A stretch of DNA of 51,183 nucleotides from Pleurocapsa sp. CCALA 161 (GTDB taxonomy: Bacteria > Cyanobacteriota > Cyanobacteriia > Cyanobacteriales > Xenococcaceae). Each line of letters begins with the position of its first letter. Within the stretch, counting starts at the first letter, position 1. Location: NCBI RefSeq assembly GCF_003003995.1, contig NZ_PVWF01000017.1:6738-57920 (forward strand), read 5' to 3'. This document shows, in pieces, positions 1 through 51,183 of this stretch. The position numbers and the translations under genes are program-made. The notes under the pieces were generated by a model. It searched no databases and was not told where the DNA came from. It worked only from the letters and a program-made list of their open reading frames with translations.

Positions 1-495
1 TTACTGCTCTTTGAACTCTTTCTGGTTCGGCTTTTAAGTTCACGCCAAAGCTTCTAGGACATCTGCCGAACCAGTTTTACTCGACGCAGAGCGATTACCG
101 TGTTTAGCCACCTTTAGCCCAGCAGCAGCAGCGACAAAAGCAACCGCCGTAGAAATATTAAAGGTGGATGCTCCATCTCCTCCCGTACCACAGGTATCAA
201 TTAACGGAGCTAATTGAGCAGTATTCGTTAAAGAGTGTTCCAGACGTACTGATTGTGAGCGTAAAACCTGGGTCATGCCTATCAATTCTTGAGCCGACAC
301 GCCTTTTGCCTGAAACGCTGTTAAAATCGCCCCTGATAGGACTGGGGGAATCGATTCTGTCAGCCAGCCCTGCATAAGATCGGCTCCTTGGTCAACCGAA
401 AGCGATCGTCCAGATAACAATTGTTGCAGCAAACTCGACCATTGGGAGGAGTCAGACATTGATACTGGCTTTTGAGCAACGGGAGTTTCTACCAT
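1..495 (-). pseudogene. trpD: anthranilate phosphoribosyltransferase, N-terminal part, frameshifted
   Basis: TrpD transfers phosphoribosyl to anthranilate, the second committed step of tryptophan synthesis. Visible are the N-terminal helical region and the PRPP-binding stretch [17 protein letters not shown] followed by [20 protein letters not shown], all standard for the family. The reading frame meets TGA at 40-42 directly after LEALA. One frame over, the same strand reads [14 protein letters not shown] to the window edge, which is the expected continuation (LEALGVNL...). One G is therefore missing at about 43-48. This is either an assembly error in a short G run or a true loss of function. 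The gene runs off the left edge. It is last in the leftward trp group, 205 bp beyond trpB. The ATG at 495 is used; an in-frame ATG 12 codons in is an alternative. Confidence 0.9.
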
Positions 496-563
496 AGGTG
501 AGCATTTGTAAGTTATTCCAATTAATTTGCGTGCGATCGATGGGTTTTGGATTGCAGTAGGGG

Positions 564-650
564 TAAAGGGCGACGCGGAGCTTATCCGAAGGTGTATGCT
601 AAAGCATTTGCGAAGCTTATCCTTTAGGACTAACTACGTGTCGCCCTTTA
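564..650. repeat. dispersed repeat with 11-bp perfect stem between trpB and trpD
   Basis: The arms TAAAGGGCGAC (564-574) and GTCGCCCTTTA (640-650) are perfect inverted repeats. The enclosed part includes a 33-bp core at 598-630 that recurs exactly at 32110-32142, and a 15-bp block at 583-597 that recurs at 32072-32086. The unit TTTAGGGAATCC is repeated just to the right (648-680). It resembles non-coding interspersed repeats common in cyanobacterial spacers. It may fold in the trpB-trpD transcript. No function is assigned. Confidence 0.75.
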
Positions 651-700
651 GGGAATCCTTTAGGGAATCCTTTAGGGCGTTCGCCCCTAATTTTTAATTG

Positions 701-1945
701 CTATCCTTTAGTTCGCTCCCAAAATTTAGCAACAGTCTGCACGTCTTTATCACCACGTCCCGAACAGTTAATCACAATTCGCGGGCTTCCTTCTAGTTGC
801 GGGCAAAGAGTCTCCAAATAAGCAAAGGCATGAGCCGTTTCTAGAGCGGGAATAATTCCCTCTAATTTAGACACGCGCTCAAAAGCTTCTAAAGCTTGCT
901 TATCGGTAACGCTATAGTACTCAGCACGTCCGCTATCTTTTAAATAGCTATGCTCTGGTCCAACGCCAGGATAGTCTAGTCCAGCACTGATTGAGTGTGC
1001 TTCAATCACCTGACCCTCATCGCTTTGAAGTAGGTAGCTCATGGCACCATGCAAAACGCCAACTCGTCCTTTAGTTAGGGTAGCAGCGTGCTTTTCAGTT
1101 TCAATACCTTCCCCAGCAGCCTCAACGCCAATCAGACGCACTGCGGATTCGTTGATAAACTCGTGGAAAAGTCCGATCGCATTTGAACCCCCACCGATGC
1201 AGGCTAGAAGAATATCTGGCAGTCCTGACCATTTTTCCTCTGCCTGAGCGCGGGTTTCCCTGCCGATGATGGCGTGAAAATCTCGCACTAACTGGGGATA
1301 AGGATGAGGCCCTGCAACAGAGCCGAGAATGTAGTGAGTGTTCTCTACGTTTGTTACCCAGTCGCGGATTGCTTCACTAGTAGCGTCTTTGAGCGTTCCC
1401 GTGCCTGCTTCTACAGGAGCAACGGTCGCCCCCATCAATTTCATGCGGAACACGTTGAGTGACTGACGCTCCATATCGTGAATACCCATGTAGACGACGC
1501 ACTCTAACCCAAATCGAGCGCAAGCGGTGGCGGTGGCTACTCCATGCTGTCCTGCTCCTGTTTCGGCAATAATGCGCTGTTTGCCCATCCGCTTTGCCAG
1601 AAGTACCTGGGCTATAGCGTTGTTAATTTTGTGCGCCCCCGTATGATTTAGGTCTTCACGCTTGAAATAAATTTGCGCTCCGCTACCGTCTGGTCTAGCG
1701 TAGTGAGTGGTGAGTCGCTCGGCAAAGTAAAGAGGACTAGGGCGACCGACGTAATCTCGCAGTAGATCTTGCAATTCTGCTTGGAAGCTTGGTTCGTTGC
1801 GGTACTGTTTAAAAGCAGTTTCTAGCTCGGCAAGAGCAGGCATTAGTGTTTCTGGCACGTACTTACCGCCGAACTTGCCATATCGACCCATTGAGTCGGG
1901 ACGAGATTTGCTTGTTGAAGTTTGAATATCTGGTGTACTGACCAT
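701..1945 (-). CDS. trpB: tryptophan synthase beta chain
   Basis: It condenses indole with serine to give tryptophan, using pyridoxal phosphate, as the beta half of the alpha2-beta2 complex. The protein is 414 residues, normal length. The PLP lysine is Lys106 in [18 protein letters not shown] and the C-terminal NCSGRGDKD binding loops are intact. A ribosome site AGAGGA precedes the ATG at 1945. It lies 15 bp after trpA on the same strand and is almost certainly co-transcribed with trpA and trpC. In a scytonemin locus a dedicated trp set provides tryptophan for ScyB. I cannot tell from the window whether the genome has a second trpB. Confidence 0.97.
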
Positions 1946-1960
1946 TTTTTATCCTCTAGT

Positions 1961-2803
1961 TTATGTGTAAGAAATTTGTGTAATTGTTTTTTCTCTTTTT
2001 TCTTCCAGCGGAGCGATTCCCTCTTTCAGCTCTCGACAGAGGGACTCAATCGCCTGCAATCCATTGCTGGGCGTACCCTGAGCCAACCGTTTAACAAAAG
2101 CACTACCGACGATGACCCCATCGGCTCCCCAGTCTGTAATTTGACGAGCCTGTTGGCTGTCAGAAATACCAAATCCAACGCCAATGGGTTTATCAGTCAT
2201 TTGGTGCATCTGCTCTAGCAAGTTTTTAACCCTTCCTTGAACTTGCGATCGCACTCCAGTAACGCCCGTAACGCTGACGAGATAGATAAATCCCTGAGAC
2301 TTTTGGGCGATCATTTCGATCCGTTCCTTAGAAGAGGTGGGAGCTACCAATAAAATAACTTCAACGCCGATGCTGGCAGCAGTTTCGAGGAGTTCTGTAG
2401 ACTCATCAACAGGAAGATCGGGAACGATCAATCCCCGCACTCCTACCTGAGAAATTTGTTTCAAAAATGGCTTGATGCCCAGGTTCAGGATTGGGTTGTA
2501 GTAAGTAAAGAGAATTATTGGTGCTTGAAGGTCAGGACTAACCGATTCAATCATTTCTAATACCTGCTTTAGATTAACCCCCTTTGCTAAAGCGCGGGTC
2601 GCTGCTGCTTGAATCACGGGTCCGTCGGCTAGGGGGTCTGAGTAGGGAACCCCTAACTCGATCATATCTGCGCCGTTGCGGTCTAGTATTCGTAGTGCTT
2701 CTGCTGTTGTTTCTAGGTCTGGGTCTCCAGCGGTGATAAAGGGAATGAAAGCACACTGCTGGCGCGATCGCAAAGTTTGAAAACATTGAGAAATTGAAGT
2801 CAT
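1961..2803 (-). CDS. trpA: tryptophan synthase alpha chain
   Basis: It splits indole-3-glycerol phosphate to indole and glyceraldehyde 3-phosphate and channels indole to TrpB. The 280-residue TIM barrel carries the catalytic Glu49 ([11 protein letters not shown]) and Asp60 (LADGP), the same numbering as in E. coli TrpA. The phosphate-binding GFGIS and IVGSAFV segments are present. It sits between trpC and trpB on the minus strand. The C-terminal tail ([14 protein letters not shown]) is charged and not part of the conserved fold. Confidence 0.97.
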
Positions 2804-2945
2804 ACTAAATTCTGTTTGGATAAAATACTTTTGGGTTGTGTAAGGTCAATTGTTAATTTCGACATTTTCCAAGATTTTTTCGGGTTCAACTCATTAAAAT
2901 TAGTTGTATTAGGACAGTTATTACTCATTACTTACGGGCAGATAA

Positions 2946-3863
2946 CTATGCTGGTTTTAACTGATTAACGTACTGCGGTACTGTCATCTTTTCTTCGTTC
3001 AGAATTTTGCTGACGGCATGTTCTATATCTGGCTGCTTGACCAGAGACTCTCCAATCAAAACTGCCCGCGCACCCGCTTGAGCCACCCGTTCCAAATCAG
3101 TTCGCTCGAACAAACCTGACTCGCTGACTACCGTTATTTTTTTACTCTCTATCTGCTCTCGTTGCTGCTGAATTAATTGTTCGGTAGTTTCAAGATCGAC
3201 AGTAAAATCTTCCAAGTTGCGGTTATTGATTCCAAGTAGGCGTAGATTTGATAGAGACAGAGCGCGTTCGAGTTCGGCGTTTGTATGAACCTCCACTAAT
3301 GCCGTCATGCCCAGACGGTGAATCAAATCCAGAAAGTCCTGGAGATCGCGATCGCTTAGAATAGCGACGATAAGTAGTACTGCATCGGCTTGTGCTGCTC
3401 TGGCAAAGTAAATTTGGTAAGGCTCGATAATAAACTCTTTACACAGTAGGGGTAAAGATACACTGCTGCGAATTAAGAGCAAATTGTCGAAACTGCCCTG
3501 AAAAAAAGCGCGATCGGTTAGTACCGACAAACAGGTAGCACCTGCTCTTTCGTAAGCTCTAGCAATACTAACAGGATCGAAGTCTGCTCGAATAACTCCC
3601 TTACTTGGCGATGCTTTTTTCACCTCCGCAATCAAGCTTGGGTAGCTAGAGCTTTGCTGTAAAGCTAATAAAAAGTCTTTTGCTGGCGACACTGTCCGAA
3701 TCAGATTTTTTAACTCAGAAAAAGAGAGTTCAACCCGCATTTGAGCGACTTCTCGCTCTTTGTGCCAAACAATTTTTTCCAAGATGTGGCGCGGTTCGGT
3801 ATTAGGAGCCACAATTGGGTAATCTTTTTTCGCTTGGTGAGGCGAGCGACGACGAATCTGCAT
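2946..3863 (-). CDS. trpC: indole-3-glycerol phosphate synthase
   Basis: It converts the carboxyphenylamino-deoxyribulose phosphate intermediate to indole-3-glycerol phosphate. Family signatures are [14 protein letters not shown] (catalytic Lys), [31 protein letters not shown] and VSESGL near the C-terminus. The open frame begins at 3917, but the usual cyanobacterial start is MQIRRRSP, so the ATG at 3863 is preferred (305 residues); the preceding 18 codons look untranslated. It lies between trpEG and trpA. The phosphoribosylanthranilate isomerase (TrpF) is not fused and not in the window. Confidence 0.95.
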
Positions 3864-3926
3864 AGTTTTAAAACCGTTTTTATGAGTTTTTATCGATCGA
3901 GCTACTGTCAAAAACAAACAAATTAG

Positions 3927-6131
3927 CTAGATAGACACCGTTGCCTCTACTGGTAAAGATTTAGCGTAATTTTGAATTACGTTTTTAATAATCGACAAGC
4001 CAACGCCATTCCCTAGGGTCATAATCGACTCTGGATGAAACTGAACAGCAGCGATCGCCTGAGTTTTGTGTTCGATTGCCATAATTACCCCATCTTCTGA
4101 CAGTGCTGTTACTTTCAGTTCTTCGGGCAAACGGTCTTTTTTAGCAAACAGAGAATGATATCGACCGACCTCGAAAGACTTTGGAATGCTCTCAAAAAGT
4201 GCCGAATCTTCAACAATGTCAATGCGAGATGTCTTGCCGTGCTGGGGATAATCCAGAATACCTAGCTCGCCTCCAAACGCTTCAACAATGCTTTGCAGTC
4301 CCAAACAAACGCCGAAAATTGGTAGTTTGCGCTGGATACAGGCAAGAACAGTTTCGGGAATACCAAAATCACTCGGTCTGCCAGGACCAGGGGAAAGAAC
4401 GACAAGATCGGGAGCTTCGCGATCGAACACTGATGCGGGAAAACCGTGACGTAGGGTAGTAACAATCGCCCCAGCTTGACGCAAATAGTTAGCTAAAGTG
4501 TGTACGAAAGAATCTTCGTAGTCGATCAGCAGCACTCGCTTTTGAATTAGGGATTGAGAAGATTCGTCAACGGTCGTAATAGACTCTGCTATTTTCTCGG
4601 TCTTACTGGTTTGCTCGGCATCCTTAAGAGTCTGAAAAAGAGCAGCTGCTTTAACAAGAGTTTCATGTTCTTCAGCAGCGGGGTCTGAATCATATAAAAC
4701 AGTTGCACCTACCCGCACTTCAGCAATTGAATCTTCGAGCCGTATAGTCCGCAACGTCAGACCTGTATTCATGTCACCGTTAAAAGCTAAATAGCCTACA
4801 GCCCCACCGTACCAACGCCGAGGGCTATGTTCGCGCTCCTCAATAAACTGCATAGCAGAACGCTTCGGCGCACCTGTAACCGTGACAGCCCAGGTATGGG
4901 TGAGGAAAGCATCTAAAGCATCAAATTCAGGACGTAAGATTCCTTCAACGTGATCGACGGTATGAATAAGATGGCTGTACATTTCTATCTGACGGCGACC
5001 AATTACCTGTACCGATCCTGGCTTGCAGACCCGCGACTTGTCGTTGCGGTCTACATCAGTACACATTGTTAGTTCTGCTGCGTCTTTATGAGAGTTGAGT
5101 AGCTGACGAATTCGATCCGCATCGCCGATCGCATCGATACCGCGAGCAATTGTACCGCTAATTGGGCAGGTTTCTACATATTTACCGTCTACTCGTACAA
5201 ACATTTCTGGAGAAGCACCAATTAGATATTCACCCCCCAAGTTAAGCAAGAAACCATAGGGACTAGGATTGATTTGCTGTAGAATACGGAATAAATCTGT
5301 AGGCGAGGCTACACAAGACCTATAGAAGTTCTGACTCGGAACAACTTCAAACAAATCACCGCGACGGAAGTATTCTAAAGCCTCTTTCACTTTCTCGGCA
5401 TAATTGCCAGGTGCGTGATCCGATTCCCGTTCGGGGGTTAATCGCGCTCCCCGATAGTCAATCGTCTCGCCAGTACGAGCTATCCCTTTAGTACTACCGT
5501 GCTTAGTTTCAAAATCGTACTGATATTGATAAGCTTGCTGAAGATAGTAATCTACAACAAATAGCTCGTCAGGTAGATAAAGCACTAAATCGCGCTGGTC
5601 GGCAGGGCGATGGCAATTTTGAGCAATTGAATCGAATTGGAAGACTAAATCGTAGCCAAAAGCTCCATAGAGTCCCAGGTTTTCATCTTCATTGCTGTAA
5701 AAGGCTTGCGAAATTTCGCGGACAACGCTGAACGCAGAAGGTTGCTTACTCCGTTCCTCTTCGGTAAAAAACTCGGTTGTCTGCTGGATGCAACCAACAA
5801 TATGGTCGTCTTCTATTGAAACCTTCTCAAGCTGCGGATGGAGGCAAAGTCGCTCACCTAGATAGGATAAAAGAACTCTGCCGCGTTCGTTAAGAGCTTT
5901 TACCGTAAAGTTGCGATCGCGAGTTACCAGCTCTAGGGGCGGATTGACAAATCCAATTGCCCACCGTTTGTATCGTCCAGGATATTCATAGCTACTAGCT
6001 AACAAACCTCCCCGTTGAGAATCTAGACAAGACAGAACCGATTCTATAGCACCGCCTATTAGCATTTTAAAGGCAGAGCGAGAAACGTGAACGCCTCCAT
6101 GGGTCGTGTAACAATAGGGATTTAAAATCAT
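3927..6131 (-). CDS. trpE: fused anthranilate synthase (TrpE-TrpG)
   Basis: One polypeptide of about 734 residues joins the chorismate-using synthase domain (about 1-500) to a class I glutamine amidotransferase (about 525-725). The synthase part shows PYGFLLNLGGEYLIGASPE and CPISGTIARG; the amidotransferase part shows LSPGPGRPSDFGIP, the nucleophile Cys in FGVCLGLQS and the His-Glu pair in VQFHPES. Such fusions are known for cyanobacterial trp copies in scytonemin loci. The open frame extends to a TTG at 6140; the ATG at 6131 (MILNPYCYTT) is the natural start. It is the first gene of the leftward trp operon and diverges from the scytonemin operon across a 640-bp spacer. Confidence 0.95.
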   Translation of the reverse strand: MILNPYCYTTHGGVHVSRSAFKMLIGGAIESVLSCLDSQRGGLLASSYEYPGRYKRWAIGFVNPPLELVTRDRNFTVKALNERGRVLLSYLGERLCLHPQLEKVSIEDDHIVGCIQQTTEFFTEEERSKQPSAFSVVREISQAFYSNEDENLGLYGAFGYDLVFQFDSIAQNCHRPADQRDLVLYLPDELFVVDYYLQQAYQYQYDFETKHGSTKGIARTGETIDYRGARLTPERESDHAPGNYAEKVKEALEYFRRGDLFEVVPSQNFYRSCVASPTDLFRILQQINPSPYGFLLNLGGEYLIGASPEMFVRVDGKYVETCPISGTIARGIDAIGDADRIRQLLNSHKDAAELTMCTDVDRNDKSRVCKPGSVQVIGRRQIEMYSHLIHTVDHVEGILRPEFDALDAFLTHTWAVTVTGAPKRSAMQFIEEREHSPRRWYGGAVGYLAFNGDMNTGLTLRTIRLEDSIAEVRVGATVLYDSDPAAEEHETLVKAAALFQTLKDAEQTSKTEKIAESITTVDESSQSLIQKRVLLIDYEDSFVHTLANYLRQAGAIVTTLRHGFPASVFDREAPDLVVLSPGPGRPSDFGIPETVLACIQRKLPIFGVCLGLQSIVEAFGGELGILDYPQHGKTSRIDIVEDSALFESIPKSFEVGRYHSLFAKKDRLPEELKVTALSEDGVIMAIEHKTQAIAAVQFHPESIMTLGNGVGLSIIKNVIQNYAKSLPVEATVSI

Positions 6132-6771
6132 AGAGATCAATGTTGCGATGAAGATCTAGAAACGAAGACTAAAGACAATTGCTCTTTTACAAAGCTGAAA
6201 CACTAAAGTAGATTTGATAAATCCATTTCGGACAATAACTACAAATGAAAAGTAAGATAAGTGCAGATATATCAAAATTTAGCAATTAGATGAGTTTCAC
6301 TTCAATGAACGATCTTTAGGTTGGGTTAACAATTTGTTTGCTTTTTATTTTCTGCATCTTTTAGATACTTTTAAGCCTTTAAATTTCAATCAATTTCCTA
6401 TTAAAAACCTACTTTTGGCTAGAAAAAAAATGATTTTCAAATATTCATTGTTCTTAGATAAACTGACATCAGCTAAATGCGTATACGTTTAGTGGCACTT
6501 GTTTTTGCTATTCAATATTACTTGCGCTGTATAGAAATAATTAAAACAATATAAATCTCAATCAAAAGATTGTTAATTGTTTTCTTCACGCGTTCTTCCT
6601 TAAGCTATTAGAGAAGCAAAATCGACATTGTTATGAAAATTCTTGACTTACAAAAAGTCAGGGTTGATGAGCTTTTAAATAAAAAGTGCTTCTAGTCACT
6701 TGCAGTGCGATCGCCATTGACACGAAGTCATATGAGCGTCTTCAAATTTTACAGGTATTTAATTCAAACTT
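6132..6771. other. divergent intergenic region between trp and scytonemin operons
   Basis: It is 640 bp, AT-rich, with one HIP1 palindrome (about 6707-6714). No open frame of note, tRNA or strong hairpin is visible. It must hold the promoters for trpEG to the left and the large acidic protein to the right, so any UV-A or light-responsive operator of the locus should lie here. I could not single out promoter boxes with confidence. Confidence 0.6.
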
Positions 6772-9700
6772 ATGGAAGAGACACTAAACGAATCGACAAT
6801 CGAACCAACATCGGTTCCGAGTGCTGAAATAGAGAATGAGGAAAATCCTTTTGAGGATGGGAATAATACCCTTACAGGCGTTGGAGCAGGTGGTTTTGGC
6901 GACCCTTTAGCCCCGGATGAAGGTTATGAGTATGATTTCGGCGGGAATGGTGGCACTTCTTCTGAAGTACCCTCCAGTACTGATGGAGAGGCTACTTCTG
7001 CCGGGGGTTTTCCTGTCTCTGATGACACACAATCTAGTGAAAGCGGTGGCGCTCCTCAAGACAACAGCAATAATCCCTTTAGTTCCTTCAACCCTAATAT
7101 AGAAAGAAGCCCCCTTCCCGACAGCGATAACGTTGTTGATGAAACTGCCGAGGGTGGAGCAGAAGTTCCCTTCGGTGGAGGGGGTTCAATGATGAACGCC
7201 GACTTCAGTAGTATCGATACAGGTGCTGGTAATACCGACAACGGTAATGGCAACAACTTTGTAGGCGATTCTGAAGGAAATTCTGGCAGCAATAATCAGG
7301 CTGATGGAAACGGTAACTGGTTTTATGGAAATGACAATCAGGCTGAAGGTAACGGCAACTGGAATTTTGGTGACGGCAATCAGACTAACGGAAACGGCAA
7401 CTGGAACCTAAACGAAGAAAGCGGTACTCCTTTTGAAGGAGAGAATAATCCTCTCACGGGTGACAATCCACTAGACGTTAGCGAAGAGGGCGGTATTCCA
7501 GTAGATGCAATTGGCGGCAATAACCCCGTCTTTGCTGGCGGTAGTACTACGCCAACGACCGTTGGCGAAGGTGAGATACCAGATACGGCAGAAAACCCGA
7601 CTGGCAATCAAAACACTGTTAACGGTAACGGTAACTGGAATTTCGGCAGTAATAACGACACTTCTGGGAACGGTAACTGGAACTTTGGTGACGGCAATGT
7701 TGTTACCAACGGCAATGGTAATCGGAACACAGGAGATAACAACGAAGTTAATGGCAACGGCAATCGTCCGAGCGGTGACGATAACAATATCTCTGGCAAT
7801 AGTAATCGCGTCACTGGCGACGGTAATAGTATTAACGGCAATGGCTTTGAATTAGACGAAAGCGACTTGAATATTGTTGGTAACGCCGATCGCTACTTTA
7901 TAGAAGATGGAGAGGGAAACATGACCTTAGTTAGCGATGAGTCTGCTAGTGATCCTAGCTATACTTTCGACTTCAGCGGGATAGCTGGAGTATCTGAGAA
8001 TGGCGAAGTAGCAGCAAGTGAATCAGCAGGTCAGGATGTTACCACTCAGGTTTACGGAAGTTTAACTGAAACTGGTACAAGTCCATCAGGTGCTGAAGCT
8101 GGGGAATCCCCCATGATGGGTGCTGGTGGTAGTAATCCCTTTGGTGGCGGTGCTGGTGGTGCTGAAGCTGGGGAAACTCCCATGATGGGTGCTGGAGGAG
8201 GAAATCCCTTCAGTGGCGGTGCTAGCGGCGGCGCTCCCAACAGCAGCAATACAAATCCCAATTACGAATACGACTTCAGCAATTTTGAACAAAATGGAGC
8301 TAGTGAAGGTGAATCTTCCATGATGGGTGCTGGTGGAGGAAATCCCTTCAGTGGCGGTGCTGGTGGTGCTGAAGCTGGGGAATCCCCCATGATGGGTGCT
8401 GGTGGTAGTAATCCCTTTGGTGGCGGTGCTGGTGGTGCTGAAGCTGGGGAATCTCCCATGATGGGTGCTGGTGGTAGTAATCCCTTCAGTGGCGGTGCTG
8501 GTGGTGGCGCTCCCAACAGCAGCAATACAAATCCCAATTACGAATACGACTTCAGCAATTTTGAACAAAATGGAGCTAGTGAAGGTGAATCTTCCATGAT
8601 GGGTGCTGGTGGAGGAAATCCCTCGGATACAGGTACATCGGTTGAAGGCGAAGAATCTCCTATGATGGCAGCTGGTGGCGGCGCTCCTAATAGCAATACA
8701 AACCCCGATTACGATTTCAGCACTTTCGATGGAAGTGATGAAGGCGATCTTAATGAATTAATTAGACAAAGTCCCTTTGGCGTGCTGCTAGATATTCCTG
8801 GCATCGATGGTGTGGAAGATATCTTCGGCAATGTCGGCGGTGGCGAAAACCCCTTCGCTGGGGGTGCTGGTGGAGCTGGTGATGCCGCTGCACCAGTTGA
8901 AGGCAACACTGAACCCCCCACGATGGATGCTGGGGGTGCTGGTGGTAGTAATCCCTTTGCTAACTTTAACCCGCTAGAAGAGGGCAATCCTGTTATGGAA
9001 GGAGACGAACCTAATGTTTCTTTTGGCCAAGCTGGAGGAGCTGAAGGTGCTGGTGGAGGAAACCCCTTCGGTGGTTCTTCTTCTGGACTTCCTGATGAAG
9101 GTGCATTCGCTATCGGTGACGACGCTAGCGGGTATGTAGTTAGAGACGAAAATGGCGAATGGTTCGTTAGTAAGGATGACGCTGCTAGCGAAGATGACAC
9201 ATCTCTCACTAATCTAGATATTTCTGGTGTCAATTTTGAAGATGGAGGCAATTCTTCTGAATTCGATCCGACAGCAGATTTGCCCGATTCTTCTGATGTT
9301 CCTGCTGGGAATACTTTCCTTGAAGGCGAAGTTCCCGAAGGTCTTTCTGATGAAGAACTTGCTGTTTCTAGTGAACTAACTGGCAGCGAAGAAGTGCCTG
9401 CTGAAGATAGTGGTTCTTTTGAAGAAAGTCCTACAGAATTTGAATATAACTGGGATTTCGATTTTGCCAATTCTGATAGTCTTTACCAAGACTCTGCCAC
9501 AAACGATCGCGGTATTCCCGAACTAGAAGGTGAAACACTATTATCTGACGATATGGATTCTGGAGAACCTCTTATGAGCGAAGAAAACATAAATCCTTCG
9601 GTTGACGAAGCTCCTGTTTTCAATCCCGAAAATAACCAAATAGAGCTTCCCAACGGAGCTACAATTAACCCTTTCAACGAAGATGGCGAATCCGATCTTT

Positions 9701-9984
9701 CGATCAATACTCCTATCCTTAACGAGGAAGGTATAAAGGTTGGCGATCTTAATATAGCTTTTCCTGAGTATATTCAAGACTACTTTGGTTCTGCTTTCAA
9801 TATTGATGACGTGCAAGAATTTAATAGCAGTGGCGGATCTGAAATCTTCGATCTTGAAGGCTATTCTGATTTATTTGGCGTAGATGCTCCTGTTCTTGGA
9901 GAAGATAACGTGCTGCAAGTTGCTGGTGGCTTTGAATTTGACCTTTCTGAAATTATAGGCGATTCAAGCGACTCGGTTATTTAA
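6772..9984 (+). CDS. large acidic Gly/Asn-rich repeat protein of the scytonemin locus
   Basis: Unrecognised as a family. It has 1070 residues, is very acidic, and I count no Cys, no His and only two Lys. It starts MEETLNES, with no signal peptide. Residues about 150-360 hold tandem NGNGNWNFG-like units, suggestive of a beta-solenoid. Residues about 440-640 hold repeats of AGESPMMGAGGSNPFGGG. A 276-bp (92-codon) DNA repeat is nearly identical over 8235-8347 and 8511-8623. NPF occurs eleven times. The end is EFDLSEIIGDSSDSVI, an acidic residue followed by hydrophobic ones, which fits a type I secretion signal (inference). It is the first plus-strand gene, 185 bp before scyA, and shares ETLNE and NPF with the ScyD-like fusion downstream. 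A secreted sheath matrix component is the best guess. Confidence 0.75.
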   Translation: MEETLNESTIEPTSVPSAEIENEENPFEDGNNTLTGVGAGGFGDPLAPDEGYEYDFGGNGGTSSEVPSSTDGEATSAGGFPVSDDTQSSESGGAPQDNSNNPFSSFNPNIERSPLPDSDNVVDETAEGGAEVPFGGGGSMMNADFSSIDTGAGNTDNGNGNNFVGDSEGNSGSNNQADGNGNWFYGNDNQAEGNGNWNFGDGNQTNGNGNWNLNEESGTPFEGENNPLTGDNPLDVSEEGGIPVDAIGGNNPVFAGGSTTPTTVGEGEIPDTAENPTGNQNTVNGNGNWNFGSNNDTSGNGNWNFGDGNVVTNGNGNRNTGDNNEVNGNGNRPSGDDNNISGNSNRVTGDGNSINGNGFELDESDLNIVGNADRYFIEDGEGNMTLVSDESASDPSYTFDFSGIAGVSENGEVAASESAGQDVTTQVYGSLTETGTSPSGAEAGESPMMGAGGSNPFGGGAGGAEAGETPMMGAGGGNPFSGGASGGAPNSSNTNPNYEYDFSNFEQNGASEGESSMMGAGGGNPFSGGAGGAEAGESPMMGAGGSNPFGGGAGGAEAGESPMMGAGGSNPFSGGAGGGAPNSSNTNPNYEYDFSNFEQNGASEGESSMMGAGGGNPSDTGTSVEGEESPMMAAGGGAPNSNTNPDYDFSTFDGSDEGDLNELIRQSPFGVLLDIPGIDGVEDIFGNVGGGENPFAGGAGGAGDAAAPVEGNTEPPTMDAGGAGGSNPFANFNPLEEGNPVMEGDEPNVSFGQAGGAEGAGGGNPFGGSSSGLPDEGAFAIGDDASGYVVRDENGEWFVSKDDAASEDDTSLTNLDISGVNFEDGGNSSEFDPTADLPDSSDVPAGNTFLEGEVPEGLSDEELAVSSELTGSEEVPAEDSGSFEESPTEFEYNWDFDFANSDSLYQDSATNDRGIPELEGETLLSDDMDSGEPLMSEENINPSVDEAPVFNPENNQIELPNGATINPFNEDGESDLSINTPILNEEGIKVGDLNIAFPEYIQDYFGSAFNIDDVQEFNSSGGSEIFDLEGYSDLFGVDAPVLGEDNVLQVAGGFEFDLSEIIGDSSDSVI

Positions 9985-10026
9985 GGTAATTCATTAGCCA
10001 ACTCAAATTTGATCGCTCAAACAAAT

Positions 10027-10061
10027 TAGGGTCGTACTGTCATATGTGCAATGCGACCCTA
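10027..10061 (+). other. hairpin upstream of scyA
   Basis: TAGGGTCG (10027-10034) pairs perfectly with CGACCCTA (10054-10061) around a 19-nt loop containing CATATG. No T run follows, so a simple intrinsic terminator is unlikely. It lies in the 184-bp spacer between the acidic repeat protein and scyA and could set the ratio of the two by mRNA processing or partial termination. Confidence 0.55.
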
Positions 10062-10168
10062 GTGATATACCTTCCCATAACTCAAAATTTTCAGCATTTT
10101 CTCTCTATGGCTCGCTCGACGCATTACTGTCCTTGGTAATTAAATAAGAAGCAAAAACTGATAATTCA

Positions 10169-11974
10169 ATGCAACTATCCTCATCTAAAGCTAAGAAGAC
10201 CGCCGATAGAGACGGTAATAATAAGGCGATCGCATCCCCAACTCAGAAATTCAAAGAGATTCCCCAGCTTTGTGTTGCTCAGGCGATCGTCAAAGTCCTA
10301 GAAAACTTGGGAGTTAGAGAAGCGTTTGGCGTTTCTGGTGGCGCAATGGCAACGCTGTGGGGCGCGCTGTCTAACAGCATATTAATTGACGTACTACACT
10401 GTCGCCATGAAGGAGGAGCTGCCTTTGCTGCTGCTGAAGCTCACTTTGCTAGCGATCGCCCGATTGTCGTCTTTACTACCGCAGGTCCTGGCATTACTAA
10501 CGCTATCACTGGACTGTGGGCAGCGCGAGACGAGGGAGCGAAGGTCATTTACCTCTCCGCCTGTACCTCAGCGACCCAGCGCGGACGCTGGGCAATTCAA
10601 GAAACAAGCGACCAGACAATTCCCCAAAGTGGAATTTTTACCTCTGGTGCTTTATTTAACTATGCAACAGTTTTAGAATCCCCACAGCAGCTTCCTCAAA
10701 TCGCCCGCAGATTAGCACTTGGTTTGGCACAGCCAGGCGGTTTTGTGGCTCATCTTAGTATTCCAACTGGCGTTCAGTCTATCCCTATTGAAACTCATAT
10801 TCCTGAAGTTAACCTCGCTCCTGCGCTGAGCGTTCCCAGCCAAGAAACAATAGAGACAATAGCACAGTTACTCTGCGAAGGATCTTTTGCTATTTGGGCT
10901 GGTTTTGGCGCACGCAGAGCATCCGCAGCGATCCTCAAACTCGCTGAAAGAACTGGATCTGCCGTTATGTGTTCTCCTCGTGGCAAGGGCATTTTTCCCG
11001 AAAAGCATCCCCAATACGTAGGTGTAACAGGGGTAGGCGGGCATGAATCGGTGATGAACTATATGCAGGAGTTTTCTCCCCAACGTATTCTGGTACTGGG
11101 AACCCGCCTTGGTGAACCGACTTCCTTCTGGAGTAAAGATATGGTTCCCGCTAAAGGATTTATCCACGTCGATGTCGATCCGAAAGTTCCAGGTGTCGCT
11201 TTTCCCTTTGCAGATACTTTACCAATTATTGCGGATGCTGATATCTTTGTAAAGGCACTGCTCAAACACTTCCCAGAGCAAACCGAGCAAAATATCACTT
11301 TACCAAATCCAGAACTAAATGCGATCGCTCCAGCCGAGAGCAACTTAGTAAGACCAGAAATCTTGATGCAGGCGATTCAGCGAATTGTAGTTGACGGTAG
11401 TGATGCAGTCGTTCTGTCTGAGTCGGGGAATTCTTTTACCTGGACAACTAATATGCTCAGGTTTCCCCAAGCCAATCGCTACCGAGTTAGTACTGGAGTT
11501 GGCTCGATGGGACATAACGTTACTGGCGTTGTTGGTGCTGCTAGAGGACGTAACGGTAAAGCCGTGGCAGTCGTCGGTGATGGCTCGATGCTAATGAATA
11601 GTGAAGTTAGTACTGCTGTTAAATATCAGCTTCCTACGGTTTGGATTGTTCTCAACGATGCTTACTATAACATGTGCAATCAGGGCATGACTCTTCTAGG
11701 GATGAAAGGGGCAGATGCCAAACTGCCAGACACGGATTTTAGCCTGATTGCTCGTGGCATGGGTGCAGAAGGTATCCGTGTAGAGGCTGAAGTGAATCTT
11801 GAGTCAGCCTTAGAAAGAGCTATGGCAGCAACAGGTCCAGTGGTTGTAGATGTCACTATCGATCCTACTCGCTTTGCACCATCCAAAGGACGTAATAAAA
11901 GCCTTAGCGCTCAGGGGGTTAAATCTTCTACTGAGCCAGCCAAAGGAACGCAAGTTTCGTTTCCGCTAGTTTAA
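10169..11974 (+). CDS. scyA: scytonemin synthesis ThDP-dependent enzyme ScyA
   Basis: ScyA is an acetolactate-synthase-like enzyme that joins indole-3-pyruvate and p-hydroxyphenylpyruvate in an acyloin reaction (established for the Nostoc punctiforme homologue). The 601 residues show the ThDP-activating Glu in CRHEGGAAFAAAEAH, the central FAD/ThDP-fold domain, and the cofactor motif beginning VVGDGSMLMNSE and ending LNDAYYNM. The first 35 residues are a Lys/Ser-rich extension. It is followed by scyB and scyC on the same strand, the standard order. An ordinary acetolactate synthase is an alternative by sequence alone, but the context settles it. Confidence 0.95.
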   Translation: MQLSSSKAKKTADRDGNNKAIASPTQKFKEIPQLCVAQAIVKVLENLGVREAFGVSGGAMATLWGALSNSILIDVLHCRHEGGAAFAAAEAHFASDRPIVVFTTAGPGITNAITGLWAARDEGAKVIYLSACTSATQRGRWAIQETSDQTIPQSGIFTSGALFNYATVLESPQQLPQIARRLALGLAQPGGFVAHLSIPTGVQSIPIETHIPEVNLAPALSVPSQETIETIAQLLCEGSFAIWAGFGARRASAAILKLAERTGSAVMCSPRGKGIFPEKHPQYVGVTGVGGHESVMNYMQEFSPQRILVLGTRLGEPTSFWSKDMVPAKGFIHVDVDPKVPGVAFPFADTLPIIADADIFVKALLKHFPEQTEQNITLPNPELNAIAPAESNLVRPEILMQAIQRIVVDGSDAVVLSESGNSFTWTTNMLRFPQANRYRVSTGVGSMGHNVTGVVGAARGRNGKAVAVVGDGSMLMNSEVSTAVKYQLPTVWIVLNDAYYNMCNQGMTLLGMKGADAKLPDTDFSLIARGMGAEGIRVEAEVNLESALERAMAATGPVVVDVTIDPTRFAPSKGRNKSLSAQGVKSSTEPAKGTQVSFPLV

Positions 11975-12539
11975 ACTCTAACAAAACCAGTACTTTTAAA
12001 CTGGAACATGAGAAATTGCGTCAATTTCCACAATGCCCTTCTACTGATGCTTGTATTTAGAGCTTTGCTTTTTGTTGGGCGACGTTGCGAATTCGGTGCG
12101 ATCGCCTGAGTAAAAACCTAAAGTTGTTAGAGATAATAGCGATCGATAATTTTTAGCTGAGTAGATCTTTTTTTGTTTGCACTGAATTTTTTTTAGTTGT
12201 TCCTATTATTTCTCAGTAAAAAAATAGAGTTTAGTAGAATCAATGCTCATCAATACTAAAGTTTAATAAAAATACTGTTGTATTACATTAGCTTATTTAC
12301 CCATTTGCGTAAATTCAACTAAATAGTTCAGTCTTCCAAATAAAAAAATTACTTTATCAAAAGATAGTTAATTGGCATGGCTGATTACATTCTATAAGCT
12401 CTTAAATAAGAGTGCAGGGAGGAAAGTTTATTGATGATAAATATAGGAAAAGTAAACTTGTTTTTTCTCAATCAAATTGCCGAACGCCTAAATCTTTTTA
12501 CTTATAAAGATTTATCAATTTATGTACAAGGAGAATCGC
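11975..12539. other. long spacer between scyA and scyB
   Basis: It is 565 bp, strongly AT-rich after 12160, with one HIP1 site (about 12098-12105). I see no gene, RNA or convincing terminator. The length, unusual inside a biosynthetic operon, suggests a separate promoter for scyBC. The last 15 bases carry the AAGGAG ribosome site of scyB. Confidence 0.6.
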
Positions 12540-13595
12540 GTGGAGCTTTTTGAAACTATTACGCAAATGGGTCACGAACAGGTTCTTTTTTGTCATAATC
12601 CAGAACAAAACTTGAAGGCAATAATTGCAATCCATGATGCTAGCCTGGGTTCAGCAATGGGAGCAACTCGTTTATGGCCATACACTAATGAAGCTGATGC
12701 TCTGCGAGATGTTTTGCGCCTCAGTCGTGGCATGACCTACAAGGCAGCCTGTGCCAATATTCCCGTTGGCGGTGGTAAAGCCGTAATTATTGCCGATCCG
12801 CGAATCAAAACTAGCGAGCTTCTAAGAGCCTATGGACGCTTTGTTAACAGCTTGAACGGGCGTTTTATCACTGGACAGGATGTAAATCTTTCTCCCCGCG
12901 ACGTGCGGGAAATTCGTCAGGAAACTAAGTATGTTGTTGGCGTATCAGAGAAATCTGGAGGGCCTGCTTCTATAACAGCACAGGGAATCTTGCTGGGGAT
13001 AAAAGCAGCAGTAGAATTTAGCTCTCGGAAAAGACTTGACGAGCTTAAAATCGCCGTTCAAGGACTAGGAAATGTTGGCAGCAATCTGTGTAAGCTCCTC
13101 TACGAAAGGGGAGCTACTCTTTTTGTCACCGATATTAATCCAGCCAGAACAGCAGAGATCAAGCATCTTTACGGAGCCACAGTTGTAGACCCCAACGAGA
13201 TTTATACTCTCGATGTTGATGTTTTTTCTCCCTGTGCTTTAGGAGCAACTTTAAACGACTCAACTATTCCTTTGCTCAAAGCCTCGATTGTTGCTGGAGC
13301 TGCTAACAATCAGCTAGAAAACGAACAGCTACACAGTAGACTTCTTAGATCGAAAGGAATTTTTTACTGTCCCGACTACGTTATTAATGCTGGAGGCTTA
13401 ATTAACGTTTACAACGAAATGGTTGGCTACGAGGAAGATAAAGCTTTTAAACAGTTAAACGGCATCTATGACACCTTGCTAGAAATATTTAACATTGCCG
13501 AGCAACAGGACATAACCAACTTTGAAGCGGCTCAAAAATTAGCCGAAGAGCGGATTAAACAAGCCAGATTGCTAAAAGCGACAAGGGAACACTAA
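12540..13595 (+). CDS. scyB: ScyB, tryptophan dehydrogenase of scytonemin synthesis
   Basis: A Glu/Leu/Phe/Val dehydrogenase family member; the characterised homologue deaminates tryptophan to indole-3-pyruvate. The protein has the substrate-binding PVGGGKAVI lysine, TGQDVN, and the NAD-binding GLGNVGSNL of the Rossmann domain. The open frame begins with ATG at 12522, but AAGGAG sits inside those first codons at about 12527-12532 and is spaced 7 bp from a GTG at 12540, giving MELFETITQMGHEQVLF, the expected N-terminus; GTG is taken as the start (351 residues). It is 15 bp before scyC, certainly co-transcribed. Confidence 0.94.
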   Translation: MELFETITQMGHEQVLFCHNPEQNLKAIIAIHDASLGSAMGATRLWPYTNEADALRDVLRLSRGMTYKAACANIPVGGGKAVIIADPRIKTSELLRAYGRFVNSLNGRFITGQDVNLSPRDVREIRQETKYVVGVSEKSGGPASITAQGILLGIKAAVEFSSRKRLDELKIAVQGLGNVGSNLCKLLYERGATLFVTDINPARTAEIKHLYGATVVDPNEIYTLDVDVFSPCALGATLNDSTIPLLKASIVAGAANNQLENEQLHSRLLRSKGIFYCPDYVINAGGLINVYNEMVGYEEDKAFKQLNGIYDTLLEIFNIAEQQDITNFEAAQKLAEERIKQARLLKATREH

Positions 13596-13610
13596 CGAAA
13601 GGATGAATTA

Positions 13611-14582
13611 ATGGAAGAAAATACCTTTGCCACATCTGCATATATTGCCACTTCTCCCGAAACGGCTTTTGACTATCTCTGTAGCTTAGAGAATCTCGAT
13701 CATTGGACTCTCTATAGTCGCATGATCGAGAAGATTGATGAAGATACTTGGTTAGGCACTGCATCTGGCTATCACGATAATCTTTACTACCACGTTAAAC
13801 GAATAGAAAATCCGTTTTTTCGGGGTATCGAATGGCACTGCGGGTTGGAGTATAAAAAATACTTTCAGGTTTATCCTGTTTTTCTTTTTGCCCCAGAATA
13901 CATCGAGCCAGGAACAACAGAATCAGGAGTTTATTTCCACTGGCTCAGCTTTGTCGATCCCAAGCGGCGATCGCCAATGATCATGCAGGGGATTGAAACC
14001 GTCCACACTTCTGAATGTCGCTCTTTAAAAGCGATTTTGGAGCGCAACGCTGGAATGACCGAAGCTGCTCGAGGAGGTTATCGCATTGATACTGACACTA
14101 TTTATGTCGATGCTCCAATCGAGCTGGGTTTTGAATACCTGCAAGATCTGCGCAATATGGAAGACTGGGCGCATTTTCTCCGTGCCGATGGCGAGATTGC
14201 CCCAGATTCAGGGAGCTTTCTCGACGAGTACAACCAGAAGGTAGAAGTTAGCCTGCGGACTTATGACTTTAATAGTTACTACCTAATCGAACAAAACTTT
14301 TACTACCCAGACGACGATTTTACCCAGCGTTGCCCAACAGTAATTATTCCTTGTTCATACGCCTTTGGCGACCCAAATGCCAAAGGATTTATCCAACATC
14401 GGATTACCTTTTGGCCGCTTCATCAGTCCCTCCGTCGTGGAAAGCTGCAAATTCAGGACTACGGTGCTGAAAGCATGAACATCAAGCGATTGCTGGAAGC
14501 AAAAGCAGGCAATACAGAAACTTTTGCCCAAGGCATGAGCTACAAACCTGCTGATTCCGATGCGATCGCAGCCTTTGTCTAA
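13611..14582 (+). CDS. scyC: ScyC, scytonemin cyclase
   Basis: ScyC carries out cyclisation and decarboxylation of the ScyA product to the tricyclic ketone monomer precursor (known from the Nostoc homologue). The 323 residues read as two SRPBCC/START-like halves, each opening with a similar phrase: YIATSPETAFDYLCSLENLDHW near residue 10, split here as SPETAFDYLCSL, and VDAPIELGFEYLQDLRNMEDW near 168, with core IELGFEYLQDL. The ribosome site GAAAGGA precedes the ATG. It is the third gene of the scyABC set. Confidence 0.93.
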   Translation: MEENTFATSAYIATSPETAFDYLCSLENLDHWTLYSRMIEKIDEDTWLGTASGYHDNLYYHVKRIENPFFRGIEWHCGLEYKKYFQVYPVFLFAPEYIEPGTTESGVYFHWLSFVDPKRRSPMIMQGIETVHTSECRSLKAILERNAGMTEAARGGYRIDTDTIYVDAPIELGFEYLQDLRNMEDWAHFLRADGEIAPDSGSFLDEYNQKVEVSLRTYDFNSYYLIEQNFYYPDDDFTQRCPTVIIPCSYAFGDPNAKGFIQHRITFWPLHQSLRRGKLQIQDYGAESMNIKRLLEAKAGNTETFAQGMSYKPADSDAIAAFV

Positions 14583-14837
14583 AGCTGGTTTAAACTCGTG
14601 AGATTGCGAAACGAGCATCCAGACGGAGATTGCCAATACTATGGCTTTCAGTCAAGATGACTGCGAACTTTATCTATTCACACTATTTTTTACTACGTAA
14701 GCAATGCAACTTCAGCAAATGATTTACTTAGGTTTTCTAAAGCCGAATTGAATCAATAAATAAATAAAACATAAAACATTATTAGCGATTATCCCTTATA
14801 TCCAAATGCGACATCAAGGCTTTTCGTTAACCGTGAA

Positions 14838-17800
14838 ATGAATGAAACTTTGAACGAACAAACTCCCCCAATAAATGAAATGGATGAAACTTTGAACGAA
14901 CAGACTCCCCCAGTAAATGCAGCCCCTGGTAACGAGGACGTAACATCTAGCCTCCCAGCACAATATTCTGAAGGCAACGCGGGCTTTTTTAACCGCCAGA
15001 ACGAGGCTGTCCCGACTGCCGTTACGGTCGGTCCTGACGGCGCGCTCTATGCCTCTGAGTTGAGCGCGTTGCCCTACCCTGAAGGCTACGCTAGCGTAGT
15101 GCGGATCGACAATCCAGAGGGTGATGCTAGCTATGATGGGGAGACTCCAGGCGGTGTTAGCCAGACCTATGCCAGCGGCTTTGAGCAAATTAATGGTCTA
15201 ACGTTTGACGAGGACGGGGCGCTTTATGTCCTTGAATACGTAAACGCCAGCACCGTATACGACCCGTCGCTCCCAGTTGAAGAGTTGCCAGCGAGCCGCT
15301 TGATTAGGGTTGATCCAGATGGCGCACGCCAGCAGATATCAGGTGAGGAGCTGCGCTTCGGCAATTATGTGTTCGCCCATGAAGGCAAGATTTATACCGC
15401 AATTAACAACGGCGACATCGACAAGGGGCAGGTGCTTGCATACGAACAAAACCCTGAGACTGGTGAATGGTCGCACGAAGTCGTTGCCGAAAACCTTAAT
15501 AACCCGCGTGGCATGGACATCGGCCCCGACGGCAACCTTTACGTTCTTGAGGTAGGGAAAGGAACACCAGCAGACGACCCAAACGTTGACGACGCGCTAA
15601 GCATTGAATTTATTCCTGGTTTGGTTAGCCAGCGTGCTGGCTATACTGCCGCGATTAGCCGAATTGACCTTGAAAATGGCAGTCAAGAGCGAATTTACGA
15701 GGGTTTACCTTCTACTATTGAATACAACCCAAACACGGGCGAGGATCGCATTGTTTCCATTGGTTCCAATGGCATGGCGATCGGCGACGATGGTACGGTG
15801 TGGATTTCCTCTGGTGGGGGGCTATCGGATGAAAGCGCTGATGCGTTAGGCGAGTTCGGTGAAGGTTTGCGTGGCGTACTGAAGCTTGACGGTTTGTTCG
15901 GTGAAGATCCTTCGCAGGCAACCTGGACTCCGACATTTGATTCGGTGCAGTACGCAGGTGAGAATGGTCCTGATGGCGCAACCACGCTGTTCAACACCCA
16001 GAGCAATTTAAACGATATTGAGGTCGGTCCCGACGGCAATCTTTATACCGTCGATGCAGCACGCAATGTAATGTACGGTATCAGCCCAGACGGTCAAGAA
16101 GTTGAAAGCGTCACCGTGCTGCAAAAGACTCCGCCAGTACTGACTCCAGTACAATACGCCTTGGTTCAAGAGGCGGGTGGCGACCCAAGTGCTGACTACA
16201 GCGTCGAGATCTCCGAGCGTACATTTAAAGGCGAGAACGATCTGCCCGATACGCCAGGCAGGCAGCAAGCGCTAGCGAACGGGGCTGTGGCTTCAACTGA
16301 GAGCGGTACAGATAGTGAAATACCTGAAGGAAGCAATGGTGAAGCGCCTAGTTCTCCTCCCCAGCAGGACATTGCCTTAGAAGAATCTGCTAGTGACAAC
16401 GGCGAACCCTCTTTACGCGGTGAGGATGCTGCGATCGGTAGTACTTTGGGCGAGGGGCAAATCACAGCGCCTCTATCGACTTTAGGCGATCCGACATTAG
16501 AGCAACAAGTTTCAGCGGACGGTTTACCAGTACCAGAAGCCGACACAAGCGAGGGTATCGATCTACCTGATGATACTGAAGTCCTCGTAGCTACAACGGC
16601 GGACGACTTACCAACAGAGGTACCAGGTCTTGACCAGACAACGCCTCCTCCAGAGGGTGTAGACGCAAACGAATTCGATCCACTCAATCCTGGTTTGGTG
16701 CCTGGTGTCGAACAAAGTGTACTTACTCCTGGTCCAATCGATCCGACTGCGCCTGTTATCACTGAGGGTAATCCGTTTGCTGACTACTTCGATCCGTTTT
16801 TCGGTGTGTATTCACCAGCGCAGGGAGAAGAGCCCGTACTGCCAGACGGAGAAGATGGCTACACGGTTGACGACCTGTTCGTGTTCGGCGATCGCCTGAC
16901 TGAAAATGGTGGTGAGTTTGGCAAGAATGCTGTAGCCGAAAGTACGGGCGCTAACCCTCCTTACGATGAGGCTCCGTACTCGCCTGACGGCAGCTTCACA
17001 GACGGCTCGAACTGGACTACATACCTGGCGAGTATTCTCGGCGTTGAGAACGACGGCGAGCAGGACACTAATTTCAGCTATCTTGACGCTACTGCTCGTG
17101 AATTAGAGAACCCTACCGATCCGTTTGGCGAGGCAACCGAGTTAAACAGCTTCGCTGGTCAAATCGATACCTTCAAGCAAACCTATGGCACGTTCACCGA
17201 AGACGACTTAGTGGCCGTCAATTTTGGAGGCAACGATCTAACCTTGCCCCCAGAGGAAGGCGTTACACCAGAGCAGGCAGCCCAGCAGTCAATCCAGGCT
17301 ACTGTTGACGGCATTGCCAGCCTGCAAGAATTAGGTGCCAAGAACTTTTTGGTCGGACTTGTCCCGCCAGTTGAGCTAGCTCCAATCTTCGGTGAGCAGG
17401 AGTTTTTAGACCTTCTTGGTGTCGAGCCTGGTTTCTTCGAGCCAGTAGTAGAAAGCTACAACCAGGCGTTGACGGCTGCACTAGATAATTACGAGGTAGA
17501 ATCGGGCGCGAACATCGAAATTCTAGATACCAATGCTCTGTTTAATGATATCGCTGCCGAGCCTGGATCATACGGCTTCGTCAACGTGGAAGAGCCGGTG
17601 TTGAGTAGCAAGACACCAGTAACCGGTGAACCCATAGCCTACAATCCTGAAATTGTGGGAGAAGATCCAGCAGTACAGCACTCGACATTATTCCTCGACC
17701 CCTACTTCCATCCAACTGCACTCGGTCACTCGATTGTCGCCGAGACGGCACGGGACGAACTGCTTAATTTAGGCGACGATATTAGCGGATCGACATTTGA

Positions 17801-18167
17801 AGAAACAGGAATAACCGTTGGGCTTTATGATGCGGACACAGACACCTTAATCGCGCCTCTGAAAAATGGTACACAAATTCAGGCGAGTGAAGTTGCTGGT
17901 AAAAATCTGACAATTGCTGCCTCAGTTCCAGAAGACAGTGTTTATTTTGAACAGGTGGAGAGCGTGTTTCTAAATTTAAATGATGGTCAAGTTGCCAAAA
18001 CAGAAAATTTGGAGCCTTACGCTCTATTCGGTAACGACAATGAAGAGTATTCTAAAGGAGGAATTGATATGCATGGAGAACAGACTATTGCTTTTGAGCT
18101 ATATTCCCAAGATAATCTCGGTGGGGAAATGCTTGGGAATATAAATTTAGATTTCTCAATTGTTTAA
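14838..18167 (+). CDS. scyD: ScyD-like beta-propeller fused to an SGNH-hydrolase-like domain with altered nucleophile
   Basis: It has 1109 residues and no Cys. Residues 1-30 are a tandem duplication of M-x-ETLNEQTPP, with no signal peptide. About 45-470 is a ScyD/NHL-type propeller with repeated GPDGNLYVLE phrases. About 470-640 is an acidic Pro/Gly-rich linker. About 680-980 is SGNH-like: block III GGND (Asn799-Asp800) and Asp954/His958 in LDPYFHPTALGH are present, but the expected FGDS nucleophile motif reads FGDRL, with Arg686 encoded inside a HIP1 palindrome. The last 120 residues resemble the PYALFG surface domain of secreted cyanobacterial proteins, ending NLDFSIV. It probably works outside the cell in scytonemin assembly or sheath anchoring (inference). 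The scyD symbol applies to the N-terminal half only. Confidence 0.8.
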   Translation: MNETLNEQTPPINEMDETLNEQTPPVNAAPGNEDVTSSLPAQYSEGNAGFFNRQNEAVPTAVTVGPDGALYASELSALPYPEGYASVVRIDNPEGDASYDGETPGGVSQTYASGFEQINGLTFDEDGALYVLEYVNASTVYDPSLPVEELPASRLIRVDPDGARQQISGEELRFGNYVFAHEGKIYTAINNGDIDKGQVLAYEQNPETGEWSHEVVAENLNNPRGMDIGPDGNLYVLEVGKGTPADDPNVDDALSIEFIPGLVSQRAGYTAAISRIDLENGSQERIYEGLPSTIEYNPNTGEDRIVSIGSNGMAIGDDGTVWISSGGGLSDESADALGEFGEGLRGVLKLDGLFGEDPSQATWTPTFDSVQYAGENGPDGATTLFNTQSNLNDIEVGPDGNLYTVDAARNVMYGISPDGQEVESVTVLQKTPPVLTPVQYALVQEAGGDPSADYSVEISERTFKGENDLPDTPGRQQALANGAVASTESGTDSEIPEGSNGEAPSSPPQQDIALEESASDNGEPSLRGEDAAIGSTLGEGQITAPLSTLGDPTLEQQVSADGLPVPEADTSEGIDLPDDTEVLVATTADDLPTEVPGLDQTTPPPEGVDANEFDPLNPGLVPGVEQSVLTPGPIDPTAPVITEGNPFADYFDPFFGVYSPAQGEEPVLPDGEDGYTVDDLFVFGDRLTENGGEFGKNAVAESTGANPPYDEAPYSPDGSFTDGSNWTTYLASILGVENDGEQDTNFSYLDATARELENPTDPFGEATELNSFAGQIDTFKQTYGTFTEDDLVAVNFGGNDLTLPPEEGVTPEQAAQQSIQATVDGIASLQELGAKNFLVGLVPPVELAPIFGEQEFLDLLGVEPGFFEPVVESYNQALTAALDNYEVESGANIEILDTNALFNDIAAEPGSYGFVNVEEPVLSSKTPVTGEPIAYNPEIVGEDPAVQHSTLFLDPYFHPTALGHSIVAETARDELLNLGDDISGSTFEETGITVGLYDADTDTLIAPLKNGTQIQASEVAGKNLTIAASVPEDSVYFEQVESVFLNLNDGQVAKTENLEPYALFGNDNEEYSKGGIDMHGEQTIAFELYSQDNLGGEMLGNINLDFSIV

Positions 18168-18344
18168 TTGATTCTTTCCAAGCTTCAGGTTTACGAAAAG
18201 CGATCGCAGCTAAGGCATAATGTAGTTTTAGCTGAACGTCAAAGAAGCCCCGCATCTGTATCAGGGTGAACGCATCTAAATCAGAAGAAAAAAGCAGTTA
18301 GAATGAATTTATTAAAATCAACTGAGCATTTTTCCGACGCGCAT

Positions 18345-18363
18345 CCTACGATTCTAGCGTAGG
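18345..18363. repeat. hairpin at the tnpA-side end of the IS200/IS605 element
   Basis: CCTACG (18345-18350) and CGTAGG (18358-18363) form a perfect 6-bp stem with a 7-nt loop, overlapping the stop codon of tnpA. IS200/IS605 elements are recognised by subterminal hairpins rather than inverted ends, so this is a candidate left-end structure. Confidence 0.5.
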
Positions 18364-18825
18364 TGAATCGCTAGTTAGCGTCGGCTTTAACCTCGCGGGT
18401 TCATCCTGATTTTCTATGTACTTAAGAAGTGTTTCTGTGTTGGCTCTACCGCCTACAGAAATAACGCAATATGCTCGGTTCCCAAAGTAGGGTTTCCAAT
18501 AATACGGTTTAAGGTGTTCACGATATTCTTGTCTAATTCTGCGAGAAGAAACGGACTTAAGATTTTTAATTAGGGATGCTAATTGAACAGTTGGCTCTGA
18601 CTCAAAAAGACAGTGTATGTGATCAGCTTCTCCTCCAAACTCGATCAAAGAACTGTTCCATTTAATTAACAAGTCTTTAAATACTTCTTCTAACCTTTCA
18701 AGCATTTCACCAGTTATACATTTATGGCGATACTTGGTTGACAATATCAAATGATAATAAAGTCTGTATGCACTGTGGTTCTTAGTTTTTAGCTTGCTAT
18801 ATAATTGCGACACTAGTATGATCAT
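18346..18825 (-). CDS. tnpA: IS200/IS605-type Y1 transposase TnpA
   Basis: An HUH single-strand transposase. The core runs KTKNHSAYRLYYHLILSTKY, has HxH in GGEADHIHCLFE, and the catalytic Tyr in TLLKYIENQ. Length is about 159 residues from the ATG at 18825, near the usual 130-155. The longer frame reaching 18888 overlaps tnpB and is not expected to be translated. It diverges from tnpB with overlapping starts, the IS605 layout. It appears intact. Confidence 0.9.
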   Translation of the reverse strand: MIILVSQLYSKLKTKNHSAYRLYYHLILSTKYRHKCITGEMLERLEEVFKDLLIKWNSSLIEFGGEADHIHCLFESEPTVQLASLIKNLKSVSSRRIRQEYREHLKPYYWKPYFGNRAYCVISVGGRANTETLLKYIENQDEPARLKPTLTSDSPTLES

Positions 18826-19507
18826 GATTATGGTTAAATCAATTGTACGCACTGACAACTGGAATCTCAACCCCAGTAGTGAAGACAAATTTTGTCTTCA
18901 AGCAACGGTTAATGAGTATCGTGCGTTTTGTAAGGCTCTCTCTTATGTGATTTTAGGTCATTGGGTTAAGCTTCAAAACGTTAATAGTAAGTGCGTTGCG
19001 ATTGAAAAATTGATTCACCAAACAAAGAAAAATTCAGCACCAAAACACAAGTACTTTGTGAAAAGGTTTTGGAAGTTTCCATCTTATCTAAGACGTGCTG
19101 CTATTGAATTTGCTTGGGGTCAAGTTAGTTCGTATTTGACTAGATATAGAACCTGGCAATCAGGGATCAGAAAAAGAAAGGATGTTAAACCACCAGTTTT
19201 TAATCCCACTGCCAACTGTTACCCAGCTTTATATGGAGGTAATTTAATCAGGTTTGACTCTGATTATTCAACAGTCAAGATTAAGGTTTGGAATGGTAGC
19301 GACTGGATTTGGTCAACTATAGAAATAGCTTCAAAAAGACGCAGACATTTAACTGGTAAAAGACTGTCTCCCTATTTAGTGATATCTAAAACCAAATGTC
19401 ATTTAGCAGTACCCTTTAAGATCAAACCTATAGCAATCAAGGGCGAAACAGTATGTGCAATTGATGTTGGAATCAATACTTTAGCTACAGCAGTTATAGC
19501 CGTTTGA
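18818..19507 (+). pseudogene. tnpB: TnpB (IS605 OrfB), truncated after RuvC-I
   Basis: TnpB is the RNA-guided nuclease associated with IS605 elements. About 229 residues remain: the N-terminal helical and wedge part (YRAFCKALSYVILG, LRRAAIEFAWGQVSSYLTRY) up to the first RuvC motif CAIDVGINTLATAVI, whose Asp is present. The remaining RuvC motifs, zinc finger and C-terminus are missing, and the sequence after 19507 is unrelated. The right end and any guide RNA are therefore lost. It cannot cleave DNA, and the element lacks its right end. Confidence 0.88.
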
Positions 19508-19640
19508 GTCCCCATCGCATCTATAGTTCAGTAGATCGAAAAATCATTTTCTAGCAGGCGATCGCTAATAGCCGACGGAGTAAAATATAATTGTAAAATT
19601 ATATTACAAAGCAAAAATCATCAAGATTTTATGTCTTGTT

Positions 19641-20120
19641 GAGTTCTGGGACAAGATACGGGGTATTCCAGTTGAAGATTTAGTTTTTTTAGATGAAGCA
19701 GGAGTCAACTTAGCTTGGATTAGACTATATGCTCGCGCTCAAGGGAGTTATTGCATCAATAAATCTGTTAGGTTCAACCGATGGACTAACTTTTGAAGCT
19801 TTTGTCATCCAAAAACTTATTCCCAATCTATGCAAAGGTGCAACCGTCGTTTGGGATAATTGCAGTATTCACACAGGAAAAGAGATTGAACAAGCTATTA
19901 TAGCTGCTGGAGCTAAATTAATCTATTTGCCCCCTTATTCACCTGATTTTAATCAAGCATGAAAATTGTTGGTCAAAAATCAAAAATATTTTGCGTTTTA
20001 TTGGTGCTAGAAATTACCAAGATTTAGATTTAGCAATTTTCCAAGCTTATAGTCAGGTTTCCCTCAAAGATATTCGTAATTGGTTTACCCACTCTTGTTA
20101 CTGTATCTCACCAATTTGAG
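19641..20120 (+). pseudogene. IS630-type transposase, broken
   Basis: A DDE transposase relic read in pieces. EFWDKIRGIPVEDLVFLDEAGVN holds the first catalytic Asp (key part FLDEAGVN); a deletion and frame change follows at RAQG (about 19740). The next piece runs from VIASINLLGSTDGLTF through VVWDNCSIHTGK (second Asp) to YLPPYSPDFNQA and a TGA at about 19960. One base over it resumes ENCWSKIKNILRFIGARNY to about 20118. At least two lesions are present, so it is inactive. Confidence 0.85.
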
Positions 20121-20320
20121 AAAAGCTATAATAACTTTTATATTGGTTTATATGGTTATAGTTGGCTCAATTTTTACTTTACTCTTTCGGAAAAAATAAC
20201 TCAATTAATGAATTTATCTCCTAATAAACGCCCATTTTATCAACGAGGTCAGAAAGCCATGGTACTGATCCTGTCTGCTTTCTAGCTACTATGGTCGCCC
20301 CGCTAGGACAAAGATTAAGA
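20121..20320. other. unidentified remnant between IS630 relic and cupin-globin gene
   Basis: About 200 bp with no intact gene. One plus-strand frame reads SWLNFYFTLSEKITQLMN and then NKRPFYQRGQKAMVLILSAF before a stop; the next frame continues ATMVAPLGQRLRLRS. This looks like the C-terminal end of a frameshifted protein gene that I do not recognise. Confidence 0.35.
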
Positions 20321-21100
20321 TTACGGAGCATTTTGATATATTTGTTGTTCTCGATTAATAAACACCCCAGCTAAAGCTTGATAGGCTTCAGCCCAAGCTG
20401 TCATCACTTCTTCGGTTGCTGCATCTTCCAACACATCTTTAATTGCCTGTAACAAACATTCTCCCACTATTGGATACTGCTCTGGTAAAACATGAGTTTG
20501 CACGTGACGATGGGCGATCTTATCTACCATTGCTTGTAAGGTTTCTAAATCGTCGATATGGGTAGCGTAACTATAAACAGCAGTAGCAAGTTTGGCAGGT
20601 TGAGTACCGTTAGCCTGTGCAGCCATATCGAACTGTGCTTTTACTTCTGGATGGGTGTCAAACATAATTTCGTACATCCGAGTAGTAATGGTTTTACCAT
20701 GTTGTTTAATTACGGGGGCGGTAGATTTAACGATATCTATAGTTTTCTGGCTAACTCCCTTCTTCGCTGGAAGATGTTCGGAAAAAGCTAGGGTAAATGC
20801 CAGATTTTCTTTCGCTTGTACCGCATGAGGCGCGTTTGCTGCTATGAACACAAATACTCCTGGGGCTAAAGCAATATCTTTTCCTTCTAAATTGAGATTT
20901 CCCGAACCTTCAATTACAGTTACGATCGCGTTACGAGTAGAACTATGTTCGTCGATGTTCGTACCTGCTGCCAAACAGAATAAGCTGTATTGGCTATTGT
21001 TATCCTTGAATAAAACTTTACTATTAATACCATTGGCGGGATATTCAATTAAATCCTGTAATGTAGCGTTAAAAGAATTATTGGGTGTTGCGACTATCAT
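20321..21100 (-). CDS. cupin-globin fusion protein
   Basis: It has 259 residues. About 1-110 is a cupin: EHSSTRNAIVTVIEGSG then PGVFVFIAANAPHAV, with likely metal ligands His52, Glu64 and His92. About 116-256 is a globin most like the haem domain of flavohaemoglobin: B10 Tyr143 (MYEIMF), E7 Gln167 (NGTQPAKL), proximal His199 (IAHRHV), and the end FINREQQIY. The FAD/NAD reductase part of flavohaemoglobin is absent. NO dioxygenase or oxygen/peroxide chemistry is possible, but an external reductase would be needed. Ribosome site AAGGAG before the ATG. It is 51 bp behind a methyltransferase gene, likely one operon. I do not recall this architecture as a described enzyme. Confidence 0.85.
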   Translation of the reverse strand: MIVATPNNSFNATLQDLIEYPANGINSKVLFKDNNSQYSLFCLAAGTNIDEHSSTRNAIVTVIEGSGNLNLEGKDIALAPGVFVFIAANAPHAVQAKENLAFTLAFSEHLPAKKGVSQKTIDIVKSTAPVIKQHGKTITTRMYEIMFDTHPEVKAQFDMAAQANGTQPAKLATAVYSYATHIDDLETLQAMVDKIAHRHVQTHVLPEQYPIVGECLLQAIKDVLEDAATEEVMTAWAEAYQALAGVFINREQQIYQNAP

Positions 21101-21151
21101 AATTTTCTCCTTGTTGTTTATTTGTTTGTAAAGGCGAATGGTTATTCGCCC

Positions 21152-21925
21152 CTAGGTAATTGACGACGTAAAAACGATATAACCGATGTTTTTTCCCTGT
21201 TGTTGAAAACTACGGCGCATTTGTAATACTCTGTGACGCAGATTAGGTTTAGTTAAAACATTCGAGATAATTTTGACTGTTCCTAATAAACCTTCATCCC
21301 TTATCATCTGACTTAGATCGAGTAATCCCATCTTTCCTGTTTGCTGTTGCTGTATAGTTAAACCAGCATCTTTACAGGCTGTTGACCATTCCGAGACAGT
21401 TAAAGGATTAGCGTTGACACGAATAGACCTAGATAAGCTTTGACGCACTTCTGTTTTATTGTCACGGACAAGCATTTCATGAGAAAGAAACTTCCCCCCT
21501 GGTTTCAAGCAGTCTTTAATTCCCGATAAAATTTTGGCTTTTGCTGCATCCGACTGCATGGTGAGAATTGCTTCAGCTAAAACATAATCAAACTTGTCTG
21601 TAATTTTATCTAACTGAAAGATATCCCCTTCAATAATTGTTACTCGGTCTGATAATCCCGCAGCTTTAATATTTTCCTTCGCTTTAGCTACGCTATCTGG
21701 ATTCTTTTCAATTCCTACTACAGAGACGTTAAATCTTTGGGCTATAGCGATCGCACTTTTACCAAAGCTTGCTGCTAATTCTAATACCGTTTCTCCTGGT
21801 TGAAAATTAGCCCAAGTAAATAGTTGTTCTGTGGCTGCTTTTCCTCCAGGGCGCAGAATTTTTTTTCCTGCTGCTGCCAAGACTTGATGACCAGGTGCAG
21901 TGGCAAAATTAAGAGTAGTTGTCAT
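21152..21925 (-). CDS. class I SAM-dependent methyltransferase
   Basis: It has 257 residues with the Rossmann SAM fold: motif I VLELAASFGKSAIAIAQ (a diverged ExGxG), acidic loop VVGIEKNPDSV, motif with GDIFQL, and FDYVLAEAIL, followed by LKPGGKFLSHEMLV. Small-molecule methyltransferase type; substrate unknown. It opens the probable two-gene operon with the cupin-globin. A 19-bp element shared with one other promoter in the window lies 52 bp upstream. Confidence 0.8.
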   Translation of the reverse strand: MTTTLNFATAPGHQVLAAAGKKILRPGGKAATEQLFTWANFQPGETVLELAASFGKSAIAIAQRFNVSVVGIEKNPDSVAKAKENIKAAGLSDRVTIIEGDIFQLDKITDKFDYVLAEAILTMQSDAAKAKILSGIKDCLKPGGKFLSHEMLVRDNKTEVRQSLSRSIRVNANPLTVSEWSTACKDAGLTIQQQQTGKMGLLDLSQMIRDEGLLGTVKIISNVLTKPNLRHRVLQMRRSFQQQGKNIGYIVFTSSIT

Positions 21926-21976
21926 GAGAGAAGATCCAAACTCGATACTCTTACTCTGACATTAAATTTCAGTCCC

Positions 21977-21995
21977 GTCTTTGAGGTAGCTCATA
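21977..21995. promoter_or_regulatory. shared 19-bp element upstream of the methyltransferase-globin operon
   Basis: GTCTTTGAGGTAGCTCATA. The same element with one mismatch is at 39996-40014, also upstream of a minus-strand gene. Its TTTGAG half matches the first half of the 20-bp direct-repeat box found eight times elsewhere; a second TTTGAGGA follows at 21996. Candidate operator. Confidence 0.55.
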
Positions 21996-22090
21996 TTTGA
22001 GGATAGATTTTTATTTAAAACCATCAATCGCAGGTTACGGTAATTCTTTAAAAAAGTAAAAAAGTAGGCAAAACTTTTTTAAATAAAAGT

Positions 22091-22579
22091 TTACAGCCAA
22101 TGTTTGGGATAAGGTCTACCCTCAACTAAATTATTAAAAATTACAGTAACTAAAACGATAATAATGGACCCCCCCAAGGCTGGAGTAAAAATAAAGTGCC
22201 AATCTGCATTACTCAAAACTCCAATTAATGCGACTGCTCCCGATGGTGGATGAACTGTCATAGTTAATTGCATTAATTTAATGGTAGTAGCTACCGCCAG
22301 AGCCATGACCCAAGGTGCTGTACCAAATAAATATATTAAAATTACGCAAGTCAATGCACCTATTGTATTCCCCCCAATAACATTGCGTGGTTGAGCTAAA
22401 GGACTATCAGGAACAGCAAAGACTAATACCGCAGTTGCTCCAAAAGGTGCAGCAATTAAAGGATAAGAACTATAAACTGAAAGATAAGCTAAAACTGCGA
22501 TGCCGATAAAACTACCAACATAAGAAAGCAAAATATGTTGCCAGGAAAATTTTGGTTGATGTCTTCGGCTCTGTTGCAA
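22091..22579 (-). CDS. HPP family integral membrane protein
   Basis: It has 162 residues, mostly hydrophobic with four or five membrane segments. Family signatures are APFGATAVLVFAVPDSPLAQPRN and MTVHPPSGAVALIGV (the HPP motif). Some HPP proteins of cyanobacteria and chloroplasts act in nitrite uptake, so anion transport is possible. It is near a ClC channel and a Crp-family regulator, but about 470 bp separate it from clc. Confidence 0.85.
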   Translation of the reverse strand: MQQSRRHQPKFSWQHILLSYVGSFIGIAVLAYLSVYSSYPLIAAPFGATAVLVFAVPDSPLAQPRNVIGGNTIGALTCVILIYLFGTAPWVMALAVATTIKLMQLTMTVHPPSGAVALIGVLSNADWHFIFTPALGGSIIIVLVTVIFNNLVEGRPYPKHWL

Positions 22580-22719
22580 AACATAAAATTTACGCTTCCA
22601 ACGTCTTAGAAGACCCCGATTAGTCTTTTTTCGATAAGATTTTTTTTTACAGGATTATTTTTAAACAGCATTATTTAATTAATTGTTAAGGCGACTACGC
22701 ATCCGCAATCGTGGGTTAA

Positions 22720-22835
22720 GATAATCTCGATACAGGCAATTATTCGTTATTATCAATATATCATGACAAAAACGCATAAAGCGGTCAAAGATACAGATAT
22801 TTCAAATGACTTGCTTAACGTTTGCTTATAGATCC
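22720..22835. repeat. direct repeat, copy 1, flanking the ClC gene
   Basis: From about 22728 (ATCTCGATACAGGCA) to the phrase GCGTTTGCTTATAG-like end near 22831, this matches 24381-24490 with scattered, mostly transition differences. Both copies contain a 22-codon frame (22763-22831 and 24422-24490) ending LLNVCL or LLSVCL, but substitutions do not favour synonymous sites, so I do not call a gene. At 22750-22769 it holds TTATCA-N8-TGACAA. Confidence 0.6.
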
Positions 22836-23052
22836 CGAATGGCTTCTTTAGGCAAAAATATCCAGCATAATGACTTATTAAAACAGTATTTTGAAGTTTC
22901 AATTTCTGAGTTCGATAGAAGTTTGTTAAAAAAAGTATTAATTATAAGAACAATCAAGCACCTGCGACCATTGGTTAAAATGGCGTTGCTGAATCGAGGT
23001 ATAATATAAATAATTTTTTTAAAAAAAGAGCGCATTTCTTTTGAATCATACT

Positions 23053-24354
23053 TCAATCCATCAATGTTGAATTAAGTTCTCCAAAATCTCGACTACGCTG
23101 AGTTTTAATGATTGAGATTTGGCTGGTTAAAATAAAACTGACAAAACTAGAAATAGCAATAACGGGAAGCATTGCCGTACCCGAAAGCACGCTGAGAATA
23201 ATACTGGTACTGACTGGAGTTTTAGTCACTGCTACGTTTACTGCCGCCATCAGACAAACCATCGCTACTGTGGGATGAACTTGAGGTGCTGCTAAAGAGA
23301 CGGCATAACCAGCGTTAGCACCGATAAAAAACAAAGGGAAAATAAAGCCACCCAAAAAGCCAGAGTGAAGGGTGAAACTAATGGCAAACATTTTGGCTAT
23401 AACAATCGCTACTAATAAACCCACACTTAGAGAAGCTCCAGTTTTAATTACCGTGTGAATTTGTGCCTCGCTAAAAAATAGGGTTTGCGGAAAAGCAAAA
23501 GCAATCAGACCGATTGACAAACCACCTAAAGTTGCTAACAGAATTCGACGGTGTTCTAAAGGTTCGAGGAGTTTGCCAATCAGGCGAAAGATGACAATAA
23601 ACATCACTGCTAACCCAGCACCGATAGTGCCTAAAATCAAACCTTCAAATAAATTTTTTAGGGGGTAAAGGGGTGGAATTTCGTCAAAATGATAAACGGC
23701 ACCAATAGTCATACCGGTGTTGAGTCGAAATACAGCAAAAGAAAAAATAGCAGCAATAATCGTTGGTGCGATCGCTTCAAAATACTCCAAACCCCGACGG
23801 TGAGGAATTTCAAGGGCAAACAGCGCGCCACCAATTGGTGCGCCAAAAAAAGCTCCTAAAGCAGCACTCATACCGCAAAAAGTTAAAATTCGGACTGAAG
23901 AATTGGTTAGTTTTAATTTATCTCCCAGCCAACTTCCTAAACTACCATTGACTTGAACCAAGGGTGCTTCAGGACCGGCACTGCCTCCAGAAGTAATGGC
24001 AATTAGAGAAGCAATAACCATCGCAGGGCTTTTACGAATATCGATTCTGCCTGGACTATGAATCTTATCGACAACGTGAGTCATTTCCCCAGGAAGACCA
24101 AAAAAGTAAAGAGTCAAACCGACAAAAAAACCACCAACTGTAGTGGCAATCCAGACATAGTTACTGGTAGGAAGCCAGCTAGGAAATAATGCTTCAACCA
24201 TTTCTGGTAACCTATCCCACATACCGTGCATCATAGCTTCCAGTACGAAGTAGTAGATAGTGGCGACCATCCCACCTGAAATCCCAATGACTACCGCACA
24301 AAAAATTAGCCGTGAGTAAGTTAGGTGATTGCGATCGTATTTCTTTTGAATCAT
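23053..24354 (-). CDS. ClC family chloride channel / Cl-/H+ antiporter
   Basis: It has 433 residues with ten or more membrane helices. The selectivity/gating motif is GGSAGPEAPLVQVNGSLGS, in which the gating Glu is kept in a GPEAP variant of GxEGP; GAPIGGALFALE follows. No C-terminal CBS domains. It conducts or exchanges chloride or nitrate-like anions at the membrane. It starts 55 bp from a palindromic candidate operator and is divergent to a Crp/Fnr-family regulator. The 3' end and 5' start both carry CTTTTGAATCATACTT, part of a duplication around the gene. Confidence 0.9.
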   Translation of the reverse strand: MIQKKYDRNHLTYSRLIFCAVVIGISGGMVATIYYFVLEAMMHGMWDRLPEMVEALFPSWLPTSNYVWIATTVGGFFVGLTLYFFGLPGEMTHVVDKIHSPGRIDIRKSPAMVIASLIAITSGGSAGPEAPLVQVNGSLGSWLGDKLKLTNSSVRILTFCGMSAALGAFFGAPIGGALFALEIPHRRGLEYFEAIAPTIIAAIFSFAVFRLNTGMTIGAVYHFDEIPPLYPLKNLFEGLILGTIGAGLAVMFIVIFRLIGKLLEPLEHRRILLATLGGLSIGLIAFAFPQTLFFSEAQIHTVIKTGASLSVGLLVAIVIAKMFAISFTLHSGFLGGFIFPLFFIGANAGYAVSLAAPQVHPTVAMVCLMAAVNVAVTKTPVSTSIILSVLSGTAMLPVIAISSFVSFILTSQISIIKTQRSRDFGELNSTLMD

Positions 24355-24408
24355 ACTTTAATTCAGCAACGCCGTTAAAATGATCTCGATACAGGCATTT
24401 ATTTGTTG

Positions 24409-24428
24409 TTATCAACATATCATGATAA
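24409..24428. promoter_or_regulatory. palindrome TTATCA-N8-TGATAA between clc and the Crp-family gene
   Basis: A perfect 6-bp inverted repeat with an 8-bp centre, the geometry of Crp/Fnr/NtcA-type sites. It lies 55 bp upstream of clc and 127 bp upstream of the regulator gene. A one-mismatch copy is at 22750-22769 upstream of the HPP gene. It may be the binding site of the adjacent regulator (inference). It sits inside the second copy of the direct repeat (about 24381-24490). Confidence 0.5.
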
Positions 24429-24554
24429 AAGCGCATAAAGTATCCAGAGATACAGAAATATTTAATAACTTACTTAGCGTTTGCTTATAGGCTAAATTAA
24501 GCAAAGCAACATTTTCCGCATTCAAATAAATAAACTGGAACTATTTTCCAATTA

Positions 24555-25265
24555 ATGATTGTCAAAGGTTACTCCTCGGTCGCTCAATTACAACAGCTTT
24601 TAATTTTTCAAGATTTAGAGATCGCCCAATTAGAAAGTCTGGTTGGGTGCAGTTACGTAAGAGAATATCTGCCAGATGAAATAGTAATGCACGAAGGCGA
24701 TCGCCTCCCCCAACAACTGCATGGTTTAATTACGGGAAAACTAGAAATTAAAAAGACTGCCGACAATGGTAAAGAAACAATAGTGCGCCTTATTCCCCCT
24801 GGTGAACTTTTTGCTGCACCAGCCATTTTCGGTAATGGAATTGCCCCTGCAACCGTAATCGCTCAACTAGAGTCGCAAGTGTTAACTATCGATCGCCAAG
24901 CCTTATTACAGGTAATTTCTCAAGCGCCAGAAATTAGTTTGCGGATACTAGAAGTTTTTAACCAACGTCTACAACAACTTCACAATACAGTACACGGACT
25001 AATCTCCGAACGGGCAATGGTGCGTTTAGTCAGATTGCTTCAATATTATAGCGATCGCGATGGGACTTATTCTGTAGCCCAAGGCGATCGTTTAAATATT
25101 AAACTGCCTTACTATCAAATTGCACGCAGTATCGGTATCACCTATGAAGAATGCGTACGCCTGTTTAAAAAACTAAAGGGAATAGTGATTTACAAAAGAG
25201 GCGGAACAATTATTATTCAGGATTGGTCAAAATTAACAGCAGCCAGCAATTTGATAGGTAATTAA
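24555..25265 (+). CDS. Crp/Fnr family transcriptional regulator
   Basis: It has 236 residues. The N-terminal cyclic-nucleotide-binding-type beta roll runs from about 15 to 130 (LPDEIVMHEGDRLPQQLHGL, LIPPGELFAAPAIFGNG), followed by the long dimer helix and a winged helix-turn-helix (LPYYQIARSIGITYEECVRLFKKL). No N-terminal Cys cluster as in FNR and no haem-binding motif that I can see. The 3' end is 4 bp from the converging P-type ATPase gene. It probably controls its neighbours clc and HPP. Confidence 0.88.
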   Translation: MIVKGYSSVAQLQQLLIFQDLEIAQLESLVGCSYVREYLPDEIVMHEGDRLPQQLHGLITGKLEIKKTADNGKETIVRLIPPGELFAAPAIFGNGIAPATVIAQLESQVLTIDRQALLQVISQAPEISLRILEVFNQRLQQLHNTVHGLISERAMVRLVRLLQYYSDRDGTYSVAQGDRLNIKLPYYQIARSIGITYEECVRLFKKLKGIVIYKRGGTIIIQDWSKLTAASNLIGN

Positions 25266-25269
25266 CGGT

Positions 25270-28236
25270 TTACGCAGATTTGCGATCGCGCACCAAAAAA
25301 CGACCTAACTCTCCTATCCAAAGCACAAAGGAAGTAACCAGGGTAATAGCGAACCAATCAATTAGAGATAGAGGAACAGTACGGAAGACGCTACCGCCAA
25401 GCTGGACAATGAGAATTTGTCCGACTAGAATAATAGTTGCGATCGCTATAAAGCTAGGATTATGAATTAAGCCAGTAAAAGCAGAACGATTTGAACCTAA
25501 ACAACGAGCGTTGAACATATTCCAAAACTGCAACATCACAAAGGTAGTAAAGAATAGAGTCAGTTCGTAAATCGTTGCTTCTCCATTTCGATCGAGATAC
25601 AAGAGAAATCCTGTCAGAATAAACAGAAAACTCAACCCAGCGAGCGCAATATGACGCAACATTTCTGGCGTAATAATAAAAGCTTCGGGATTACGGGGAG
25701 TTCTGGTTATTACTTCAGGGTTTGGTGATTCGGTGGCTAAAGCCAGCGCAGCAAAGGTGTCCATGATTAAATTGACCCAAAGCATTTGGATAATGGTTAG
25801 AGGTATCGCTACGCCGATGAATGGCCCTAAGAAAACTATGCCCAAAGCAGCAACGTTAATAGTTAACTGAAAAAGAATGAATCGTTGGATGTTTTCGTAA
25901 AGAGAACGTCCCCAAATCACCGCATTGATAATACTACCGAAAGAGTCGTCTAATAAGACAATATCACTGGCTTCAAGAGCGATCGCCGTACCGCTACCCA
26001 TCGCCAGTCCTACCTGTGCCTGTTTGAGTGCAGCAGCATCATTTGTACCGTCTCCCGTTACCGCCACTACTTCGTCATTAGCTTGTAATAGCTTAACTAA
26101 ACGTAATTTATCTAGAGGACGGGCGCGGGCTAATACTTTTAGTTCGACCGCAGCGATTTTAGCTTGTTCGTCGTCGAGTTGACTAAATTGTTGTCCCGTT
26201 AAATAAGTATATTGTTGGTGTCGATCCGCATCTGTTACCAAACCCATCTGAGTGGCAATTTCTCGTGCGGTTTCGAGATTATCCCCCGTGACCATTTTGA
26301 TTTCAATGCCTCCTTTAAGACAAGTTGCGATCGCCTCTGGGACTTCAGTACGTATGGGGTCTTGAATAGCTACAAAGCCTAACCAGATTAGGTTGGTGGC
26401 TAATTTATTGAGATTATCTATCTGTTCTGGTGCATCGTGGTAAGCAAAACCCAGAGTACGCATTCCTCGACGTTGATAAACTTGAAGTTCAGCAGCAATT
26501 TCTGCTTGGTTTGTTAGGGGTTTTAATCCTGTAGTAGTTAGAATTTGAGTACAGCGAGCGAGAATTATTTCTGGCGCACCTTTAAGATAAAAAACCTTGC
26601 TTTGAGTAACTGCCGACTTACCTAAAGTACCCATGTATTTTTGCTGAGTTGAAAAAGGCATTTGGGCTTCAATTTCAAAGTCGCTACGGTAGGGAATGTA
26701 GTCAAGCTTTTGGCTTTCTAACCAAAGTAGTAATGCACCTTCAGTCGCGTTACCAATGGGACGAATCTCCCCGTCAGGTTTTTTTTCCAAATCGGCGGTA
26801 CTGTTAACGGCAATCGCCTCGGCAATTAATTTTTGAGCATCATGATGTAAGGGTAACACCGAAGCATCGAGACTGAGAAAATGAGCTTTTTTGACTCGCA
26901 TTTGATTTTGAGTTAGAGTACCAGTTTTATCGGAACAGATAACCGTTGCTGCGCCAATAGTTTCACAAGCGTGCATCTGACGCACTAAATTGTTGTCAGC
27001 AGCCATTTTCCTCATGCTATATGCCAAAGAAAGGGTAACGCTCATTGCCAAGCCTTCGGGTACTGCCACGACAATGAGCGTTACTGCGATCATGAAATAT
27101 TGCAGCAGTGCGCTGGCAAAATCACTTGGCAACCAATTATTTAAAGAACTTGGCAGTAAGTCTACAAAATAACCCCAACCAACTCCTATCATCAAAATGA
27201 TCGATCCCATCGCTGTAGCTTTTAACCAAGCAGCTACACCACCAGCCTCTAACCATTCTGGAACTTTCTGTTCTTTGCCAGCTAATTCAAAACCATCATA
27301 GACAACTGGCAACCATACGGGAGACAAAGCAACCAAGACACTGGCAATGGACAAGCCAAAACAATACCATTGGGCAATGGTTAAACTATATTCCCCAATG
27401 AAAAAGCCTCTAAATAGCAGTGCGCTAAAAGTCAGGCTGGCAAATGCTAAACCGATAACACCAATTAGTTTACTTAGTTTTTCTAACTGAAGATTAAGTG
27501 GCGTAATTGTTTTGTTATCTACTACAGCTACAGCGATCGCTAGCTTGCCGATTTCAGTGCGATCGCCAACAGCCGTAACCTCGATAAAAGCGTGTCCACC
27601 TTCAACTAAAGTGCTGCGATAAACTTTGTCGGCGGGATAGGTTTGGCAGTCGATTACCTCGTCTTGTGCTTCGGCTTGACAACATTTTTTAACGGCTTCA
27701 GATTCCCCAGTAATCTTAGATTGGTCGATATAAAAAGCGACTTCTTCTAAGACAACGCCATCTGCTGGAACTTCTTCTCCTTGTTCGAGATAGATAATGT
27801 CTCCTACTACCAAATCTTGACGGGGAACAGTGGTAAAGTTGCGATCAGCTTCGCTGGTGCGCCCCGCGCAATCGCGAATTACTTTGACCCGAATGGTATC
27901 GTATACCTGATTGAGAACGTCAAACTCTTTCTCCGCTTGGTACTCATTAATAAACGCTAGGGTAGTTGCTATTAAAATCGCGACAATAATGCCAATACCT
28001 TCAATATAATCTCCCTCCACTACGCCTACAGCGATCGCTAAAATTGCTGCGATCGCTAAAATTTGAATTACAGGATCGTCAAATTTGGCTAAAAATAATT
28101 TCCACGCTGGTTCTCGTTCGGGAGGTTGGAGAATATTTGCACCGTATTGCTGGCGGTTATGTTCTACTTGTTGAGATGTCAGTCCTCGATATGGTAAGCG
28201 ATCGTGAGGATTGACTTTTTTCGTTGGTATTTGCAT
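25270..28236 (-). CDS. calcium-transporting type P-type ATPase
   Basis: It has 988 residues, type IIA/IIB layout: N-terminal cation ATPase domain, VPADGVVL and TGES actuator motif (KITGESEAV), PEGLAMSVTLSLAYSM in M4, phosphorylation site CSDKTGTLTQNQ, KGAPE nucleotide site, GDGTNDAAAL hinge and six C-terminal helices. The PEGL motif and lack of an N-terminal metal-binding Cys domain favour Ca2+ efflux, though Na+/K+ types are related. A direct-repeat box is 100 bp upstream (28336-28355). Confidence 0.9.
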   Translation of the reverse strand: MQIPTKKVNPHDRLPYRGLTSQQVEHNRQQYGANILQPPEREPAWKLFLAKFDDPVIQILAIAAILAIAVGVVEGDYIEGIGIIVAILIATTLAFINEYQAEKEFDVLNQVYDTIRVKVIRDCAGRTSEADRNFTTVPRQDLVVGDIIYLEQGEEVPADGVVLEEVAFYIDQSKITGESEAVKKCCQAEAQDEVIDCQTYPADKVYRSTLVEGGHAFIEVTAVGDRTEIGKLAIAVAVVDNKTITPLNLQLEKLSKLIGVIGLAFASLTFSALLFRGFFIGEYSLTIAQWYCFGLSIASVLVALSPVWLPVVYDGFELAGKEQKVPEWLEAGGVAAWLKATAMGSIILMIGVGWGYFVDLLPSSLNNWLPSDFASALLQYFMIAVTLIVVAVPEGLAMSVTLSLAYSMRKMAADNNLVRQMHACETIGAATVICSDKTGTLTQNQMRVKKAHFLSLDASVLPLHHDAQKLIAEAIAVNSTADLEKKPDGEIRPIGNATEGALLLWLESQKLDYIPYRSDFEIEAQMPFSTQQKYMGTLGKSAVTQSKVFYLKGAPEIILARCTQILTTTGLKPLTNQAEIAAELQVYQRRGMRTLGFAYHDAPEQIDNLNKLATNLIWLGFVAIQDPIRTEVPEAIATCLKGGIEIKMVTGDNLETAREIATQMGLVTDADRHQQYTYLTGQQFSQLDDEQAKIAAVELKVLARARPLDKLRLVKLLQANDEVVAVTGDGTNDAAALKQAQVGLAMGSGTAIALEASDIVLLDDSFGSIINAVIWGRSLYENIQRFILFQLTINVAALGIVFLGPFIGVAIPLTIIQMLWVNLIMDTFAALALATESPNPEVITRTPRNPEAFIITPEMLRHIALAGLSFLFILTGFLLYLDRNGEATIYELTLFFTTFVMLQFWNMFNARCLGSNRSAFTGLIHNPSFIAIATIILVGQILIVQLGGSVFRTVPLSLIDWFAITLVTSFVLWIGELGRFLVRDRKSA

Positions 28237-28335
28237 CTAATTTTAGGATATCTAAACTACTTATCGACAAGCTGCTAACTATTACAGTGAGGCGATCGAG
28301 CATTTCTAATAGTAGTTATCAAGATAGTTCGTAAG

Positions 28336-28355
28336 TTTGAAGAAGTTATGAGGAT
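28336..28355 (+). promoter_or_regulatory. TGAGGAA direct-repeat box, P-ATPase promoter
   Basis: TTTGAAGAAGTTATGAGGAT; 16 of 20 positions match the commonest form. It starts 100 bp upstream of the minus-strand ATPase gene and lies on the opposite strand to it. Confidence 0.6.
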
Positions 28356-28439
28356 TTTTATTAACTTTGTGATTACTTGAGTATTGTTTATGTAGTTTTA
28401 GCAGTATACCCTGAGAATACTTCAACCTGAAGCCTATTT

Positions 28440-28459
28440 TTCTTCATAAGTTCCTCAAA
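28440..28459 (-). promoter_or_regulatory. TGAGGAA direct-repeat box, DUF1830 gene promoter
   Basis: Read on the minus strand: TTTGAGGAACTTATGAAGAA, 19 of 20 to the commonest form. It is 207 bp upstream of the plus-strand DUF1830 gene and on the opposite strand to it. With the box at 28336 it makes the 429-bp spacer 28237-28665 a divergent control region; no gene or RNA is seen in that spacer. Confidence 0.65.
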
Positions 28460-28665
28460 TTTCCGCTGTAATCTTAAAAACTAAATAGGGCAGTTATTTA
28501 GGAGCAGTTATTTAGCAAATATAAGCCAATGGGCAACAAATAGAGGTTCTCAGACTGATGAAAAGTTTTCTGGGCAATTAACAACAATACTCTAGACAAT
28601 TTTTGTATAGTGCAGCATCAACATTAAATCCTGCGATTAATTGGTAAGTACAACGGTAAAACAAA

Positions 28666-28929
28666 ATGAATATCAACAGTCAAATTACCAAAAATATCAC
28701 AAACGAGCTTGAGGAAAAAACCCTATGCGCTTATCAAAACTTGAGTAGCCATTGGCAAATAGTTAAAATTACCAATCTACCCAATTACTATTGGGAAAAG
28801 GCTGTTTTACCTGGTCAAAAAATTATTTTCATTACGTCTATCAAAGCCATCTTAAAAATTTTCTCGGCTGAGAACATTACGGCAGTATTGATAGATAACA
28901 TTCCCTGTCATCAGCTAAAAATAAATTAA
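28666..28929 (+). CDS. DUF1830 domain protein
   Basis: It has 87 residues. The core LCAYQNLSSHWQIVKITNLPNYYWEKAVLPGQKI, whose key part is ITNLPNYYWEKAVLPGQ, and the ending IDNIPCHQLKIN match the small cyanobacterial DUF1830 family; function unknown. Soluble, no signal peptide. Preceded by a direct-repeat box and followed 49 bp later by another small gene. Confidence 0.8.
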   Translation: MNINSQITKNITNELEEKTLCAYQNLSSHWQIVKITNLPNYYWEKAVLPGQKIIFITSIKAILKIFSAENITAVLIDNIPCHQLKIN

Positions 28930-28978
28930 GCATTACTAAGATCGATTGACTATAAAATAACCAATTTAATTTTGCAAA

Positions 28979-29455
28979 ATGCTTACCAAAATAGTAGATC
29001 TAACTCAGCTTTGTGTTGTCAAACAAGTTCAATATATCCTAGTAGAATTAGAGAAAGATCGGGATAATTTGATTCTTCAAGATTCTTATTACCAGCAGCA
29101 GCTAATTGAATATGTTTTATCTAACTTAAATCATCGATTTATGATGCTTGAATTGACCGAAATTCCTCAAGACCCTAGTGACGTATTTCCTCAATGTCCT
29201 ATAGATGAACAAATAGCAATAAGACAACTGTTACAAATGAAAATCTCTCAGATTGGGCGATACGTAGGCGATGGTAAACATGATTCCTTAGAAATGCAGT
29301 CGCAGAAGATGAAGAATACTTTCACCAGCAAGAATGATTCACGACAGCGTAAACGCGAAGTTCAATGCGAAGAGGATATTAGACCCTGTTTGATACAGCC
29401 CCTTCGGGGCAAGCGCGCTTCGCGCTTGGGGCGCAAGCCCCGTGTTAATAGCTAA
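28979..29455 (+). CDS. hypothetical protein, C-terminus encoded by a repeat
   Basis: It has 158 residues and is unrecognised. The N-terminal 90 residues are amphipathic and acidic (VQYILVELEKDRDNLILQD, YVLSNLNHRFMMLE) and look like a real folded domain. The last 25 residues (LIQPLRGKRASRLGRKPRV) are basic and encoded by three tandem hairpins at 29398-29441, so a repeat inserted into the 3' end and supplied the stop. Probable partner of the DUF1830 gene. Confidence 0.6.
   Translation: MLTKIVDLTQLCVVKQVQYILVELEKDRDNLILQDSYYQQQLIEYVLSNLNHRFMMLELTEIPQDPSDVFPQCPIDEQIAIRQLLQMKISQIGRYVGDGKHDSLEMQSQKMKNTFTSKNDSRQRKREVQCEEDIRPCLIQPLRGKRASRLGRKPRVNS
29398..29441. repeat. three tandem perfect hairpins
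   Basis: GCCCCTTCGGGGC (29398-29410) can close as a cTTCGg tetraloop; AAGCGCGCTTCGCGCTT (29411-29427) is a 7-bp stem; GGGGCGCAAGCCCC (29428-29441) has a GCAA loop of the GNRA type. They abut without spacers, 85 bp before phosphoketolase. A mobile repeat family is likely; in RNA it would be very stable. Confidence 0.85.
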
Positions 29456-29525
29456 TAGCTGGGGCGAAGCACTGTATTTTTGCCTTGACAACTAATTCCC
29501 AACTGCAAAACTTAACACTACTATT

Positions 29526-31940
29526 ATGACTGTAACTCAACCTGAAATTACAAAGCTCCAAGAATCTCTAACTAAAGAAGAGATACGCCTGATAAATGCC
29601 TATTGGCGAGCAGCAAACTATCTTTCTGTGGGACAGATATATTTATATGACAATCCCCTACTTAAAGAACCTTTAAAGCTCGAACACATCAAACCCAGAC
29701 TGCTGGGGCATTGGGGAACAACTCCAGGTCTAAACTTCATTTACGTTCACCTCAATCGTTTAATTAAAAATCACGACCTCAACGCGATCTATGTTACTGG
29801 TCCTGGTCATGGCGGACCCGCATTGGTTGCCAATACCTACCTAGAGGGAACTTATAGCGAATTTTATCCCAATATTTCACAAGATGCTGAGGGTATGAAA
29901 CAACTGTTTAAACAGTTTTCTTTCCCTGGCGGAATTCCCAGTCACGTTGCTCCCGAAACTCCTGGCTCGATTAATGAAGGAGGAGAACTCGGTTACTCCC
30001 TCTCTCATGCCTATGGAGCAGCTTTTGATAACCCCGATTTGCTGGTTGCTTGTGTCGTAGGGGATGGCGAGGCAGAAACAGGAGCTTTAGCTACTGCTTG
30101 GCACTCAAATAAGTTTCTCAACCCCATTACCGATGGTGTTGTTTTGCCAATTCTGCATTTAAATGGCTACAAAATTGCCAATCCTGCGGTATTAGCTCGC
30201 ATTCCCCACGAGCAGTTAAAAAGCTTGTTTATCGGTTATGGCTACAAGCCTTACTTTGTCGATGTCCAGGGTTCTGACCCCGAAACCATGCACTCTGTAA
30301 TGGCTCAGACTTTAGAGACAGTTATCGCCGAGATTAAAGAAATCCAGCACGATGCTCGTCATAATAATAGTACCGAGATTCCCCAATGGCCGATGATAAT
30401 TCTGCGGAGTCCCAAAGGCTGGACGGGACCAAAAGAAGTTGATGGTAAGAAAACCGAGGGATTTTGGCGATCGCACCAAGTTCCTTTATCTGGGATGGCA
30501 ACTAACCCCGAACACCTAAAACAGCTTGAAGCCTGGATGAGGAGTTACAAACCCGAAGAACTCTTTGACGAAAACGGGAAACTAATTCCCGAACTAGCAG
30601 CATTAGCTCCCCAAGGCGATCGCCGTATGGGTGCAAACCCTCACGCTAATGGCGGTATTTTACTCAGAGATTTGAAAATGCCTGATTTTAGAGATTATGC
30701 CGTCGATGTTCCCCAGCCTGGTAACGTTTATGCCGAAGCAACTCGAACGATGGGGCAGTTTTTGCGGGATGTGATGAAGTACAATCGGGATAAATTTAGG
30801 GTAGTAGGGCCAGATGAAACCGCTTCCAATCGTCTTAATGCCCTGTTTGAAGTAACCGATCGCACTTGGATGGCGCAAACTTTACCTGAAGATAGTGATG
30901 GTGGTAACTTAGCCGAGGACGGTCGGGTGATGGAAGTCTTGAGCGAAAACACTTGTCAGGGTTGGCTTGAAGGATATTTACTCACGGGTCGTCATGGCTT
31001 TTTCTCCTGCTACGAAGCGTTTATCCACATCATCGATTCGATGTTCAATCAACACGCTAAGTGGCTCAAAACGACCCGCGAAATTCCCTGGCGCAGGCCA
31101 ATCGCTTCTCTTAACTACTTATTGACTTCCCACGTCTGGCGACAGGATCATAATGGTTTTTCTCACCAAGACCCAGGCTTTATCGATCACGTCATGAATA
31201 AAAAGGCGGATATCATTCGCGTTTATCTACCCCCCGATGCTAATACCCTGTTATCTGTAACCGATCACTGTTTGCGAAGCCGTGATTATGTCAACGTCAT
31301 TGTGGCGGGAAAACAGCCCCAATTGCAGTATTTGAATATGGATGAGGCGATTAGGCACTGCACTAAAGGAATCGGTATTTGGGAATGGGCGAGTAACGAT
31401 CGCGGTGTTGAGCCAGATGTCGTCATGGCTTGTGCTGGGGATGTCCCGACCTTAGAAACTCTAGCAGCAGTTGCGCTACTGCGCCAATATTTTCCCGAAT
31501 TGAAAGTGCGGGTAATCAACATTGTCAATCTGATGAAGCTTCAGTCCGCCAGCGAACATCCTCACGGTTTATCGGACAAAGATTTTGATACCCTCTTTAC
31601 TACTAATAAACCAATTATTTTTGCCTATCACGGCTACCCTTGGTTGATTCACCGTTTAACTTATCGACGAACGAACCACAATAATCTTCACGTGCGGGGA
31701 TATAAAGAAGAGGGAACTACAACCACTCCTTTCGATATGGTGGTTCTCAACGATCTCGATCGCTTTGACCTAGTGGCGGATGTTATCGACCGAGTACCAA
31801 AACTAGGGGCTGCTGCTGCTTATGCCAAAGAAATTATCCGCAACAAACTACTAGAACATAAGCAATATATCAGGAAATACGGTGAGGATTTGCCAGAGGT
31901 GCGCGACTGGAAGTGGCCTTATTCCAACATTGAACATTGA
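29526..31940 (+). CDS. xfp: phosphoketolase
   Basis: It splits xylulose 5-phosphate and/or fructose 6-phosphate with phosphate to acetyl phosphate plus an aldose phosphate, using ThDP. It has 804 residues, the normal length, with [10 protein letters not shown]-like [34 protein letters not shown], the ThDP motif [19 protein letters not shown], and conserved C-terminal domain. It gives cyanobacteria a carbon-saving route to acetyl units and is linked to dark or low-oxygen metabolism. No acetate kinase is adjacent; a lactate permease is 1.2 kb downstream. The stop lies in ACATTGAACATTGA, which matches the heptamer repeats near 47740. Confidence 0.96.
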
Positions 31941-32420
31941 CGCGCGATCCCGCGTCGACGACAGGACTTACCCATGATAATTTTTGCCTTGCTTTTAAAA
32001 CGCTTTAAGCCGTTAGGTTAGAGCGACGATCCGCGCCGTCTCCGTCGTCTTATATGCGGAGCGGTATACCATATCCGAAGGTGTATCCTTTAGGACAAGA
32101 ATACAATGTGCTAAAGCATTTGCGAAGCTTATCCTTTAGGACGACGGAGTAATCTGTGACTCCTCTATTTACTTGACCTGAGTTCGGGATTAGCTCAAAT
32201 CCTTATTTTGAAGGTATTTAAAAAATACTATTTTCCGTTCTTCTTTCATAGTAGAGTTGCATCCAAACTATCTCAAAAGCTAGAGCTTAGAGCTTACAGC
32301 TTACAGCTATCTCCACCAATTAATCTGCTTAACCCGAACTCAGGTTACTTGGTTATTGACACACTAACCTTATCAAAATATACACTGTTACCAATTGAAA
32401 TTCTGTAGTTTTTAATACAA
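31941..32420. repeat. repeat-bearing spacer after phosphoketolase
   Basis: It is 480 bp with no convincing gene. 32072-32086 and 32110-32142 repeat blocks of the trpB-trpD spacer exactly. At 32284-32311 there are four imperfect heptamers (AGCTTAG, AGCTTAC, AGCTTAC, AGCTATC), a short tandem repeat of the cyanobacterial STRR kind. A 66-codon frame at 32208-32408 runs across the heptamers and looks spurious. Confidence 0.7.
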
Positions 32421-33056
32421 ATGAACACTCAAGTAGTTAAACTCAATTCTTCTTTAATCCCCGAAATTAAAAGTCGCCTCAAAGCAGGGGAAGTCATCAT
32501 TCTTCCGACAGATACCGTTTATGCATTGGTCGCTAATGGCAACGATACAGAGGCTGTTACTCGACTCAGACAAATTAAAAACTTTTCTTCTCCCCAACCT
32601 CTAGGCATATTTACCTGCAAAGAAAAGGCAGAGCAAGTGGTGGAAGTCGATCGACCAGCTTTACAAATGATGGATCATTTTCCCTATCCCGTGACGATGA
32701 TTATGCGAGCAAAATCTACTGTATCCAAGGCGGTAACCAACGGATTTAAGAATGTTTTTGTCACCTGTCCAGATAAATTCATTTACGATCTCATCATGGA
32801 AATACCTTTTCCCATGGTGGCAACTTCTGCTGCTTTTGCAGGCATTCAAGCAACCAATGCCAAGCTAGCGGTCAAATTTTTTGGTGATAAAGTCGATCTA
32901 ATTGTCGATGGTGGTGAGAGTAAACACGGCAGAAGTGGCACTTTAGTGGATTTTACCGTGGAAGTGCCAACTATTATGACCTATGGCACAGTTTCCGTAG
33001 ACGACCTCAGACCTTTACTTTCTCAGATCGTTCTTCCTTCCCACATGATGAAATAA
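32421..33056 (+). CDS. divergent YrdC/Sua5-like protein
   Basis: It has 211 residues with the YrdC double-stranded-RNA-binding fold: LPTDTVYALVANGNDTEAV, FPYPVTMIM, VATSAAFAGIQ, SGTLVDFT. True Sua5/YrdC makes threonylcarbamoyl-AMP for tRNA t6A. Here the usual basic KxR pair after IK is replaced (IKNFSSPQP) and the SAN-SG phrase is SAAFAG, so substrate handling has probably changed. It is 49 bp before the lactate permease, likely co-transcribed. More probably a specialised paralogue than the housekeeping enzyme. Confidence 0.8.
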   Translation: MNTQVVKLNSSLIPEIKSRLKAGEVIILPTDTVYALVANGNDTEAVTRLRQIKNFSSPQPLGIFTCKEKAEQVVEVDRPALQMMDHFPYPVTMIMRAKSTVSKAVTNGFKNVFVTCPDKFIYDLIMEIPFPMVATSAAFAGIQATNAKLAVKFFGDKVDLIVDGGESKHGRSGTLVDFTVEVPTIMTYGTVSVDDLRPLLSQIVLPSHMMK

Positions 33057-33105
33057 TAATTTGCGAGAAGTGTCAATGTAATATTATAAGTGGCGTGCAT
33101 TAAAA

Positions 33106-34770
33106 ATGGAACTTGTAGTTTATGGTTTACTAGCTTTAGCTCCAATTATAACCGTGTTTCTATTGCTAGTAATTGCTAGACGCTCGGCAAAACAGGCTAT
33201 GCCGATAGCCTACCTGGTTACATCGGCGATCGCCCTATTTATTTGGCAAGTCCCTTTAGCTGTTATAACGGCTTCTACTATTCAGGGGTTAGTTATGGCA
33301 GCAGAGATTCTCTACATCATTTTTGGCGCGATTTTACTGTTGAATATTTTAAGAGAATCAGGAGCGATCGCCACTATTCGACGCGGACTATTAGCGATTT
33401 CTCCCGACAGGCGTATTCAGGCAATAATTATCGTTTGGTTATTTGGCAGCTTTTTAGAGGGTGCATCGGGCTTTGGTACTCCTGCTGCTGTCTGTAGCCC
33501 TTTATTAGTAGCGTTGGGTTTTCCAGCCTTAGCTGCTGTCACCATTGCCTTGATTGCCAACAGTACCGCCGTTGTGTTTGGGGCGGTAGGTATTCCCGTC
33601 TTGTTAGGAATTAATACTGGTTTAGAAGGAGCAAGTATAGTCAATAACTACATTACCGAACAGGGTTTTACCTACGTCGAATATTTTAAGTTAATCGTAA
33701 TTAGAATCGGGGTTTTAAATAGCATCATTGGTACTCTAATTCCATTGTTCATGGTCAGTTGCCTTACTCGCTATTATGGTGAGCGCAAAACTTGGCGAGA
33801 AGGATTAGCTGTAGGCTGGTTTGCCTTATTTGCAGGATTAGCTTTTACTGTTCCTTCAACTTTGACGGCAATCTTTTTGGGCGCAGAATTTCCTTCATTA
33901 ATCGGTGGATTAGTCGGTTTAGCGATTGTTATTCCAGCAGCCCAAAAAAGGTTTTTGACTCCAAAACAAGTTTGGGATTTTCCCCCAAGAGAAACTTGGT
34001 CGGATGGATGGTCGGGCAGCTTAACCGCAGCGATCGATAATGAAGCGCGATCGGATCTCAGTTTACTAAATGCCTGGACTCCGTATGTCTTAGTAGGCTT
34101 GTTTTTGATGCTCTCCAGACTGCCTTTTTTACCGTTTCAGGGGTTGCTTCAAGCACTCAAGTTCAGCTTACCTAGTTTATTTGGAACAGAAATAGGCATT
34201 AACTCCCAACCTCTTTATCTCCCAGGAACAATTTTTATCTTAGTGGCAATTCTGACTTATTTCCTGCACCGCATGAAGAGAAAAGCAACGATCCGAGCAA
34301 CAGTTAATGCAGTTTCCACTTTAACAGGAACAGCCCTGGTTCTGGCTGCTGCCGTACCGATGGCGAGAGTATTTATTAACTCTGGCTTCAATGAATCCAG
34401 TCTTGCCAGTATGCCCGTAACCTTAGCAGATGGTGTTGCTAGTTTAGCTGGTTCTAGCTACTTGTTTTTTGCTCCTACTATTGGCGCGACGGGTTCTTTT
34501 ATTGCTGGTAGTGCCACCGTCAGCAACATGATGTTTTCCCTATTCCAATTTGGAGTAGCTACCAAAATTGGTGCTTCAGGGATGGTAGTCATTGCTCTAC
34601 AAGCTATTGGTGCTGCTGCGGGTAACATGATTTGCGTGTCTAATGTGGTTGCTGCCTCGGCTACTGTGGGCTTAAGCGGTTGTGAAGGATTGCTAATTCG
34701 TAGGGTATTATTACCCCTGACTTATTATCTTATGGTCGCAGGTATTTTAGGCGCGATCGCTTTAATATAA
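33106..34770 (+). CDS. lctP: L-lactate permease family transporter
   Basis: It has 554 residues with about 13 membrane helices. The family phrases are [31 protein letters not shown] and the C-terminal [20 protein letters not shown]. Known members carry L-lactate, D-lactate or glycolate with protons. In a cyanobacterium with phosphoketolase nearby, export or uptake of lactate or glycolate are both possible. It ends 80 bp before a small hypothetical gene. Confidence 0.92.
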
Positions 34771-34886
34771 CTGAGTTAAGTTATAAAACGTTAACTTGAC
34801 TTAAATACAAATAATTTTGTAAATTTAAATACAGAAAGCATTTTTAATTTATGCATCTACGTGCTTTAAAACGAGCGGAAAAAATT

Positions 34887-35150
34887 ATGACGATACAAAA
34901 ACCTAGTGAGCCAAAATCCACAGTGCAATGGTGTTCGATTCCTCTCAATCGGACTCCAGAAAAAACAGCTATGCCCCAACCCAAACCAGATACTTGGGTG
35001 CAACTGTTAGAACCAGAATCATTTAGTTCTCTTTGTCATGATGAGGCTTTGCTGCTTTGTCAAATATCAAACTGGGAGTGGGCTGCTTGGATTCCCAGCC
35101 ACGGTGAAGCCGTGATTAAGATCGAACAATTTTCTTTTCCTAGCAAATAA
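34887..35150 (+). CDS. small hypothetical protein
   Basis: It has 87 residues from the ATG at 34887 (MTIQKPSEP); an upstream ATG at 34851 would add 12. Unrecognised. A Pro-rich first half is followed by WVQLLEPESFSSLCHDEAL, then QISNWEWAAWIPSHGEAVI, giving a compact Trp-rich C-terminal half. No signal peptide or membrane segment. A candidate terminator lies about 185 bp downstream. Confidence 0.55.
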   Translation: MTIQKPSEPKSTVQWCSIPLNRTPEKTAMPQPKPDTWVQLLEPESFSSLCHDEALLLCQISNWEWAAWIPSHGEAVIKIEQFSFPSK

Positions 35151-35334
35151 TAAATTTTGGCGACTGCAATTTGAGTAAACAATAGAAGGTAACGCCACGA
35201 TGTTTTAGTTCTCCCGACAATCAAAGTAGATCTGAACAAATTACCTGCTTTAAAACCAATCGGCTCAATTGCACTCTGTTGGCTTAATGGAAGATAATTA
35301 TGCAAACCCTTAAAATAGCAATATTTTTTTGTTT

Positions 35335-35370
35335 AAGGAGGTTTCTTAATTAGCTTGACCTCTTTTTTTT
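35335..35370 (+). terminator. candidate rho-independent terminator
   Basis: AAGGAGGT (35335-35342) pairs with ACCTCTTT (35358-35365) with one G-T pair and a 15-nt loop, running into eight T residues (35363-35370). The loop is long, which weakens the case. It would end plus-strand transcription before the DUF3124 gene. The rest of the spacer 35151-35439 shows nothing else. Confidence 0.5.
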
Positions 35371-35439
35371 GTACATTGTTGATCAGTTTTAGCGTCTTAC
35401 CTCCCTTTAAGATAAAGTAAGAACAATAATTTATAAAAA

Positions 35440-36057
35440 ATGAAGCTATCTTCACTGATTGATTGGCGATCGCGATTGGGTGCTTTATCCCTCACTCTGA
35501 GTCGAAAGTTATTTAAAGGAAAAGCCTTTGGGTATATAGGGGCGATCTCTATTATGCTATCACTCTTGACATCATGCACTCCATCAAAGTCACAGCGACC
35601 AAAAGTTGTCAGTAGTCAAGTTCAACCTCAAGAAGTAACTTTAGATGCGAATTTTCAGACAGTAATGGGTCAAACCATATATGTTCCTGTCTACTCGCAC
35701 ATCTATCATGGAGAGAAGAAAGATATTTTTAATCTAGCTGCTACTCTGAGTATTCGTAATACTGATTCGAGCGACCCGATGGTCATTACCTCAGTACGCT
35801 ACTATGACTCAAATGGTAAATTAGTTAAACAATATTTAGAACGCGCTATTCAACTTACTGCTCTTGCTTCTACAGATTTTGTTGTCAATAGAACTGACAT
35901 GAGTGGAGGTTCGGGTGCTAACTTTATTGTGGAGTGGGTAGCTCAAACAAAAGTTTCTCAGCCTATAGTTGAAGCTGTTATGATTGGTGCTGATTTACAG
36001 CAGGGAATTTCTTGGATGAGCCCTGGCAAGGTTGTTGAAAGTGGGGTTAGTAAATAA
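35440..36057 (+). CDS. DUF3124 lipoprotein
   Basis: It has 205 residues. A hydrophobic stretch ends in the lipobox LLTSC near residue 47, preceded by an unusually long basic N-region; an internal start may exist. The mature part holds DUF3124: GQTIYVPVYSHIYHG, TLSIRNTDSSDPMVI, ANFIVEWVA, PIVEAVMIGA. Function unknown; an exported, membrane-anchored protein is predicted. It converges with the rhodanese gene, 10 bp apart. Confidence 0.8.
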   Translation: MKLSSLIDWRSRLGALSLTLSRKLFKGKAFGYIGAISIMLSLLTSCTPSKSQRPKVVSSQVQPQEVTLDANFQTVMGQTIYVPVYSHIYHGEKKDIFNLAATLSIRNTDSSDPMVITSVRYYDSNGKLVKQYLERAIQLTALASTDFVVNRTDMSGGSGANFIVEWVAQTKVSQPIVEAVMIGADLQQGISWMSPGKVVESGVSK

Positions 36058-36067
36058 AGGTGTGATT

Positions 36068-36601
36068 TTACGAGTCGAGGTTTTCCCCTGCTGCTTTCCA
36101 GCCCTCTATACTTGGAGGAAAACCTCGAACATTATCGTACTCGAGCATTTGGAGAGCCATAACGCCCATTGCAGTTCGATAACCCGTCGCACAGTAGAGT
36201 ACGACAGGACGATCTTTAGGAATTTGGTCGAGGTTTTGAGTTATATCTCGTAAAGGAAGATTTATTGCTCCTTTAATATGACCGTGAGCATATTCTTTTG
36301 GTTGACGAATATCAACTAATAATGCTTGTTTCTCCTTGGTAAGAGTTTTAAGTGCATCTATCTTTTGGACAGTATAATAATCACTGGGAAGATCGCTCAG
36401 AAATTCCTGCACAGTTTTCGGAGCCAGATTTTTGCTAGCTAATTGCGCTACATAATTTTTAGGAGCTACTGTCTCTAACCCATCTGCGGTTTGAGAAGTA
36501 GTAACATCAGCCAAAGTAGAGTTAGTTCTTAAAAAAGTACCAAAATACAACCAGAACGCAATTAATAAGGTAGCTAAAATTTTTCTCATTTTTCTAAACA
36601 T
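36068..36601 (-). CDS. exported rhodanese-domain protein
   Basis: About 177 residues from the ATG at 36601. An N-terminal membrane segment or signal peptide (ILATLLIAFWLYFGTFL) leads to a single rhodanese domain from about residue 80: VDIRQPKEYAHGHIKGAINLP and active-site Cys in LYCATGYRTAM. It would move sulfane sulfur in the periplasm or thylakoid lumen. It is the last gene of a three-gene minus-strand operon with a deleted methyltransferase and a DUF4079 protein, under one direct-repeat box. Confidence 0.87.
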   Translation of the reverse strand: MFRKMRKILATLLIAFWLYFGTFLRTNSTLADVTTSQTADGLETVAPKNYVAQLASKNLAPKTVQEFLSDLPSDYYTVQKIDALKTLTKEKQALLVDIRQPKEYAHGHIKGAINLPLRDITQNLDQIPKDRPVVLYCATGYRTAMGVMALQMLEYDNVRGFPPSIEGWKAAGENLDS

Positions 36602-36635
36602 AAATATAGGCAAATTATTTCGATTAAGTCTTGCT

Positions 36636-37049
36636 TTAAAAACTTCGGTTATTGATTTTTTTCCTAACTATCCCTGCAATATGAGGACTGACAACGGGAA
36701 AAGCCAGTTTAAACTCATAGTAATTAACAGTTTCTAGCCCAATTTGTTGAAGAATTTCTCCCGTTTTGCGGTTGGGATGACAGTTATCAAACAAAGATTT
36801 CCAAACTGGTTCGACACCAATCCAGTAAATGTTATTGGGATAATAGACTAGACTAGCTCCCGCACCAGGATCAATTTCTAAAACTTTATGCTGTAAATTT
36901 CCCAAGAGTCCTTGTTTAAGTTCTCCTAAGCTTTCATACTTAGGGCAACCGATTAGCTTAATCTCGTAATCATCGGCAGCATTAGCTTTTCCCATGCCCC
37001 AAGCAAACAAACGTTTTTGAATAGTTGATAGATTTATGTGATTTTTCAA
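36636..37049 (-). pseudogene. methyltransferase with internal in-frame deletion
   Basis: It has 137 residues. The beginning (LQHKVLEIDPGAGASLVYYP, ending NNIYWIGVEP) is motif I of a METTL7-like class I methyltransferase. The end (VWKSLFDNCHPNRKTGEIL, VVSPHIAGIVRK) is the C-terminus of the same family. They are joined directly at EP-VW; roughly 80 residues carrying the rest of the SAM fold are missing. The frame is open throughout, so a short product may be made. The start codon is a TTG at 37049 or an internal ATG. Between DUF4079 and rhodanese genes. Confidence 0.7.
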
Positions 37050-37059
37050 GCTAAAAAAA

Positions 37060-37530
37060 TCACAAATTACTAATTAGCTTTTGTACGATCTGCACTCCTG
37101 TAATCGCCTGCCAGCTAAACAATGCCAAAAGTATCGCGTTGAGAGAAATATGACTATAACGAGCCAAGTCATTTCCCTTTTGCATATATGGGACTAGAGA
37201 AGCAGAGGTAGCAATCAGTCCTACCATACCCAAACCCACCAGTAAGTGAGGTCCAACAAACAGTTTACCGTTGTTGATGTAAGTTACTGCCATTCCGCCT
37301 AAAGCCCCTATCACCATAAAAGCCAATAAAATTGAACCGACTCGATGATGTCTGTTGCTAAAATTTTGCTTAACTAACTCTTTGCGGAGTTCTTTGGGAG
37401 CATTGCGAGTACGGCGAATCTGCCAACCAAGATATAGTGCATAAATAGCAGTAAAAAACAGAATCCACATCATAAGGGGATGAAAAAATTGCGACCAAGT
37501 TTTGATGTTTTCAGGAATCTCAAAGTTCAT
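37060..37530 (-). CDS. DUF4079 membrane protein
   Basis: It has 156 residues with four predicted membrane helices (MMWILFFTAIYALYLGW; VGSILLAFMVIGALGGMAV; LLVGLGMVGLIATSASLV; ISLNAILLALFSWQAITG). His residues sit in helices 1, 2 and 3 regions (FHPLMMW, RHHRVGS, GPHLLVG), suggesting a cytochrome-b-like haem protein; this is inference. First gene of the operon with the methyltransferase relic and rhodanese; a direct-repeat box is 92 bp upstream. Confidence 0.8.
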   Translation of the reverse strand: MNFEIPENIKTWSQFFHPLMMWILFFTAIYALYLGWQIRRTRNAPKELRKELVKQNFSNRHHRVGSILLAFMVIGALGGMAVTYINNGKLFVGPHLLVGLGMVGLIATSASLVPYMQKGNDLARYSHISLNAILLALFSWQAITGVQIVQKLISNL

Positions 37531-37621
37531 TGTGTTCTCCTCTATTAATTGATTTATGAAAATTTTTGATTATGGCAAGTTTGAGCAGATGCCAGAAATT
37601 AAACCAATAATATTGACTTGA

Positions 37622-37641
37622 TTTGAGGAAGTTGTGAGCTT
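37622..37641 (+). promoter_or_regulatory. TGAGGAA direct-repeat box, DUF4079-rhodanese operon
   Basis: TTTGAGGAAGTTGTGAGCTT, 15 of 20 positions to the commonest form. It starts 92 bp upstream of the DUF4079 start, on the opposite strand. The rest of spacer 37531-37792 holds no gene. Confidence 0.55.
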
Positions 37642-37792
37642 ATTTTTATTTTCCCTTGCAGGTAGAAAACCCCTACTATCGAGCTTCCATTAAGCCTTTT
37701 GTAATGTTGTAAACCTTGTTAAATCCAGCTTTAACAAGTCAATAACTTTTGGTTTGGATTCCGCAATAGATGCCATTGAAAACTCTTTTAAG

Positions 37793-38251
37793 TTAAACAG
37801 TTCTGCCTAAGTCGATTGTGGGCAAGTGATAGGCGTGTCCATGAAGGTCTTGACTGCGATCGGCAAAGCTGGCACTGGCGCGATCGCTTTCGGAGTTATG
37901 TCTGTGTTTACGATTGTAAATTTGAGACAGTTTGTTAACCAAGAAATTTTCGAGATAAGTAATCACGGCTAAATCTGGTTCAGTTTCTGAAGTTACGATG
38001 CTATCAATTCCGTGTTCCTCTAAACGATGTCTCAATCCGCATCCTATCCCTCCCGCAATCAAGGCTTGGATATTATTTAAAGCCTGGGGTATATGAGGAA
38101 CAGTATTCAGAAAAGATTCCTCTTTAGGTAACTGTAAAAGCTCTTTACTAAGAATTTCTTTGGAGTTTACTTCGTAAATCCAGAAGTTTTTACATCTCCC
38201 TGTATGACTTGTGATGTTGATTTGATTCTGACTGGCAACTGCAATTTTCAT
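37793..38251 (-). CDS. NifX/NifB-C (dinitrogenase cofactor-binding) domain protein
   Basis: It has 152 residues. The first 110 are the NifX-type fold: MKIAVASQNQINITSHTGRC, FWIYEVNSKEI, LIAGGIGCGLRHRLEEHGI. Such proteins bind Fe-S or Fe-Mo type clusters; the Cys in GIGCGL may be a ligand. The last 35 residues are a His/Ser-rich tail. No nif genes are in the window, so a general Fe-S or redox role is likelier than nitrogen fixation. It follows the D1-like peptide and petC on the same strand. Confidence 0.82.
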   Translation of the reverse strand: MKIAVASQNQINITSHTGRCKNFWIYEVNSKEILSKELLQLPKEESFLNTVPHIPQALNNIQALIAGGIGCGLRHRLEEHGIDSIVTSETEPDLAVITYLENFLVNKLSQIYNRKHRHNSESDRASASFADRSQDLHGHAYHLPTIDLGRTV

Positions 38252-38301
38252 GGTTTTTATCTCTACGTTTTTGATAATTAGCGCATAGCAATAGCGATCG
38301 C

Positions 38302-38330
38302 GCTATGAACAATGCTGCATTGTTCATAGC
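38302..38330. repeat. 13-bp perfect palindrome upstream of the NifX-like gene
   Basis: GCTATGAACAATG (38302-38314) and CATTGTTCATAGC (38318-38330) with a CTG centre. It overlaps on its left the palindromic run ATAGCGATCGCGCTAT. No T run on either side. It lies 51 bp upstream of the NifX-like start and 23 bp after the stop of the D1-like peptide: processing hairpin or operator. Confidence 0.75.
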
Positions 38331-38352
38331 TACTTACAGCAATTTAGGAAAA

Positions 38353-38457
38353 TTATGGGTGATAGATACGATTGTCTGTGCTGGTAATCCAGCGAGAAAA
38401 CTTTTCCCAAATTGGTGAAAAATCGAATTCGGGACGACGTTGAGTTGTAGTAGTCAT
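38353..38457 (-). CDS. 34-residue peptide resembling the photosystem II D1 N-terminus
   Basis: The frame starts MTTTTQRRPEFDFSPI and continues WEKFSRWITSTDNRIY, then HP and stop. D1 (PsbA) starts MTTTLQ(R/Q)R and has WERFCxW(V/I)TSTxNRLY directly before its first membrane helix (GWFGVLMIP), which is absent here. A good ribosome site GAGGAG lies 7 nt before the ATG, and the stop is 23 bp before a large hairpin. It sits between petC and the NifX-like gene on the same strand. Either a psbA relic or a real micropeptide mimicking the stromal D1 tail. Too short for ordinary gene callers. Confidence 0.65.
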   Translation of the reverse strand: MTTTTQRRPEFDFSPIWEKFSRWITSTDNRIYHP

Positions 38458-38578
38458 AACAGACTCCTCGTTAAATTAATGTCAACAATGCTTAAGCTGC
38501 CTTAGAACATAAATTACAGCTATATTTGTTCCTCCGCTTACTTATTAATTTGAGTTTCGACGGAGGGAAATGAAATCT

Positions 38579-39112
38579 TTAAACCCACCAGGGTTTTTCT
38601 CCCGTACGGGGGTCGGTTTCTGTCCAGGGTGAAATACGAATATAGTCTCCCTCAACATTTACATGGGCAAGCTGCAAAGGTAGTGGTGCAGGACCTCGTA
38701 ATACTCTCCCTTGCGCATCGTAACGAGAACCGTGACAGGGACATTGAAATTGCTCGTCATTGGGATTCCAAGGAAAAGTACAGCCTAAATGGGTACAGTT
38801 ATCAGCAATTGCCCAGGGATGCAGCGTACCATCTTCTTTAATAGTGAGATAGGTTGGTTCTCCTGCTATTCCCGCAATTAATGCCCGCGTTCCTGGTGGT
38901 TCTGCTAAAATTTGTCCAGCAGGAATAATATTACCGTTTATATCCTTGGCAATAATCGAGCCATCTTCGCCAACTTCTGAGGGTGGAATGAAAAAATTAC
39001 CTACAGGGTAAAGGGCTGCACCAGCAGTAGCAGCAACGGCTGCACCAGTGAGAAAGTTAAGTAACTGTCTTCGTGACATGGATGGACTTTCTATAGGAAG
39101 ACTTCCTTCCAT
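38579..39112 (-). CDS. petC: cytochrome b6f Rieske iron-sulfur protein
   Basis: It has 177 residues. The N-terminal twin-Arg-like stretch SMSRRQLLNFLTGAAVAAT is the membrane anchor; the Rieske cluster is bound by CTHLGC and CPCHGS. It passes electrons from plastoquinol to cytochrome f/plastocyanin. AGGAG lies 9 bp before the ATG at 39112 but abuts the ATG at 39121, so 39112 (MEGSLPIES) is chosen. Cyanobacteria often have several petC; promoter box and neighbours suggest this one is stress-regulated. Confidence 0.93.
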   Translation of the reverse strand: MEGSLPIESPSMSRRQLLNFLTGAAVAATAGAALYPVGNFFIPPSEVGEDGSIIAKDINGNIIPAGQILAEPPGTRALIAGIAGEPTYLTIKEDGTLHPWAIADNCTHLGCTFPWNPNDEQFQCPCHGSRYDAQGRVLRGPAPLPLQLAHVNVEGDYIRISPWTETDPRTGEKPWWV

Positions 39113-39190
39113 ATGTATCATCTCCTAAAATATTCTTATCGGTGCGTTTTTTCAGGATGTTGCAATAATTCCTGATATGCGAAGCGGTGA

Positions 39191-39231
39191 GACAGTCCGT
39201 TGCGGGTGTCCCGCCCGTTAAAGGAACTGTC
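39191..39231. repeat. imperfect hairpin repeat between petC and its distal box
   Basis: GACAGT (39191-39196) pairs with ACTGTC (39226-39231); inside, CGGG and CCCG form a second stem. It is the kind of GC-richer interspersed repeat seen elsewhere in the window and appears inserted into the petC upstream region, putting the direct-repeat box 232 bp from the start. The rest of 39113-39446 holds no gene. Confidence 0.5.
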
Positions 39232-39343
39232 GAACCCTTTAGGGTATCCGTGATCAAATAGCTTCGCGTCGTCCGTGATAGACTTCGATCTTTTCTTATA
39301 CTTGCAAAAAAGATGAACGATACTATAAAGACTAAACAAAAAC

Positions 39344-39363
39344 TTTGAGGAACTTATGAGGAA
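39344..39363 (+). promoter_or_regulatory. TGAGGAA direct-repeat box, petC upstream region
   Basis: TTTGAGGAACTTATGAGGAA, one of three identical copies in the window (also 44936 and 51054). Opposite strand to petC. The distance to the start is enlarged by a repeat insertion. Confidence 0.7.
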
Positions 39364-39446
39364 CAAAAAAGATTTTTCCTGATGATTGAGTGCTTCGGTA
39401 TTGATTGTAAATCAACTTAGCAGATATATTTTTACTAATCACCATC

Positions 39447-39905
39447 CTATGCAAACACAATTTTGGACTCTGGCTCATGACCGAGATAGAGCCAAGTAGC
39501 AGCTTTTAAAACGATTTGCGAGTAAAGAATTTTCTGAATCTCTAAACTGGGAGCGCGATTAGCAGTAGCTCGATAAGAGGCAATTTCTCCGCTTAAACTA
39601 AAGTCGGAGTTATTTTTATAGTGGTCGTAATCGTGAATGGCTTGGAAAGCGAATCCACAGAAAGGATTCGGATAGACCTCTGTGTCGTAGCTGCGATCCG
39701 AAACATATAGACGTTCATGAGCCAGATCGTCCAACATTTCTTGAGCGGTTTCATAACGCTCAAAATCAGAAGGAACGATATTAATCGGAAGCTGTTGAAA
39801 TTCGTCCATAAGCCAATCACAAAGTTCTTGCCGAGTTTCGTCAGAAATATCGGCTGGTTTCCCATTTAAGTAAATTTTGGCAAGTTTTTCTAGTTTAAGT
39901 GTCAT
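39447..39905 (-). CDS. conserved-looking hypothetical protein
   Basis: It has 152 residues and is unrecognised. Acidic N-terminal half (DISDETRQELCDWLMDEF), then AIHDYDHYKNNSDFSLSGE, a His/Asp/Tyr cluster that could bind metal, and LKAATWLYLGHEPE near the end. No signal peptide or membrane segment. Good codon continuity supports a real gene. A 19-bp element shared with the methyltransferase-globin promoter lies 91 bp upstream. Confidence 0.65.
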   Translation of the reverse strand: MTLKLEKLAKIYLNGKPADISDETRQELCDWLMDEFQQLPINIVPSDFERYETAQEMLDDLAHERLYVSDRSYDTEVYPNPFCGFAFQAIHDYDHYKNNSDFSLSGEIASYRATANRAPSLEIQKILYSQIVLKAATWLYLGHEPESKIVFA

Positions 39906-39995
39906 CTTATTTACCCCCTTAAACTTAGTCTCAATTTGGGACAGAGCGATCTTTGTCTCTGTTTCACTTCGATCTTGCCAAACTTTTTGAATTAC

Positions 39996-40014
39996 GTCTT
40001 TGAGCTAGCTCATA
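39996..40014. promoter_or_regulatory. shared 19-bp element upstream of hypothetical gene
   Basis: GTCTTTGAGCTAGCTCATA; one mismatch to 21977-21995. The centre TGAGCTAGCTCA is a perfect palindrome. It lies 91 bp upstream of the minus-strand start at 39905. Confidence 0.55.
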
Positions 40015-40177
40015 ATCAGAGGGAAATTATTTGAATAAATTACGGTTCTTCACAGATTTATCAAATTGTTGTTTTAACTTCAACTTAATCAAGCTTTAAC
40101 TGACATTCCTTCTCTATTGTGCCAGGAATAATCTATCATGCGATCGCACAAATCGAGTTAAAACTTTAAATTATTCT

Positions 40178-40197
40178 AGCTTCATAACTTCCTCAAA
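40178..40197 (-). promoter_or_regulatory. TGAGGAA direct-repeat box, plastocyanin promoter
   Basis: On the minus strand: TTTGAGGAAGTTATGAAGCT, 16 of 20 to the commonest form. It ends 84 bp before the plastocyanin ATG, opposite strand to the gene. Spacer 39906-40280 also holds the 19-bp element above and no gene. Confidence 0.65.
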
Positions 40198-40280
40198 TTA
40201 TAAATCTATAGTTTTAAATGAAGGATTAATTATTAGTAGTTTCGACTCGATCTAATAATTAACAACAAAGGAGTTTTACA

Positions 40281-40673
40281 ATGCGTCGATTAATATCAAT
40301 TATTATTTTATTCACAATCGCCTTTATTTTCTGGACAACCCCCGTTGCTGCTGAAACCTATACTGTAAAAATGGGTTCGGATACTGGTCAATTGAAATTT
40401 GTCCCAGAAACTTTAGAAATTAAAGCGGGAGATACTGTTAAATGGGTAAACAATAAAGTTCCCCCTCACAATGCTGTTTTTGAAGGCGATAAAGTTCCGA
40501 ACGGTGATAAAGCCTTAGCTGATAAGATTTCTCACAAAAAGCTACTTTTTGCCCTGGGAGATTCCTTTGAAACAACATTTTCTGATGTTACTGCTGGTAG
40601 TTATCCCTACCATTGTGAACCTCATCTAGGAGGAGGAATGGTCGGCAAAATTATTGTAAAAGAATCTGATTAG
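40281..40673 (+). CDS. petE: plastocyanin
   Basis: Lumenal copper protein carrying electrons from cytochrome b6f to photosystem I or oxidase. It has 130 residues: signal peptide ending PVAAETYTV (cleavage after VAA) and a cupredoxin fold. Copper ligands are His in VPPHNAVF, then Cys, His and Met in [13 protein letters not shown]. Ribosome site AAGGAG before ATG. The EPHLGGG loop differs slightly from the usual EPHRGAG. The sequence after the stop (to 40803) reads EKLEQALTAGKSMPFADYS in one frame without a start, possibly an antitoxin-like relic. Confidence 0.93.
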
Positions 40674-40803
40674 CGAGAAGTTAGAGCAGGCTCTGACCGC
40701 TGGTAAATCTATGCCGTTTGCGGATTATTCTCGAAGAACACCATCTAGTAATTTAGTAATTTAATCTTTTTGTTTAAATACTTCTCAAAAGGGCAAAAAT
40801 CCT

Positions 40804-41505
40804 ATGCTATTCCGTCAACTATTCGATCTAGAAACCTGGACATACACCTATTTGATTGCAGACTTGAAGACTCAAGAAGCGATTTTAGTCGATTCTGTCT
40901 TAGAACAAGTAGAGCGCGATCTGAAATTATTAAACGAATTGGGTCTGAAGTTGAAATATTGTTTGGAAACCCACATTCATGCCGATCACATTACTGGTAC
41001 TGGAAAACTACGAGAAATGACTGGCTGCGAAGGAATTGTGCCAGAAAATGCCCAAGCTAATTGTGCTAATCGCTATATCAAAGATGGTGAAATTTTAAAG
41101 GTAGGCGATATTGAAATTAAAGCGATCGAAACCAACGGTCATACTGACAGTCATATGGCATATCTGGTAAATAACACCCATGTCTTAACTGGTGATGCTT
41201 TATTTATTAGGGGTTGTGGGCGTACCGACTTCCAAGGTGGAGATGCAGGAACTCTGTACGATCGCGTTACGCAAAAGTTGTTTACCCTACCTGATGAGAC
41301 ATTTGTTTATCCAGCACACGACTATAAAGGGCAAACTGTTTCCACTATCGGCGAGGAAAAACGTTTTAACCCTCGCTTTGTCGGTAAAAATCGCGTCAGT
41401 TTTGTTACCTTTATGGACAACCTTGATTTGCCCGATCCTAAAAAGATTATGGAAGCTGTCCCAGCTAATCAGCTTTGTGGCAAAGTAGCTTCGGCAATTA
41501 ATTAA
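40804..41505 (+). CDS. ETHE1-like persulfide dioxygenase (metallo-beta-lactamase fold)
   Basis: It oxidises glutathione persulfide to sulfite with O2 in characterised homologues. It has 233 residues: metal motif THIHADH, His in TNGHTDSH, Asp in TGDALFI, the ETHE1 signature IRGCGRTDFQGGD, and the last His in YPAHDYKG. The single-Fe ETHE1 type is preferred over glyoxalase II. A rhodanese, NifX-like protein and ferredoxin close by support a sulfane-sulfur or Fe-S protection role. Confidence 0.9.
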   Translation: MLFRQLFDLETWTYTYLIADLKTQEAILVDSVLEQVERDLKLLNELGLKLKYCLETHIHADHITGTGKLREMTGCEGIVPENAQANCANRYIKDGEILKVGDIEIKAIETNGHTDSHMAYLVNNTHVLTGDALFIRGCGRTDFQGGDAGTLYDRVTQKLFTLPDETFVYPAHDYKGQTVSTIGEEKRFNPRFVGKNRVSFVTFMDNLDLPDPKKIMEAVPANQLCGKVASAIN

Positions 41506-41644
41506 CCATATCTCATCGTTTGTCTTAGGTGACTTCCTCTAACCCTAATTTAAAGCTTTTAAGATCGGCATCACTCAGAAATTGCGATCGCACCCATCAT
41601 GCCTAAATCTTCTTTAATTGATAAGAATAATCGAGTAATGTCAA

Positions 41645-42991
41645 TTATTTTTCCAAGGCTAAATCTGGTTTTTCTGTCAGTTCCCCTTGTGGAAAAGCAA
41701 AACGTAACAGAGGAGGAGCAACAAAGGTAGTTACAATTACCATAATAATAATTGCTGCTTGTAAAGGTTTATCTAAAACGCCACTAGCCTCAGCAATACC
41801 TGCAAAAACCAAGCCAACTTCACCGCGAGGAATCATGCCAATTCCAATTGCTAAACGATTGATTTTTTCTTTACCAAAGACTGTCCAACCAGTGATAAGT
41901 TTACTGATAATAGCTACCACAATTAAGAAAGCTGCAATAATCAATCCTTGACGATTATCAACACTGGTAGGATTAAGTACGCTTAAATCTACTTTTGCAC
42001 CTACAGATACAAAGAATATCGGTACTAAAATATCAGCAATTGGGATTATTTCTTTGTCTAGTTCTTTACGTTTATCAGTTTCATCTAATACCAATCCAGC
42101 AGCGAAAGCTCCTAAAATTGCTTCTAAACCAATTGCATTAGCTAAAAACGCCATAGAGAAAGCAAAGATTAATGCAGGGATAACTAACTTGCCTCTAGTT
42201 TGTAGTTTTTCGGCGATCGCCACAAAGCTTTTATTAAAGAATTTACCTAAAAAGATCGAACCGAGTATGAAAGCCGTAGCACTAATAATTAAGTAAACTA
42301 AATTTGTAACATCTACTTCACCAGTTCTGGCTAAAGAAGCAACGACAGCTAAAACAATAATACCGAGAATGTCATCAATAATCGCTGCGCCAACAATAAT
42401 TTGACCCTCAGTAGACTTTAGCTGTCCTAACTCCGATAGTACTTTGGAAGTGATGCCAATACTGGTAGCGGTTAAAGCTGCACCTGCAAACACCGCAGGA
42501 ATAGTTGGCAGACCAAAAATTAGCATTAATCCCGCTGTACCAGCGATAAAGGGAGCGACAACACCCACTACCGCTACAACTGCTGCTTGAGAACCTACTT
42601 TTTGTAATTCTCTTAAATCCGACTCTAGACCGATTTCAAATAAAAGTATAATTACTCCCAACTCGGCTAAAACAGAAATTACTTCACTAGAGAGTGCAAA
42701 CACTTCCTGGGTACTTTCGGGATTTAAACCAGCAATTTGTTGCAGGATAGTTATAACCACCGAATCGCTGGCTGCTGCGCCTGTTTCGGGAAATACTAAT
42801 AGGTGCAAAGCGGAAACCCCAACTACTACACCAGCAACTAATTCCCCCAATACGGGTGGTAAATCGACTAACTTAGAAAGTTCACCTCCTAATTTGCTAG
42901 CTAAATAAATAAAGACGAGACTGAGTAAAACTCCTGCCAAAATCATTGGTGCGGTTTCAGCATTTGGCGCAGTTGCTAATAGTTGGGTCAT
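41645..42991 (-). CDS. CPA2-type Na+(K+)/H+ antiporter
   Basis: It has 448 residues and 12-13 membrane helices. GAAIIDDILGIIVLAVV carries the paired Asp typical of electrogenic Na+/H+ exchange; LPPVLGELVAGVVVG is the first half-repeat signature. It resembles cyanobacterial NhaS3/NapA-type antiporters of thylakoid or plasma membrane; I cannot settle the exact orthologue. No C-terminal TrkA domain. Divergent to a UspA gene, 70 bp apart. Confidence 0.85.
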   Translation of the reverse strand: MTQLLATAPNAETAPMILAGVLLSLVFIYLASKLGGELSKLVDLPPVLGELVAGVVVGVSALHLLVFPETGAAASDSVVITILQQIAGLNPESTQEVFALSSEVISVLAELGVIILLFEIGLESDLRELQKVGSQAAVVAVVGVVAPFIAGTAGLMLIFGLPTIPAVFAGAALTATSIGITSKVLSELGQLKSTEGQIIVGAAIIDDILGIIVLAVVASLARTGEVDVTNLVYLIISATAFILGSIFLGKFFNKSFVAIAEKLQTRGKLVIPALIFAFSMAFLANAIGLEAILGAFAAGLVLDETDKRKELDKEIIPIADILVPIFFVSVGAKVDLSVLNPTSVDNRQGLIIAAFLIVVAIISKLITGWTVFGKEKINRLAIGIGMIPRGEVGLVFAGIAEASGVLDKPLQAAIIIMVIVTTFVAPPLLRFAFPQGELTEKPDLALEK

Positions 42992-43061
42992 AACATCCTA
43001 TATAATTAATCGTAAAGAATCGATATCGGCACTTTCTCACTATGGTTTCGCTTGAATAATC

Positions 43062-43499
43062 ATGTCTAGTAAGATTTTGGTAGCATTAGACCCCTCAGAT
43101 ACTAATAAAAGTGTCTTTGACACTGCTGTATTTCTGGCGCAAACAACTCATGCCAAACTTATTCTATTACAGATTATTCCACCTGCTCCCGAAGATGAAT
43201 CTCTAATCTCAGTTTATGAAGAACCATGGCAAATATTCCAAAAAAGAGGATTGGAAGCATTACAATCGCTTACCCAAGAAGCAACAACAGCAGGAATCAA
43301 TGCTAAATTTATTCAAGACTTTGGTAATCCTGGGCGTACTATTTGCGATTTTGCTCAAACATGGTCAGCCGATCTAATCGTAGTGGGTAGTAGAGGTCTT
43401 ACGGGTGCCAAGGAAATGCTTCTGGGCAGCGTGAGTAATTATGTGACCCATCATGCTCCCTGTTCGGTTTTAATTGTACGTCAAACTCTCAACAAATGA
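43062..43499 (+). CDS. universal stress protein, UspA family
   Basis: A single Usp domain of 145 residues. LVALDPSDTNKSVFDTAVFL starts the fold and GSRGLTGAKEMLLGSVSNYV is the ATP-binding loop (GxRG-x8-GSV). First of three paralogues in the last 8 kb; shares the ending SVSNYVTHHAPCS with both others. Divergent to the antiporter. Confidence 0.9.
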   Translation: MSSKILVALDPSDTNKSVFDTAVFLAQTTHAKLILLQIIPPAPEDESLISVYEEPWQIFQKRGLEALQSLTQEATTAGINAKFIQDFGNPGRTICDFAQTWSADLIVVGSRGLTGAKEMLLGSVSNYVTHHAPCSVLIVRQTLNK

Positions 43500-43591
43500 T
43501 AGATTTTGGTCAATAGACCGACTGGAAAAGATTATGTACCAATAGTGTAAAATTATGAGCGATAATCCCTGCGTCGTCTCTCATCTGGGAT

Positions 43592-44182
43592 TTACCACCC
43601 GCAGCAACCAGTACCAGGTTGATTTCGATTACGATTTGTATTCCAAGCGGGGACACCATCGTTGTTTCTTAGCTCGATGACGCGATCGCCTTGCCGTATT
43701 TCAGCAGCCATGATGACAGGCTCGCCAGCCCAATTAACTCTAGAACCCCTAACCACAATTTCTTCACCTGAGTTTACTTGAAAGCCTCGATCCTCAAGAT
43801 ACCTCGAAGGACCTAGATGCACGGGTACAGTACCTTCTTCAGTTTCTACTAATATCTCTCTACCTTGAGACATCCCATTCCCTGGCGTAAAAGCGTTTGT
43901 ACTAACAACTGTTCCCCGAATTGTCTCGACTGTATTGACGTTGTACATACCGCCGTAGCGATTATGATGTCCCCTACCTCTCATTCCACCATGATGGTGT
44001 CTACCTCTGCCATAACCTCGATTGGGATAGGGCTGATTTGTTTCTGGCTGTGATGGTGGATAAGATTGTTGTTGTCGCTGCGCTACTGTCTCGGCTAAAG
44101 CTCGATCGGTTTTTAGTATTGGTAGTGCTAAACCAGCAACAGCAATTATAGTTATAGCTTGATTAACTTTGTCTGTTTTCAT
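43592..44182 (-). CDS. exported His/Gly-rich protein with OB-fold-like domain
   Basis: It has 196 residues. Signal peptide (AITIIAVAGLALPILKTDRALA), then a Gln/Pro stretch and a HHHGG/RGHHNR basic His-rich segment (about 60-85) likely to bind metal or anionic polymer. About 90-175 is a beta-rich domain (TIRGTVVSTNAFTP, ILVETEEGTVPVHLGP, VVRGSRVNWAGEPVIMA) resembling bacterial OB-fold proteins. It ends TGCCGW. Function unknown. Direct-repeat box 90 bp upstream. Confidence 0.75.
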   Translation of the reverse strand: MKTDKVNQAITIIAVAGLALPILKTDRALAETVAQRQQQSYPPSQPETNQPYPNRGYGRGRHHHGGMRGRGHHNRYGGMYNVNTVETIRGTVVSTNAFTPGNGMSQGREILVETEEGTVPVHLGPSRYLEDRGFQVNSGEEIVVRGSRVNWAGEPVIMAAEIRQGDRVIELRNNDGVPAWNTNRNRNQPGTGCCGW

Positions 44183-44271
44183 TTTTTCTCCTATCGAACA
44201 ATCTCGATCTAATGATTAATTACTCTAAAGTTGAATAAACTCGATCTCCTATTCTTAAGTTAGTAATTAAA

Positions 44272-44291
44272 ATTGAGGAATTTATGAAGCA
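44272..44291 (+). promoter_or_regulatory. TGAGGAA direct-repeat box, OB-fold-like gene promoter
   Basis: ATTGAGGAATTTATGAAGCA, 15 of 20 positions. It starts 90 bp upstream of the gene start, opposite strand. The spacer 44183-44483 holds no gene. Confidence 0.55.
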
Positions 44292-44483
44292 CTTTTTTTC
44301 TTTAAAAACGCGCAACGAGCGATCGCATATTTCTTCTAGATCGCACCTTAAGTTTGGCTAATATTTACAAAAAGTAAAAAAACAGGAAAGATTAGCTAAT
44401 ACCCATTTTCAGCCATTAGCTAGAGAGATAATAAATGGTATAAGAATATTTTCGTTGTGGTTTAGATCGTGTGCGCTCTATTA

Positions 44484-44810
44484 TTAGGAAACAAGTGATT
44501 TTTTTCGAGAAGGTTTTGGTTTAGTGATTACCTTGACTGAACCATTAACTATAGTTTGACAAGCTAAACGATAATTATTTGGTTTCTTTTTCAATTTACG
44601 TTGTTCAAAATCTGTTTTAGGGGATAAGTTTTCCATCCCATCAGCAATTTCAACCAAGCAAGTGGCACATTGCCCAAGACCACCGCAGTTTCTTAGTTTG
44701 CCTCCTAAAGTATAAATATCAATTTTATTTTGCAGGGCTTCGGAGCGTAAATTAGAACTCTGTGCTGCGATTGCTTCTTTATCTTCTTTTACAAAGGTAA
44801 TAGTCGTCAT
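44484..44810 (-). CDS. [2Fe-2S] ferredoxin
   Basis: It has 108 residues. The cluster Cys are in [17 protein letters not shown] (C-x5-C-x2-C) and LACQT near residue 88. This spacing is of the bacterial/adrenodoxin-like or Fed7-like low-abundance type rather than photosynthetic PetF (C-x4-C-x2-C). A basic tail KPKPSRKK follows. It may serve as electron donor to stress enzymes such as the reductase-less globin (inference). A perfect direct-repeat box is 126 bp upstream. Confidence 0.87.
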
Positions 44811-44935
44811 AGAATTTTTCTTTGGTTAAATATTCAAATAAATGTGTGTGACCTAAGTTGCCATTAAAAAAATTTTGTCGCAACTGGGCATTTTCAGACT
44901 CGCCCATGCCATCTAAATATAGATTAGAAAAAAAC

Positions 44936-44955
44936 TTTGAGGAACTTATGAGGAA
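44936..44955 (+). promoter_or_regulatory. TGAGGAA direct-repeat box, ferredoxin promoter
   Basis: TTTGAGGAACTTATGAGGAA, identical to 39344 and 51054; flanks AAAAAC before and CAAA after are also shared with 39344. Opposite strand to the ferredoxin gene. It could also serve amylosucrase, 125 bp to the right. No gene in 44811-45080. Confidence 0.7.
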
Positions 44956-45080
44956 CAAAGAATATGTTCGCAATTGGCTCAATAGTATATCTAGTGCATC
45001 GAAAAAGTGGCAAAGTAGTAAAATGACAACGTTTTAGAACAATGTCGATCGCCTTTTAAATTTTGTTTTCTAGCTAAATT

Positions 45081-47075
45081 ATGCACAACATTTTATTAAT
45101 GTCGGACGAAGCTCGCTCCGCCTTTATCGCCATGAAAAGCCGTGAGGAACATAAACTGGCTGCCTGTTGCGAACCCAGGGACGCAGATATATTTTGGTTA
45201 AGATTTGAACGTTATTTTGAAGATTTGTACTATCCTCTCATAAAAGTTTATGGCGATTACGAGGATGCTATAGAACAATTTAGAATTTTGTTCGACCATA
45301 TGGTTGAGGCATATGCAGCCAGACCTCAAGCCCTAAGACTTCTCGATCTAGAAAGGCAATTTACCCCACAGTGGTTTCAGCAACCGAACATGGTAGGTTA
45401 CACCTGTTACGCCGACCTATTTGCCGATAATCTTAATGGAGTACGAGAAAAAATTAGCTATTTCCAAGAACTTGGTATTACTTACCTCCACTTAATGCCC
45501 CTGCTTGAGCCGAGTCCAGGGCTGAGTGATGGAGGCTATGCCGTAAAAAACTACCGTAAGGTTAATCCAGAATTAGGCACAATGTCCGATCTACGACAGC
45601 TTGCTAACGAACTGCATGACTGTGGTATCAGTCTGTGCTTAGATCTGGTGCTAAACCATACTGCCAAAGAACACGAGTGGGCTCAACGGGCAATGGCTGG
45701 AGAAGAAGAGTATCTTGACTATTACTATACTTTTGGCGATCGCACCTTACCAGATGCCTACGAACAAACACTGCCAGAAATATTCCCCAATGACGCACCA
45801 GGTAACTTTACCTGGTATCCCCAGATGGCGAGCAAAGGTCGCTGGGTTTGGACAACCTTTAATGAATTCCAATGGGATCTTAACTATACCAATCCCACGG
45901 TGTTTCGCGAAATGGTCGATCTGATGTTTTTCCTTGCCAATCAGGGAGCGGACGTTTTACGGTTTGATGCTATACCATTTATTTGGAAACGCCTGGGAAC
46001 AAACTGCCAGAATCAGCCTGAAGTGTTTCAACTCATTCAGGCGTTTCGTGCTATTATGCGAGTCGTTGCCCCAGGAATGATACTCAAGGCCGAAGCGATC
46101 GTACCACCCGATGCTCTCCTGCAATATCTTGGTGTTAAATCAACGGTGGAGAAACAGTGCGAACTGGCTTATAACAATCAGTTAATGGTAGTGCTTTGGA
46201 GTTCTTTAGCTACCCGCAACGTTTCTCTAATGACCCAGGTGTTTCACGATCTACCACGAACGATGATCGGCTGCGCTTTCATTAACTACGTTGGCAACCA
46301 CGATGATATTGGCTGGGCAATGACTGATGAGGCACTTGCAGCAGTAGGTGAAAACGGTTTTCTCCATCGCCAATTCCTGAATCAATTCTACACTGATACC
46401 TACCCTGATTCTTTTGCCAAGGGAACTTTGTTTCAGTTTAATCCCGAAACCAAAGATGCTCGGATTACTGGCACTACAGCTTCTCTGGCTGGATTAGAAA
46501 AAGCCCTAGCCACAGGAGATAGCAATAAAATTGACTTAGCGGTACGTCGTATTCTGCTGCTGCACAGTATCATTTTAGGCTTTGGTGGCATTCCCTTAAT
46601 TTATATGGGAGATGAGTTAGGGGTACTCAACGATTTTTCTTACTTAAGCGATCCTCTAAAAGCTGGTGATAGCCGTTGGATCGCTCGATCGCCTATGGAT
46701 TGGTCTAAAGCTGCTAAACGTCACGATCCTAATACTGTTGAAGGGAAAATCTTTCAAGGTTTAGTTCATTTAATCAAAGTTCGCAAGTCCACCTCACTGC
46801 TGCACTGTTTTTCTTACTTCCAACCAATGTGGACTGACAACGAACATATATTGGCTTACTGTCAAAAGCGGGCAGAAGGAACGCTAATGGTGCTGGCTAA
46901 CTTTCAGTCAACCGAACAATCGGTCACTGCCAAAATGCTAGAGTACGGCGGTCTTATAGGAAAGATCCGCAATTTGCTCGCTAACAATGTTTCCCCAATT
47001 ATTGCTAATGAACGCATCTATCTACAAGCCTATGAGACTATGTGGTTGGTAAGCGATGAATTTACCTTGTTCTAG
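45081..47075 (+). CDS. ams: amylosucrase (GH13)
   Basis: It makes alpha-1,4-glucan and fructose from sucrose, or runs toward sucrose breakdown. It has 664 residues. The N-terminal helical domain typical of amylosucrases is followed by the barrel: DLVLNHTAKEHEWA, nucleophile Asp in VLRFDAIPFIWK, acid Glu in LKAEAIVPP, and third acid in NYVGNHDDIGWAM. A C-terminal beta domain closes it. It links osmolyte sucrose to glycogen-like stores in this stress island. Confidence 0.93.
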   Translation: MHNILLMSDEARSAFIAMKSREEHKLAACCEPRDADIFWLRFERYFEDLYYPLIKVYGDYEDAIEQFRILFDHMVEAYAARPQALRLLDLERQFTPQWFQQPNMVGYTCYADLFADNLNGVREKISYFQELGITYLHLMPLLEPSPGLSDGGYAVKNYRKVNPELGTMSDLRQLANELHDCGISLCLDLVLNHTAKEHEWAQRAMAGEEEYLDYYYTFGDRTLPDAYEQTLPEIFPNDAPGNFTWYPQMASKGRWVWTTFNEFQWDLNYTNPTVFREMVDLMFFLANQGADVLRFDAIPFIWKRLGTNCQNQPEVFQLIQAFRAIMRVVAPGMILKAEAIVPPDALLQYLGVKSTVEKQCELAYNNQLMVVLWSSLATRNVSLMTQVFHDLPRTMIGCAFINYVGNHDDIGWAMTDEALAAVGENGFLHRQFLNQFYTDTYPDSFAKGTLFQFNPETKDARITGTTASLAGLEKALATGDSNKIDLAVRRILLLHSIILGFGGIPLIYMGDELGVLNDFSYLSDPLKAGDSRWIARSPMDWSKAAKRHDPNTVEGKIFQGLVHLIKVRKSTSLLHCFSYFQPMWTDNEHILAYCQKRAEGTLMVLANFQSTEQSVTAKMLEYGGLIGKIRNLLANNVSPIIANERIYLQAYETMWLVSDEFTLF

Positions 47076-47124
47076 CTTCTATTTTAGGCGTTGCTGATTA
47101 AGTAATGTTCTATCAAGTATTACT

Positions 47125-47162
47125 GCTCTAAGCTCTAAGCTCTAAGCTCTAAGCTCTAAGCT
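47125..47162. repeat. heptanucleotide tandem repeat (GCTCTAA) x5.4
   Basis: Five perfect GCTCTAA units plus GCT. A short tandemly repeated repetitive (STRR) sequence of the kind known in cyanobacteria. The related heptamer AGCTTAG is at 32284-32311. It lies in the amylosucrase-uspA spacer. Confidence 0.95.
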
Positions 47163-47247
47163 TTTTAAGAAAATAGTCTATTTCGATAGGAACAAAAAAA
47201 TGCTCAACAGCATTACAATTAACCAACGCCCTATTTTAAAGAAAAGT

Positions 47248-47733
47248 CTAATTAGTATCAGCAGTTTTTAGGACAATAAAAACCGAACAGGGAGCATGAT
47301 GGGTTACATAGTTGCTAACGCTACCCAGAAACATCTCTTTAATACCTGTTAAACCCCTGCTACCAACCACGATTAGATCTGCCGACCATGTTTGAGCTAA
47401 GTTACAAATAGTTTCCCCCCGATCGCCTAAAGTTTGGGTAAATTCGGCGTTAACTCCTGCTGCTGTTGCTTCTTTAACAAGCGATCGCATTACTTTTAGC
47501 CTCTGTTGCTGTTGCCGTTCGAGTTCTTGCCAGTGTTGATCGTAAGCTTCTAAAATAGATGAGTCTAAGGGATTGCCTTCTCGTTTTAGGTCAATAGACG
47601 AACTTGAATCGTCGTTTTCTTGATCCGACAAAACGTGCAGCAGCATCAAGCTTGCGCCAGTGGTTTTTGCCAAATATACAGCAGTTTCAAAAACATCTTT
47701 GCTTGCGGTTGAACGGTCTATTGCCACGATCAT
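47248..47733 (-). CDS. universal stress protein, UspA family, altered N-terminus
   Basis: It has 161 residues: MIVAIDRSTASKDVFETAV, then a variable insert (DSSSSIDLKREGNPL), and the ATP loop GSRGLTGIKEMFLGSVSNYV. Very similar to the protein at 50377, which begins MFNKILVAIDRS; here the first residues are missing and replaced upstream by tandem heptamers. The first 17 coding bases are part of a 56-bp inverted repeat copied at 49522-49577. Confidence 0.88.
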   Translation of the reverse strand: MIVAIDRSTASKDVFETAVYLAKTTGASLMLLHVLSDQENDDSSSSIDLKREGNPLDSSILEAYDQHWQELERQQQQRLKVMRSLVKEATAAGVNAEFTQTLGDRGETICNLAQTWSADLIVVGSRGLTGIKEMFLGSVSNYVTHHAPCSVFIVLKTADTN

Positions 47734-47772
47734 TCATTGAACATTGAACATTGAACATTGAACAGTGAACAT
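47717..47772. repeat. 56-bp perfect inverted repeat, left copy, with heptamers
   Basis: It includes the start of the uspA gene and four ATTGAAC units plus one variant. The perfect inverted partner is at 49522-49577. Together they bracket 1.75 kb carrying the oxidoreductase and dps genes. Confidence 0.95.
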
Positions 47773-47873
47773 GAAGAACTGTTGCGCGCACAGTTAACCT
47801 CTCTTGGTTATTGTTACTGTATTTATTCTTAATGCAAATTCTTGTATGATTGCCTAACTTTAATTGTCTAGTA

Positions 47874-48878
47874 CTATTCCAACTTCACCACCATCTTGCC
47901 AATATTTTTGCCTTCAAACAGACCAAGGAATGCGCTAACAGCTCGATCGATCCCAGTTACCAACGTTTCTTTGCTTTTTAGTTGACCCGCTTGGAAATAA
48001 CCGCCTACTTCCCGTTCAAATTCATCTTGGCGATCGAGCCAATCGCTAACAATCAAACCTTTCATCGTTAATCGTTTGGTAGTCATATTAAAAAGATTGT
48101 GCGGTGCAGATGGGGGCTTCGTTGCGTTGTAACCTGAAATACTGCCACAGGCGATAATTCGACCATGTACCCGTAGAACTGAGAGGGCTGCTTCAAGCAT
48201 CTCGCCACCTACATTATCGAAATAGACATCAATTCCATCTGGAGCAGCTAGTTCTAGCTGTTCGAGGACAGAATCACTTTTGTAATTAAAAGCTTTATCA
48301 AATCCACATTCTTCCTGAAGAAATTTAATTTTTTCTGACGAACCAGCAGTTCCGATAACTCGACATCCTCGTATTTTTGCTAGTTGCCCAGCTACACTTC
48401 CTACCGCACCAGCCGCCCCCGAAATGAAAACTATGTCGCCCGCCTTGACCTCGACCAAGTTTAATCCTGCCCAAGCGGTCATGCCAGTCATACCCAAAGC
48501 ACCGAGGTAAATTGAAAGTGGTTGAATTTTGCGCTCGACCTGATGCAAATCCTGCGGTGCAGCGATGAAGTATTCTCGCCAACCAAAGTTAGATGTAACG
48601 ATATCACCGGGTTGGAAATTGGGCGATCGCGATTCGATCACTTCGCCTACTGCTCCACCTTCTAGGGGTTTGTCTAACTCAAACGGTGGAACATAGGACT
48701 TTCTATCGGTCATACGACCGCGCATATATGGATCGACTGACATATAGAGGTTCCGCACCAGCACTTGCTGATTTTGTAGCGACTCTAGTTCGGTTTGAAC
48801 CAGAGCAAAGTTATCTTCCGTGGGTATTCCCTTGGGACGGGATATCAACTGAATTTCCTGACTTTTAATAGCTGTCAT
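47874..48878 (-). CDS. zinc-independent NADP-dependent oxidoreductase (MDR superfamily)
   Basis: It has 334 residues of the leukotriene B4 dehydrogenase / curcumin reductase (YncB-like) type that reduces alkenals and enones. SVDPYMRGRMTD near residue 45 and the NADP loop ISGAAGAVGSVAGQLAKIRG are diagnostic; no zinc Cys. Suits detoxification of lipid-peroxidation aldehydes. It lies 24 bp after dps on the same strand, probably co-transcribed, and inside the 56-bp inverted repeats. Confidence 0.9.
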   Translation of the reverse strand: MTAIKSQEIQLISRPKGIPTEDNFALVQTELESLQNQQVLVRNLYMSVDPYMRGRMTDRKSYVPPFELDKPLEGGAVGEVIESRSPNFQPGDIVTSNFGWREYFIAAPQDLHQVERKIQPLSIYLGALGMTGMTAWAGLNLVEVKAGDIVFISGAAGAVGSVAGQLAKIRGCRVIGTAGSSEKIKFLQEECGFDKAFNYKSDSVLEQLELAAPDGIDVYFDNVGGEMLEAALSVLRVHGRIIACGSISGYNATKPPSAPHNLFNMTTKRLTMKGLIVSDWLDRQDEFEREVGGYFQAGQLKSKETLVTGIDRAVSAFLGLFEGKNIGKMVVKLE

Positions 48879-48902
48879 CTTTTTCTCTCGAATAAATTAA
48901 AT

Positions 48903-49403
48903 TTAAACCAAATGCGCTTCTAAGAACCAAAGACGTAGATCGATCGTCCGCGAAATCTCGGTATACAAATCGGCTGTATCGGCATCGCCCATTTCATCAG
49001 TAGTATCGATCGCCTCACGCAGGTGTTTACCATAGACTGCATAGCGATCGGCTAGAGCCGTAACGTGTTCGACCCCGCTAATAGCATCAAGGGGATATTC
49101 GGGCAAAATTGACTTGGAAGCAGCAATTCGTGCCGTTCCCATAGCCTTACCTGCCAAAGCCGTCACTCTTTCTGCCACCATATCGGTGTATTCTTCTAGC
49201 TCCGCAGCCATTTCATCAAACAGTTCGTGTAGCTGATAAAAATTCATACCTCTAACGTTCCAGTGTGCTTGTTTAGTTTGGGTTTTTAGATCCAAAGTAG
49301 CAGCAAGAGTTTGATTTAATAGTCCAGTAACTTCAAGACGACAGTCTTTAGGTAGATCGATTCTACTAGGATAGAGTTGCGTTTTGTTAATTGTAGAAAC
49401 CAT
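48903..49403 (-). CDS. dps: Dps family DNA-protecting ferritin-like protein
   Basis: It stores iron by oxidation with peroxide and protects DNA as a 12-mer. It has 166 residues with the ferroxidase signature KQAHWNVRGMNFYQLHELFD and EMAAELEEYTD. N-terminal tail short (MVSTINKTQLYPSR). First gene of a probable pair with the oxidoreductase; both lie between the inverted repeats. Confidence 0.93.
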   Translation of the reverse strand: MVSTINKTQLYPSRIDLPKDCRLEVTGLLNQTLAATLDLKTQTKQAHWNVRGMNFYQLHELFDEMAAELEEYTDMVAERVTALAGKAMGTARIAASKSILPEYPLDAISGVEHVTALADRYAVYGKHLREAIDTTDEMGDADTADLYTEISRTIDLRLWFLEAHLV

Positions 49404-49521
49404 ATGTTTAATTCTCCTTTGTATTTATTTGATTTAAACTTCAATATCGATTGATTAGATAAAAGCAATATCCAAGAACGTCACTTCATTCATCATTCAC
49501 CATTTATCAGTTGGCTGTTTA

Positions 49522-49577
49522 ATGTTCACTGTTCAATGTTCAATGTTCAATGTTCAATGAATGATCGTGGCAATAGA
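49522..49577. repeat. 56-bp perfect inverted repeat, right copy
   Basis: Exact reverse complement of 47717-47772: heptamers GTTCAAT x4 followed by 17 bases equal to the first codons of the uspA gene (ATGATCGTGGCAATAGA), after which the sequence leaves uspA. A copied uspA 5' end with no gene behind it. Confidence 0.95.
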
Positions 49578-49601
49578 TCTGCTTTATTCTCCTCAATTTC
49601 T

Positions 49602-50327
49602 TTAAGCTAATGTGCGAGAATTCTCCTCAACTAAATGCTGGAAATTATCACGCCACTCATCAAATTTGGTGACATAGTTGTATCCGCAAACAGTATCAAG
49701 CGATTGCTCGGAAATAATTTCTAGTATCCGTGATGCACGTTTACGTGTCTCGTCTTGCGGTCCAAAAGGGTTAAACCGCATCTTAGAACCTGGAGGAAAG
49801 GCATAGTCGCAAATAAACAACACCTTGCCATAGATGTACGAGGTAAAACCTGGCGTATGTCCGCCTATATGGAAAGCTTCAATGCCATGCTCGCTAAAGT
49901 CACCCTCAAACTCTCGATCGACTGGAAATTGTCTGGCAAGTGGATGTTCGGCATCAAAAGCGTGCAGATAAACTTTCGCATCCCAGGCTTCACGATACTG
50001 GTTGGATGCACCCATAAAATCCTTGTGGGTGAAGTAGATCGATTCTACTGGTTTTAAGTCGGGATCGAATACTGATGGACAATCAATCCAAACAGCAGCA
50101 TCATCTGTTTCAATACGATAAGCAGCGTGTTCTAAACCAAGACGAGGCACTGATAGCAACTGCGTAACGTAGTCATTTACACGATACGATGTTACGCGAT
50201 AGATCTGCTGTGCCTCATCCCAAGGTACAAACTCATTATGGTTTGCTCCGCAAAACGGACAAACATCAGGTATATCGCCAATCATGTTATAGCCACAAAC
50301 AATGCAAATAGATTGATTATGATTCAT
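49602..50327 (-). CDS. rubredoxin-like plus metallo-beta-lactamase-fold protein
   Basis: It has 241 residues. About 1-35 is a rubredoxin-type knuckle pair (CIVCGYNMIG, DVCPFCGANH). About 50-235 has the metallo-beta-lactamase fold as in flavodiiron proteins, but the HxHxDH motif reads FTHKDFMG, and the terminal His is missing (VCGYNYVTK). GGHTPG and the CDYAF Asp remain. The di-metal site is thus incomplete. No flavodoxin domain. A redox or sensor role is possible; catalysis is doubtful. Confidence 0.8.
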   Translation of the reverse strand: MNHNQSICIVCGYNMIGDIPDVCPFCGANHNEFVPWDEAQQIYRVTSYRVNDYVTQLLSVPRLGLEHAAYRIETDDAAVWIDCPSVFDPDLKPVESIYFTHKDFMGASNQYREAWDAKVYLHAFDAEHPLARQFPVDREFEGDFSEHGIEAFHIGGHTPGFTSYIYGKVLFICDYAFPPGSKMRFNPFGPQDETRKRASRILEIISEQSLDTVCGYNYVTKFDEWRDNFQHLVEENSRTLA

Positions 50328-50376
50328 TTCCTATTTCTCCGAAAAGATTGGGTTCTTTGTTGTTTAAAAGACTTAG

Positions 50377-51015
50377 TTAAGATTTTGCTGAGGATTGGGG
50401 TTCTTTTTCCAAGTAAGAACTTGATTTAGCTACAAATTCATGTTTTCTAAAAGTTAGTTTTTCAGAAGTAGAAGAAGTTAATTCTCGTTGCTTGCCCTGA
50501 AACGATTGAGAATCATAATTGACCGAGACAGAGGTGTTGGCAGTTTTTAGCACAATTAAAACCGAACAGGGGGCATGATGAGTTACATAATTACTAACGC
50601 TACCCAAAAACATCTCTTTAATACCAGACAAGCCTCTGGTACCGACCAAGATCAAATCTGCCGACCATGCTTGGGCTATATCGCAAATATCACGTCCAGG
50701 ATTGCCACAAAATTGGGTAAATTCAGCATTGACTCCTGCTGTTGTTGCTTCTCGAACGAGCGATCGCAAAAATTCTACTCCTTCTGCTTCATATTTATGC
50801 CACTGTTCTTCATACGCTTTGAGAAGTGATTCGCTCATTACATTGTATCTGATACCAGAGTAGACAAATAGAGTTGGATCTTGTTTTTCTTCATTCGCTA
50901 AAACGTGCAGCAGCATCAAGCTTGCTCCAGTTGTTTTTGCCAGAGATACAGCAGTTTCAAAAACATCCCTGCTTGCGGTTGAACGATCTATTGCTACCAA
51001 AATTTTATTGAACAT
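50377..51015 (-). CDS. universal stress protein, UspA family, with C-terminal tail
   Basis: It has 212 residues: MFNKILVAIDRSTASRDVF, an insert (TLFVYSGIRYNVMSE), ATP loop GTRGLSGIKEMFLGSVSNYV, then a 50-residue polar tail rich in Ser, Lys and Glu not found in the two paralogues. A perfect direct-repeat box lies 39 bp upstream, the closest of all. Confidence 0.9.
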   Translation of the reverse strand: MFNKILVAIDRSTASRDVFETAVSLAKTTGASLMLLHVLANEEKQDPTLFVYSGIRYNVMSESLLKAYEEQWHKYEAEGVEFLRSLVREATTAGVNAEFTQFCGNPGRDICDIAQAWSADLILVGTRGLSGIKEMFLGSVSNYVTHHAPCSVLIVLKTANTSVSVNYDSQSFQGKQRELTSSTSEKLTFRKHEFVAKSSSYLEKEPQSSAKS

Positions 51016-51053
51016 CTTAATTACCTCGCTTAAATATATATATAGGAAAGTAA

Positions 51054-51073
51054 TTTGAGGAACTTATGAGGAA
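51054..51073 (+). promoter_or_regulatory. TGAGGAA direct-repeat box, uspA promoter
   Basis: TTTGAGGAACTTATGAGGAA, identical to the boxes at 39344 and 44936. It starts 39 bp from the minus-strand uspA start, opposite strand, where it could overlap the promoter or leader. Confidence 0.7.
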
Positions 51074-51183
51074 AATTTTTCCTAGAAAAAATAGCGATCG
51101 CACATCATTCACTTACAATAAGCTTGCTAGAGTGAAGAAAGACCTCAAATTATGCTTAAAACTTAGATGAGACTTTTATTGGT

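Follow-up and report, generated by a model that had tools for sequence, protein, structure and literature searches.

A direct-repeat promoter box of Pleurocapsa and many other cyanobacteria marks a probable low-oxygen and fermentation regulon with candidate hybrid OmpR-type regulators

In pho-box promoters, 7-bp direct repeats with an 11-bp period replace the −35 element and lie about 10 bp before the −10; direct repeats are also the sites of ArcA, a single-domain regulator, and those of CRP/FNR proteins are palindromes. According to the accessible parts of two papers, ArcA-ArcB of enteric bacteria is an OmpR-family system controlling a redox/oxygen regulon (PMC3798270), and ArcA is described as repressing aerobic respiration (PMC10653796). 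The available text of PMC13421787 gives KTTACAWW-N2-KTTACAWW as HLR1, the site of RpaB, and names ChlR and CyAbrB2/SigE as controlling low-oxygen genes, hox and nifJ in Synechocystis. In the excerpts of review literature at hand, the low-oxygen regulators come mostly from Synechocystis and Synechococcus.

The DNA analysed here, a stretch of 51,183 nucleotides from Pleurocapsa sp. CCALA 161 (the window), carries a 20-base double repeat whose consensus in gene sense, over cyanobacterial contexts, is TTCCTCA-N4-TTCCTCA. It shares with the class II promoters of PhoB the repeat length, the period and the replacement of the −35, but its half-site, TTCCTCA, differs from the pho-box half-site, CTGTCA. 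RpaB and HLR1 offer a further likeness, namely an OmpR-type regulator, a tandem direct repeat and photosynthesis targets; HLR1, as presented in the available text, has another core, a 10-bp period and activating sites at −45 to −66, and the difference in core rules out that the box is HLR1. In contrast to the direct repeat of the box, the ChlR site is a palindrome, TTMCC-N3/4-GGWAA, and CyAbrB2 binds AT-rich DNA broadly, represses and has no direct repeat, as far as the sources at hand describe them; the accessible part of PMC5295598 reports only a ChlR site.

A sequence-only reading of the window had listed eight sites with at least 15 of 20 matching positions, three of them identical, and we recovered the same coordinates and strands, with 20/20 boxes at 39344, 44936 and 51054. 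One 15/20 site alone is not significant, whereas eight together are, because 100 first-order simulations gave a mean of 0.77 such sites and a maximum of 3; at 3 mismatches or fewer the window holds 5 sites, the shuffled mean being 0.01. The two half-sites are 11 bp apart, as had been stated, and the repeat holds at 8/9 positions; self-complementary positions are only 6/20, therefore the box is no palindrome, and a palindromic site of the CRP/FNR or ChlR kind is ruled out by its symmetry. A known RNA element is ruled out as well, Rfam giving no match in 28000-51183. The remark that every box lies on the strand opposite its gene is correct, and means only that the box is read in gene sense as TTCCTCATAAGTTCCTCAAA. 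A matrix of 35 bp covering box and −10 was trained on 182 contexts from elsewhere than the own genome, a few of them orthologous Stanieria promoters; with it all eight boxes scored 13.3-45.0, and 40 simulated windows gave no more than 6.4.

All eight boxes were located both by match count and by matrix (strands are given in gene sense). The box ATCCTCATAACTTCTTCAAA at 28336-28355 (minus strand), with a −10 TATCTT at 28321-28326, precedes a Ca2+-ATPase gene (25270-28236), whose orthologue in Stanieria also has a box (207307). On the plus strand, the 19/20 box at 28440-28459 (TAATCT, 28469-28474) lies before DUF1830, a 158-aa ORF and phosphoketolase (28666-31940), and on the minus strand the 15/20 box at 37622-37641 (TATTAT, 37607-37612) before DUF4079, a 119-aa ORF and rhodanese (36068-37530); the Stanieria counterpart of the latter promoter is conserved (196440). 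The 20/20 box at 39344-39363 (minus; TAGTCT, 39329-39334) stands before petC (38579-39121), and in Stanieria, where petC is followed by psbA, box, spacer and −10 are identical (193959). Plastocyanin (40281-40673, plus) is preceded by a 16/20 box at 40178-40197 (TATAGT, 40207-40212) and, further upstream, by a ninth, weak box found by the matrix at 40046-40065 (score 15.6; TAACTT, 40075-40080). On the minus strand there follow a 16/20 box at 44272-44291 (TAACTT, 44257-44262) before a 196-aa ORF (43592-44182); a 20/20 box at 44936-44955 (TAATCT, 44921-44926) before a Fer2 ferredoxin (44484-44810), with a Stanieria counterpart at 188926; and a 20/20 box at 51054-51073 (TATATA, 51039-51044) before a Usp gene (50377-51015), box and −10 being identical in Stanieria (186134). 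Behind this Usp gene, on the same strand, are rubredoxin-like, ferritin/Dps-type, alcohol dehydrogenase and second Usp genes (47248-50327). Pfam confirmed the names that had been given for the Ca-ATPase, DUF1830, DUF4079 with its downstream rhodanese, PetC, plastocyanin, ferredoxin and Usp, but found no match for the 196-aa protein, so that its description as OB-fold-like and exported stands unconfirmed. On sequence comparison, much of the regulon in this lineage, together with a hybrid regulator gene, is a putative island matching a conjugative Stanieria plasmid.

In 184/198 distinct cyanobacterial contexts a TA, with which the −10 hexamer opens, follows the box at a distance of exactly 9 bp (offset +29; each of the 15 remaining offsets between 22 and 37 gave 2-55). 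Base frequencies over the cyanobacterial contexts are 0.94 for this T, 0.96 for the A and 0.70 for T at +34, and 16/18 sites of the own genome have the TA at the same distance. The earlier reading had missed both the conservation of this −10 and the sites that lie beyond the window. Outside −5..+60 the flanks of the 198 contexts are random, the largest information being 0.07 bit. The boxes are uniformly oriented before genes, at a median of 109 bp from the assigned start codon, and just 4/267 non-redundant boxes fall inside ORFs of at least 150 aa. The promoter bias thus holds, and the boxes are generally intergenic as had been said, except for overlaps in the window with two short TTG-start ORFs (39136-39366, 44779-44982), which are unlikely genes. 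The fixed TA and the random flanks therefore indicate an activator-type promoter element with pho-box-like geometry and no mobile repeat; the box, predicted from geometry and conservation to be such an element, overlaps the −35 at a fixed distance from the −10, as activator sites of class II promoters do, and its tandem direct half-sites one helical turn apart are those of an OmpR/PhoB-type operator.

Were the box a functionless mobile element, a short repeat that had spread near genes, this would explain the multiple copies in islands and the three very similar box promoters on one contig (C133), but the probability of this reading is close to nil: random flanks and fixed promoter geometry in the main refute it, the orientation relative to genes is single, boxes inside ORFs are few, and orthologous promoters, as in Stanieria, keep box and −10 between genera. 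The fixed distance would also suit a promoter of an alternative sigma factor, in which box and TAnnnT would be no activator site, and the antisense strand does hold GGAACTT, which resembles an ECF −35. We consider this very improbable: GGAACTT faces away from the gene; the repeats, in gene sense, stop 22 and 11 bp short of the −10 and not 16-19; the 11-bp direct repeat is a hallmark of tandem winged-helix binding; and the −10 belongs to the usual TAnnnT type.

The regulon had been described as extending over 23 kb; it is larger, and common to many cyanobacteria. The whole-genome scan found 18 sites in the own genome and 1 in the reversed control. At up to 2 mismatches, boxes occur in 44/120 genomes, counting the own, and the reversed control in 3, with a single copy in each; at up to 1 mismatch they occur in 37/386, again with the own (control, 1). 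Among the targets are Usp, HSP20, pyruvate:ferredoxin oxidoreductase (PFOR), PEP synthase, the pyruvate formate-lyase activase PflA, HoxE and alternative oxidase (AOX), and, on the fermentation side, also PflB, LDH and phosphoketolase; NCBIfam scored above cut-off for PFOR, PEP synthase, PflA, HoxE and a hydrogenase maturation protease. When box targets were compared with the other ORFs of the same loci, enrichment was seen for Usp (18/161 v 9/639), divergent D1 (8 v 2), HSP20 (7 v 1), PflA (4 v 0), AOX (3 v 0) and PEP synthase (3 v 1). No enrichment over these neighbours was seen for AdhE (1 v 4), ADP-Acs (3 v 8), HoxE (2 v 2), HoxF-like (1 v 2), CBS-CP12 (3 v 3) and pentapeptide genes (3 v 12). 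PsbO is also among the targets and has no obvious fit with low oxygen.

The claim of a redox/stress regulon is backed, and narrowed to a probable low-oxygen/fermentation programme. The signal might instead be general stress or the redox state of the electron chain (heat, high light, desiccation, dark), with fermentation as only one part. Of 257 assigned proteins, 30 are Usp and 14 are HSP20, more than for any other target, and FtsH, Dps-type ferritin, OsmC and pentapeptide genes are found too; PFOR, PflA, PflB, HoxE, LDH, PEP synthase, phosphoketolase, AOX and a D1 devoid of Mn ligands jointly indicate anoxia, and make the broader signal doubtful, if still a serious competitor.

The boxed divergent D1 occurs in several Nostocaceae and Stanieria. 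All the boxed copies with a full C-terminus (6/6) carry E189D, E333A, D342V/I and A344S, while 14 distinct normal D1 rows keep D170, E189, D342 and A344; identity of full-length boxed PsbA to a normal D1 is 65-71%. Such loss of Mn4CaO5 ligands characterises group 2 (rogue/sentinel) D1 proteins, as described in the accessible part of PMC5061849, and the boxed PsbA, compared by residues, resembles them in this respect. Our literature search found no promoter box or regulator for group 2 D1.

Which protein binds the box is suggested by gene linkage. In seven genomes, a box is found no more than 2.5 kb from 8/30 hybrid OmpR-type regulators and from 0/110 other OmpR genes, none of the latter having a box within 5 kb either; at least one hybrid is near a box in each genome. 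The Fisher value of 2e-6 overstates the association, because the genomes were picked for having boxes, 4/8 box-near hybrids (G002, G004, G013, G016) are orthologues that belong to a single island, and "hybrid" meant an open frame of at least 350 aa. Recurrently, the hybrid gene is divergent from a box-driven gene, the box pointing to the neighbour. The architecture is receiver-winged helix-Hpt-receiver, to which some Nostocaceae add PAS, GAF or histidine-kinase modules, up to a full histidine kinase in a single-chain phosphorelay regulator; the PAS and GAF sensor domains point to no particular signal. Receiver and Trans_reg_C winged helix were above the Pfam cut-off in all hybrids scanned (9/9 and 3/3), and the winged helix matches the PhoB DNA-binding domain (1gxp, 4.6e-18; structure 1qqi also matched). 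Unlike PhoB, the candidates are hybrids with Hpt and extra receivers, and phosphate acquisition genes are absent from the named targets, many of the 103 downstream clusters having no annotation. Unlike ArcA, the relay modules are fused to the regulator, and the sites look activating.

Hybrids and boxes co-occur in 17/17 cases, a figure partly circular because the hybrid profile came from box-adjacent proteins. Four genomes (G071, G085, G049, G092) encode strong hybrids but lack a box at up to 2 mismatches. In a tree of 45 hybrids, where 1.5-kb flanks hide boxes for some rows, 21 box-adjacent members are spread over several clades; the 8 label changes rule out a single clade, and none of 500 shufflings was as low (mean 15.2, near-copies included). 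Autoregulation was also rejected: the OmpR genes inspected, 20 from the own genome (part of them with shortened upstream DNA) and 19 near boxes, are preceded by no sense box with −10 at 15/20 or more.

A different protein might bind a real promoter element, either a single-domain OmpR or a CRP/FNR of the island, the hybrids being mere neighbours or perhaps targets. A 233-aa single-domain OmpR gene is present (C168:15203), island contigs carry two CRP/FNR genes, and some boxed genomes have no strong hybrid, as G070, with one box and no hybrid at E<=1e-30. We regard this as unlikely: other OmpR genes are not found near boxes, the own genome has no site above 15/20 in the partly shortened DNA upstream of its 20 OmpR genes, and the few self-complementary positions speak against a CRP/FNR. 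The CRP/FNR-family regulator at 24555-25265 (plus strand; orthologue on the Stanieria plasmid 90% identical) is not likely the binder, because the box is a direct repeat.

Our preferred reading, to which we give a probability of about 0.65, is a low-oxygen/dark-fermentation regulon whose box is bound by an activator replacing the −35, most likely from the hybrid OmpR/PhoB-type family; the tandem OmpR/PhoB-type binding proposed earlier is backed, on sequence grounds, by the 11-bp repeat, the fixed −10 distance and the hybrid linkage. Occupying roughly −41 to −22, the two TTCCTCA half-sites would lie on one helix face, which is the layout of PhoB-type class II promoters, and the activator would substitute for the −35 element. 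Low oxygen, or over-reduction of the cell, would be signalled through a phosphorelay that makes the candidate regulator, probably a receiver-winged helix-Hpt-receiver hybrid, dimerise on the box; enzymes of fermentation and hydrogenase enzymes would thereby be induced, as would stress chaperones, Usp proteins and alternative electron carriers; in several Nostocaceae and Stanieria the induced set would include a D1 unable to hold the Mn cluster. The literature searched, largely open-access and at abstract level, has no description of the box, or of the hybrids as its regulator, and PMC9927289, a lead on Hpt/GGDEF, does not concern this system in its accessible part. The wider proposal, for and against which we see about equal chances, is that an as yet undescribed regulon for anoxia and dark fermentation, with a box and self-contained phosphorelay regulators of its own, is widespread in cyanobacteria, where it co-ordinates hydrogenase, PFOR/PFL fermentation, chaperones and the exchange of D1 for a form unable to oxidise water, and that conjugative plasmids carry it complete, as an island, from one genus to another.

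In our view, little is known of how filamentous and pleurocapsalean cyanobacteria, once oxygen is gone, change over to fermentation, to hydrogen metabolism and to a photosystem II that does not oxidise water. With a fixed-position box and an adjoining candidate protein family this question becomes directly testable, and by means of the box the members of the regulon can be listed from the sequences of many Nostocaceae genomes. To judge from the plasmid island, an entire physiological programme can be transferred in one step, together with the regulator that belongs to it.

The eight copies of the box, a 20-base double repeat reading TTCCTCA-N4-TTCCTCA in gene sense, that the sequence-only reading had listed were all recovered where it placed them, with 15–20 matches out of 20. 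Allowing up to three mismatches, the window holds five boxes against 0.01 expected; at a cut-off of 15/20, simulated windows hold 0.77 sites on average and up to 3, so that a lone weak site of about 15/20 is no proof. With a matrix trained on 182 box contexts, all from outside the Pleurocapsa sp. CCALA 161 genome, the eight window boxes scored 13.3–45.0, against never more than 6.4 in 40 simulated windows, and a ninth box was found at 40046–40065, upstream of plastocyanin. The motif also stood up to a scan of the whole genome (5.37 Mb, 249 contigs), which gave 18 sites at up to three mismatches and 1 for the reversed pattern, and to the question of its intergenic position, since just 4 of 267 boxes in a wider set lie within ORFs of at least 150 aa. 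By the assignment rule used, 10 of the 267 have no downstream ORF.

In gene sense the box reads TTCCTCA(T/C)AAGTTCCTCAAA, the spelling ..CTTATGAGGAA being frequent in the islands and ..CTTGTGAGGAA outside them. We aligned 198 distinct box contexts with up to two mismatches, 6 of them from a Stanieria plasmid, and observed flanks of flat base composition; the departures are a stretch rich in T and the hexamer TAnnnT, which starts 29 bases past the box start (T 0.94, A 0.96, last T 0.70). TA occurs at this offset in 184 of the 198, compared with 2 to 55 at the other 15 offsets between 22 and 37, and in 248 of 267 boxes of the wider set. In the window, TA is found exactly 9 bp past the box in 8/8 boxes and the hexamer ends in T in 7/8; genome-wide, TA is at the expected offset in 16 of the 18 sites. 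If the hexamer corresponds to positions −12 to −7, the box spans −41 to −22 and replaces the −35 element. In PhoB-type class II promoters the regulator site likewise takes the place of the −35 and is set before the −10, a layout that the box and its −10 share. Thus, the box is beyond reasonable doubt a real promoter element, and we infer that it activates transcription.

At up to two mismatches, 44 of 120 genomes (own included) carry sites, the control pattern occurring once each in three genomes, and a many-box pattern (at least nine sites) is sporadic, in compared genomes G000, G002, G004, G013 and G016. At up to one mismatch to either spelling, sites were found in 37 of 386 genomes of the phylum (own included); 30 of these belong to one family, which the genera named in the scan suggest is Nostocaceae and which has 12 other genomes without sites, and one falls outside the order. 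Among named records at least 116 stretches bear the box, all cyanobacterial by title among the matches listed. A published description was not found in the literature searched, whose coverage leaves out most subscription journals, so a printed account is possible. A 2026 review names ChlR, CyAbrB2/SigE, RpaB and RppA, whose sites, as given there, differ from the box (PMC13421787).

Plasmid pSTA7437.01 of Stanieria cyanosphaera PCC 7437 (matching contig 4 of G013 in box coordinates), typed as conjugative, also bears boxes. We compared 43 window ORFs of at least 80 aa, 31 of them lying from base 20000 onwards, with 95 kb of this plasmid, and 19 have a counterpart there, at a median identity of 90%; ORFs on own-genome contigs C168, C87, C118 and C5 likewise map to the plasmid, and C133, C113, C137 and C200 gave zero or only more distant matches to the 95 kb. 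Box and −10 are conserved upstream of orthologous genes in five pairs (window 51054 and plasmid 186134, 39344 and 193959, 44936 and 188926, 37622 and 196440, 28336 and 207307). Among chromosomal comparators, tocopherol cyclase is 65% identical to G013 and 69% to G016, ThyX 82% to G016 and, across a portion of a frame that is disrupted, 69% to G013, and the very conserved D1 90–91%. These identities, with few chromosomal comparators behind them, make a recent transfer of the island likely. Contig C5 (3091 bases), which carries a promoter nearly the same as the DHOD-like one together with fragments of pyruvate kinase and Ca-ATPase, is, judging from its content, island DNA, rearranged or misassembled. 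The island also encodes a cupin-globin fusion (20321–21100) near an HPP membrane protein (22091–22579). It is adjoined at 701–18167 by genes for PALP (TrpB-like), IGPS (TrpC-like), anthranilate synthase, a ThDP enzyme, a Glu/Leu dehydrogenase and a GDSL protein, which we take to resemble a scytonemin sunscreen cluster (ScyA/ScyB-type).

Targets in the window include Ca-ATPase, DUF1830-phosphoketolase, DUF4079-rhodanese, PetC, plastocyanin, ferredoxin and a Usp operon. Elsewhere in the genome they are an operon of FAD oxidoreductase, histidine kinase and receiver, lactate dehydrogenase, a DHOD-like enzyme, a receiver gene, PRTase-FtsH genes, an RTX-repeat protein, a sugar transporter, HSP20, a second DUF1830, a pentapeptide protein, HSP20 and Usp, and PsbO, whose box has two mismatches and a −10 shifted one base; the remaining target proteins had no Pfam match. 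On contig C133 the boxes at 4818, 5743 and 7173 of locus L020, preceding a 94-aa ORF, the RTX-repeat gene and PsbO, have similar upstream flanks and a −10 shifted one base, and are perhaps a locally duplicated promoter variant. Downstream of the box-driven FAD oxidoreductase, an ORF (7509–10043 of locus L019) fuses an NLI-interacting-factor phosphatase domain to PAS, GAF and histidine kinase and is followed by a lone receiver gene; its product is a possible signalling partner.

Over all loci, 257 assigned downstream ORFs form 103 clusters, 64 of them singletons, some probably misassigned; the largest are Usp (30), HSP20 (14), a 135-aa family without assignment (11), PFOR (10), PEP synthase (9) and PsbA (9). 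PFOR, PEP synthase, PflA, HoxE and the hydrogenase maturation protease are above NCBIfam cut-offs, and alternative oxidase (AOX) and CBS-CP12 were identified by Pfam; PflB, the AdhE aldehyde half, a NuoF/HoxF-like protein, ADP-forming acetate-CoA ligase and PsbA are below the cut-off, some such matches being due to proteins cut by the locus end. When 161 box-driven ORFs were compared with 639 others of the same 116 loci, a control inflated by neighbouring operon genes, enrichment was observed for Usp (18 v 9), divergent D1 (8 v 2), HSP20 (7 v 1), PflA (4 v 0), AOX (3 v 0), PFOR (8 v 7), hydrogenase protease (6 v 3) and PEP synthase (3 v 1), and not for AdhE (1 v 4), ADP-Acs (3 v 8), HoxE (2 v 2), HoxF-like (1 v 2), CBS-CP12 (3 v 3), PflB (1 v 0) or pentapeptide proteins (3 v 12).

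The hybrids, OmpR/PhoB-type proteins with receiver, winged helix, Hpt and receiver, are probably the regulators of the box, as gene neighbourhood suggests. Among the 20 Trans_reg_C genes of the genome, one on contig C87 encodes such a hybrid, broken off at the contig end and next to an HSP20 gene driven by a box; the orthologous Stanieria hybrid is full-length, and hybrids opposite box-driven genes occur also in Nostoc, Calothrix, Richelia and other genomes. The winged-helix profile matches structures of the PhoB DNA-binding domain. Seven genomes were picked because they contain boxes; in these, 8 of 30 hybrids (open frames of at least 350 aa) have a box no more than 2.5 kb away, at least one per genome, against 0 of 110 other Trans_reg_C genes (Fisher 2e-6, too strong a value because four of these eight hybrids are orthologues from the island). 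Boxes are present in each of the 17 genomes whose profile hits are strongest (E ≤ 1e-92), the profile itself being built from box-adjacent proteins. Against this assignment, the profile search gave no hybrid within its cut-off in G070, which contains a box, good hybrids occur in G071, G085, G049 and G092, where no box was found, and box adjacency is scattered over several hybrid clades of the tree. In G060 and G100, which fall in the family suggested to be Nostocaceae, and in Anabaena azotica, one protein starts with a receiver and continues through winged helix, Hpt, more receivers and PAS to a histidine kinase, with GAF also in the first two. Loci L260 (2811–8123, 1770 aa) and L263 (3848–8800, 1650 aa) each encode one polypeptide that combines an OmpR winged helix with Hpt, receiver, PAS and GAF domains and a full histidine kinase.

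Nine boxed PsbA proteins were found, and all six with a full C-terminus have D189, A333, V or I342 and S344, at Mn-cluster ligand positions. The PsbA encoded downstream of the boxed petC on the Stanieria plasmid carries S170, D189, A333 and L342 and ends earlier. In four genomes, 14 distinct other D1 proteins retain D170, E189, D342 and A344. A D1 of locus L244 (G016, contig C61) has A80, L158 and A286 but retains every Mn ligand examined, and resembles the low-oxygen D1′ form. Group 2 D1 proteins are described as used where water oxidation is not favoured (PMC5061849). From the residue comparison, the boxed PsbA proteins would be of such a type. The signal to which this regulon responds may well be low oxygen, a reading from the target genes to which we give a probability of about 0.7.
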